From Pseudorhodobacter sp. PARRP1 (GTDB taxonomy: Bacteria > Pseudomonadota > Alphaproteobacteria > Rhodobacterales > Rhodobacteraceae), in assembly GCA_002256245.1 (NCBI GenBank), contig NKIU01000018.1:1-43337 (forward strand): DNA of 43,337 nt. Reading direction: 5' to 3'. This document shows positions 1 through 43,337 of the stretch, piece after piece. The first letter of the stretch is position 1. Each line of letters begins with the position of its first letter. The translations under genes were made by a program, and so were the position numbers. A model generated the notes under the pieces. It made no database searches and was not told the DNA's origin. It saw nothing but the letters and a program-made list of their open reading frames with translations.

Positions 1-73
1 GCTACAGATCCGGGCCGCAATCCTGAACCGCTTCACAGCTCTCGGAACGCCTGAAACTCAACGCGTGGGATGA
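1..73 (+). pseudogene. C-terminal end of an unidentified (possibly transposase) gene
   Basis: An open frame enters from the left edge and runs through a short C-terminal tail (IRAAILNRFTALGTPET, then QRVG) to a TGA at 71-73. The tail resembles the ends of insertion-sequence transposases that I recall from rhodobacteria, but I cannot name the family. Only 23 codons are visible. It lies next to a decayed IS3-type fragment on the other strand, which supports a mobile-element graveyard here. It could instead be the end of an ordinary gene. Confidence 0.35.
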
Positions 74-102
74 GTCCGTCCAAGGGAAGGGGGAACTCGA
101 TT

Positions 103-345
103 TCAGGCCGAATTGTGCAACAGAGCCGGACTACGTTCCAGAGCTGCGTGCACATCATTCAGGCCGACGGCTTCGTCACGATCGTCGCGTAGCTTCGCTT
201 TAACCCGCCGCCTAGTGCGCTTATTCCGAAGCTGAAGCCCTAACTCATTGTAAACTCTCGTCGCCTTCTTAATGTGTTGCGCCCCAGCACAGCTCTGCAT
301 CAGACTGCGGGCACGGCTGCGCATAGGGCGAATCGGCTGTTGCAT
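103..345 (-). pseudogene. Degenerate IS3-family transposase (OrfB) fragment
   Basis: The minus-strand reading contains a stretch near its middle (VYNELGLQLRNK, then RRVKAKLRDDR and EAVGLNDV) that matches the segment of IS3-family OrfB transposases just before the DDE catalytic core. Intact proteins continue into a WAMDF-type motif at the first catalytic Asp. Here that is replaced by unrelated residues and a stop, and the N-terminal part is also unlike the family. It is therefore an inactive remnant, cut at both sides. Together with the fragment at 1-73 it marks past insertion or deletion upstream of the polysaccharide locus. Confidence 0.6.
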
Positions 346-583
346 TGACGCTCGGCCTTTGGGCTATGAAGCGCTAGGGTCGGAGAGATTGAGAGGATAT
401 GTAGACAATCCCAAGGGACTGTTTTGTCAGCATGAACGATGCTGATCCCAAGGCCCGACAGGTTATGTCAGGCAAATCCCTCTTTGCAGCCTTGGCGCAG
501 TGTCGCCACACAGCAAACACATTGCCGCCTGATTTAGATCGCAGCTCACACAGGTCCGCCGCTTTAACCGATCGAGGTCTGTC
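346..583. promoter_or_regulatory. Gene-free leader of the RTX gene with a small inverted repeat
   Basis: No convincing gene is visible here. A 7-bp inverted repeat (TCAGCAT / ATGCTGA, arms 427-433 and 439-445) lies 139 bp before the downstream start codon. A 12-mer, TGTCAGGCAAAT, occurs at 466-477 and again at 2754-2765 behind the same gene. The Shine-Dalgarno GAGG at 574-577 belongs to the next gene. No -35/-10 pair could be assigned with confidence. Confidence 0.3.
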
Positions 584-2674
584 ATGTCTGCTGCCCAGCC
601 CAGTGCCGCTTTAGTCCCGTCTTCGTCAGCGGTTCCGGTGATCACCATCACTGCGGGAAGCTCTGCTTCCGCGATACAGGTCGCGATCAACTCGGCGGCG
701 CCGGGCACCCATATAGTCTTGCAGCAAGGAACCTATACTTTCAACAGGACCGTCATCGTCAACACGGACGGTATCACGCTCGAAGGGCAGGGCAATGTCA
801 CCATCATCGCCGACAGGTCGTTGGCGGGGGCGCCTGCAGTGCAGATCGGGTCTGGCCTGTTTCGCGAGACGGAAAGCAATGCGACGCATCTTGCGGCAGC
901 GGCCAATGTTGGGGCGACAAATCTGCATCTGACCAGCAGCGCCGGTCTGAGGGTCGGCGATGTGCTGTGGATCGAGCGCCCGAATGACGCGGCCCTGTTT
1001 GCCGAGATCGGTGATACCCAGTGGCAGCAAGACAAGCCCCTACGCACAGCAATGGTGGTGGTGACAGCGGTCAATGGCAGTACGGTCACGCTGGATCGCC
1101 CGCTGCCGTTTTCCTTTGATGCGGCGACAACAACCGTAGCCGTAGCGGATACGGTCGAGAATGTGACGCTGCGCAATCTGACCTTTCAGGGTGCTTACGG
1201 CACTGCGGACCCTGGCAACTTCAACAACATCAATCGCGCCGAGGACGGCGGGATGATGGTGCTAGTCAACAGTTCAGTCCGCACGGTGGTCGAGCATGTA
1301 GATATCGTAAATCCGGGCTCCAACGGGTTGGTGCTGGGCCGCTCGATTGATGCGGTGGTGGATGATGTGACGGTGACGGGCGCACAGAACAAGGGCGATG
1401 GCGGTAACGGTTATGGCTTTTGGATCCGCGATGTTTACGACAGCGTGTTCACCCATTTGCAAGCCGTCGATACCCGCCATGCTGTGCTGTTCGCCAGCTA
1501 TACATCTGCTGCGAACAACATGATCGAGGTCGATTTCACCAACCGTGACGTCAACTTTCACGGCGGGTTGGATCACGGAAACACGGTCGTCGTCCACAAT
1601 TCTGTCCGCACAGCCATTGAGCAGGCCTATATGGCTTCGGTCAGTTTTTTTAACGGCGGCACCACTTATGGCGCACCGACCGATGCGGATGCTAATGTGA
1701 TCAGGTTTGAAAATGTCGTAGCGACCGTCCGCGCCGATGCGGTGATGGCGGTTGATACAGGCGCTCGGATCAGCACACTTTCGGGTAATGACAGCGTAGC
1801 TGGGGGCGCGGGCGACGACTGGATTGAGCTTGGCACCGGATCTGATCTGGTGTTGGCCTCGGCGGGTGAAGATACGATCAACGGTGGGCAGGGCGTGGAC
1901 CGGTTGGTGATTGGAATGCACAGCTCGCAAGTTCTGGTGACGATGATCGGAGGTCAAAGCGTTATGCTCAGCGCACTGGGCCGCAGTTTCCTGTCAGGTA
2001 TCGAAGAGTTCCAATTCACCGACGGCGTTCAGGCCGCCACTAGCAAGCTGTTGACGCTGGTTTCGGCACCGATGGCGGCAGCAGTTGCGTTGGGCAGCAC
2101 CCTGCAACCAATCAGGATAGATGTGGCAAGTGACAGCCTTGCCGATTCTTCGGTGCAGAATGTGCGCATGACCGGGCGCGCGGATTTGGATTTTATCGGC
2201 AATGGCAATGACAACCAAGTCGTCGGCAACGCAGGCAACAACCTTATCTTCGGCGAGGCCGGGCGCGATCGCCTACACGGCGGTCTGGGCAACGATCTGC
2301 TGATTGGCGGGGCCGGCAATGATGCGCTGTCAGGCGGCTTGGGCAACGACACTTTGAACGGCGGCGACGATAGCAACACGTTAATCGGGGGGGCGGGGGC
2401 GGATGTCTTCATTGCCAGCCAAGGCATCAACTCTGTGCAGGATTTCAGTATCGCTGACCACGACGCGCTGGTGTTTTTTGGTTTTGGGGAAGCCGATCTG
2501 GCGGATTCACTCACCCACTGGCTGGAAGGCGCGGCCTCGGCGTCGGATGATTTTTCGATCCGAGCACAGGTGCGCGGTGGCGTCAGTTACATGACGCTGA
2601 CATCTGACTTGGGGGATTCTCTGACGATCGCGAATGCTGACGCAGTGGCATTGCGCGACTACCTGTTGGAATAG
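584..2674 (+). CDS. Secreted RTX protein with parallel beta-helix (pectate-lyase-like) domain
   Basis: This 696-residue protein has two visible parts. Residues about 20-400 form a pectate-lyase-type right-handed beta-helix, with a family-like start (repeated short beta strands after ITLEGQGNVTI) and an FHGGLDHGNT motif near 325. Residues about 400-440 and 540-620 carry glycine- and aspartate-rich calcium-binding nonapeptides such as GGAGNDALSGG. There is no N-terminal signal peptide, as expected for RTX proteins exported by a type I secretion system. The start is supported by GAGG six bases upstream. Secreted alginate C5-epimerases of the AlgE group have the same architecture, but their catalytic DPHE-type motif is not seen, so a polysaccharide lyase or matrix adhesin is equally possible. 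Its place beside the alginate-type operon suggests that it acts on or binds that polymer outside the cell (inference). No type I exporter gene lies in the window. Confidence 0.7.
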   Translation: MSAAQPSAALVPSSSAVPVITITAGSSASAIQVAINSAAPGTHIVLQQGTYTFNRTVIVNTDGITLEGQGNVTIIADRSLAGAPAVQIGSGLFRETESNATHLAAAANVGATNLHLTSSAGLRVGDVLWIERPNDAALFAEIGDTQWQQDKPLRTAMVVVTAVNGSTVTLDRPLPFSFDAATTTVAVADTVENVTLRNLTFQGAYGTADPGNFNNINRAEDGGMMVLVNSSVRTVVEHVDIVNPGSNGLVLGRSIDAVVDDVTVTGAQNKGDGGNGYGFWIRDVYDSVFTHLQAVDTRHAVLFASYTSAANNMIEVDFTNRDVNFHGGLDHGNTVVVHNSVRTAIEQAYMASVSFFNGGTTYGAPTDADANVIRFENVVATVRADAVMAVDTGARISTLSGNDSVAGGAGDDWIELGTGSDLVLASAGEDTINGGQGVDRLVIGMHSSQVLVTMIGGQSVMLSALGRSFLSGIEEFQFTDGVQAATSKLLTLVSAPMAAAVALGSTLQPIRIDVASDSLADSSVQNVRMTGRADLDFIGNGNDNQVVGNAGNNLIFGEAGRDRLHGGLGNDLLIGGAGNDALSGGLGNDTLNGGDDSNTLIGGAGADVFIASQGINSVQDFSIADHDALVFFGFGEADLADSLTHWLEGAASASDDFSIRAQVRGGVSYMTLTSDLGDSLTIANADAVALRDYLLE

Positions 2675-3042
2675 CGTGTTATATTAGAGCATCGTGCGCG
2701 CCGGATAGTGGTGCGCAGCACATTAGGAAACATAGGCATTTGCCTGACCGTAGTGTCAGGCAAATGCGCAGCTCCAGACTCGTCAAGGCATGCGAACCGC
2801 GCAATTGCCTGTTTTTTCGCCTATTCCCGCAGTTCGACACGCGGGAATACGCCGAATGCTGCACTGCGTCATTGTGCCGTCGCAATCCAGAGACATAAAG
2901 TTGACTGTGTAGGAGTTTTGTATTTTCGGCTTATGCCGAAACGTTTCCGAGTTTGAGTGCCGGGGGGGAGAAGACATTCAACCAGCGCTTAACGGTGTGC
3001 GCCCATTTGGGCATCCACCGATTGAAGGCAAATCCCGAAGGA
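2675..3042. repeat. Gene-free spacer with a perfect 13-bp inverted repeat
   Basis: The spacer between the RTX gene and the regulator contains a perfect stem (GCATTTGCCTGAC, arms 2736-2748 and 2755-2767, loop of six). It is not followed by a T-run, so it is either a weak terminator for the RTX gene or a binding site. One arm repeats the 12-mer found at 466-477. A second smaller palindrome (TTTCGGC / GCCGAAA, 2924-2930 and 2935-2941) lies near the regulator gene. A lone TTGACT at 2901-2906 has no matching -10 at normal spacing. I see no gene. Confidence 0.55.
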
Positions 3043-3750
3043 ATGATGAAATTGACCTCTGAAGATCTGGCGATCCGCTTATTGGTCATCGATAAAGATC
3101 CCATGTTTGCTATGGGCCTGTGTTCCCTGTTGGAGAAGCAGCCGCAGATCAGGGCGGCGTCGCGCACGCCTCAGGAAGCGCTTGCAATCTTTCAAGATCA
3201 GAATCCCACTGTCGACAACGTTGCACAGACAAACGGCGCGCATGTCGATATCGCTTTGTTGGATCCAGCGCAGTTTGATCTGGTGCCGCTGAAACTGATG
3301 GTCGGACTGCGTGCCAAGTTAGGGATATGCAGTGCGATCAGCTACACCAATGATCTGTCGACCACCTTGGCAAGATCATGCCTTTCCGCAGGTTTTCGCG
3401 GCGTCCTGCCGCGCTCGATCGGACTGGATCAGCTCCAGAACGCGATCTCTGTGGTTCATGGTGGGGCGACTTGTATTGATCCCATTTTTGCCAATCTGTT
3501 CGAAGCTGCGCAACCAATGGCGACGGCATCGCGACCACGTGATCTGACCGATCGAGAAATCTACGTATTGAAGTCGGTTGCGTTCGGCAAAAGCCTGAAA
3601 GAGATCGGGCTGGAGCTTGCACTGTCGTCTAAAACAATCGAGACCTACAAGGCGCGCGGCAGCAGCAAACTGAACCTGCAAGGACGCCGCGCAATCGTTG
3701 AATATGCGATTCGTAATGGTTGGGTTCAATCGGAAGAACGCTTCGGCTGA
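3043..3750 (+). CDS. LuxR-type response regulator (divergent receiver plus HTH)
   Basis: A 235-residue DNA-binding regulator. Residues 10-140 form a receiver-like domain with acidic residues D17 and D19, a candidate phospho-acceptor D74 (IALLDP) and a conserved-looking switch region (SYTND). The lysine expected after the fourth strand is replaced by arginine (GVLPRS). Residues about 170-232 are a typical LuxR helix-turn-helix (LTDREIYVLKSVAFGKS, with the recognition helix around SSKTIETYKARGSSKL). I placed the start at the ATG pair at 3043/3046 behind GAAGGA; a TTG at 2953 in frame would add 30 residues but lacks a ribosome site. It is transcribed toward the polysaccharide operon and lies directly upstream of it, so it is a candidate regulator of that operon (inference). 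No sensor kinase is adjacent. Confidence 0.8.
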   Translation: MMKLTSEDLAIRLLVIDKDPMFAMGLCSLLEKQPQIRAASRTPQEALAIFQDQNPTVDNVAQTNGAHVDIALLDPAQFDLVPLKLMVGLRAKLGICSAISYTNDLSTTLARSCLSAGFRGVLPRSIGLDQLQNAISVVHGGATCIDPIFANLFEAAQPMATASRPRDLTDREIYVLKSVAFGKSLKEIGLELALSSKTIETYKARGSSKLNLQGRRAIVEYAIRNGWVQSEERFG

Positions 3751-3775
3751 CATATCAAAAACGGGCTAAAACGCG

Positions 3776-3811
3776 CAAGCACAGCGCATCCGAAAGGGTG
3801 CGCTGTGCTTG
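3776..3811 (+). terminator. Hairpin terminator after the regulator gene
   Basis: A 16-bp stem with one G-U pair (arms 3776-3791 and 3796-3811) encloses a GAAA tetraloop, 25 bases after the regulator stop codon. The following bases are only moderately T-rich (TGGCTATTGTTTC), so termination may be incomplete. It separates the regulator transcript from the algD operon. Confidence 0.7.
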
Positions 3812-4015
3812 TGGCTATTGTTTCTGCATTGCAGCATAAACTTTTCGGCTTTTCCCTACATTAGACCCAAAAACGTAAGGCATTTGGTAAAAATTACCCA
3901 CAAAAATAAGGGTTTAGCCTGACTTTCCAAAAACTTTCTGCCGTCCTTAATGTGCCGTTAATGCTGCACTGCCGCATTTTCGCCGCAGGAATGCCACTTC
4001 AAAAGGACGATTGTG
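3812..4015 (+). promoter_or_regulatory. A+T-rich upstream region of the algD operon
   Basis: About 200 bases that are clearly richer in A and T than the flanking genes precede algD and most likely hold the promoter of the whole operon. A small palindrome GGTAA-AAA-TTACC lies at 3886-3898. I could not identify a convincing sigma-70, sigma-54 or AlgU-type promoter. The Shine-Dalgarno AAAGGA lies at 4003-4008, just before the algD start. Confidence 0.4.
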
Positions 4016-5329
4016 ATGGCCAAAATTGTCGTGTTCGGGATCGGTTATGTGGGTGTTGTCTCGGCAGCTTGCCTTGCCAAAGACGGCCATGAAGTAATCG
4101 CGGTGGACGTAGATCCGGGCAAGGTTGCCTCGATCAACGCAGGCCTTTCGCCCATCGTCGAACACGGCCTGCCAGAGCTGATCGCCGAGGTTTTTGCCGC
4201 AGGCAAGCTGACCGCCACTCTGGATGCCGCCGCCGCCGTGCGCGCCGCCGATGCGTCGTTTGTCTGCGTTGGCACCCCTTCCGCCGAGGATGGCTCTATC
4301 GGGCTGAAATACGTCGAAAGCTGCTGCCGCGCGATTGCCGCAGCGCTTCCCGGCAAGGATGGCTTCCATTCGGTGATCGTGCGCTCGACCATCGTTCCGG
4401 GCACGATGGAGAAAGTCTGCATCCCGATCCTTGAGGAATATTCCGGCATGGAGGCGGGCGTTGGGTTCGGCGTCGGCTACTACCCCGAGTTTCTGCGCGA
4501 AAGCACCGCCATTCAGGACTACTACGACCCCGGCCTGATCGTGTTCGGTGCGCTGGAGAAAAAGACCGCCGACTTCCTGACGATGCTGAACAAAGACCTG
4601 CCTTGCGATGTGAACGTCGTCGATGTGCGCTCGGCCGAGATGATCAAATACACCTCGAACGCTTGGCGCGCGGTGAAAGTCACGTTTGCGAACGAGATCG
4701 GCAATATCGCCAAGGCTTGCGGGCTGGATGGCCAGGCGGTGATGAAGATTCTGTGCTCGGATCACAAAGTGTCGATGAGCCCGTATTTCATGCGCCCCGG
4801 CTTTGCGTTTGGCGGATCTTGCCTGCCGAAAGATGTCCGCGCCCTGCGTTCCATCGCCGCCGATATCGAAGTGGCCTCGCCGCTGCTGGATGCCGTGCTG
4901 GTCGCCAATGCCGAACAGATCAACCGCGCCGAGGCGATGGTGATGGCGTCGGGGTCTACCTCGGTTGGCCTTGTCGGCATCAGCTTCAAGCCCGGCACCG
5001 ATGACATGCGCGAAAGCCCGCTTGCCGAACTTGCGGCGCGGCTGATCGACCAGGGCATGACCCTGAACGTCTACGACCCCTTCGTGCATGAAGCCTACGC
5101 CAACGACATGAGTGCGGCAGGCCGTGGCAACGATTACAACATTGATCTGAAGGACCGTCTGGTGCCGACGATCAAGGAACTGCTGGCGAAGTCTGACATC
5201 GTGCTGGTCGGCAACAAATACGATGACACGCTGGAGGAATTGAACGCCTCGACCCATCCGGTGATCGACCTGACGCGGATCAAGGCGGGCAAACGCTCGG
5301 GCGGCACTTATCAGGGCATTTGCTGGTAA
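4016..5329 (+). CDS. algD: GDP-mannose 6-dehydrogenase
   Basis: AlgD oxidises GDP-mannose with two NAD+ to GDP-mannuronate, the activated precursor of alginate, in the cytoplasm. The 437-residue length fits the family. An N-terminal Rossmann motif (GIGYVG, residues 8-13) binds NAD. The catalytic cysteine is C269 in FAFGGSCLPKD, at the place of the known active-site Cys of Pseudomonas AlgD. The C-terminal domain begins near residue 315 (GISFKPGTDDMRESP). I chose the ATG at 4016, well spaced from AAAGGA; a GTG three bases earlier is possible. It is the first gene of the operon, as in Pseudomonas, and its stop codon shares a base with the alg8 start. The UDP-glucose/UDP-ManNAc dehydrogenase relatives are less likely given alg8 and alg44 next door. 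Confidence 0.93.
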   Translation: MAKIVVFGIGYVGVVSAACLAKDGHEVIAVDVDPGKVASINAGLSPIVEHGLPELIAEVFAAGKLTATLDAAAAVRAADASFVCVGTPSAEDGSIGLKYVESCCRAIAAALPGKDGFHSVIVRSTIVPGTMEKVCIPILEEYSGMEAGVGFGVGYYPEFLRESTAIQDYYDPGLIVFGALEKKTADFLTMLNKDLPCDVNVVDVRSAEMIKYTSNAWRAVKVTFANEIGNIAKACGLDGQAVMKILCSDHKVSMSPYFMRPGFAFGGSCLPKDVRALRSIAADIEVASPLLDAVLVANAEQINRAEAMVMASGSTSVGLVGISFKPGTDDMRESPLAELAARLIDQGMTLNVYDPFVHEAYANDMSAAGRGNDYNIDLKDRLVPTIKELLAKSDIVLVGNKYDDTLEELNASTHPVIDLTRIKAGKRSGGTYQGICW

Positions 5330-6807
5330 TGATGATGCTGGGACATATCGCCTTTATCGCGGTGATGGTGGGGCTTGGCCTGAGCCTGCCCTTCCACGCG
5401 ATTGGCGATGTCGGAAGCGCATTGGTCGTGGTCGGGGTGATTGGCCTGTGGCGCTACACCTGGGCTGCGATCAACTTCGGGCGTGCGGCGCTGTTCCTGA
5501 AATGGGTCTATCCAGCGCGCAGGGCACGGGCGATGGCGGCTTATGCGGCCCTGCCCACGCCTGCGCATGCGTATTTCTTGGTGACCAGCTACAAGATCGA
5601 ACCCGAAGTTACGACGCGGGTTTATCAGGCTTTGTTCCGCGCGGCAGCGGCCTCTGCGGGCGGGGCGACGGTGGTGTGTTCGGTGGTCGATACCGCCGAC
5701 GCGCGCCTGATCCGCAATATCTTTGACCGGATGGCGGTGGATACCTCCACCACCCTCCTGATGGTCGACCAAATCGCAGGCACCGGCAAACGCGACGCCC
5801 TCGCGCGCTCCCTGCGCTTGATCGCAGGCGAGGCCCCAACTCGCCGCGACATCGTGCTGTTCGTCGATGGCGACAGCTGCGTGCCCGAAGACATCGTGGC
5901 GGCCACAGCGCCCTTCTTCACCAACCCCGATATGGGTGCTGTGACGACGGATGAAGAAGTCGAGATTCGCGCCACCGATATGCCGCTGTTCCGCGATTGG
6001 TTCATGCTGCGCTTTAACCAGCGGCAGGTGATGATGTCCTCGATGGGGCTGTCGGACCGCGTGCTGACCCTGACCGGACGGATGAGCGTGGTGCGCGCCG
6101 ATCTTGCCACCAACGCAGGTTTCATCCAGCAAGTACAAAGCGACTTCATCGACCATTGGCGCCTTGGTCGGGTGAATTTCCTGACCGGTGACGATAAATC
6201 CACTTGGTTCTGGCTGCTGAAGAACGGCTACAAGATGGGCTACCTGCCCGACGTGGCTTCGCTGTCGATGGAAAGCCAGCCGCGCCCCGGTTTTGTCGAT
6301 TCCGCGCTGACCCTAATGATGCGTTGGTTCGGCAACATGCTGCGCACCAATGGCCGGGCGCTATCTTTGTCGCCCAACAGAATCGGCTGGTTTACCTGGT
6401 GGTCGATCCTTGATCAGCGCGTCGGCATCTGGACCACGCTGGCAGGCCCGATCTCGGTGCTGTTGGGTGCTGCGTTTATCGAGCCCTTAGCGCTACCTGT
6501 CTACATCGCGTGGATCATGTTCACCCGCTACACCTATTGCTGGATTCTGGCGACAGTGCGGATGCAGCCCTTCCCGATCACCTATCCGTTCTTGCTGTAT
6601 TTCAGCCAGATCACCGGGGCGGCTGTGAAAAGTTTCGTGCTGTTCCGCCTGGATCGCCAACGCTGGACCCGGCAATCCACCCGCAAGGCGCGCGCTGTAT
6701 CGCTGCCGCTGGGCCAACGCCTGCAAGCCTATTCCTCGACTTTCTCTCACGCTCTGGCCCTTGGATGGCTGACTTTGGGCGTGGTTCTTTTGTCTGGCAT
6801 CGTCTGA
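5329..6807 (+). CDS. alg8: Mannuronan polymerase, GT2 glycosyltransferase
   Basis: Alg8 is the inner-membrane glycosyltransferase that polymerises GDP-mannuronate. The 492-residue protein has two N-terminal membrane helices (to about residue 60), a cytoplasmic GT-A core and four or so C-terminal helices. The core shows the nucleotide- and metal-binding DGD (D180-D182, FVDGDSC), a TDEEVEI segment, the acceptor-site TGDD (D288, D289) and a QR-V-W segment (DQRVGIWT) in the position of the family's QxxRW. Three ATG codons in a row (5329, 5332, 5335) overlap the algD stop, so translation is probably coupled to algD. The partner Alg44 is encoded directly downstream. Confidence 0.92.
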   Translation: MMMLGHIAFIAVMVGLGLSLPFHAIGDVGSALVVVGVIGLWRYTWAAINFGRAALFLKWVYPARRARAMAAYAALPTPAHAYFLVTSYKIEPEVTTRVYQALFRAAAASAGGATVVCSVVDTADARLIRNIFDRMAVDTSTTLLMVDQIAGTGKRDALARSLRLIAGEAPTRRDIVLFVDGDSCVPEDIVAATAPFFTNPDMGAVTTDEEVEIRATDMPLFRDWFMLRFNQRQVMMSSMGLSDRVLTLTGRMSVVRADLATNAGFIQQVQSDFIDHWRLGRVNFLTGDDKSTWFWLLKNGYKMGYLPDVASLSMESQPRPGFVDSALTLMMRWFGNMLRTNGRALSLSPNRIGWFTWWSILDQRVGIWTTLAGPISVLLGAAFIEPLALPVYIAWIMFTRYTYCWILATVRMQPFPITYPFLLYFSQITGAAVKSFVLFRLDRQRWTRQSTRKARAVSLPLGQRLQAYSSTFSHALALGWLTLGVVLLSGIV

Positions 6808-6827
6808 ATTCGTGAAGGATCGCTGAA

Positions 6828-7853
6828 ATGGAAACCAACACCGCGCTGACCCAAACGCTGCCCAACCTGCCGGTTCAGGGCGAGCATCCTTTGCTGGATA
6901 TTCCCTTCGTCGTCGGTATCGACGGGCGGCAGTTCAAGGGTGAGCGGCTGTCACTGGTCGCAGCCGAGATCACCGGCCTGATGGACCCGGCCTTGGATGG
7001 GGCCACCCGCCTGATGCGCTTCATGTTCCCGTTCAAAGGCTTCAGCGTCACGCTGGAAGTGCTGGGCCAAGTGCAATCTCTGGATCGCGGCAACGGTCAC
7101 GCCACCGTCAGCTTCGTCGACCCGGCGGCCGAGCATCTGCCGCAGCTGCGCCATCTGATCAACTCTTACATCGCGGGCGATCTGGTGGCCTTGGGCGAGG
7201 TGATTGGCGTCGCCCCGTCGATCCCATCCCCCGCCAACCGCGCCGCCGCGATGAACGGCAAGAGCCTGACCTTCAGCCGTGTGTTGGGCAGCGCTGGGCT
7301 GGCCCTTGCCACCTTGGCCTTGCTCGCCGCCGTTGGCACCTTAGCCTATAACCGCATCTTCACCCAACCCCTCGCCGCGCCCGGTCTGGCCGTGCAAGAT
7401 GGCATGACGCTGACCGCCACCGCAGGCGGACAGGTTGATTACGTCAACCTCGCCGCCGCCAAGGGCGAGGTTGCCTTCACCATCCGCGCCACCTCGGGCG
7501 AGATGTTGTCGATTGCGATGCCCTGCGATTGCACCGCAACGGCCCTTGCCGCAACCGTCGGCGCGACCGTCAGCGCAGGCGAGCCGATGTTGAACGTCCA
7601 TACCGCTGACGCGCCCGTTTTGCTGACCGCAACCGTGCCCGCCGCTGATGTGCTGACGCTGGCCTTTGCCGATCACGTCAAGGTGCAGTTCGGCGATGGC
7701 AGCACGATCAACGCCGCCGTCGATCCCGCCAGCCTGCGGGCTGAGGCCACCGACGCAGGCCTGCCGGTGCGGCTGATCCCTGCCACAGCTTTGCAAGCCG
7801 ACCAAGCAGGCCAGTTGGCCAAGCTGACCATCATCAAGAAATCCTGGTTCTAA
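6828..7853 (+). CDS. alg44: Alg44-like polymerase co-subunit with degenerate PilZ domain
   Basis: Alg44 is the membrane partner of Alg8; in Pseudomonas its N-terminal PilZ domain binds cyclic di-GMP and switches polymerisation on. This 341-residue protein keeps the layout: a cytoplasmic domain (1-150), one transmembrane helix (about 152-174) and a periplasmic HlyD-like domain (about 190-340). However, the first 33 residues contain no arginine at all, so the RxxxR motif that grips cyclic di-GMP is missing, and the D/NxSxxG loop is also not recognisable (LSLVAAEITG). Control by cyclic di-GMP through this protein is therefore doubtful. The gene lies 20 bases after alg8, with AAGGA before the ATG. 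It is slightly shorter than the Pseudomonas protein (about 390 residues). Confidence 0.85.
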   Translation: METNTALTQTLPNLPVQGEHPLLDIPFVVGIDGRQFKGERLSLVAAEITGLMDPALDGATRLMRFMFPFKGFSVTLEVLGQVQSLDRGNGHATVSFVDPAAEHLPQLRHLINSYIAGDLVALGEVIGVAPSIPSPANRAAAMNGKSLTFSRVLGSAGLALATLALLAAVGTLAYNRIFTQPLAAPGLAVQDGMTLTATAGGQVDYVNLAAAKGEVAFTIRATSGEMLSIAMPCDCTATALAATVGATVSAGEPMLNVHTADAPVLLTATVPAADVLTLAFADHVKVQFGDGSTINAAVDPASLRAEATDAGLPVRLIPATALQADQAGQLAKLTIIKKSWF

Positions 7854-7920
7854 ATTCCATCAGCTCGCCTTTCCACCACGATGAATTTCCACCTCGGTCA
7901 ATGTCTTAGCGGAGCGCGCA

Positions 7921-9393
7921 ATGAAAACGTCGATTTACCCCTTGGTTCTGTGCGGTGGCATGGGATCGCGGCTCTGGCCGATGTCACGGGTCGAGCAGCC
8001 AAAGCAGTTTCAACCGGTGCAGGGCAAGGGTAGCCTCAGCTACTTCCAGACCACCCTGCAACGCCATCGCGGTGGTGTGTTCAAGCCGCCGATCATCGTG
8101 ACCAGCGCGGGGCAGACCCAACTGGTCGCGCGGCAGATGCGCGATCTGCAACTGACGGGTTCGGTGATTGCCGAACCGATGGGGCGCAACACGGGGCCGG
8201 CGGTTCTGGCGGCGGCACTGGTGGCCATCGCCGAAGACCCGGAAGCCCAACTTCTGGTGCTGCCGTCCGATCACATCATCACGGGGGATCTGAACGCCAC
8301 CGTGGTTGCGATGCAGCAAGCGGCGGACAATGGTCGCATCGTGCTGTTCGGCGTGCCGCCCGCTTACCCGGAAATCGGCTATGGCTATATCGTCGACGGT
8401 GGTGGCTATACCAACTATCCGGGCTTGCACCGGGTCGAAACCTTCATCGAAAAACCGCCGTATGAACGCGCCCAAGCGCTGATTTCCGGTGGCTATTCCT
8501 ATTGGGCCTCGGGCATCAGCCTGTTCCGCGCCGATGTGCTGATCGAAGAATTCCACCGCTTCGAGCCTGAAACCTTCTATGCCGTCTCTGCCGCCGTCAG
8601 CGCGGGCAAGATGATCAATGGCGCGTTGCATCTGGAAGAAACCGCCTTCGTCAAAGCCAAATCCGAACCGACCGAGCGTTTGGTCTTCGAACGCTCCACC
8701 GCCGTCGCCCTCGCCCCGGCGCGGGATATTCAGTGGGATGATGTCGGCGCCTGGAATGCGGTGCAGAAAATCTCTGCCCGCAACGCGCAGGGCAATGTGA
8801 TCAATGGCGATGTGTTCGCGCTGGATACGCATAATTCGCTGATCCAAAGCGGCTCGCGCTTAGTGGCGGTGATCGGCCTGCGCGACATGATCGTCGTCGA
8901 TACCCCCGATGCGCTGCTGGTGATGAACCGCGACCACTCGCAGAATGTCAAACAGGTGGTCGAGCATCTGAAAGGCCTGAAGCGCCCCGAAGTCACCAGC
9001 CACCTGTTGCGCGATACCAACTGGGGGCAGGTCGAATTGCTGGCCAAGGATGATGGCTATGACATGCGGATGCTGGTGGTCGCCCCCGGCGCGTCGCTGC
9101 GTGTCAACGGCACTGGCCACGGCCCCAGCCTGCTGACCTTCCTGAACGGCGGTGGCGTCTATGAACGTGAAGGCAAGATGGTGGTGGTAGAGCGCGGCGA
9201 TAGCGTCACCATTCCCGCCGACGTGACGCTGCCCTTGACCAACACCGGATCGAAAGAACTGCGCGCGATGCAGCTTTTGATGAGCTATGACGCCGAAAAC
9301 GTCGCCGAAGTCGCCGCTTCGGCGGTCAAAGCCGTGGCCTCGTTGTTCACCAAGCCCGAACCGCTCGAACCGGCCACAGGGGCGGTGCAGTAG
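7921..9393 (+). CDS. algA: Mannose-1-phosphate guanylyltransferase (AlgA type, isomerase half degenerate)
   Basis: The 490-residue protein has the size of the two-domain AlgA/ManC enzymes, which make GDP-mannose from mannose-1-phosphate and also isomerise fructose-6-phosphate to mannose-6-phosphate. The N-terminal nucleotidyltransferase is intact: GGMGSRLWPMSR at residues 12-23, the sugar-binding FIEKP near 178, and LPSDH near 116. The C-terminal cupin domain starts near residue 365, but the metal-binding signature of type II isomerases (QMHHHRAEHW) is replaced by NGTGHGPSLLTF. I therefore expect guanylyltransferase activity but no isomerase activity. It supplies the GDP-mannose used by AlgD. 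The isomerase and the phosphomannomutase (AlgC) must be encoded elsewhere. The next gene starts one base after its stop. Confidence 0.88.
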   Translation: MKTSIYPLVLCGGMGSRLWPMSRVEQPKQFQPVQGKGSLSYFQTTLQRHRGGVFKPPIIVTSAGQTQLVARQMRDLQLTGSVIAEPMGRNTGPAVLAAALVAIAEDPEAQLLVLPSDHIITGDLNATVVAMQQAADNGRIVLFGVPPAYPEIGYGYIVDGGGYTNYPGLHRVETFIEKPPYERAQALISGGYSYWASGISLFRADVLIEEFHRFEPETFYAVSAAVSAGKMINGALHLEETAFVKAKSEPTERLVFERSTAVALAPARDIQWDDVGAWNAVQKISARNAQGNVINGDVFALDTHNSLIQSGSRLVAVIGLRDMIVVDTPDALLVMNRDHSQNVKQVVEHLKGLKRPEVTSHLLRDTNWGQVELLAKDDGYDMRMLVVAPGASLRVNGTGHGPSLLTFLNGGGVYEREGKMVVVERGDSVTIPADVTLPLTNTGSKELRAMQLLMSYDAENVAEVAASAVKAVASLFTKPEPLEPATGAVQ

Positions 9394-9394
9394 A

Positions 9395-10900
9395 ATGACG
9401 CGCGCCTTGGCCCATCTGGCAACTGTTGTGCTGATCAGCGCAAGCATGGCACAGGCGGCCCCCAAGCTTGCCGACAGATCCGCTTTGCAAGCGGGCATCG
9501 CCGGATTGCAGCAAGACGCAACCGCGATGCAAGTGCAGGGGTTCGGCTATGATGCCGTGGCGCAGATTGCCGGGCTTTACGGCCTGACCCCCGCGCCACG
9601 CCCGCAAACACAGCTTGACGTGACCTTGCCTGTCGGCGATGCCGCCAAGATCGCGGCGGGCGATACCCAGATCGCGCTGACTCAGCTGTCAATCTCGGAA
9701 GGCACCAACAACCAGTTGCGCGTGCAGCAGGCCCAACATGGCAGCAAGGCTGGGATTTTCATCAGCGCGGGCGTGATCAGCCTGCAAGATCTGGCGACCG
9801 CCGCCCAAGCGCAGGGCATCGCGGGCATCGCGATGGCCGACGGCGTTGTCACCCTGTCGCGCCCCTTGGTGATCTGGCAGGGTGCGACTTTGCTGATCCA
9901 TCCCGGCGATGTGTTGCAGATGCAAGCGGCCGAGGGCGCTTTCCTTTTGAACTTCGGCCAGCTTGATCTGCGCGGCGCGACCCTGCGCAGCAATGTCGCC
10001 GCAGACGCGCCCGAGTCCCAATATCGCCCCTTCGTGCTGACCTCTGGCTCTGGCCAAGTCTATGCCGAGGCCAATCAGTTTCAGGCCTTGGGCATGGCCG
10101 ATCTTGGCCCTTTCGCGGGCTTCGTGATCTCGACCCAAGGGCTGTTCGCCTCGACCACGCCTTCGGTTCTGCGCGGCAACCAGTTTACCGACATGGGTGG
10201 CGTCGCTTTGATCGGCACCAAAGGCGCGCAGGCCACGCAAAACGCCTTTCTGGCCTCACGCGGGGGGGCGCTGACTTTGGCGCAGGTTGGCCAAGGCGCG
10301 GCACTGGGCAATGTGATTTACCAGACTAAAGCCGGGGCTGGCCTGCGCGTCACTGCCCGATCCAAGGATATGCTGGTCGCGGGCAATCTGGTGTTGGGCG
10401 GTCAAGGCAATGGCATACAGGTCGATGGTGGCAGCTTTGGCATCACCCTGCGCGGCAATGCGGTGCTGGACAACGCCCAAACCGGGCTTGCCGCCAAAAC
10501 CGCCTCGTGCCTTTCGGTGCAGGATAACGTCATCGCCGCCAATGGCGCGGTTGGCCTGCGGCTGACCAAGACAGGTTACGTGCAAGTCACGGGCAATGCG
10601 CTGGTGAACAACGCAGGCTCTGCTATTGCGGTCGGCGCGCAACTGACAAAGGCCCGGCTGGACCTGTCCGGCAATCTGCTGGCACAGAACCAGATCGGCC
10701 TGACAGGGGCGGCATTGCAGCTTGTCACCCTGCGCGACAACGATCTAAGCGCGCAGCTTCCCCGCATTTTCGACGGCGAGTTCGCCCAGCATCAGGCGGC
10801 CTATCTGACCGCTGGCCGCACCGACCACGCGGCCATTTTCCAAATTTCGAGCGCAGCGGCCCAGGATGCCGATTTCGCCTCGATCTGCGCGCAGGAGTAG
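9395..10900 (+). CDS. AlgG-like periplasmic beta-helix protein lacking the epimerase motif
   Basis: A 501-residue protein with an N-terminal signal peptide (cleavage likely after ASMAQA, near residue 21) and a C-terminal half of parallel beta-helix coils with repeated GN-V and GN-L turns. The linker GVVTLSRPLVIWQGATL and the following AFLLNFGQLDLRGATLRS strongly recall AlgG, the periplasmic mannuronan C5-epimerase, as does its place in the operon. The catalytic DPHDRS motif of AlgG is absent; no D-P-H occurs anywhere in the protein. It may have lost epimerase activity and kept the structural role of AlgG in the periplasmic export complex, or act on a different bond. The start at 9395 follows directly after the algA stop; an in-frame upstream extension inside algA is unlikely because it would destroy the signal peptide. 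Confidence 0.75.
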   Translation: MTRALAHLATVVLISASMAQAAPKLADRSALQAGIAGLQQDATAMQVQGFGYDAVAQIAGLYGLTPAPRPQTQLDVTLPVGDAAKIAAGDTQIALTQLSISEGTNNQLRVQQAQHGSKAGIFISAGVISLQDLATAAQAQGIAGIAMADGVVTLSRPLVIWQGATLLIHPGDVLQMQAAEGAFLLNFGQLDLRGATLRSNVAADAPESQYRPFVLTSGSGQVYAEANQFQALGMADLGPFAGFVISTQGLFASTTPSVLRGNQFTDMGGVALIGTKGAQATQNAFLASRGGALTLAQVGQGAALGNVIYQTKAGAGLRVTARSKDMLVAGNLVLGGQGNGIQVDGGSFGITLRGNAVLDNAQTGLAAKTASCLSVQDNVIAANGAVGLRLTKTGYVQVTGNALVNNAGSAIAVGAQLTKARLDLSGNLLAQNQIGLTGAALQLVTLRDNDLSAQLPRIFDGEFAQHQAAYLTAGRTDHAAIFQISSAAAQDADFASICAQE

Positions 10901-10904
10901 CACC

Positions 10905-12347
10905 ATGGTCTTTTCATCGGAAACCTTCCTGTTCCTGTTCCTGCCGCTGTTCCTGTGCGTCTACTACCTGACGCCCGCGCGGGGCCGATCCATGGTAATC
11001 CTGTTCGCCTCATATCTGTTCTACGGCTGGTGGCGGTTCGACTTTCTGCTGCTGCTGTTTGCAACCACGCTCTGGACCTTCTGTATCGGCCTGCTGATCG
11101 CAAAAAACCTCGACACCCCACGCGCGAAAATGTGGTGCGGCATTGGAGTCGTAGGCTGCCTGAGCGTCTTGGGCGTGTTCAAATACCTCAACTTTTTCAT
11201 CGACAGTCTAGCACAACTGTTCGGCACCGATGCCGCTGGACTGGGCGTCCACTGGCGCTTGATCCTGCCGATTGGCGTGTCGTTCTATGTGTTCCACTCG
11301 ATCAGCTATCTGGTCGATGTCACCCGCAAAGACGCCGAGGCCACGCTGAAATTCTTCGATTTCGCGGCGTTTATCGCGCTGTTCCCGCAACTGGTGGCAG
11401 GCCCGATCCTGCGCTTCAAGGACCTCGCTGACCAATTCAAACACCGCACCCATTCGCTGGTTTTGTTCACCGATGGCATGGCTTTGTTCATCGTCGGTTT
11501 GGGCAAAAAGGTGCTGCTGGCCGATACCATCGCCCCCTTGGCCGACATCGCCTTCACGACTCCGAACCCCGGCGCTGCCCTGTCATGGCTCGGCTCGCTC
11601 GCCTATATGATGCAGCTCTATTTCGACTTCTCGGGCTATTCCGACATGGCCGTGGGTCTTGGTCTGATGATGGGCTTCCGCTTCCGCAAGAACTTCGACA
11701 TGCCTTATATCAGTCGATCGATCACCGAGTTCTGGCGGCGCTGGCATATCTCACTGTCGGTCTGGCTGCGCGATTACCTTTATATCCCGCTGGGTGGCAA
11801 TCGCGTCGGGCCGGGCCGCACCTATGTCAACCTGATGATCGTGATGGTGCTGGGCGGCTTGTGGCACGGCGCGAACGGCACCTTCTTGGCCTGGGGCATC
11901 TGGCACGGCGCTTGGCTGGCGATTGAACGCGCCACCGGTTGGGCCAACCGCTCGTCTTTCATCGGTCTCATGCAAACTCTGCTTCTGGTGCTGATCGGCT
12001 GGGTCGCCTTCCGCGCTGTCGATATGCATCAGGCGATGGACGTCTACGCTGGCATGATCGGCCTGCACGGCTTTGCCATTCCGATGGACGTGGCCTTCCA
12101 GATTCGCGGCGAAAGCATGGTGATGCTGGTGATCGCGATGATCTATTGCGCGACCGAGCCGCGGATCAACCGTATCGGCAAAGACCTGTACTTTGCCCCG
12201 CAGGGTGGTATCGGCGTCAGCGGCAATGGCACGCTGACCGCCGTCACGTCGCTGCTGCCGGTCGCCGTCGTCTCGCTGATTGCCATGCTGGCGATCATGA
12301 AACTGGCCGAGGCAAGCTTCTCGCCCTTCCTGTATTTCCAGTTCTGA
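10905..12347 (+). CDS. algI: MBOAT-family O-acetyltransferase
   Basis: AlgI is the polytopic inner-membrane protein that passes acetyl groups across the membrane for O-acetylation of the polymer. The 480-residue sequence is almost entirely hydrophobic and has the MBOAT signatures: EFWRRWHISLSVWLRDY with the YIPLGG loop, and the histidine motif LWHGANGTFLAWGIWHG, whose His is the proposed catalytic residue. A good Shine-Dalgarno (CAGGAG) lies seven bases before the ATG. It works with the SGNH proteins encoded just downstream (algJ, algX) and with algF. DltB-type relatives share the fold, but this context points to alginate acetylation. Confidence 0.93.
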   Translation: MVFSSETFLFLFLPLFLCVYYLTPARGRSMVILFASYLFYGWWRFDFLLLLFATTLWTFCIGLLIAKNLDTPRAKMWCGIGVVGCLSVLGVFKYLNFFIDSLAQLFGTDAAGLGVHWRLILPIGVSFYVFHSISYLVDVTRKDAEATLKFFDFAAFIALFPQLVAGPILRFKDLADQFKHRTHSLVLFTDGMALFIVGLGKKVLLADTIAPLADIAFTTPNPGAALSWLGSLAYMMQLYFDFSGYSDMAVGLGLMMGFRFRKNFDMPYISRSITEFWRRWHISLSVWLRDYLYIPLGGNRVGPGRTYVNLMIVMVLGGLWHGANGTFLAWGIWHGAWLAIERATGWANRSSFIGLMQTLLLVLIGWVAFRAVDMHQAMDVYAGMIGLHGFAIPMDVAFQIRGESMVMLVIAMIYCATEPRINRIGKDLYFAPQGGIGVSGNGTLTAVTSLLPVAVVSLIAMLAIMKLAEASFSPFLYFQF

Positions 12348-12359
12348 AGGATGATCGTC

Positions 12360-13442
12360 ATGCAGCGCTTCTATCGGATATCTCGCTACTTCCTGCCGGT
12401 GATGTTTTTCGGCTACGTCCCCTTTGCCAATTTGGCGGTCTATGAACATCCCGGCGGCAAGCTGGCGGCATTTGACATGGCCGCCCTGCGTGGCACCGTC
12501 ACTCACAGCTTTGACACGCTGTATAAAACCGCGATGCCGCACCGCGAGCCTTCGATTGGCGTGATGGGCGCGGCCCGCTATCTGCTGATCGGGGAGGGTC
12601 GCCAGGGCGTGGTCGTGGGCCGCGATGGCTGGCTGTTCACCTCGGAAGAAACCCGGCCCTTGCCCGCAAGCTTGCAGCCTTCGGTCGCCAAAATCGCCGA
12701 GGTCCGCGATCTGCTCGCCATCCATGGCACCAAATTGATCGTGGTGCCGCTTCCCGCCAAGGTTGACGTACAATCGGCTCATGCAAGCGTGCCGGAACTG
12801 TCAGCTGAGATGGCAGGCTTCTACGCCGATCTTCTCGCCAATCTGAACGCCGCCCAGATTGAGGCCGTCGATGCCCGCACCCCATTGGTCGAACTGGTGA
12901 AGTCCAAACCCGCCTTCTTCGCCACCGATACCCACTGGACCCTCGACGGTGCCGCCGCCGTGGCTATCGCCGTGGCCAACTCCGGCCTGATTCCGTTGGG
13001 CGCCGCCGATATGACCCGCACCGAAGAACCCAAAGCTGACTTTGCTGGCGATCTGGTGTCCTACGTGACCACCGAAGGCATTGCGCCGATGCTGGGCCTG
13101 GATCGCGAGGACGCCAACCCATATGTCGTTGCAGCCCCTGCCGATACGTCAGATATCTTTGGCGCCGCGCAGGTGGATGTCGTGCTGATCGGCACCTCTT
13201 ACAGCGCCAATCCGCATTGGAGCTTTGCCGAGGCCCTGAAACTTGATCTGCACCAGGATGTGTTGAACGCCGCCGAACCGGGGCTTGGTCCGGTCAAGCC
13301 GATGGACAAATACCTCGCCTCAGAAAGCTTCCGCGACACACCACCAAAAGTGGTGATCTGGGAAATTCCGCTGCGCTATCTGACCGATCCGAAACTCTGG
13401 GACGGCCATAAAATCGGGCAGGAGCTGGCAAGTGCAGATTAA
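12360..13442 (+). CDS. algJ: SGNH-type alginate O-acetyltransferase AlgJ
   Basis: AlgJ is a membrane-anchored periplasmic SGNH-like acetyltransferase that takes acetyl groups from AlgI. The protein has an N-terminal hydrophobic anchor (residues 8-25) and the paired catalytic motifs of the ALGX/ALGJ family: TDTHW with D190 and H192, and GTSYS with S280. With the ATG at 12360 the Asp and His fall at the same numbers as in Pseudomonas AlgJ, and the ribosome site GAAGG is then nine bases away. The ATG at 12351 (three residues longer) sits directly against that site and is less likely. The length is 360 residues, close to the family. The 3' end overlaps the next gene by 11 bases. Confidence 0.9.
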   Translation: MQRFYRISRYFLPVMFFGYVPFANLAVYEHPGGKLAAFDMAALRGTVTHSFDTLYKTAMPHREPSIGVMGAARYLLIGEGRQGVVVGRDGWLFTSEETRPLPASLQPSVAKIAEVRDLLAIHGTKLIVVPLPAKVDVQSAHASVPELSAEMAGFYADLLANLNAAQIEAVDARTPLVELVKSKPAFFATDTHWTLDGAAAVAIAVANSGLIPLGAADMTRTEEPKADFAGDLVSYVTTEGIAPMLGLDREDANPYVVAAPADTSDIFGAAQVDVVLIGTSYSANPHWSFAEALKLDLHQDVLNAAEPGLGPVKPMDKYLASESFRDTPPKVVIWEIPLRYLTDPKLWDGHKIGQELASAD

Positions 13443-14244
13443 ATCGCTGATCATCGCCAGCATGTTGCTGACCAGCTTTATGGCGGCTCCGTTGCGCGTG
13501 CAGGCCGAAGACCGCGTGGTGCCGCCGACGGTCGTGTCAAAGGTCTATCTGAGCAAAGAAGAAAAAGCCGCTAAGTTGGCCGAAAGATTGGCGCAGCAGA
13601 AGGCGGCGCGCTTGGCTACAAAACCTCGGGTTGACCCCGTGGTGTCCCGCTTGAAAACCCTGCACAAACGAATGGTTGCCAAGCAAGAGTTGACCGCCAC
13701 TGAAATGCAAGAACTTGCGGATTCCGGCGATGGCCTTGCCGCATTTTACTACGCTCGCAGGCTTGAAGACACTGGCAGATCCAGCGTGCTGCCCTCTGCG
13801 GTGCATTACTACGCAATGGCATCCTACCTAGGTCGCGAATTTGCCATGATCCGGATGATCGCACTGATGAAATCGCCCGACGTCACTCTGTCTGACAAAC
13901 AGATCAAAAGCGGCAAGGATGCGCTGGTCAAGCTGGCGCGCTCTGGCACACCCGCCGCAGCCCTTGGCCTCGCCGATATGTACGCCATTGGTAAACCCTT
14001 TCCCCAAGACGCTGCCGAGTCGCGCAAATGGCTGATGCAGGCCGCCAAGGCGGGCGATGCCAATGCTGCGCAAAAACTGGCGCAGGCCGCGATGATGCCG
14101 CAAGATGGCAGTCCCCTTGATGTGCGCGCCGCTCGCGCTGCACTTGAGCTGATGCTCGCCTCGAGCGAACCCGGCAAGGTCGCAATGGCGCAGACGCTGC
14201 TTGCCCGCCTTGACGCCACAACCCCGACGGAGATTTCCCAATGA
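13432..14244 (+). CDS. Short periplasmic Sel1-repeat protein (AlgK-like position)
   Basis: A 270-residue protein with a signal peptide (cleavage near residue 25, after LRVQAE or thereabouts) and a charged helix-rich stretch (residues 35-60, many K, A and E). At least two Sel1/TPR-type repeats follow, around 100-135 (GLAAFYYARRLED) and 160-210 (AAALGLADMYAIGKPFPQD, then WLMQAAKAGDANAAQKLAQ). Sel1 repeats are also the fold of AlgK, the outer-membrane lipoprotein that stabilises the export complex. This one is about half the length of AlgK and has no lipobox cysteine, so I do not call it AlgK. The GTG start overlaps algJ and follows a GGAG site. I infer a scaffold role in polymer export or acetylation. 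Confidence 0.75.
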   Translation: MQIKSLIIASMLLTSFMAAPLRVQAEDRVVPPTVVSKVYLSKEEKAAKLAERLAQQKAARLATKPRVDPVVSRLKTLHKRMVAKQELTATEMQELADSGDGLAAFYYARRLEDTGRSSVLPSAVHYYAMASYLGREFAMIRMIALMKSPDVTLSDKQIKSGKDALVKLARSGTPAAALGLADMYAIGKPFPQDAAESRKWLMQAAKAGDANAAQKLAQAAMMPQDGSPLDVRAARAALELMLASSEPGKVAMAQTLLARLDATTPTEISQ

Positions 14245-15572
14245 ACGCAGCTTTCCTGCTTCGCGCGGCGCTTGCCCTGACGCTGACATCCGCACCTGCT
14301 CTGGCGCAAACGGCGACGCATTTCGATTGTTCGAATTACGAGTTCAACACCGCTCTGCCCGCGATCGAAGGTAAAGACGGTGTGTTTTTCCGCACCTTCG
14401 CCGATCTGCGTATGCAGCACCCGCTGGACGATCGCACAGTGAATATGATTGGCCAGCTGGCGAAAGTTCTGAAAGAAAACGGCACCACGCTGGTTTACGT
14501 CACCATCCCGTCAAAATCACAGGGCATGCCGCAATATCTGCCCGCTCATGCAGCCGATTACGGATTTCAACCCGAAGTAGCCGGGGCGATCTATACCGAT
14601 TTCATCACCCGCCTGAACAGGGCCGGGGTCGATGCCCCGGACATGATGACCGCCTTGCGGGCCAATAAGGGCAGCGAGCGTGCGTTCTTCGGGGCAGATT
14701 TCCACTGGACCTCGCAAGGCGCGCGGCTGGGGGCGCAGGCGATTGCAGCGCATATCAAGGTCGAGCCGGCCTATGCTGATCTGCCCAAGCAAACGTTCGT
14801 CACCACAGCGATCGCGCCGGAAGTTGCGTTCTCGGGTATGCGTCGCACCTTGCAAGGCTACTGCGCCAATGCCCTGCCGCGGACCGAGACTATGGCCTAC
14901 AAAACCGAAGCTGCCGCCAGTACGGATGACGCAGGCACTGGGCTTGAGATCTTTGCTGCATCGAACGAGGTGCTGCCTGCGGTGCTTGTCGGCACGTCCT
15001 ATTCCGACAGCCCAATCAATAACTTCGCGGGCTTTCTGGCAGAATATTCTCAGCTTGATATCGTGAACTACGCCATCACCGGTGGCAATCAGTTCGGCTC
15101 GATGACATCGTACATGACGTCAGACGAATTCAAGGCGCAGCGCCCGCGGTTTTTGATCTGGGAAAACCCGATCTACAACAACCTTGCGCAATACGGGGCC
15201 GCCCCGCTGGAAGAACTGATTGCCGCCGCAGGCAACACCTGCACCAAATCCTTGCCCGTCACCAAGCTGGACGCCAACACCGTCGAAGCGTCGCTGGCGG
15301 GTCTGAAAGTGGGATCTGATGACGCCATCTACGCAGACTTCGGCGCAGAAGGTCCGCGTATCGCCAATTTTAGCATCGAAGGTGCTGACGGATTAATCCG
15401 GCACTCTAAAATAGAACGCAGCCAAAGGTTGCGTGCTACTGGAAATTTCTACTTAGGGTTGTCGGCGTTCACCATGCCCAATATCACGAAAGTGACGGTG
15501 CATTTTGATCGCCCTGTCAGTGACACCACAACTCTGAACTTCTGCGCGAATACCAAAGGAGACGCGTCATGA
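14241..15572 (+). CDS. algX: AlgX-like periplasmic O-acetyltransferase
   Basis: AlgX is the terminal O-acetyltransferase of alginate, with an SGNH-like domain followed by a carbohydrate-binding module. The 443-residue protein has a cleavable signal peptide (residues 1-22, ALA-Q) and the catalytic set D153 and H155 (GADFHWTSQGA) plus S253 (VGTSYSDSPINN). The substrate-groove segment IPSKSQGMP near residue 92 is also typical. The C-terminal 120 residues would be the binding module. The start overlaps the previous stop (ATGA), and the gene end overlaps algF in the same way, so expression is translationally coupled. Together with AlgI, AlgJ and AlgF it makes a complete acetylation set. Confidence 0.9.
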   Translation: MNAAFLLRAALALTLTSAPALAQTATHFDCSNYEFNTALPAIEGKDGVFFRTFADLRMQHPLDDRTVNMIGQLAKVLKENGTTLVYVTIPSKSQGMPQYLPAHAADYGFQPEVAGAIYTDFITRLNRAGVDAPDMMTALRANKGSERAFFGADFHWTSQGARLGAQAIAAHIKVEPAYADLPKQTFVTTAIAPEVAFSGMRRTLQGYCANALPRTETMAYKTEAAASTDDAGTGLEIFAASNEVLPAVLVGTSYSDSPINNFAGFLAEYSQLDIVNYAITGGNQFGSMTSYMTSDEFKAQRPRFLIWENPIYNNLAQYGAAPLEELIAAAGNTCTKSLPVTKLDANTVEASLAGLKVGSDDAIYADFGAEGPRIANFSIEGADGLIRHSKIERSQRLRATGNFYLGLSAFTMPNITKVTVHFDRPVSDTTTLNFCANTKGDAS

Positions 15573-16207
15573 TGAAAAATAGCAGCTTGTTGATTGCTCT
15601 ATGTGCTGGGCTGTGCGGCATTTATGCCACTGCGGGCCTGGCTCAGGATGGCGGTCTTTACGCAGACGTGCCCGATCCCAGCGCCAGCTTTGTGCGCGTG
15701 GTCAGCGCCGCTCCGACCAATGCCGTGATCGACACCAAGACGTTCAATCAACTGGATAACGGGATTTCCGGCTATGTCGTGGTCGCGAATCCCGGCGTGA
15801 TTAAATTGGTCACAGGCGTCGATGACGCCACCGTCAACGTCGAAGCGGGCAAATACTATTCCTACCTCGTGGGCGCTGATGGCACCAAAACGCTGGTACC
15901 AGAAGACATCACCTCGAACCCTGCGCAGGCAGTGATCAGCTTCTTCAACCTCAGTGATCTGCCGAAAGTTGATCTCTACGTGCCTGCCGCCAAGGCAGTG
16001 GCGCTTCCGGGTGTGGCGATGAACAGCGCTGCGAATGTGGCGCTCAAGGCCCCGCTGACCCTCGATTTCGAAGTCCGCGATGGCGACAAAGTGTTGGCCA
16101 CGCTGCCCGCGGTAGATCTGCAACGGCGCGGCGGCGTCGCCATCGTGCTGCGTGGCAGCTCTGGCAACTATACCGTGGCAGGCTCTGACTCGGCGCTTGC
16201 CAACTAG
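15569..16207 (+). CDS. algF: Alginate O-acetylation protein AlgF
   Basis: AlgF is a small periplasmic protein needed for alginate O-acetylation, probably passing acetyl groups or bridging AlgJ and AlgX. The 212-residue length matches the family. A signal peptide ends near residue 25 (GLAQ-D). The body holds two beta-rich domains, with segments FVRVVSAAPTN, GKYYSYLV and VISFFNLSDLPKVDLYVPA typical of AlgF. No catalytic residues are expected. Its ATG overlaps the algX stop. Assignment rests on length, position and overall pattern. Confidence 0.85.
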   Translation: MMKNSSLLIALCAGLCGIYATAGLAQDGGLYADVPDPSASFVRVVSAAPTNAVIDTKTFNQLDNGISGYVVVANPGVIKLVTGVDDATVNVEAGKYYSYLVGADGTKTLVPEDITSNPAQAVISFFNLSDLPKVDLYVPAAKAVALPGVAMNSAANVALKAPLTLDFEVRDGDKVLATLPAVDLQRRGGVAIVLRGSSGNYTVAGSDSALAN

Positions 16208-16221
16208 CGTTAATGCCCGAC

Positions 16222-16247
16222 CGCCGCGCAGGTCACTCTGCGCGGCG
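16222..16247 (+). repeat. Perfect 10-bp hairpin between algF and the large Sel1 gene
   Basis: Arms CGCCGCGCAG and CTGCGCGGCG (16222-16231, 16238-16247) enclose GTCACT. There is no T-run, so rather than a terminator it may be an mRNA-stabilising hairpin or a processing site that sets different levels for the upstream genes and the last two genes of the operon. Confidence 0.6.
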
Positions 16248-16270
16248 TCATACCGGCCAAAGGATACACC

Positions 16271-19039
16271 ATGACACGCGCCACCGCTCTGTTTTCCCGC
16301 CCGATCTTGCCGCTCTGCCTTGCCACGCTGGCGGCTCTGCCTGCCTTTGCGCAAACGGCTGACACGCAGACCGTGGCGGTCAATTTCGAGCCGCCACGCA
16401 TCGAGGTGGAAAAGATCTGCGCCCCAACCACACCCGACGAGCAGCTTGCGTCGCAATGGGCGACATGGGACGGCAAAGCTCTGCCCGAAATCGCCCCCGA
16501 TTTGATCCAGCGCGACTTGCGCCGTCTCATGGATGCCGACGCGATCCGCTGGTTTGACACGATCGAAAAGGCCCAAGCCCTGATGCCCTCGGTCGACCCG
16601 CAATTCGGAGCGGATAAAGCCCTACTGGCACGGGTCGAGTTGTTGATCGCTGCAGGCCGCCTGAAGGAATTGACCAACCAACGCCTTGTCGATCAGTTGA
16701 TGGCATCTGAAAATGGAGGCTCACCACGCCTTCAGAACATTCTGGCCGACTATCTGATGAACGGAACCGGCATCGCGGTGAACAAGGAAAAGGGCCTGCA
16801 ATTGCTGGTCGCGGCAGGTTATGGCGGCAACGCCGATGCCCTGCTGAAGATCGTCGCCTTGCAAGAAAAAGGCGAGCAAATTCCCGCATGGGATGTCCCG
16901 CCCGATATCGCCGTGACGATGGCCTTCGGTGCTTTGGTCGGCAAGATGGACCCGATGATCTGTGATCGCGTTGCGCGTATCGCGCGCGAATACATGAATG
17001 GAACGGTCGTCACCCGCGATGTCGGTCTGGCCGAAAAGTGGTTCCGCTTTGCCGCCGACATGGGCGATGGGGTATCGGCTTGGAAAGTGGCCGAAATGCA
17101 CATGCGATCCGAGGATCTGGTCAAATCGAACGACACCCTGATCACCTATCTGACCAAAGCTGCCGACGCCGGGCTGCCCTATGCCCAGGTTTCGCTGGGG
17201 CGTCTTTACGAACAGGGGGCCTTGGTCGGCAAGAAAGATGTCGATCAAGCCCGCAGGCTTTACGAAAAAGCCGCCAAATTCGGCGACCGTCCCGGTTTGC
17301 TGCGCAACGCGCTGTTCCTGCAATCCGAGGCGAAAGTGGATGCGGCCTATCAGCCCGCCTACCGTGCAGCCCTTGAAGAATTTGCCAAACGCGCGGATGC
17401 GCCCGCGTGGATCTTTATCGCGCTGGGCGATTTCGAAATAGCCGAAAAGGGGCGTTGGGCCGGTGAGGCCTCGGCGATTGCTTATTACGAAAAAGCCGAG
17501 GCAATGGGGGAAGTGGGTGCCACCAAACGCCTGACCCCGCTTCGCTTTCGTTATGCGACGACGCCAAAAGAGTTTTACAAGGTGATCGACGAAGTCATCG
17601 ACACGGTCCACACCGGCGGCGAGATTGACCCGATGAATGGCTTGAAAGACGCCTTCACGTGCCGCGCGCCGCAAGCGCCGCAGCGCAACGAGGCGTTGTA
17701 TTGGGGCGGTATCAGTGCCGCCACCGGCACCAAGACAGTCGAATTCACCCCGACACAACTGCTTGAACTGGTGGCCAACCCCAACCCGCAAGACATCGCG
17801 CGCCTGCAAAGCCAAGCGCTTTATGGCCGCCCCAGCGCGATCGCGCAGTATATGGCGTACTTGCAGCGCAGTGATGCTCCTGCCGAGGAACGCGACTTCT
17901 GGGAGGATTATTCCAAGCGTTTTGAGGGTATCAACACCGCACGCGGACGGCTAGAGCGCAAATTTGCCAAGATCGGCCAGAATCTAAGCGATCCGTCGGC
18001 ATATCTGCACGCGGCGCTTGCCGAAGGCGATTCCGAGGCCGAGATCGATCTTGCAGAAATCATGCTGGAACAAGACCCAACCGCCAATGCCGCAGCAGCC
18101 CTTGCAGCGGTTGAACCCTTGGCCGAAAACGGGGTGGGCGCTGCGATGCGGATGCTGCCAAACCTTGACGCCAAAAGCTTTCCCGATGTGAAAGCGGTCT
18201 ATCTCAAATATGCCGACGTGATCGCGACACGCGGCGATTTTGATGCCATCGTGTTGGCGCTGCCGTTTCAGAGCGATGCCGCCCAGCAGCTGGATTTTGT
18301 GCGCCGCGCCACCACCGCGACCGATTGCAGCTTTGATCAAATCAAAAGCTTGGCCGATGCGATGGGCCAACTCGGCGATCACGAGGCCTTTGCGAAATGG
18401 ATAGATGTGGCGGAATTCCTGAGCGACAATGACGCATGGCGTCTGGTGCAACTGGGCGACCTGCTGCGGCTTTATGGCGGTGAGTCGATGCAGACCGCCG
18501 AAGTCGACTTCTATAACCGCGGCTACAGCGGGGGAAACACTACGGCCATCCACCGCCTTCTTGATGTGTACGGCGATGATCGCGCCCCGCTGTTCAACGC
18601 GGCAACCGCGGCCGATCTTTACGTCGCCTTGGTCGAAAACAGCCCGCCACAGGATATTGCCCGCGCACTGTCGCGCCTTGCTGTGGCGTCTTCAACCATC
18701 AAGGAAAGCGCCTATGCGCGCCTTGATGTGCCCAAGCTTTACCGCACCGCCGCCGATGCTGGCAATCCGGCAGGGATGCGCGAATATGGCAAGCTGATGC
18801 AGGTCAGCGCAAAATCGGCAGCCGAGTTGGAATCCTCTACACTCTGGCTCGCAAAGGCTGCGAAGGCTGGCGATGTTCCAGCGATGTTGAGCTATGCCGA
18901 CGCGTTGGCCTTCGGTCTGGGTGTGCCCGCTTCGCGTGACGAAGCCCTGGTCTGGCTGCAAAAAGCGGCGGAAGCGGGAAACACCGACGCCAGCGCGAAA
19001 GTGCGCAGCCTGAAGCTGCAACCGGAGGTCAGCCAATGA
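16271..19039 (+). CDS. Large periplasmic Sel1-repeat scaffold protein
   Basis: A 922-residue protein with a signal peptide (cleaved near residue 28, AFAQ-T) and many Sel1-like alpha-helical repeats over most of its length. Examples are EKWFRFAADMGDGVSAWKV near 255, YAQVSLGRLYEQGALVG near 310, AGNPAGMREYGKLMQ near 835 and MLSYADALAFGLGVPASRD near 877. AlgK, the Pseudomonas outer-membrane scaffold for alginate export, is a Sel1/TPR protein of about 475 residues; this one is nearly twice as long and lacks a lipobox. In Pseudomonas a repeat protein and the AlgE porin form the exit channel. Here no porin gene is present, so this protein may organise a different exit route (inference). The start follows AAAGGA at good distance, and the end overlaps the algL-like gene by four bases. 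Confidence 0.8.
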   Translation: MTRATALFSRPILPLCLATLAALPAFAQTADTQTVAVNFEPPRIEVEKICAPTTPDEQLASQWATWDGKALPEIAPDLIQRDLRRLMDADAIRWFDTIEKAQALMPSVDPQFGADKALLARVELLIAAGRLKELTNQRLVDQLMASENGGSPRLQNILADYLMNGTGIAVNKEKGLQLLVAAGYGGNADALLKIVALQEKGEQIPAWDVPPDIAVTMAFGALVGKMDPMICDRVARIAREYMNGTVVTRDVGLAEKWFRFAADMGDGVSAWKVAEMHMRSEDLVKSNDTLITYLTKAADAGLPYAQVSLGRLYEQGALVGKKDVDQARRLYEKAAKFGDRPGLLRNALFLQSEAKVDAAYQPAYRAALEEFAKRADAPAWIFIALGDFEIAEKGRWAGEASAIAYYEKAEAMGEVGATKRLTPLRFRYATTPKEFYKVIDEVIDTVHTGGEIDPMNGLKDAFTCRAPQAPQRNEALYWGGISAATGTKTVEFTPTQLLELVANPNPQDIARLQSQALYGRPSAIAQYMAYLQRSDAPAEERDFWEDYSKRFEGINTARGRLERKFAKIGQNLSDPSAYLHAALAEGDSEAEIDLAEIMLEQDPTANAAAALAAVEPLAENGVGAAMRMLPNLDAKSFPDVKAVYLKYADVIATRGDFDAIVLALPFQSDAAQQLDFVRRATTATDCSFDQIKSLADAMGQLGDHEAFAKWIDVAEFLSDNDAWRLVQLGDLLRLYGGESMQTAEVDFYNRGYSGGNTTAIHRLLDVYGDDRAPLFNAATAADLYVALVENSPPQDIARALSRLAVASSTIKESAYARLDVPKLYRTAADAGNPAGMREYGKLMQVSAKSAAELESSTLWLAKAAKAGDVPAMLSYADALAFGLGVPASRDEALVWLQKAAEAGNTDASAKVRSLKLQPEVSQ

Positions 19040-20202
19040 TGTTCCGGCTCACCCAGGCCGCCGCTATCGTGGCGATGCTTTTCCCGGCGCAGGACGCCAT
19101 CGCGCAGACCTACAGAGAAGCGGGGGACTCGAAGCCCTTCGGCTGCTTCGATCCGGTGCCACCAGTCACGGCCCTTGCCATCCCCAGCCGTTATAAGGAT
19201 GACAGCAAGAACCGCTCTGAGTTTGACGCCGAAGCCAACGCCGCGGTTGAGGCTGCGCTGAACCCGCTGGACGATTTCATCAACCTACTGGTCAAGAACG
19301 CCAACGCCGCTTTGCAAATCACCGCCCCGCGCGAAGTTGATCCCGAAGCTTCGACCAGTCCCGCGATCGACGAAACTCAGCCCGATCTGGCACTGCAAAC
19401 CCAGATCGCCGATTGTGTGGTGGATCGTATCCACGACTGGGCCGCCGCCGATGCCTTGGCCGATATAAAGACCCAAGGCGCGCAACTATCGGTGCCCAGC
19501 CGGATCGCAGGGCTTGCGATGGCCTATGCGCAGGTGCGCGGCCTTGCCATCCAAGATACGCGCCAGCCTGCGATTGAGGCTTGGCTGACCGCCCGCATGC
19601 AATCCAGCATGGCGTTTTTCGACAACGCAGCCCCGCCGAAATCCCGCCAGAACAACCTGCGTGCTTGGGCAGCGTTGGCGGCGGCGCAGGTTGGTCTGTT
19701 GCAAAACGACACAGCGATGACCACATGGGCCGCGGATTCCATCAAGCTGGTGCTGTGCACCGCCACGTCCGAAGGGGCATTACCGAATGAGATGTGGCGT
19801 GGCAAATTGGCACTCCACTATCAAATCCATGCTGTCGCGCCGCTGGTCGTCGCCACCGCCCTGTTGCAACCGACCCACCCTGATTTGGTCGCCAGTTGCG
19901 ACAGTGCGCTGCTGCGCGTGGTGCACTTTACGCTCAAAGCTGTTGAAGATCCAAAACTGGTCGAGGCGCTCACAAAGAAGCCGCAAGAGTTCGATCCGGC
20001 CACTGAGATGAAACGTGCTTTCCAGTTCGCATGGCTCGCCGCGCTTCAAACCTTTGCAACAGAGCCCGAGTTCACTGCATTTGCCGCAAAGTTCGAAGTT
20101 CTCAGCAACTCGAAACTCGGTGGCAAGCAAAGCTTGCTTTGGCCTGAACTCGATGCAAAAGCCAACGCCGCTAAACCACAACCGACGCCGGTCACGCCTT
20201 AA
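19036..20202 (+). CDS. AlgL-like (PL5) alginate lyase homologue with altered active site
   Basis: AlgL degrades mislocalised alginate in the periplasm and is also needed for the export complex. The 388-residue protein has a signal peptide (cleaved near residue 24, AIAQ-T) and the PL5 helical toroid pattern. The motif GALPNEMWRGKLALHY keeps the catalytic tyrosine (Y262) and the arginine seven residues before it (R255). The active-site NNHSYW motif reads NNLRAW here, so the histidine is replaced by L208. In PL5 enzymes this His helps to neutralise or abstract the proton at C5, so activity on mannuronate is doubtful. It may be a structural member of the periplasmic complex or prefer a modified substrate. 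It is the last gene of the operon and overlaps the Sel1 gene (ATGA). Confidence 0.8.
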   Translation: MMFRLTQAAAIVAMLFPAQDAIAQTYREAGDSKPFGCFDPVPPVTALAIPSRYKDDSKNRSEFDAEANAAVEAALNPLDDFINLLVKNANAALQITAPREVDPEASTSPAIDETQPDLALQTQIADCVVDRIHDWAAADALADIKTQGAQLSVPSRIAGLAMAYAQVRGLAIQDTRQPAIEAWLTARMQSSMAFFDNAAPPKSRQNNLRAWAALAAAQVGLLQNDTAMTTWAADSIKLVLCTATSEGALPNEMWRGKLALHYQIHAVAPLVVATALLQPTHPDLVASCDSALLRVVHFTLKAVEDPKLVEALTKKPQEFDPATEMKRAFQFAWLAALQTFATEPEFTAFAAKFEVLSNSKLGGKQSLLWPELDAKANAAKPQPTPVTP

Positions 20203-20258
20203 TCACGCTCTTTGCAAAGTGCAGTTGCAAACGTGGCTCGCAGCAAGATGATGTGGGC

Positions 20259-20387
20259 CTAGTATTCCGTCGTATCCTTCGCGCTTCCCTTGGCAGCCAA
20301 GGGCTGGCAACCAAACGCCCAATAACTGAACCAAAGCCAAATCGAAAGGTCGATGTCGATCAGGTGCGTTTCGACAAACGACTTCAC
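20259..20387 (-). CDS. Possible small ORF (42 residues) beside the attachment site
   Basis: A GTG at 20387 on the minus strand follows a good ribosome site (GAAGGA, eight bases away) and opens 42 codons, including an aromatic stretch (SIWLWFSYWAFGC). I do not recognise it. It is the only reading in this 538-base spacer with a plausible translation start. It could be a remnant of an element gene. Confidence 0.25.
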   Translation of the reverse strand: MKSFVETHLIDIDLSIWLWFSYWAFGCQPLAAKGSAKDTTEY

Positions 20388-20578
20388 GGGGCAATTCCTT
20401 CAGCGTGACCGCCTTTGCTCGTTCTTTACTTTTCTGAAAATTCGCTGCTGGTGCTGCTTCCACTGAATCCTATTCGTTCGTGGTAGTTGGCATTTTCCAC
20501 GTAACCCATTGATACTATTTAACGTCAAACATACCCGGTTGGCAAAAGTATTCAATCATATCAAGGGAAAAGGGTGGA

Positions 20579-20623
20579 CTCCAAAACCGAGGGTCGTGGG
20601 TTCGAGTCCCCCAACTCCTGCCA
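20579..20623 (+). pseudogene. 3' fragment of tRNA-Trp (CCA anticodon), probable attachment site
   Basis: From 20579 the sequence reads as a tRNA from the anticodon loop to the end. The loop is CTCCAAA with anticodon CCA at 20581-20583; then come the variable region, the T-arm with loop TTCGAGT (20601-20607), the 3' acceptor strand AACTCCT, discriminator G and encoded CCA (20621-20623). Upstream bases cannot form the D-arm or the 5' acceptor strand (AGGAGTT would be needed), and the anticodon stem is mostly unpaired. The gene is thus cut at the anticodon loop, a usual crossover point of tyrosine integrases. One T-stem pair is a T-C mismatch, in line with decay. In many alphaproteobacteria tRNA-Trp sits just before secE-nusG, as here, so this is probably the displaced native 3' end. 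Confidence 0.7.
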
Positions 20624-20740
20624 AGCCTTTCTGGCACAACCTTTCCCGCCATTGTTACAGCGCTACACAAGCCTGCGATGGTTCTGGAAAACTGGCATAA
20701 ACCGCCCCATATTCCACGCTGGATCATAACGGAGCGCGCC

Positions 20741-21190
20741 ATGACCAGTTACACCAAATCTGCCGACCGTATCGCTGCCCTGACGCCCGAGCAGTTCCGC
20801 GTCACGCAGAAGAATGGCACCGAGCGGCCTGGCACCGGCGAATATCTCGATAACCACGAACCGGGGATTTATGTGGATATCGTCTCGGGCGAGCCGCTGT
20901 TTGCCTCGGCGGACAAATTCGACAGCCATTGCGGCTGGCCCAGCTTTACCAAACCCATCGAGCCCGCCCATGTCGCCGAATTGCGCGACAGCAGCCTTGG
21001 CATGATGCGGATCGAGGTGCGCTCGACCCATGGCGACAGCCATCTGGGGCACGTGTTCCCCGATGGCCCGCGCGACCGGGGTGGTTTGCGCTATTGCATC
21101 AACTCGGCCAGCCTGCGGTTTGTGCATCGTGACGACATGGAGGCCGAAGGCTATGGCCAATACATTGACCAAGTGGAGGATGTGAAATGA
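20741..21190 (+). CDS. msrB: Peptide-methionine (R)-S-oxide reductase
   Basis: MsrB reduces the R-epimer of methionine sulfoxide in proteins. The 149-residue protein has the family motifs: GWPSF at 65-69, [13 protein letters not shown] at 98-110 and the catalytic cysteine C119 in RYCINS. C64, just before the GWPSF motif, may be the resolving cysteine. The two CxxC zinc-binding pairs found in many MsrB proteins are absent. The ATG at 20741 follows GGAG; an in-frame upstream extension to 20678 lacks support. The stop overlaps the msrA start (ATGA), so the pair repairs both epimers from one transcript. Confidence 0.95.
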
Positions 21191-21693
21191 CGCAAGAAAC
21201 CGCAATTCTGGCTGGCGGCTGTTTCTGGGGGATGCAGGATCTGATCCGCAAACGCCCCGGCGTGATTGCGTCGCGGGTGGGCTATTCGGGGGGCGATGTG
21301 GCCAATGCCACCTACCGCAACCATGGCAGCCATGCCGAGGCGGTCGAGATCACCTTTGACCCTGCGGTGCTCAGCTACCGCGAATTGCTGGAGTTTTTCT
21401 TCCAGATCCACGACCCCAGCACGCCGAACCGGCAGGGCAACGACCGTGGGCCGTCTTACCGTTCCGCCATCTATTACCTGTCGGAAGATCAGCGGCAGGT
21501 GGCGCTGGATACGATTGCCGATGTCGATGCAAGCGGCATCTGGCCGGGCAAGGTGGTGACGGAACTCGCCCCCGCCGGGCCGTTCTGGCAGGCTGAACCC
21601 GAGCATCAGGATTATCTGGAGCGGTTGCCGACGGGCTACACCTGCCACTTCATCCGCCCGAACTGGCGCCTGCCGCGCAGGGCTGCCGAGTAA
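21187..21693 (+). CDS. msrA: Peptide-methionine (S)-S-oxide reductase
   Basis: MsrA reduces the S-epimer of methionine sulfoxide in proteins and free methionine. The 168-residue protein starts with the catalytic motif GGCFWG (C12), followed by GYSGG at about 36 and the [10 protein letters not shown] and FFQIHDPST blocks typical of the family. No second cysteine pair is seen near the C-terminus, so recycling may use C12 and another donor directly. It is coupled to msrB by a four-base overlap and lies 101 bases before secE, from which it is separated by a probable promoter. Confidence 0.95.
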
Positions 21694-21731
21694 CACTTCG
21701 CCCTGCAATGTGGTGTGGCAAGGCTTGACGC

Positions 21732-21760
21732 TTGAAATCCCGGCGTGATGCGCGTATCTC
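21732..21760 (+). promoter_or_regulatory. Candidate promoter of secE
   Basis: TTGAAA (21732-21737) and TATCTC (21755-21760) are 17 bases apart, 34 bases before the secE start codon. An overlapping TTGACG at 21725 is an alternative -35. The call rests only on motif match and position. Confidence 0.4.
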
Positions 21761-21794
21761 GCCGGGAACCTTTCAGAAAGCGCGGAATCCGAAA

Positions 21795-21989
21795 ATGGCA
21801 ACGATCAATCCCGTCCAGTTCATGCAGCAGGTCCGCGCCGAAGTGGCCAAGGTCGCATGGCCGTCTCGCCGCGAAGTGATGTTGACCACGGTGATGGTGT
21901 TCATCATGGCAGCCCTGACGGCGACGTTTTTCAGCCTTGTGGATTACGTGATCCGGCTGGGTCTGACGATGATCGTCACCGGCTTCTGA
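21795..21989 (+). CDS. secE: Preprotein translocase subunit SecE
   Basis: SecE is the small clamp subunit of the SecYEG channel in the inner membrane. The 64-residue protein has the single-helix form usual outside enterobacteria: an amphipathic N-terminal helix with the conserved EVAKVAWPSRREV (residues 17-29) and one transmembrane helix (about 32-58). The ATG at 21795 gives the normal size. It is followed by nusG, the standard order in bacteria, but two hairpins lie between them. Confidence 0.95.
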   Translation: MATINPVQFMQQVRAEVAKVAWPSRREVMLTTVMVFIMAALTATFFSLVDYVIRLGLTMIVTGF

Positions 21990-22062
21990 AGCTGAACCAA
22001 GACGTCCGTGCCATGGGCCAAATCTGGCCATAGATGGGCGAATTCCCTTGAAATATGCGGTC

Positions 22063-22082
22063 TGGGGCGGTATTCCGCCCCA
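22063..22082 (+). repeat. Hairpin in the secE-nusG spacer
   Basis: A perfect 8-bp stem (TGGGGCGG / CCGCCCCA) with a TATT loop lies 74 bases after secE. It precedes a terminator by 16 bases and may be part of an attenuating or processing structure. Confidence 0.5.
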
Positions 22083-22097
22083 ATCCAAAGGACAAAG

Positions 22098-22130
22098 GCG
22101 CGCAGCGATTCGTGTTGCGCGCTGTTTTTT
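22098..22130 (+). terminator. Rho-independent terminator between secE and nusG
   Basis: A 9-bp GC-rich stem with one G-U pair (22098-22106 and 22114-22122) is followed by TG and six T residues (22125-22130). This is a typical intrinsic terminator. It implies that nusG is at least partly transcribed from its own promoter, which I could not place with confidence. Confidence 0.8.
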
Positions 22131-22224
22131 GTTCGGGGCTCAAAATGGGCAGGGCGGGTTAACCGCTTGAAAATACAGAACATTCGGGCGCAACGGCGGC
22201 CGGGCAGACAAGGTGGAAGTGGGC

Positions 22225-22758
22225 ATGGCCAAGCGTTGGTATTCGGTAAGCGTTCTCTCGAACTTCGAGAAGAAAGTTGCCGAGCAGATCAGAACGGCCG
22301 TGCTGGAAGCCAATCTTGGTGACGAGATTGACGAAGTGTTGGTGCCGACCGAAGAAGTCATCGAAGTGCGCCGCGGCAAGAAAGTGACGTCAGAGCGTCG
22401 CTTCATGCCGGGTTACGTTTTGGTGCGGATGGAAATGTCGAGCCAGGGCTATCACCTGATTTCGTCGATCAACCGCGTCACTGGCTTTCTGGGCCCGCAA
22501 GGCAAGCCGATGCCGATGCGCGATGCCGAGGTGAACCAGATCCTCAACCGTGTTGAGGAAGGTATTGAAGCGCCGCGCAACCTGATCCGCTTTGAGACCG
22601 GCGAGAAGGTGAAAGTCACCGACGGCCCGTTTGAGGGCTTTGACGGTATGGTCGAGGACGTGGATGAGGCGCACAGCCGCCTGAAGGTGTCGGTGTCGAT
22701 CTTTGGTCGCGCCACCCCGGTGGAATTGGAATTCACTCAGGTGTCGAAAAACCTCTGA
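22225..22758 (+). CDS. nusG: Transcription elongation/antitermination factor NusG
   Basis: NusG binds RNA polymerase, suppresses pausing and links it to Rho or the ribosome. The 177-residue protein has the NGN domain (KRWYSVSVLSNFEKKVAE at the start, MPGYVLVRMEM near 61) and the C-terminal KOW domain (GEKVKVTDGPFEGFDG, near 130). The ATG at 22225 fits the conserved start of the family; a GTG four codons upstream is possible. It precedes the rplK cluster as usual. Confidence 0.96.
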   Translation: MAKRWYSVSVLSNFEKKVAEQIRTAVLEANLGDEIDEVLVPTEEVIEVRRGKKVTSERRFMPGYVLVRMEMSSQGYHLISSINRVTGFLGPQGKPMPMRDAEVNQILNRVEEGIEAPRNLIRFETGEKVKVTDGPFEGFDGMVEDVDEAHSRLKVSVSIFGRATPVELEFTQVSKNL

Positions 22759-22766
22759 GTGCATCT

Positions 22767-22826
22767 GTGGGAGGGGCGCGCCCGGTCTGAATTGAGAAAT
22801 TCAACCCTGGTGACAACCCGAACCAC
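22767..22826 (+). promoter_or_regulatory. Candidate L1-binding leader of rplK-rplA
   Basis: In the 118-base spacer before rplK, GTGGGAGGGG (22767-22776) and TGACAACCCGAACCAC (22811-22826) could pair through GTGG/CCAC and resemble the conserved parts of the L1-binding site by which protein L1 represses its own mRNA. The match is from memory of the motif and needs a covariance search. Confidence 0.4.
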
Positions 22827-22876
22827 TAAACCGCACTGCTCAATTCCGGGCCGTGCAGTGATAAAGGAGAGGCCAG

Positions 22877-23329
22877 ATGGCCAAGAAGATTATCGGCAGC
22901 CTGAAGCTGCAAGTGAAAGCGGGTCAAGCCAACCCGTCCCCGCCGGTTGGTCCGGCGCTGGGTCAGCGCGGCTTGAACATCATGGCTTTCGTGAAAGAAT
23001 TCAACGCGAAGACCGCTGATCTGGAACTGGGCACGCCCACTCCGGTCATCATCACCTATTATCAGGACAAGTCGTTCAGCCTCGAGCTGAAGACCGCGCC
23101 TGCGTCGTTCCTGCTGAAAAAGGCCGCTGGCCTGCCGCCGGTTGGCAAGCGCAACCGCGCTAAGGGCTCGGTCAAGCCGGGTCACGCTGTCGCTGGTTCG
23201 GTGTCGCTGGCACAGATCCGCAAGATCGCAGAAACCAAGATGAAAGACCTGAATGCAAACTCGGTAGAGGCTGCAATGCAGGTGATCATGGGTTCGGCGA
23301 AATCCTGCGGCATCGAAGTGAAAGGGTAA
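22877..23329 (+). CDS. rplK: 50S ribosomal protein L11
   Basis: L11 binds the GTPase-associated region of 23S rRNA at the base of the L7/L12 stalk. The protein has the N-terminal segment [17 protein letters not shown], where thiostrepton-type drugs bind, and the C-terminal rRNA-binding domain ending in [11 protein letters not shown]. It has 150 residues, slightly longer than the 142 of E. coli, because the loop around [17 protein letters not shown] is extended. AAAGGAGAGG precedes the ATG. It is four bases from rplA. Confidence 0.97.
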
Positions 23330-23332
23330 GTC

Positions 23333-24031
23333 ATGGCCAAGATTGGTAAACGGACTGCCGTTGCGCAGAAGGCTTTCGAAGGCAAGAACCTGATCACCGT
23401 GGAAGACGCAGTGGCGCTGATCAAATCGGCAGCTTCGGTGAAATTCGACGAAACCCTGGAAATCGCGATGAACCTGGGCGTTGACCCGCGTCACGCTGAC
23501 CAGATGGTGCGCGGTGTGGTGTCGCTGCCGAACGGCACTGGCAAAACCGTGCGCGTGGCTGTGTTCGCCCGTGGCGCCAAGGCTGATGAAGCCAAGGCCG
23601 CTGGTGCGGATATCGTTGGCGCAGAAGACCTGATGGAAACCATCCAGCAAGGCAAGATCGAGTTCGACCGTTGCATCGCAACGCCGGACATGATGCCGCT
23701 GGTGGGCCGTCTGGGCAAAATCCTCGGGCCGCGCAACCTGATGCCGAACCCGAAAGTGGGCACCGTGACGATGGACGTGAAAACGGCCGTTGAAGCAGCC
23801 AAGGGCGGCGAAGTGCAGTTCAAAGTCGAAAAAGCTGGCGTGATCCACGCTGGTATCGGCAAGATCAGCTTCTCGGACGACAAGCTGGCTGAAAACGTCC
23901 GCGCTTTCGTCGAAGCTGTGTCGCGCGCACGTCCGACCGGCGCCAAAGGCACCTATCTGAAGAAGGTCTCGCTGGCCTCGACGATGGGTCCGGGCGTGGC
24001 TTTGGATCTGGCTTCGGCTTCGGCCAAATAA
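23333..24031 (+). CDS. rplA: 50S ribosomal protein L1
   Basis: L1 forms the mobile stalk at the ribosomal E site and represses translation of its own operon. The 232 residues are standard. Family signatures are visible: [21 protein letters not shown] in domain II and [18 protein letters not shown] near 122-140, the RNA-binding segment. It follows rplK closely and shares its transcript. Confidence 0.97.
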
Positions 24032-24038
24032 GCGATTT

Positions 24039-24060
24039 GGGTGCGTGAAATCACGCACCC
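24039..24060. repeat. Perfect palindrome of a REP-like type after rplA
   Basis: GGGTGCGTGA, AA, TCACGCACCC (24039-24060), followed by CTACCG (with TAC of the shared TAGGGTG core when read on the minus strand). It could act as a weak terminator or RNA-stabilising hairpin; no T-run follows. A related element lies at 43163-43187. Confidence 0.6.
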
Positions 24061-24295
24061 TACCGAAATTCCCAACCCTTCGGGGAAGGGATGGTGGGGC
24101 AAAGGGGAAACCCGATGGCCCATCCTGTCCGAGACGGCCGGTGGCGCGCAAACGCCTTAATCTCCGGCCTGAGATGGGGAACGAGATGATGTCGCCTTCG
24201 GGGGATTTTGGCTCGGGAACCAATGCGGACCCGATGCTCGTCATAAGACGGGCTTAATTGAGCCGGGGGGAAACCCCCAACCTTGGAGTGAAACT
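24061..24295 (+). promoter_or_regulatory. rplJ leader region
   Basis: About 235 bases without a gene precede rplJ. In bacteria this leader usually carries the site at which the L10-L7/L12 complex represses translation. A hairpin with G-run and C-run (GGGGGG-AAA-CCCCC, 24265-24278) lies just before the Shine-Dalgarno GGAG at 24285. I cannot draw the full L10-type fold with confidence. Confidence 0.4.
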
Positions 24296-24811
24296 GTGGA
24301 TAGAGCCCAGAAAGAGAAAGTGGTCGATGAACTCGGCCAGATCTTCGCAAGCTCTGGCGTTGTAGTGGTTGCCCACTACGCGGGTATGACGGTTGCACAG
24401 ATGCAGGACCTGCGCGCGAAAATGCGCGAAGTTGGTGGGTCCGTTCGCGTTGCCAAGAACACGCTCGCCAAGATCGCCCTTGGTGGGAAGCCGTCTGAAA
24501 AGATGGGCTCCCTGCTGTCGGGCATGACCATGTTGTCCTACTCGGAAGACCCTGTGGCTGCGGCCAAGGTCTGCGAGGCCTATGCCAAGACGAACGACAA
24601 GTTCGTCATCATTGGCGGCGCAATGGGCGACACGGTTCTGGACCAAGCTGGCGTCAAAGCCGTTGCTTCCATGCCGTCGCGCGAAGAGCTTATCGCTCAG
24701 ATCGTGTCTTGCATTGGCGCACCGGGTTCGGCGATTGCTGGGGCCATTGGCGCGCCTGCTTCGAACATCGCGAGCATCTTGTCGACCATCGAAGAAAAAG
24801 CAGCCGCTTGA
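24296..24811 (+). CDS. rplJ: 50S ribosomal protein L10
   Basis: L10 anchors the L7/L12 dimers to the ribosome. The 171-residue protein has the rRNA-binding N-terminal part ([18 protein letters not shown] near 23-40 and [13 protein letters not shown] near 51-63) and the C-terminal helix that carries L7/L12. The GTG at 24296, with GGAG upstream, is the only start that fits the family. It is 65 bases from rplL and is normally co-transcribed and autoregulated with it. Confidence 0.96.
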
Positions 24812-24876
24812 TCTTCGACTCGCGTGGGGTTGACCCCTCACCTCGTTGGAACCATCTTAACTGAACGGAACATGAA

Positions 24877-25251
24877 ATGTCTGATCTGAACAAATTGGCC
24901 GAACAAATCGTTGGCCTGACCCTCTTGCAAGCGCAAGAACTGAAAACCATCCTGAAAGACACCTACGGCATCGAGCCGGCAGCTGGTGGCGCAGTGATGA
25001 TGGCTGGCCCGGCTGCTGCTGCAGCTGCTCCGGCTGAAGAGCAAACCGAGTTTGACGTTGTTCTGACCGATGCCGGCCCGAACAAAATCAACGTCATCAA
25101 AGAAGTCCGCACCATCACCGGTCTGGGCCTGAAAGAAGCCAAAGACCTCGTTGAGGCCGGCGGCAAAGTCAAAGAAGCAGTTGGCAAAGCCGACGCTGAA
25201 GGCTTCAAGAAAACCCTGGAAGCCGCTGGCGCCAAGGTTGAACTGAAGTAA
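24877..25251 (+). CDS. rplL: 50S ribosomal protein L7/L12
   Basis: L7/L12 forms the flexible stalk that recruits translation factors. The 124-residue protein has the N-terminal dimerisation domain ([19 protein letters not shown]), an alanine-rich hinge (about 45-55) and the factor-binding domain ([20 protein letters not shown]). Start and length are standard. Confidence 0.97.
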
Positions 25252-25286
25252 TCCTGCACCGGGGTTTGCCTCGGTTGTGATTATTG

Positions 25287-25315
25287 GCTGGGTCGGGGGT
25301 ATCCCCCGGCCCAGC
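25287..25315 (+). terminator. Strong hairpin between rplL and rpoB (attenuator candidate)
   Basis: A 13-bp stem with one G-U pair (arms 25287-25299 and 25303-25315) and a three-base loop lies 35 bases after rplL. No clear T-run follows. In E. coli the same junction holds an attenuator that lets only part of the ribosomal transcripts continue into rpoB; this stem is a candidate for that role or for RNase processing. The remaining 173 bases to rpoB show no gene. Confidence 0.55.
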
Positions 25316-25488
25316 TTATCGCGTCTTGGAACCTGCTTTTGCGAAAGCATGTTCTTGGGTGCGATAAGGTTCGGGAGCCACCCTAAGGGACGGGTGGCAT
25401 GAATAGAACCTATCCCCTCTCGCCAATCGGCACGCCTTCCGTGGCCCGACGGAATGCAGGCCGGCGAAATTGAAAGGTTACGACGCAC

Positions 25489-28400
25489 ATGGCGCAAGCT
25501 TACGTTGGCCAGAAACGAATCCGCCGTTATTTCGGCAAGATCCGTGAAGTTCTGGAAATGCCGAACCTGATCGAGGTTCAAAAATCTTCCTATGATCTGT
25601 TCCTGCGCTCTGGCGACAGTGACAAGCCGCTGGACGGCGAAGGCATCCAGGGCACGTTCCAATCGGTGTTCCCGATCAAGGACTTCAACGAAACCGCCGT
25701 GCTTGAATTCGTCAAGTATGAGCTGGAAAAGCCGAAATACGACGTGGACGAGTGCCAGTCGCGTGACATGACCTATGCGGCACCCCTGAAGGTGACGCTG
25801 CGTCTGATCGTGTTTGATGTCGATGAAACCACCGGGGCCCGGTCGGTCAAGGACATCAAGGAACAAGACGTTTACATGGGCGACATGCCCCTGATGACCT
25901 CGAACGGCACCTTCGTGGTGAACGGCACCGAGCGCGTGATCGTGTCGCAGATGCACCGCTCTCCGGGCGTGTTCTTTGACCACGACAAGGGCAAGACGCA
26001 CTCGTCGGGCAAGCTGCTGTTTGCCTGCCGGATCATCCCGTATCGCGGCTCTTGGCTGGATTTCGAGTTTGACGCGAAAGACATCGTGTTCGCGCGCATC
26101 GACCGTCGCCGCAAACTGCCCGTCACCACGCTGCTGTATGCGCTGGGGATGGATCAGGAAGGCATCATGGATGCCTACTATCAGACCGTGATGTTCAAGC
26201 ATCAGAAGAACAAAGGTTGGGTCACCAAGTTCTTCCCCGACCGTATCCGCGGCACCCGTCCGACGTATGATATCGTCGATGCGGCAACCGGTGACGTGAT
26301 TTGCAAAGCGGGCGAGAAGATGACGCCGCGCATGGCAAATGATCTGGTCAAGGCTGGCAAGGTCACCGACCTGCTGGTGCCCTATGATCACATCATTGGC
26401 CGCTATGTCAGCAAAGACATCATCAACGAAGAAACCGGCGAGATCTGGGTCGAAGCTGGCGACGAACTGACGATGGAATACGACCGCGACGGCGAGCCGA
26501 AGGGTGGTTCGCTCAAGCTGCTGCTCGACCAAGGCATCACCGACATTCCGGTGCTGGACATCGACAACGTCAACGTCGGCCCCTACATGCGCAACACCAT
26601 GGCCGCCGACAAGAACATGGGCCGTGACACCGCGCTTATGGACATCTACCGCGTCATGCGCCCCGGCGAGCCGCCGACCGTTGAAGCGGCAAGCCAACTG
26701 TTCGACACGTTGTTCTTCGATAGCGAGCGTTATGATCTCTCGGCTGTTGGCCGGGTGAAAATGAACATGCGTCTGGATCTGGGCCGCCCGGATACCCAGC
26801 GCACGCTTGACCGTGCCGATATCGTTGCCTGTATCAAAGCCCTCACCGAATTGCGTGATGGCAAGGGCGAGATTGACGACATCGACCACCTCGGCAACCG
26901 CCGGGTGCGCTCGGTTGGCGAATTGATGGAGAACCAATACCGCGTTGGTCTGTTGCGCATGGAGCGCGCGATCAAAGAGCGTATGTCCTCGGTCGAAATC
27001 GACACGATCATGCCGCAAGACCTGATCAACGCCAAACCCGCAGCGGCTGCGGTGCGTGAATTCTTCGGCAGCAGCCAGCTGTCGCAGTTCATGGACCAAA
27101 CCAACCCGCTGTCGGAAGTCACCCACAAGCGCCGTCTTTCGGCACTGGGGCCAGGCGGTTTGACCCGCGAACGTGCAGGCTTTGAAGTGCGCGACGTTCA
27201 CCCGACCCACTATGGCCGGATGTGCCCGATTGAAACGCCAGAAGGTCAGAACATCGGCCTGATCAACTCATTGGCGACCTTTGCGCGTGTGAACAAGTAT
27301 GGCTTCATCGAGACGCCATACCGCAAAGTGATCGACAACAAGGTGACGGATGAAGTCGTCTACATGTCGGCCACCGAGGAAATGCGCCACACGGTTGCGC
27401 AAGCAAACGCCGCGCAAGACGCTGAAGGCCGCTTCACCGACGATCTGATTTCGTCGCGTAAAGCTGGTGACTTCATGCTGAACCCGCCGGAAGCCATCGA
27501 CCTGATCGACGTGTCGCCGAAACAGTTGGTTTCGGTCGCGGCATCGCTGATCCCGTTCCTTGAGAATGACGACGCTAACCGCGCCTTGATGGGCTCGAAC
27601 ATGCAACGTCAGGCGGTGCCTTTGCTGCAAGCCGATGCGCCGTTCGTGGGCACCGGGATTGAAGCCGTGGTTGCGCGCGACTCGGGTGCGGCCATCATGG
27701 CCCGCCGCGCTGGCGTGATCGACCAAGTGGACGCAACGCGTATCGTTGTGCGCGCCACTGAGATGCTGGAACCCGGAGAGCCGGGCGTGGATATCTACCG
27801 TCTGCGCAAGTTCAAACGCTCGAACCAATCGTCCTGCATCAACCAGCGTCCGCTGGTGAAGGTGGGCGACACCGTTCTGCGCACCGAAGTCATCGCTGAC
27901 GGCCCCTGCACCGACTTGGGCGAACTGGCCTTGGGCCGGAACGTCGTCGTGGCGTTCATGCCGTGGAATGGCTACAACTATGAAGACTCGATCCTGATTT
28001 CGGAACGCATTCTGAAAGACGACGTGTTCACCTCGATCCACATCGAAGAATACGAAGTCGCGGCGCGCGATACGAAACTGGGGCCAGAGGAAATCACCCG
28101 CGATATCCCGAACGTCGGCGAGGAAGCCCTGCGCAACCTTGACGAAGCGGGCATCGTGTATATCGGCGCTGACGTGCTGCCGGGCGATATTCTGGTCGGC
28201 AAGATCACCCCCAAAGGTGAATCGCCGATGACCCCGGAAGAAAAACTGCTGCGCGCTATCTTCGGCGAAAAAGCGTCCGACGTCCGCGATACCTCGCTGC
28301 GTCTGCCGCCGGGTGCGTTCGGCACCATCGTCGAAGTGCGGGTGTTCAACCGTCACGGCGTTGATAAAGACGAACGCGCGCTGCAGATCGAGCGTGAAGA

Positions 28401-29622
28401 AGTCGAACGTCTGGCACGCGACCGCGACGACGAACTCGCGATCCTGGAGCGGAACATCTACTCGCGCCTGAAAACCCTGATCACCGGCAAAGTCGCCGTG
28501 AAGGGGCCGAAAGGCATCAAGGCGGGCTCGACCATCGACGCTGAACTCTTGGGCACCTTGTCCAAAGGTCAGTGGTGGCAGTTGGCGCTGGAAGGCGAGT
28601 CTGACGCGAAAGACGTCGAAGCCCTGCACGACCAGTTCGAAGCGCAAAAGCGCGCCCTCGACAACCGGTTCGACGACAAGGTTGAAAAGGTCCGTCGCGG
28701 TGACGATCTGCCTCCGGGCGTGATGAAGATGGTCAAAGTGTTCGTCGCGGTGAAGCGCAAGCTGCAACCGGGCGACAAGATGGCGGGTCGTCACGGCAAC
28801 AAAGGCGTGGTTTCCAAGGTTGTTCCCGTGGAAGACATGCCGTTCCTGGCAGATGGCACCGCTGTTGACCTCGTTCTGAACCCGCTCGGCGTGCCGTCGC
28901 GGATGAACGTGGGCCAGATCCTTGAGACGCATATGGGCTGGGCCGCGCGTGGCCTTGGCATCCGCATCGACGACGCTCTGAAAGAGTATCGCCGCTCGGG
29001 TGACATGACCCCGGTGCGCGACGCTGTGCGCTACGCTTATGGCGACGACACCTACGAGTCCGAGTTTGCCGACCGGTCCGAGGCCGATTTCCTCGAACTG
29101 GCGGGCAACGTGACCAAAGGTGTGCCGATTGCATCGCCGGTGTTCGACGGTGCGAAAGAATCTGACGTGAACGACGCGCTGACTCGCGCCGGGTTCGATA
29201 CGTCGGGTCAGTCGGTGGTGTTCGATGGCCGTTCGGGCGAGCAATTCGCGCGGAAAGTCACCGTGGGCGTCAAGTATATGCTGAAACTTCACCACTTGGT
29301 GGATGACAAGCTGCACGCACGCTCGACCGGGCCTTACAGCCTTGTCACGCAGCAGCCGTTGGGCGGTAAAGCCCAGTTCGGTGGCCAGCGTCTGGGTGAG
29401 ATGGAGGTCTGGGCACTGGAGGCTTACGGCGCCGCTTACACCTTGCAGGAAATGCTGACGGTGAAATCGGATGACGTTGCAGGCCGCACCAAGGTCTATG
29501 AGTCGATCGTCAAGGGCGAAGACAACTTCGAGGCTGGCGTGCCAGAATCGTTCAACGTTCTCGTCAAAGAGGTCCGCGGTTTGGGCCTCAACATGGAACT
29601 CCTGGATGCGGAGGAAGAATAG
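25489..29622 (+). CDS. rpoB: DNA-directed RNA polymerase subunit beta
   Basis: The beta subunit forms half of the RNA polymerase active-site cleft. The 1377 residues are normal for alphaproteobacteria. The rifampicin-binding region is of the sensitive type ([16 protein letters not shown] followed by [13 protein letters not shown]), with the residues matching E. coli D516, H526 and S531 unchanged. Downstream motifs include [14 protein letters not shown] near 1100 and the C-terminal [20 protein letters not shown] that packs against beta-prime. The start follows GAAAGG (AAAGG at 25474-25478). It is followed by rpoC after 88 bases that hold two perfect palindromes. Confidence 0.98.
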
Positions 29623-29626
29623 GTAG

Positions 29627-29671
29627 CCGAAATTCGCGCGAATTTCGGGAACGATTTTCGCGCGAAAATCG
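29627..29671. repeat. Two tandem perfect palindromes between rpoB and rpoC
   Basis: A 22-bp perfect palindrome (29627-29648, half-site CCGAAATTCGC) and a 20-bp perfect palindrome (29652-29671, half-site CGATTTTCGC) are three bases apart and share the core TTCGCGCGAA. Each can form a hairpin in RNA or a cruciform in DNA. They begin five bases after the rpoB stop and end 39 bases before rpoC. No T-run follows. Confidence 0.85.
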
Positions 29672-29710
29672 ACTGCCTTTCCCCCGCAACCCACATTCTT
29701 AGGAATTGAA

Positions 29711-32700
29711 ATGAACCAGGAACTCTCGACCAACCCGTTCAACCCGGTTGCGCCCGTCAAGACGTTTGATGAGATCAAGATCAGCTTGGCCTCGCCGGAA
29801 CGTATTCTGTCGTGGTCTTTCGGCGAGATCAAAAAGCCCGAAACCATCAACTACCGCACGTTCAAGCCCGAGCGTGACGGTCTGTTCTGCGCGCGTATCT
29901 TTGGCCCGATCAAGGATTACGAATGCCTGTGCGGCAAATACAAGCGCATGAAATATCGCGGCGTTGTCTGCGAAAAATGCGGCGTTGAAGTCACGCTGCA
30001 AAAAGTCCGCCGCGAGCGGATGGGTCACATCGAACTGGCCTCGCCGGTTGCGCACATCTGGTTTTTGAAATCGCTGCCAAGCCGCATCGGCCTGATGCTG
30101 GACATGACTTTGCGGGATCTGGAACGCGTTCTGTATTTCGAAAACTACGTCGTGATCGAACCGGGTCTGACCGACCTGACCTATCAGCAGCAGTTGACCG
30201 AGGAAGAATATCTCGACGCGCAAGACCAGTATGGCGCTGACGCTTTCACCGCCAACATCGGCGCGGAAGCGATCCGCGAAATGCTGGCCGCGATTGATCT
30301 TGAAACCACGGCTGAACAACTCCGCGCTGACCTCAAAGAGGCCACTGGTGAGCTGAAGCCGAAGAAGATCATCAAGCGTCTGAAGATCGTGGAGTCGTTC
30401 CTCGAATCCGGCAACCGCCCGGAATGGATGGTGCTGACCGTGCTTCCGGTCATCCCGCCGGAACTGCGTCCGCTGGTGCCCTTGGATGGTGGTCGTTTTG
30501 CGACCTCTGACCTGAACGACCTTTATCGTCGCGTCATCAACCGTAACAACCGTCTGAAGCGCCTGATCGAATTGCGCGCGCCCGATATCATCGTGCGCAA
30601 CGAAAAGCGCATGTTGCAAGAAGCGGTTGATGCGCTGTTCGACAACGGCCGTCGTGGCCGTGTCATCACCGGCACCAACAAGCGTCCGCTGAAGTCGCTG
30701 TCCGACATGCTGAAAGGCAAACAGGGCCGCTTCCGTCAGAACTTGCTCGGCAAGCGCGTCGACTTCTCGGGTCGTTCGGTTATCGTGACCGGCCCGGAAC
30801 TCAAGCTGCACCAGTGCGGCCTGCCGAAGAAGATGGCTTTGGAGCTGTTCAAGCCGTTCATCTATTCGCGTCTGGAGGCCAAAGGGCTTTCCAGCACCGT
30901 GAAACAGGCGAAAAAGCTGGTCGAAAAAGAGCGTCCCGAGGTTTGGGATATCCTGGATGAGGTGATCCGCGAACACCCGGTTCTGCTGAACCGCGCGCCG
31001 ACGCTGCACCGCTTGGGGATTCAGGCGTTTGAACCGATCCTGATCGAAGGTAAGGCTATTCAGCTGCACCCGCTGGTCTGCTCGGCGTTCAACGCTGACT
31101 TTGACGGCGACCAGATGGCTGTGCACGTGCCGCTTTCGCTGGAAGCCCAGTTGGAAGCCCGCGTGTTGATGATGTCCACCAACAACGTTCTGTCGCCCGC
31201 CAACGGCGCACCGATCATTGTTCCGTCGCAAGATATGGTGCTCGGCCTCTATTACACCACCATGAACCGCAAGGGCATGGTTGGCGAAGGCATGATCTTC
31301 ACCGACATTGATGAAGTCGAACACGCGCTTGCCGCGGGTTCGGTGCATCTGCACGCCAGCATCCAAGGCCGTCTGCGTCAGGTTGACGAGCATGGCAATA
31401 TCGTCTGGAAGCGGTTTGACACCACCCCCGGCCGTCTGCGTCTGGGCAACCTGCTGCCGCTGAACGCGAAAGCACCGTTCGATCTGGTGAACCGTCTGCT
31501 GCGGAAAAAAGACGTGCAAACCGTCATCGACACTGTCTATCGCTACTGCGGTCAGAAAGAATCGGTGATCTTCTGCGACCAGATCATGGGCCTCGGCTTC
31601 CGTGAGGCGTTCAAGGCCGGCATCTCGTTTGGTAAAGACGACATGCTGATCCCGGACACCAAATGGCCGATCGTCAACGAAGTCCGCGATCAGGTGAAAG
31701 AGTTCGAACAGCAGTATATGGACGGCCTGATCACGCAGGGCGAGAAGTATAACAAGGTTGTCGATGCCTGGTCGAAGTGCTCGGACAAGGTTGCGGCCGA
31801 CATGATGGCCTCGATTTCGGCGGTGCATTATGACTCGTTGGGCGCTGAAAAAGAGCCGAACTCGGTCTATATGATGTCGCACTCGGGTGCGCGGGGTTCG
31901 CCCGCGCAGATGAAGCAGTTGGGCGGTATGCGTGGTCTGATGGCCAAACCGTCGGGCGAGATCATCGAGACGCCGATCATCTCGAACTTTAAAGAAGGTC
32001 TGACGGTTCTCGAATACTTCAACTCGACCCACGGCGCCCGTAAAGGCCTCGCGGACACCGCGTTGAAGACCGCGAACTCGGGCTATCTGACCCGTCGTCT
32101 GGTCGATGTTGCGCAGGATTGCATCGTGCGTTCGCATGATTGCGGCACCGATCGCGGCATCACCGCTGACGTGGCTGTGAACGATGGTGAAGTGGTGCAA
32201 AGCTTGGCCGAGCGCGTGCTGGGCCGGGTGGCTGCCGACGATATCGTCGTGCCGTTGACTGGCGAAGTGCTGGTGGCGCGCGGCGAGTTGATCGACGAGC
32301 GTCGTGCCGATGCGATCCACAATGCAGGCGTGGCTTCGGCCCGTATCCGTTCGCCGCTGACCTGTGACGCTGAAGAAGGCGTTTGCGCAATGTGCTACGG
32401 TCGTGACCTTGCACGCGGCACGCTGGTTAACCAAGGCGAAGCTGTCGGCATCATCGCCGCGCAGTCGATTGGCGAGCCGGGCACTCAGTTGACGATGCGG
32501 ACGTTCCACATCGGCGGCATTGCGCAGGGTGGCCAACAGTCGTTCCTCGAAGCCAGCCAAGAGGGCAAGATCGAGTTCCGCAACGCCAACCTGCTGTCCA
32601 ACGTCAACGGCGAGCAGATCGTGATCGGCCGCAACATGTCGATTGCGATTGTGGACGAAGCGGGCCAGGACCGCGCCGTGCACAAGCTGACCTATGGCGC

Positions 32701-33925
32701 GAAACTGCACGCCAAAGACGGCACCATGGTAAAACGTGGCACCAAACTGTTCGAATGGGACCCCTACACCTTGCCGATCATCGCCGAAAAGGCGGGGGTT
32801 GCACGGTTCAAGGATCTGATCGCGGGCATCTCGGTGCGCGAAGATACCGATGATGCGACAGGCATGACACAGAAGATCGTGTCCGACTGGCGCTCGGCCC
32901 CGAAAGGTGGCGATCTGAAGCCCGAAGTCATCGTGATGGACCCGGCTACCGGTGAACCTGTGCGCAATGACGGCGGCCATCCGATCAGCTATCCGATGTC
33001 GGTGGATGCGGTTCTGTCGGTCGAAGACGGCCAGGAACTGGTGCCGGGTGACGTTGTGGCGCGTATTCCGCGCGAAGGCGCCAAGACCAAGGACATCACC
33101 GGGGGTCTTCCCCGCGTGGCCGAATTGTTCGAAGCCCGTCGTCCGAAAGACCACGCGATCATCGCCGAAGCCGATGGCTATGTGCGCTTTGGCAAAGACT
33201 ACAAGAACAAGCGCCGCATCACGGTCGAGCCGGTCGATGAAACCTTGCAGCCGCAGGAATACATGATCCCGAAAGGGAAGCATATTCCGGTGCAGGAAGG
33301 CGACTTCGTCCAGAAGGGCGACTACATCATGGACGGCAACCCCGCGCCGCATGACATCCTGCGTATCTTGGGTGTCGAAGCGCTGGCGAACTACATGATC
33401 GACGAAGTGCAGGACGTCTATCGCTTGCAGGGTGTGAAGATCAACGACAAGCACATCGAGGTGATCGTTCGCCAGATGCTGCAGAAGTTTGAGATCCTCG
33501 ACTCGGGCGAGACCACGCTGCTGAAGGGCGAAAACGTCGATAAGCACGAGCTTGACGAGGCCAACGACAAAGCTGCGTCGCATGGGATGCGTCTGGCTAC
33601 TGCTGAACCGATCCTTCTGGGGATCACCAAGGCGTCGCTGCAAACCCGCAGCTTCATCTCGGCGGCGTCGTTCCAGGAAACCACGCGGGTGCTCACCGAG
33701 GCTTCGGTGCAGGGCAAGCGCGACAAACTGGTCGGCCTGAAAGAGAACGTCATCGTCGGTCGCCTGATCCCGGCAGGCACCGGCGGGGCAACCCGTGTGG
33801 TGAAAGCCGTGGCAGCCGACCGCGATACGGTTGTGATCGACGCACGCCGCTCGGAAGCCGAAGTTGCCGCCGCTCTGGCAGCCCCGGCCCCGGCAGCCTT
33901 CGCCGCAGACAGCCGCGACGAGTGA
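29711..33925 (+). CDS. rpoC: DNA-directed RNA polymerase subunit beta-prime
   Basis: The beta-prime subunit carries the catalytic magnesium. The 1404-residue protein has the N-terminal zinc ribbon (CLCGKYK and CEKCGVEVT, about 71-92), the active-site NADFDGDQM with its three metal-binding Asp (near 461-469), the trigger-loop and bridge-helix region, and the second zinc site ([16 protein letters not shown], near 885-900). A short alanine- and proline-rich tail follows. The Shine-Dalgarno AGGA is six or so bases before the ATG. A strong terminator lies directly after the stop. Confidence 0.98.
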
Positions 33926-33943
33926 TCGTCTGACAAGACATGC

Positions 33944-33975
33944 AAAGGCCCCCCGGGAAACCGGGGGGCCTTTTG
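33944..33975 (+). terminator. Rho-independent terminator of the rif operon
   Basis: Stem GGCCCCCCGG / CCGGGGGGCC (33947-33956 and 33961-33970) with a GAAA tetraloop, preceded by AAA and followed by TTTT. It ends the rplK-to-rpoC transcription unit; in DNA it would also work from the other side for the minus-strand gene that ends at 34055. Confidence 0.9.
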
Positions 33976-34054
33976 CGTTTTGGGGGTGGAGGGGAGACAG
34001 GAAGTGCGCTCGGGTCGTGGAGGAACGGCTGTCGATTTGATCCTTAACTAACGG

Positions 34055-34462
34055 TCACGCCTCTCGCGGGTTCACAAGAGACATGAGTTCGGTAAATGAG
34101 GCCGCCAGAGGTTGAATACTCTCGCTTAGATCAGAGTTTGTCACATCAAAGTAAACAATTCCATTTGCTTCGCCTCGGCGGAAATCAAATGCGATTGCTT
34201 CTCCGGCACCATTACTTCCGATTACAATAAGTCCCGGAAAGAACGTCGCAAACGTGCCTGCGCGCATAGTTTCTGCGACGAATGCCGCATCATCCAAAAC
34301 CAGATTTAGCGGATCAATCGAAAGCGGCCCCTCGCCTCCATTGCTCATGCTCAGGAATGACAGGTAGTCATCAGGCAGGGAATTTCCTGATGCCGCCATC
34401 AGATCATCAAGTTCAGTTGGCGCAGCGCCTATTTGGACATGCCAGTCTTTGTCTTTAAACAT
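34055..34462 (-). CDS. SMI1/KNR4 (SUKH) family protein
   Basis: A 135-residue soluble protein with the SUKH pattern: LPDDYLSFLSMSNGGEG near 28-44, FFPGLIVIGSNGAGEAIAF near 75-93 and a C-terminal ESIQPLAASFTELM helix. SUKH proteins are common immunity proteins against contact-dependent or polymorphic toxins, but many are orphans of unknown role. The ATG at 34462 follows GAGAGGGG. It is the only clear gene on the minus strand in this window. No toxin gene is adjacent; only a short cysteine-rich frame lies upstream. Confidence 0.75.
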   Translation of the reverse strand: MFKDKDWHVQIGAAPTELDDLMAASGNSLPDDYLSFLSMSNGGEGPLSIDPLNLVLDDAAFVAETMRAGTFATFFPGLIVIGSNGAGEAIAFDFRRGEANGIVYFDVTNSDLSESIQPLAASFTELMSLVNPREA

Positions 34463-34472
34463 CAGGCCCCTC

Positions 34473-34565
34473 TCATTGCAACATACCTACGTTCCGGCAC
34501 ATTAACTCATCGCAGCAACGGCAAACACATTCGAATTGATGGCCCAAGTCGCCGCAACGTATCAT
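34473..34565 (-). CDS. Possible short cysteine-rich ORF upstream of the SUKH gene
   Basis: Thirty codons on the minus strand contain five cysteines (RCGDLGHQFECVCRCCDELMC), which suggests a small zinc knuckle. The frame can be extended to a GTG at 34685 (70 residues). It ends ten bases before the SUKH start, overlapping that gene's ribosome site. I do not recognise it and it may be a remnant. The rest of 34463-34818 shows no other gene. Confidence 0.25.
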   Translation of the reverse strand: MIRCGDLGHQFECVCRCCDELMCRNVGMLQ

Positions 34566-34818
34566 GTTCTCGCGGCCAGTTTGCGCAACCATAAGGTTAC
34601 TTGCTTTTGTATTTTCGCAGCGTTTCGCCACGCTATGCATGTCGTGCCACCTCCGCCCACCGCAAACTGCGCCAGCACGGATCACGTCCAGCGCGTTGGC
34701 GTTCGGCGTGAAGCCGCGCGGGCGATTTCCGCCACCGCATCACATACAGCGCCGCAGGCACTGGAAACCGTGCCGCGAAACTGCCAGATTGCTTCCCGTG
34801 ACACAGGTTTGGCGCATC

Positions 34819-35169
34819 ATGGCTGGCGTTTTGGGCCGTCTCAATCCGTGGATTGCGGCGTTGCTGCTGATTGGCCTGCTGCAAGACCCGCAAGTGGCGC
34901 TGCAAATCCGCTCTGCGCCGCAGGTCAGCGTCCAGCCTGTGGCGCTGCTTGCAACCACGCCGAAATTCGCGCTGGCCAAGCCCGCCACCCCGGAAACCCG
35001 CGCGCGGCTGTTGCCGCTGCTCGATGCGGGCAACGCGGCTTTGGTCCGGCCTGCGTCTGCGTTTCAACGGCTACCAAGTGTGACGCTGCCGCCGCTGCCG
35101 CAGCAGTCCAGATGGCACGGCCCGCAGGCGCGTGGCCCGCCTAACCCCCTTGCGCACCGTCTGATCTGA
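34819..35169 (+). CDS. Small hypothetical membrane or secreted protein
   Basis: A 116-residue frame with one N-terminal hydrophobic segment (LNPWIAALLLIGLLQ, residues 8-22) followed by an alanine- and proline-rich, basic tail. GC-rich codon use matches the neighbouring genes. The ribosome site is weak and a longer in-frame start exists at 34564, but the upstream part does not look coding. I do not recognise a family. It is followed in the same direction by two even smaller membrane-protein genes, so the three may be a unit. Confidence 0.45.
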   Translation: MAGVLGRLNPWIAALLLIGLLQDPQVALQIRSAPQVSVQPVALLATTPKFALAKPATPETRARLLPLLDAGNAALVRPASAFQRLPSVTLPPLPQQSRWHGPQARGPPNPLAHRLI

Positions 35170-35226
35170 TCCGCACAGGTGGGCCTTGGCCTGCCTGTGC
35201 GCTGACATGTAACGCAAGGAAAACAC

Positions 35227-35388
35227 ATGAATACTCCAACGACGCCGGCACCAGATGCCGCGCAGCAAACGCGGGCCCCGGACCTGCCTGACCAAAGCGG
35301 GCTGCAAATTCTGATCAACTGGGTCGTGTTGACCCTCGGTTTGGGCGGTGTCGCAGCCCTTGGCGCTGTCCTGCCGGAATTTTTGTGA
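35227..35388 (+). CDS. 53-residue single-pass membrane protein
   Basis: A clear ribosome site (AAGGA, six bases) precedes an ATG and 53 codons. The N-terminal half is polar and proline-rich; residues about 27-50 (LQILINWVVLTLGLGGVAALG) form one transmembrane helix. It ends four bases before the next start codon. I do not recognise the family; the translation signals and tight spacing argue that it is real. Confidence 0.55.
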   Translation: MNTPTTPAPDAAQQTRAPDLPDQSGLQILINWVVLTLGLGGVAALGAVLPEFL

Positions 35389-35392
35389 GGTG

Positions 35393-35485
35393 ATGATGAA
35401 AAGCAATGGCCTGAAACTGACCATCGCCGCGCTGATTGCGCTGGCGATCCTTGGCGGTGATTTCATCTCCTCGCTGACCCTCTAA
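35393..35485 (+). CDS. 30-residue hydrophobic membrane miniprotein
   Basis: Two ATG codons (35393, 35396) follow GAGG, which overlaps the end of the previous gene. The 29 or 30 residues have a short polar, lysine-containing start (MKSNGLK) and a hydrophobic helix (LTIAALIALAILGG). The size is typical of single-helix miniproteins that bind larger membrane complexes. A perfect 12-bp hairpin follows six bases after the stop, which fits the end of a transcription unit. Confidence 0.5.
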   Translation: MMKSNGLKLTIAALIALAILGGDFISSLTL

Positions 35486-35490
35486 ACCGG

Positions 35491-35523
35491 GCAGGGCGCA
35501 GGCACCCCACACCTGCGCCCTGC
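35491..35523 (+). terminator. Hairpin after the miniprotein genes
   Basis: Perfect 12-bp stem (GCAGGGCGCAGG / CCTGCGCCCTGC, 35491-35502 and 35512-35523) with a nine-base loop. No T-run follows, so termination strength is uncertain. Confidence 0.6.
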
Positions 35524-35812
35524 GACACCACCACGCCCTGCAATTTCACATTGGCCCAAATATCCCCCGCGGAGCGTCCCCCTGGGCGCAAAGCGTGCCG
35601 CTGCAAAACCAGTGGGGCAGCGCCGCGCAACCGAAGGGGGCAAAACCAGCATCCCCGGTGAAATCCTTAACAAACCCTTAAATCGACCACTCTATGCCAT
35701 TGATTAAAAACAACAAATTTTGGTCCCGAGTTGGGACCGCACCAATGTATGCCAACAATGCAACCCTTTCGCCTGCGCCAAACCCCTGCTACCCCTGCCT
35801 GCGGGGGAACAG
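35524..35812 (+). promoter_or_regulatory. Upstream region of the DMT exporter gene
   Basis: No gene is seen. An A+T-rich stretch (35696-35720) is followed by an inverted repeat GGTCCC-N5-GGGACC (35722-35738) that could be an operator for a regulator of the exporter gene, 75 bases before the start codon. Confidence 0.35.
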
Positions 35813-36700
35813 ATGGCCATTTCAGACAACCTGCGCGGCGCGCTTTACATGAACCTGTCGATGTTCGCCTTCACGGTGAATGACGCGATCATGAAATCGC
35901 TGACCCAGCACCTGCCACTTTACCAAACCATCGCCCTGCGTGGGCTGGTGGCGGTGCTTGGCCTGATCCTGCTCGCCCGTGCCACCGGAGGCTTGCGCCT
36001 GCCCGCCGCCCGCCACGACCGCGCCTTGATCGGTCTGCGCTCGGTGGTGGATGTGGCGGCGACCATCCTGTTTCTGACCGCGCTGAAACACATGCCGCTG
36101 GCGACGCTTTCCGCCGTGATGCAAGTCACCCCCCTCGCCGTCACCCTCGCCGCAGCGCTGTATTACAAAGACCGGATCGGCTGGCGGCGGATGCTGGCGA
36201 TTTTCATCGGGTTTCTGGGCGTGATGCTGATCATCCGTCCGGGGATGGAGGGGTTTACGATCTGGTCGGTGCTGGGTCTGGGTTCCGTTGCCACCGTTGT
36301 CGTCCGCGATCTGTCGGTGCGCCGGCTTAGCAGCAGCGTGCCGTCGCTGGTGGTGGCGCTTGGGGCGGCGTCTTGCGTGCTGGTGATGGGGCTGGTCGGA
36401 TCGGGCATCGAGGGTTGGCAGGCGATCACGCCGTTTCAGATCCTGCAAGTGCTGGGGGCGGGTTGCATGGTGATCGTCGGCTATATCTGCTCGGTCAGCG
36501 CGATGCGGATCGGCGATATCGGCTTTATTGCCCCGTTCCGCTACATGTCGCTGCTTTGGGCGATCATCCTTGGTTGGGTGTTTTTCGCGACCTTCCCCGA
36601 CACCTACGCGCTGATCGGCGCGGCGATTGTGGTGGCGACCGGCATCTACACCTTGCTGCGCGAGCGAAAACTGCGCCAACTGGCCCGCGCCACCGCCTGA
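35813..36700 (+). CDS. DMT-family (EamA) transporter
   Basis: A 295-residue membrane protein with about ten transmembrane helices in two EamA repeats (roughly residues 10-145 and 155-285), as in drug/metabolite exporters of the inner membrane. Typical pieces are NLSMFAFTVNDAIMKSL at the start and the ALMQV-like LSAVMQVTPLAVTLAAALYY near 103-122. Substrate cannot be read from sequence. I prefer the ATG at 35813, which gives a normal first helix; an in-frame start at 35720 would add a polar extension without support. It stands alone, 70 bases before the glycosyltransferase set. Confidence 0.85.
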   Translation: MAISDNLRGALYMNLSMFAFTVNDAIMKSLTQHLPLYQTIALRGLVAVLGLILLARATGGLRLPAARHDRALIGLRSVVDVAATILFLTALKHMPLATLSAVMQVTPLAVTLAAALYYKDRIGWRRMLAIFIGFLGVMLIIRPGMEGFTIWSVLGLGSVATVVVRDLSVRRLSSSVPSLVVALGAASCVLVMGLVGSGIEGWQAITPFQILQVLGAGCMVIVGYICSVSAMRIGDIGFIAPFRYMSLLWAIILGWVFFATFPDTYALIGAAIVVATGIYTLLRERKLRQLARATA

Positions 36701-36770
36701 CAGTTTGCAAGGCCGCAGGCTCTGGCCTATAGACTCGGCCAAACCGCAGGCCTTCAAGGTCAGGAACCCG

Positions 36771-37496
36771 ATGACCCGTATTTCCGTAGTGATCCCCGCC
36801 AAGAATGAGGCCGAAAACATCGTCGGCCTTGTCGAAGGCATTGACCTTGCCTTGGCCGCACTCGCGCCGTTTGAGATCATCGTCGTGGACGATTGTTCGA
36901 CCGATAATTCGGTGGCCGTGTTGCAGGCGCGTGCGCAGACCATGCCGCATCTGCGGATCGTGCGGCATGACCGCTCGGGTGGGCAATCGGCGGCGGTGCA
37001 TTCGGGGGTGAAGGCTGCAACCGCCCCAGTGATCTGCACGCTGGACGGCGACGGGCAAAACCCGCCCGAGGAATTGCCGAAGCTGGTGGCACCCATTCTG
37101 AACGACACCACAGGCCGGATCGGTCTGGTGGCTGGGCAACGCGTGGGGCGGCAGGACACTTGGTCAAAGAAATGGGCGTCGAAATTTGCCAACGGCATTC
37201 GCGGCTGGATGTTGCAGGACGGCACGCGGGACACCGGCTGCGGGCTGAAGGCCTTCCGGCGTGAGGGGTTTCTGGACCTGCCGTATTTCGACCATATGCA
37301 CCGCTATTTGCCCGCTTTGTTCAATCGTGATGGCTGGCAGGTGGCGCATGTTGACGTGTCGCACCGCGCGCGCGGGGCGGGGCGGTCGAACTATTCCAAC
37401 ATCCAGCGGGCTTTGGTGGGGGTGGTTGATCTGTTCGGCGTGGCGTGGCTGTTACGGCGCAAGAAAAAAGCGCGCGTGATCGGTGACAGCAAATGA
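36771..37496 (+). CDS. GT2 polyprenyl-phosphate sugar transferase (DPM1-like)
   Basis: A 241-residue GT2 glycosyltransferase of the dolichyl- or undecaprenyl-phosphate mannose synthase type. It shows SVVIPAKNEAENI at 4-16, the nucleotide-binding VVDDCSTDNS near 41-50 and the metal-binding LDGDGQNPPEELPKL near 90-105. There is no C-terminal membrane domain. Such enzymes load a sugar onto a polyprenyl phosphate carrier, which an ArnT-type transferase then uses in the periplasm; such a gene lies two genes downstream. AGGA precedes the ATG, and the end overlaps the next gene by four bases. The sugar is unknown. Confidence 0.88.
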   Translation: MTRISVVIPAKNEAENIVGLVEGIDLALAALAPFEIIVVDDCSTDNSVAVLQARAQTMPHLRIVRHDRSGGQSAAVHSGVKAATAPVICTLDGDGQNPPEELPKLVAPILNDTTGRIGLVAGQRVGRQDTWSKKWASKFANGIRGWMLQDGTRDTGCGLKAFRREGFLDLPYFDHMHRYLPALFNRDGWQVAHVDVSHRARGAGRSNYSNIQRALVGVVDLFGVAWLLRRKKKARVIGDSK

Positions 37497-37804
37497 TGCA
37501 CGATCTGCTGACGAAACTGGGCGCAAGCTCGGCCTCGGATATCATCTGGCTGACCGTTGGGCTGCTGGGGCAGTTGATGTTCACTGGCCGCTTTATCGTG
37601 CAATGGATTGCGTCCGAGCGGGCGGGCAAATCTGTGATGCCCGTGGCGTTCTGGTATTTCTCGATCATCGGCGGGCTGATTGTGCTGGCGTATGGCATCC
37701 ACAAGCTGGATCTGGTGATCATCCTTGGCCAGTTGCCGGGGGTGGTGGTGTATAGCCGCAACCTTTGGCTGATCCACAAGGGCCGCGATGGTCAGCCCGA
37801 GTAA
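37493..37804 (+). CDS. LAB_N domain membrane protein (lipid A synthesis N-terminal domain)
   Basis: A 103-residue protein with three membrane helices and the LAB_N pattern: LGLLGQLMFTGRFIVQW-like start (here VGLLGQLMFTGRFIVQWIAS) and PVAFWYFSIIGGL, ending with the GQLPGVVVYSRNLWLI helix. The domain is found at the N-terminus of some lipid-A-disaccharide synthases and as a stand-alone protein next to lipid and glycosyltransferase genes. Function is not established; its overlap with both neighbours suggests a partner in the same lipid-linked sugar pathway. Confidence 0.85.
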   Translation: MMHDLLTKLGASSASDIIWLTVGLLGQLMFTGRFIVQWIASERAGKSVMPVAFWYFSIIGGLIVLAYGIHKLDLVIILGQLPGVVVYSRNLWLIHKGRDGQPE

Positions 37805-39200
37805 AATCGAATGGTTCCGCCCAGCGGCTTTGATCGTCGGGGTGATCACGCTGCTGCGCTGGCTGCTGCTGGGGTTTGACCGCACCGACCTTTACGTGGA
37901 CGAGTCGCAATACTGGCTTTGGGGTCAGCATTTCGCCTTTGGATACTACTCGAAGCCGCCGCTGATCGGCTGGCTGATCGGGGCTGTCACGACGCTGGCG
38001 GGCAGCGACAGCACCTTCTGGGTGCGGATGCCGGGGGCGTTTTTGCATGGCGCGACGGCGCTGATCCTTGGCGCGTGGGCGGCACGGCTTTACGGTGCGC
38101 GCGCGGCGATATTGACCGCCGCCGCCTATGCCACAGCACCCTTTGCAGCACTTGGCAGTTTGCTGATTTCCACCGATACCGTGATGGCGCCGTTCTTTGC
38201 GGCAGCACTTTACGCGCATCACCGCCTGGCCGAGACCCGCGCCGCGCGTTACGCGCTCTATGCGGGGGCGGCGATTGGCGCGGCGTTCATGGCGAAATAT
38301 GCCGCGATCTATTTCCTGATCGGGGTGGCGCTTGCCGCCATCAGACCCGAAGGCCGGATCGGTTGGAAGAACGCCGCGCTGCTGCTGCTGGCCTTTGGCG
38401 TGGTGATTTCGGGCAACCTGATCTGGAACGTCGCACATCAGTTTACCACGCTGTCGCACACCGTTGATAACGTCGGCTGGGTGCGGCAGGACAACCCGCT
38501 CGCTGCGCTAAATTTCGCCGGTGCGGCGGAGTTTATCGTCAGCCAATGCGCCGTCACCGGCCCGGTGATCTTTGCCGCGCTGATGCTGGCGATCCGCAAA
38601 CTTCCCGTTCAAGCCGCTTTCGTGATCCCGCCGCTGCTGGTGGTGACGGTGCAGGCTTTGCTGGGCACGGCGCAGGCGAATTGGGCGGTGGCGGCGTATT
38701 TTGCGGGCATTCCGCTGGCGATGGGCCTGCTGCAAGACCGCCCGCGCTGGCTGACCGCATCCTTTGCGATCAACGCGGTGTTCTGCATTGCGCTGCCGCT
38801 GCTAACCATTTTCACCGGCCTGCACTGGCAGGGCGCGCCGCTGATCGAGCGGCAGTTGGGCCGTGCCGCGATGAGCCGTCAGATCATCGCCATCGCCCAT
38901 GCGCAGGGCAATCCGCCGATCCTCGCTGACAACCGCTCGGTCTTGGCCGATCTGTTCTACACCGGGCAGGCCGAGGGGCTGCGCTATTACGCGCCGCGCC
39001 CGCAGGGTCGGCCTGACAACCACTATGAGCAAAGCTATCCCCTGCCCAAAGGGCTGACCGGGCCGCTGCTGTGGATCACCAAAACCGCCCCCGCCTGCGC
39101 CACGGCGAGCTTTCCGCTGGACCCAACCGGCGGGGCCTATCGCAAATCCGGGCTGGCGGCTTACCTTGTGCCTGCGGAATGTGCCGATGCCCAGCAATAG
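37788..39200 (+). CDS. ArnT-like (GT39/GT83) lipid glycosyltransferase
   Basis: A 470-residue polytopic protein with an N-terminal helix, the acidic catalytic loop YVDESQYWLWGQHF (DE near 39) followed by GYYSKPPLIGW, about eleven more helices and a periplasmic C-terminal domain from about 370. This is the layout of ArnT and related enzymes that move a sugar from a polyprenyl phosphate to lipid A or proteins in the periplasm. The family also includes O-mannosyltransferases. With the GT2 enzyme, the LAB_N protein and a PAP2 phosphatase in one overlapping set, lipid A decoration is the best guess. It overlaps both neighbours. Confidence 0.85.
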   Translation: MVSPSKIEWFRPAALIVGVITLLRWLLLGFDRTDLYVDESQYWLWGQHFAFGYYSKPPLIGWLIGAVTTLAGSDSTFWVRMPGAFLHGATALILGAWAARLYGARAAILTAAAYATAPFAALGSLLISTDTVMAPFFAAALYAHHRLAETRAARYALYAGAAIGAAFMAKYAAIYFLIGVALAAIRPEGRIGWKNAALLLLAFGVVISGNLIWNVAHQFTTLSHTVDNVGWVRQDNPLAALNFAGAAEFIVSQCAVTGPVIFAALMLAIRKLPVQAAFVIPPLLVVTVQALLGTAQANWAVAAYFAGIPLAMGLLQDRPRWLTASFAINAVFCIALPLLTIFTGLHWQGAPLIERQLGRAAMSRQIIAIAHAQGNPPILADNRSVLADLFYTGQAEGLRYYAPRPQGRPDNHYEQSYPLPKGLTGPLLWITKTAPACATASFPLDPTGGAYRKSGLAAYLVPAECADAQQ

Positions 39201-39867
39201 AACCATCGCCCTTTTGATCGGCCTGATTGGCCTGACGCTGCTGATCTTTGGCCTGTGGCCGAGGATTGATCTGGCGGTGTCGGGCTACTTCCACGATGCC
39301 ACCGGCTTTCCGATCCGGCAGAACGCGGTGGTCGAGTTCATCCGCAACCAGATCTGGAATGGCACGCTGGTGATGACCTTTGTCGCGGCGGTTCTGCTTG
39401 CGATGTCTTATTGGCGCAAAACCGATGGCTGGTTCTGGGGCTATATTCTGGCGGTGTTCGTGGCAGGGCCGGGGCTGGTGGTGAACCAGGGCTTCAAAGC
39501 CTTCTGGGGCCGGGCGCGCCCGACGCAAGTCACCGAGTTTGGCGGCGAGGCGCATTTCAGCGCCGCGTGGCAGATCAGCGACCAATGCACCAAGAACTGC
39601 TCGTTCGTCTCGGGTGAGGGCGCGGGCACCACGGCGCTGACCATCGCGCTGCTGTTGATCCTGTATCGGTTTCGGCACCGGCTTGCGCCGTGGCTTTATC
39701 GGGCGGGGCAGGGGCTGGCGCTGCTGATGCTGGCCTTTGTGGCATGGCAGCGCGTGGCGGCGGGTGGGCATTTCACCTCGGACGTGCTGCTGTCGATCCT
39801 GATGGTCAGCCTGATCGCTGCCGTGCTGGCGCGGCTGATGCTGCCCCGCGCCACCGCCAGCCGCTAA
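39187..39867 (+). CDS. PAP2-family lipid phosphatase
   Basis: A 226-residue membrane phosphatase with six helices. The PAP2 motifs are K104-x6-R111-P112 (KAFWGRARP), SGEG at 142-145 in the place of the usual PSGH, and R189-x5-H195-x3-D199 (QRVAAGGHFTSD). The histidine of the second motif is thus a glutamate, a variant whose effect I cannot judge. Family members dephosphorylate lipid A, phosphatidylglycerol phosphate or undecaprenyl pyrophosphate. The ATG at 39187 overlaps the ArnT-like gene by 14 bases; GTG at 39181 is an alternative. Confidence 0.87.
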   Translation: MPSNRTIALLIGLIGLTLLIFGLWPRIDLAVSGYFHDATGFPIRQNAVVEFIRNQIWNGTLVMTFVAAVLLAMSYWRKTDGWFWGYILAVFVAGPGLVVNQGFKAFWGRARPTQVTEFGGEAHFSAAWQISDQCTKNCSFVSGEGAGTTALTIALLLILYRFRHRLAPWLYRAGQGLALLMLAFVAWQRVAAGGHFTSDVLLSILMVSLIAAVLARLMLPRATASR

Positions 39868-39878
39868 GCCTGCGGCTG

Positions 39879-39907
39879 TTGACATCCCAACCGACTCTGT
39901 CTATCAG
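39879..39907 (+). promoter_or_regulatory. Candidate sigma-70 promoter upstream of the str operon
   Basis: TTGACA (39879-39884) and TATCAG (39902-39907) are exactly 17 bases apart, 12 bases after the phosphatase stop. Transcription would start near 39914. It would give rpsL a leader of about 225 bases, or a small RNA of about 135 bases if the hairpin at 40006 terminates. Confidence 0.5.
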
Positions 39908-40005
39908 CCGCGCTATCCAAGGCTCCCTCTCTCTATGGGGCCTGAAGATTCTATAGCTTGATGTGGTCATGATCCGGGCCTTGCGCCTCGATCCTCTGGA
40001 ATTCC

Positions 40006-40049
40006 ACCGCAACGCCCCTTCCGGGTGTCGTTTGCGGTTTTATCTTTTT
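40006..40049 (+). terminator. Terminator-like hairpin in the rpsL leader
   Basis: ACCGCAA (from 40006) pairs with TTGCGGT (ending 40038), and inner bases CGCCCC and GGGTGTCG extend the stem with small bulges. T-rich TTTATCTTTTT follows (40038-40049). It can end transcripts of the upstream operon or attenuate the str operon. Confidence 0.5.
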
Positions 40050-40140
40050 GTGATCTGCACAGAAAGACGTCGAGAAGCAGTGTCCCAGCGTTGGGGCGAG
40101 TATTGACAGTCCCTAGCATGGGGCAACACGAGGTAGCTGA

Positions 40141-40512
40141 ATGCCGACTATTCAACAGCTTATCCGCAAACCGCGGGAGCCGAACGTCCGCAAGTCCAAG
40201 TCGCAGCACTTGGAATCTTGCCCGCAAAAGCGTGGGGTTTGCACCCGCGTTTACACCACCACTCCGAAAAAGCCGAACTCGGCTATGCGGAAAGTCGCCA
40301 AAGTGCGTCTGACCAACTCGTTCGAAGTGATCTGCTATATCCCCGGTGAAAAGCACAACCTTCAGGAACACTCTGTGGTTCTGATCCGCGGCGGCCGTAT
40401 CAAAGATTTGCCCGGCGTGCGTTACCACATCCTTCGCGGTGTTCTCGATACGCAGGGCGTCAAAGAGCGTCGCCAGCGTCGTTCGAAATACGGCGCTAAG
40501 CGTCCGAAGTGA
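40141..40512 (+). CDS. rpsL: 30S ribosomal protein S12
   Basis: S12 shapes the decoding site. The 123 residues are standard, starting [11 protein letters not shown]. The two streptomycin-related lysines are of the wild type ([12 protein letters not shown] and [13 protein letters not shown]), so no resistance change is seen. AGG at 40131-40133 serves as a modest ribosome site. First gene of the str operon; a second TTGACA lies 33 bases before the start but has no -10 partner. Confidence 0.97.
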
Positions 40513-40523
40513 GGAGATAGAAT

Positions 40524-40994
40524 ATGTCACGTCGTCACGCCGCTGAAAAACGCGAGATTCTGCCCGATGCCAAGTATGGCGACCGGGTTCTGACCAAATT
40601 CATGAACAACCTGATGCTCGACGGCAAAAAGTCCGTCGCGGAATCGATTGTTTACGGCGCACTGGATCGGGTTCAGACCCGTCTGAAGCGTCAGCCGATC
40701 GAGTGCTTCCACGAAGCGCTGGAAAATGTGAAACCCTCCGTCGAAGTGCGTTCGCGCCGCGTCGGTGGTGCAACCTATCAGGTTCCGGTCGATGTGCGCA
40801 CCGAGCGCCGCGAAGCTCTGGCGATCCGTTGGTTGATCATCGCTGCGCGCAAGCGCAACGAAAACACCATGGAAGAGCGTCTGGCTGCCGAATTGTCGGA
40901 TGCCGTGAACAACCGTGGTACGGCTGTGAAAAAGCGCGAAGATACCCACAAGATGGCGGATGCGAACAAAGCATTCAGCCACTACCGCTGGTAA
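40524..40994 (+). CDS. rpsG: 30S ribosomal protein S7
   Basis: S7 nucleates assembly of the 30S head and in enterobacteria represses the str operon. The 156-residue protein starts [19 protein letters not shown] and contains the family block [20 protein letters not shown] near 73-92. It follows rpsL by 11 bases behind GAGGAG and precedes fusA by nine. Confidence 0.97.
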
Positions 40995-41003
40995 GGGGTT
41001 ATC

Positions 41004-43127
41004 ATGGCACGCGAATATCCGCTGGAACGCTATCGTAACTTCGGCATCATTGCACACATTGATGCCGGCAAGACCACCACGACCGAGCGTATCCTGTATT
41101 ACACAGGCAAATCGCACAAAATCGGTGAAGTCCATGATGGCGCAGCCACGATGGACTGGATGGAGCAAGAGCAAGAGCGTGGCATCACGATCACTTCGGC
41201 TGCCACCACCACGTTCTGGGAACGCACCGTTGATCCGGGTCTTGAGCACGCACGTGCCGACAAGTTCCGTTTCAACATCATCGACACCCCCGGACACGTT
41301 GACTTCACCATTGAAGTTGAGCGTTCGTTGGCTGTTCTTGATGGCGCTGTCGTTCTGCTGGACGGCAACGCAGGCGTCGAGCCGCAGACCGAAACCGTTT
41401 GGCGTCAGGCCGACCGGTATAAAGTTCCGCGCATCGTTTTCGTCAACAAGATGGACAAAACCGGCGCTGACTTCTTCAACTGTGTCAAGATGATCAAAGA
41501 CCGCACCGGCGCGAATGCGATGCCGATCGTTCTTCCGATCGGCGCTGAAGACAAGCTGGAAGGCATCATCGACCTCGTGACGATGGAAGAATGGGTTTAT
41601 CAGGGTGAAGACCTTGGTGCATCCTGGGTCCGTCAACCGATCCGCGCTGATCTGAAAGCTTCGGCTGACGAATGGCGTCTGAACCTGATCGAAAACGCTG
41701 TCGGTCAGGACGATGCGGCGATGGAAGCCTATCTTGAAGGCAACGAGCCGGATGCAGACACTCTGCGCGCGCTGATCCGCAAGGGCACGCTGGCGATTGA
41801 CTTCATCCCGGTGATGGCTGGTTCTGCGTTCAAAAACAAAGGCGTACAGCCGCTGTTGAACGCCGTGATCGACTATCTGCCGAATCCGCTCGACGTGCCG
41901 CCCTACATGGGCTTCAAACCCGGCGATGAGACGGAAACCCGCAACATCGCACGTTCGGCGTCCGACGAGCAGCCGTTCTCGGCACTGGCGTTCAAGATCA
42001 TGAACGACCCCTTCGTGGGCTCGCTCACCTTTACCCGCATCTACTCGGGCACCCTCGCAAAGGGTGACGCGATGCTGAATGCGACCAAAGAGCGTAAAGA
42101 GCGCGTTGGCCGTATGATGATGATGCACGCCATCGACCGTGAAGAAATCTCGGAAGCGTTCGCAGGCGACATCATCGCTTTGGGCGGCTTGAAAGAGACG
42201 ACCACCGGCGACACGCTTTGCGATCCGGCAGCACCCGTTGTTCTTGAAACCATGACCTTCCCGGTCCCGGTGATCGAGATCGCGGTCGAGCCGAAAACCA
42301 AAGCCGACCAGGAAAAGATGGGCATCGCTTTGGCCCGTCTGGCTGCTGAAGACCCGTCGTTCCGGGTGGAAACTGACCTCGAGTCGGGTCAGACCATCAT
42401 GAAGGGCATGGGCGAACTTCACCTCGACATCCTCGTGGACCGTATGCGCCGCGAATTCAAAGTCGAGGCGAACATCGGCGCGCCGCAGGTGGCTTACCGC
42501 GAGACCATCTCGCGCGAGCATGAGATCGACTACACGCACAAGAAACAGACCGGTGGTACCGGCCAGTTCGCGCGCGTGAAACTGGTGATCTCGCCGACGG
42601 AACCGGGCGAAGGCTATTCGTTCGAAGCCAAGGTTGTGGGTGGTTCGGTGCCGAAGGAATATATCCCCGGCGTTGAAAAAGGCATCAAGTCGGTGATGGA
42701 CAGCGGTCCGCTCGCAGGCTTCCCGGTGATCGACTTCAAAGTGTCGCTGATCGACGGGGCTTACCATGACGTGGACAGTAGCGTTCTTGCGTTCGAAATC
42801 GCGGCACGCGCAGCGATGCGTGAAGGTCTGAAGAAAGCCGGCGCTAAGCTGCTGGAACCGATCATGAAAGTCGAAGTCGTCACCCCGGAAGAATACACCG
42901 GCGGCGTCATCGGCGACTTGACCTCGCGTCGGGGCATGATCAACGGCCAGGACAGCCGCGGCAACGCGAACGTCATCGCCGCTATGGTGCCGCTTGCGAA
43001 CATGTTCGGCTACATCAACACGCTGCGTTCGATGACCTCGGGTCGGGCAACCTTCGCGATGTCCTTCGACCACTACGATGCCGTTCCGCAGAACATCTCG
43101 GACGAGATCCAGAAGAAATACGCATAA
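41004..43127 (+). CDS. fusA: Elongation factor G
   Basis: EF-G is the GTPase that drives ribosomal translocation. The 707-residue protein shows all GTP-binding motifs: AHIDAGKTT (17-25), RGITI (switch), DTPGH (near 94) and [10 protein letters not shown] (near 150). Domains II to V follow, with [11 protein letters not shown] in domain IV. Length and start are standard, with AAGGGG before the ATG. It is followed by two short palindromes and tuf. Confidence 0.98.
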
Positions 43128-43134
43128 CCGGTGC

Positions 43135-43185
43135 GGCGGGCTTTTGGCCCGCCCTACCACTCGTAGGGTGGGGTTTTGCCCCACC
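43135..43185. repeat. Two REP-like palindromes between fusA and tuf
   Basis: GGCGGGC-N5-GCCCGCC (43135-43141, 43147-43153) and GGTGGGG-N5-CCCCACC (43167-43173, 43179-43185) face each other; the second is preceded by CGTAGGGTG and the first is followed by CTACCA, its complement-like counterpart. They look like a pair of mirror-oriented small repeats. The first could also attenuate transcription into tuf. Confidence 0.65.
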
Positions 43186-43211
43186 GCATCCGATCTAATC
43201 AGGAGGCCATC

Positions 43212-43337
43212 ATGGCAAAGGCAAAGTTTGAACGGAACAAACCGCACGTCAACATCGGCACGATTGGCCACGTTGACCACGGCAAAACCACTTTGACGGC
43301 AGCGATCACCAAATACTTTGGTGAATTCCGCGCCTAC
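43212..43337 (+). CDS. tuf: Elongation factor Tu, 5' part only
   Basis: The first 42 codons of EF-Tu, which brings aminoacyl-tRNA to the ribosome. The start [18 protein letters not shown] and the GTP-binding loop [11 protein letters not shown] are unmistakable. The gene runs off the right edge. AGGAGG lies eight or so bases before the ATG. Fourth gene of the str operon in its usual order. Confidence 0.97.

Follow-up and report, generated by a model that had tools for sequence, protein, structure and literature searches.

We describe a twelve-gene operon from Pseudorhodobacter sp. PARRP1 that probably encodes an alginate-type, synthase-dependent machine for O-acetylated poly-beta-D-mannuronate, whose product would leave the cell by a factor encoded elsewhere. 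The window, by which we mean the whole stretch of 43,337 nucleotides that was analysed, carries the genes on one strand at 4016-20202 in the order algD-8-44-A-G-I-J-s1a-X-F-s1b-L, with algD starting at the ATG at 4016 (Table 1). Pfam and NCBIfam families back D, 8 (GT2), A, G (Beta_helix), I (MBOAT), J and X (PF16822), F, s1b (Sel1) and L (Alginate_lyase), and the tight spacing that had been predicted for twelve same-strand genes is seen in overlaps of 11 bases between J and s1a and of 4 bases each at s1a/X, X/F and s1b/L.

Table 1. Genes of the operon and its upstream neighbours, with the main basis of each assignment
Feature	Position	Strand	Basis
Beta-helix and RTX protein, probable secreted partner	584..2674	+	RTX repeats
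LuxR-type gene upstream, possible regulator	2953..3750	+	GerE domain
AlgD-like GDP-mannose 6-dehydrogenase	4016..5329	+	best PDB match 1mfz, 412.7 bits, residues 4-438
Alg8-like GT2 polymannuronate synthase	5329..6807	+	Pfam GT2, kept motifs, Alg8 tree
Alg44-like copolymerase, degenerate PilZ domain	6828..7853	+	canonical Alg44 HMM E 4.7e-11
AlgA-like GDP-mannose pyrophosphorylase, degenerate isomerase half	7921..9393	+	TIGR01479 368.2 bits vs cut-off 372.95
AlgG-like right-handed beta-helix, predicted non-catalytic	9395..10900	+	PDB AlgG match E 5e-7
AlgI-like MBOAT acetyl exporter	10905..12347	+	PF03062
AlgJ-like SGNH acetyl relay protein	12351..13442	+	PF16822 211.8 bits
s1a, small Sel1/TPR-type solenoid, probably exported	13432..14244	+	AlphaFold2 model, fold search
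AlgX-like acetyltransferase, intact triad	14241..15572	+	PDB AlgX match E 1.3e-33
AlgF-like acetylation adaptor	15569..16207	+	PF11182 34.6 bits vs cut-off 34.4
s1b, Sel1/TPR solenoid of 922 aa, AlgK-like in its repeats, probably exported	16271..19039	+	Sel1, AlphaFold2 model
AlgL-like PL5 protein, H202 to Leu	19036..20202	+	PF05426, PDB AlgL match

The operon was originally predicted to be a rearranged one. It does differ in order from that of Pseudomonas, but belongs to a conserved lineage and is no one-off local rearrangement. The gene order is identical in all 20 fetched relatives with an Alg8 at least 54% identical, which is not chance, and it is kept in 76 of 80 named loci, these being the best 80 of 118 relatives; three of the other four end at contig ends and one has only algL. 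The proposed check for the same order in other Rhodobacterales succeeded, three Rhodobacterales plasmids included, whose copies carry piecemeal annotation. The nearest kin is Cypionkella. A luxR-like gene, not always adjoining D, occurs in the stitched sequence of 12 loci out of 21, the window included. Named loci were found by a scan with two peptide patterns, one of which contains NLRAW, and the set is therefore biased towards AlgL proteins with Leu at the H202 place; it shares genomes with the Alg8-fetched loci, and counts from the two sets are dependent. The upstream flanks of named loci often end at G, A or 44, and short or incomplete sequences were left out of the X, G, s1b, s1a and other counted sets (L032 and L037 are absent from alignment A2, L032 and L042 from A3, and L045 has no algL). 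Searches of open-licence literature yielded no description of the operon. Judged by sequence, it is a portable gene set recurring in many alphaproteobacteria, and it differs from the known alginate machine in its fixed order and its losses.

AlgA would supply GDP-mannose, with mannose-6-phosphate coming from elsewhere, and AlgD would convert it to GDP-mannuronate. The pyrophosphorylase motif of AlgA is kept and its isomerase domain is still recognisable (22.0 bits in one search and 25.1 bits in another, against a cut-off of 23.6); the isomerase motif H.H[RK].E[HY], present in 8 of 9 reference loci, is found in 0 of 73 family AlgA rows, some of them cut by locus ends. Tests for two families found no other phosphomannose isomerase in the genome, which we count against the favoured reading. 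The second-best PDB match of AlgD, a UDP-glucose dehydrogenase, scores 243.7 bits against 412.7 for 1mfz, a gap large enough to mark AlgD as a GDP-mannose type and not a UDP-glucose type. Alg8 keeps its DGD, TGDDKSTW and RW motifs in 21 of 21 rows, and the operon family forms one supported clade in the Alg8 tree. Alg44, for which Pfam gives only a sub-threshold HlyD_3 match, is recognised by profile comparison at 98.8% probability and keeps the periplasmic PCDC. The PilZ c-di-GMP motif is RxxxR/DxSxxG, and its RxxxR part, present in all four canonical proteins, is missing from all 21 aligned rows and, by pattern, from all 22 named rows. From this we infer that c-di-GMP control of Alg44 has been lost; Alg8 and Alg44 would polymerise the chain and pass it to the periplasm without that motif.

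AlgI, AlgJ, AlgF and AlgX would then acetylate the chain in the periplasm. As had been predicted, the acetylation set keeps its catalytic residues: AlgX of the window retains D153, H155 and S253, AlgF matches PF11182, and among named sequences GG.WHG of AlgI is present in 54/54, D.HW of AlgJ in 54/54 and its serine motif in 52/54. The D-H-S triad of AlgX is kept in all 57 sequences with algF (56 named plus the window) and lost in all 21 without the acetylation set, and algF is found only in loci with a kept triad. On the s1b tree this corresponds to two changes (18 rows in one case, two Martelella rows in the other), each of which may be loss or gain and is read here as loss. Across the compared loci, the acetylation set and the triad stand or fall together, with AlgX itself retained. 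Because the triad tracks the presence of algF, acetylation looks functional in the window operon and would be expected to occur in the cell. The disappearance of the AlgX catalytic residues in both AlgIJF-less lineages also provides a natural experiment that parts the structural from the acetylating role of this protein.

AlgG gives a partial NCBIfam AlgG match (43.8 bits against a cut-off of 700). DPHD/DPHE is the catalytic motif of the AlgG epimerase; DPHDRS is not kept in the alignment to PDB AlgG, neither DPHD nor DPHE occurs in any of 76 sequences, and no D, E, H, K, R or Y column reaches 90% conservation. AlgG would serve as a non-catalytic beta-helix sleeve, so that no G residues would be made inside the cell. 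The AlgL of the window has Leu for H202 and Arg for K66, with one of four core residues lost. Leu at H202 recurs in 78 of 81 sequences of the set biased by the NLRAW pattern and in all 20 rows of the less biased set found via Alg8; equivalents of R249 and Y256 are present in 81/81, and 59 columns are conserved at 90% or more across these 81 sequences. The claim that four components had lost their catalytic residues stands for the AlgA isomerase motif, Alg44 RxxxR and the AlgG motif, but not in full for AlgL, which keeps N201, R249 and Y256. According to the accessible part of one study (PMC8829089), an H202A variant of AlgL had no detectable activity in vitro and behaved like wild type in vivo. 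AlgL here would act as a binding protein or a very weak clearing protein.

The Sel1 pair had been placed at the AlgK and AlgE positions, between 44 and G; s1a in fact sits between J and X, and s1b between F and L. That both are Sel1-repeat proteins is supported by Pfam for s1b, and for s1a, for which no Pfam family was reported, by an all-helical AlphaFold2 model (pLDDT 88.8) and a fold search with Sel1 proteins on top and AlgK chains at ranks 27, 34, 37 and 39; s1a is, by its model, a Sel1/TPR-type solenoid. The model of s1b (pLDDT 89.1) is essentially all helical, which rejects a hidden barrel. s1b matches the canonical AlgK HMM at E 1.2e-6, with a best domain of about one repeat, and an AlgK profile at 93.4% probability over 217 columns; AlgK is absent from its PDB sequence matches (E 0.1) and from the 50 fold matches listed. 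In the family, the AlgK HMM matches 52 of 75 s1b (E 1e-3) and 11 of 70 s1a (E 10). A lipobox is sporadic in s1b (3/75, versus 4/4 in canonical AlgK), and no conserved one was found in the eight operon proteins scanned, for which we reject lipoprotein anchoring. Since about one repeat accounts for the match of the window protein, s1b is not upheld as a clear AlgK orthologue: it is a Sel1 solenoid lacking the lipobox of an AlgK-type TPR/Sel1 outer-membrane lipoprotein and resembling one only at repeat level. For signal peptides we relied on visual inspection and on a hydrophobicity scan, in which s1a, F and s1b have an N-terminal hydrophobic segment and G, X, L and J have none. Together, s1a and s1b would form the periplasmic scaffold, the role of AlgK in Pseudomonas.

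How, then, would the polymer cross the outer membrane? As predicted, no AlgE was recognised: its HMM has no match at E 1e-3 in the core or fetched flanks of the family loci, and the Pfam search, which detected AlgE in 4/4 Pseudomonas-type controls, placed none of 19 operon-bearing genomes above its cut-off, with a lone sub-threshold score of 13.8 bits (G040). We also looked for algE or algK just outside the operon, the result named beforehand as refuting, and found neither, with AlgE sought by HMM in core and flanks and by Pfam in the genome itself. Among substitutes, BBP2_2 is above cut-off in 0/19 operon genomes, with one sub-threshold match (G144), and a BcsC barrel is absent from the own genome. 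A porin conserved in the flanks is likewise rejected, as neither an AlgE-HMM match nor such a shared gene family occurs there and the plasmid copies have no AlgE-HMM match. One OPX protein is encoded elsewhere in the genome, and nothing ties it to the operon. No exit component was found, which counts against the favoured reading. Of the predicted distinct pathway with its own exit route, the acetylated polymannuronate-type part, with intact acetylation motifs and no AlgE, is retained; the exit is conjectural, and would be an outer-membrane factor encoded elsewhere and common to the hosts.

It is conceivable, though in our view unlikely, that export is canonical and uses a diverged AlgE-type porin elsewhere in the genome that profile searches missed. 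Pfam Alginate_exp scores drop fast as sequences diverge (43.5 bits for the second alginate-type locus of G474), 5 of 11 alginate-type genomes searched give no score, and the search of the own genome with one AlgE protein, which gave no match, had no control in the same search. However, the 19 genomes, cores and flanks have yielded only that one weak score, and the Alg44, AlgA and AlgG motifs are lost too, so that the rest of the machine is not canonical. We regard as quite improbable that the polymer is not exported, leaving a periplasmic acetylated polymannuronate made by inner-membrane and periplasmic parts only. This would suit the window operon, none of whose proteins is predicted to be inserted in the outer membrane or attached to it (a barrel was not found, the eight proteins scanned have no conserved lipobox, and s1b is helical), and the plasmid-borne modules, 3/3 of those read being without an AlgE-HMM match. 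Yet a beta-helix/RTX protein adjoins the window operon, its N-terminal domain recurs beside seven further acetylating-type loci, and RTX repeats are of a type seen in secreted proteins; this recurrence suits a polymer reaching the outside. Retention also sits poorly with the harm done by periplasmic alginate in P. aeruginosa, where AlgL clears it (accessible part of PMC8829089), given that the AlgL site here is altered. Even less probable is a different uronate polymer, with the altered AlgL and AlgG sites serving a new substrate: the tight conservation of AlgL and its consistent change at H202 are unlike a decaying pseudoenzyme, but the GDP-mannose type of AlgD, the intact pyrophosphorylase motif of AlgA and the lack of any conserved charged column in AlgG speak against it.

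Beyond export by a factor encoded elsewhere, we tentatively raise a broader possibility, that of a self-contained alginate-type class, on chromosomes and plasmids of Rhodobacterales and Hyphomicrobiales, without the PilZ c-di-GMP motif or a dedicated pore. The 922-residue periplasmic s1b might thread the acetylated polymannuronate through a pore of the host that has so far had no connection with polysaccharide export, or the polymer might stay periplasmic, with any epimerisation taking place outside by the beta-helix/RTX protein. Such operons would represent a second and widely distributed blueprint by which alphaproteobacteria make an alginate-like polymer, and the outer-membrane crossing of these polymers becomes testable outside a pathogen.

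The accessible part of an account of 'atypical' alginate operons (Bundalovic-Torma 2020, PMC7112194) does not name the alphaproteobacterial module, its Sel1 genes, the motif losses or the co-loss involving AlgX and AlgIJF. More distant alginate-type loci of Rhodobacteraceae ('type B', e.g. L053-L068) share Alg8-, AlgD- and often AlgA-like genes with the window operon; both of those inspected for the isomerase motif, L055 and L066, have it intact. However, their Alg8 is about 34% identical, their gene order is different, and in three such genomes an Alginate_exp barrel lies about 10 kb from alg8. The operon of Pseudomonas and Azotobacter, algD-8-44-K-E-G-X-L-I-J-F-A, has homologues of D, 8, 44, A, G, I, J, X, F and L in common with ours, as well as the synthase-dependent logic, an Alg8 with catalytic motifs, a GDP-mannose dehydrogenase and an AlgI/J/F/X set with catalytic residues. 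By contrast, the window operon has another fixed order, two Sel1 solenoids and no AlgK lipoprotein, no AlgE barrel that we could find, an Alg44 without RxxxR, an AlgA without the isomerase motif, an AlgG without the epimerase motif (a judgement on the motif only) and Leu for H202 in AlgL. This comparison suggests that the porin, the lipoprotein, the c-di-GMP motif and the epimerase motif are droppable parts of an alginate machine, whereas AlgX and AlgG are retained even without catalytic residues.

The alginate-type operon of Pseudorhodobacter sp. PARRP1 is a conserved lineage and not a rearranged copy. The original prediction described a rearranged alginate-type operon, of which the set of twelve tightly spaced + strand genes stands, in the order algD-8-44-A-G-I-J-s1a-X-F-s1b-L (s1a and s1b encode two Sel1/TPR-type solenoid proteins); the notion of a one-off rearrangement does not, since the genes present maintain this order in all 20 loci found via Alg8. 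These loci lie in 18 genomes and share 54-70% Alg8 identity (window not counted), and 42 of 292 genomes of the same taxonomic order, including the 4.35 Mb source genome, have an Alg8 match at E 1e-10. The Alg8 proteins form one clade with full support, in which the tree tool flags some deep joins as possible long-branch artefacts. Twelve of the 20 loci carry algI, algJ and algF and eight do not; four of these eight gave no tblastn match for s1a, and one locus (L032) has both X and s1b split in two pieces.

The gene order, which the original prediction had suggested looking for in other Rhodobacterales, also recurs beyond this first set. A scan of named genomes for AlgL returned 118 relatives, and among the best 80 of these, which come from Rhodobacterales and some Hyphomicrobiales (Rhizobium, Agrobacterium, Martelella), 76 have a clear operon, 55 acetylating and 21 non-acetylating. 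The standard order holds across the genes in reach, with the exception of an extra D-like match after L in L135; s1a was unseen in six of the 76 and A in one (L193). The other four comprise three loci truncated by contig ends (L165, L167, L171) and one algL alone (L141). Among the same 80, the closest s1b (83% identity) and the closest AlgL (79%) are both from Cypionkella, so the source probably belongs in or close to that genus. AlgL matches were further found on 12 plasmid records, and all three plasmids inspected (Loktanella, Tateyamaria and Salipiger) carry the module in one piece, that of Tateyamaria with the acetylation set missing. Two genomes (G146 and G065, loci L044-L047) hold two operon copies each, an acetylating one without D and A and a non-acetylating one with both. 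The copies without D and A (L045, which also lacks algL, and L046) are second copies where L047 and L044 represent the fuller set, and this distribution suggests that the two copies draw on one precursor supply for two polymers.

Features of the window around the operon
Feature	Position	Strand	Location
Beta-helix/RTX gene	584-2674	+	5' of operon
LuxR-type gene		+	5' of operon
msrB, msrA, nusG			3' of operon
rpoB, rpoC (identified by eye)			beyond nusG

The window operon is of the acetylating type, and the catalytic residues of its acetylation set, predicted to be intact, are conserved across the family: the AlgI motif GG.WHG and the AlgJ motif D.HW occur in 54/54 sequences each, and the AlgX D, H and S are retained in all 57 sequences with algF (including the window and L171, truncated before algI). 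None of the 21 sequences without the acetylation set retains the AlgX triad. The Alg8-found set, whose genomes overlap with the named set, agrees (13/13 with the acetylation set, 0/8 without). The acetylation set changes at two points of the s1b tree (76 rows), one leading to a Rhodobacterales clade of 18 rows and the other to a pair of Martelella rows. Both of these lineages without the set have also lost the triad. A passage of PMC10641220 reports that acetylation in P. aeruginosa requires AlgX and that mutants of its active residues make non-acetylated polymer.

The two types of locus also differ in their neighbors. For the beta-helix at the N-terminus of the RTX protein, Pfam gives no family above cut-off. 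This domain turned up next to seven further distinct loci (L037 and L136 counted as one), all acetylating, in a search that took in the 80 named loci, three plasmid stretches, 20 long stretches and 20 more distantly related Alg8 loci. Its invariant residues fall within three blocks, NKG..GNGY, RH.V.F and RD.NFHGG.D. Azotobacter AlgE1-7 join a beta-helix to RTX repeats, as the window protein does. Those enzymes are described in part of PMC4432689 as extracellular C5-epimerases. An extracellular lyase or epimerase for the polymer is a plausible role for the beta-helix/RTX protein, which argues for an exported polymer. Six of the eight Alg8-found loci without algI, algJ and algF, and one plasmid, carry a gene of ~300-330 aa on the opposite strand upstream of algD (L041-L044, L048, L050, L238). 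Pfam (PF14099) identifies its product as a polysaccharide lyase, which one plasmid record calls "heparin lyase I family"; some copies start with a lipobox-like sequence, and none was found next to an acetylating locus. This lyase may act on the non-acetylated polymer.

Four components outside the acetylation set had been thought to have lost their catalytic residues, which holds for motifs of Alg44, AlgA and AlgG and only in part for AlgL. AlgD is of the GDP-mannose type. Alg8 motifs are intact in 21/21 Alg8-found rows; among 21 named-locus rows, nearly all clipped by the locus edge, GDD occurs in 19 (once as GDDKSSW), and the remaining two are short fragments. Alg44 can be aligned to canonical Alg44 and has the periplasmic PCDC motif in 19/22 named rows; its PilZ domain carries an EHP-type sequence in place of RxxxR, the c-di-GMP-binding motif, in 21/21 rows. 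AlgA keeps its pyrophosphorylase motif, and its isomerase domain is detectable (25.1 bits against a cut-off of 23.6) with the isomerase motif kept in none of 73 rows; a search for two families found no other phosphomannose isomerase in the source genome. The DPHDRS site of AlgG is gone, and its columns conserved at 90% (Gly, Asn, hydrophobic residues, one Gln and two Cys) include none that is charged, matching the expectation for a structural helix. AlgL has 59 columns conserved at at least 90%, with equivalents of P. aeruginosa R249 and Y256 in 81/81 sequences; 78 of these have Leu at the H202 position, and three from Agrobacterium-type loci (L169, L173, L174) have His there. The part of PMC8829089 concerned with these P. 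aeruginosa mutants describes H202A as inactive in vitro yet wild-type in vivo, and R249A, R249E and Y256F as not wild-type-like in vivo, so calling this AlgL "dead" would be an overstatement.

The searches bear out the predicted lack of a recognizable AlgE porin. PF13372 has no match in the source genome and none above cut-off in 19 operon genomes (one sub-threshold match, 13.8 bits, in G040); the same search recovered AlgE within the operon at E 1e-75 or better in four of four Pseudomonas-type genomes, and matched in 4 of the other 23 genomes. An algE just outside the operon, which would have spoken against the prediction, did not appear either, as a canonical AlgE HMM gave no match at E 1e-3 in the family's loci or their fetched flanks. 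Non-operon genes flanking 21 loci include a luxR-like gene in 12 and scattered ABC-transporter-like genes in 12. The source genome has no BBP2_2 or BcsC barrel, and one OPX protein away from the operon. Since the barrel searches were empty, s1a and s1b are modeled as helical Sel1/TPR-type solenoids (mean pLDDT 89 each), and eight operon proteins scanned share no conserved lipobox, no outer-membrane protein is predicted among the operon products.

Judging from the motifs, the module would synthesize and acetylate its polymer and not epimerize it. Alg8 and Alg44 would polymerize GDP-mannuronate, AlgI, AlgJ, AlgF and AlgX would acetylate the chain, AlgG and the two solenoids would guide it, and AlgL would watch over the polymer, which would probably exit through a host-supplied pore. 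Export is the weakest step of this mechanism.

Alginate-type operons of other families (L224, L227, L229, L230) also encode Sel1 proteins, of roughly 900-990 aa, and have no AlgE-HMM match within the fetched stretch; among their genomes, Alginate_exp occurs only in that of L229 (G584), on a different contig. Alg44 RxxxR is intact in the two aligned, L227 and L229, and its loss therefore marks the family of the window operon. The distant type B loci of Rhodobacteraceae (L053-L068) have an Alg8 only ~34% identical, D, often A, and RTX-repeat and LuxR-like matches, with an Alginate_exp barrel ~10 kb from alg8 in three genomes; one genome (G192) holds a type B and a module-type locus ~40 kb apart. 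We found no description of this alphaproteobacterial module in the open-licence literature searched. A section of PMC7112194 already reports atypical alginate operons without algKE as a class, which makes the module less novel. Compared with the Pseudomonas-type alginate operon, the module departs in AlgE, AlgK, the PilZ motif and the AlgG motif; we therefore treat it as a variant of an alginate-type machine, and its sequences suggest that it would work like one.
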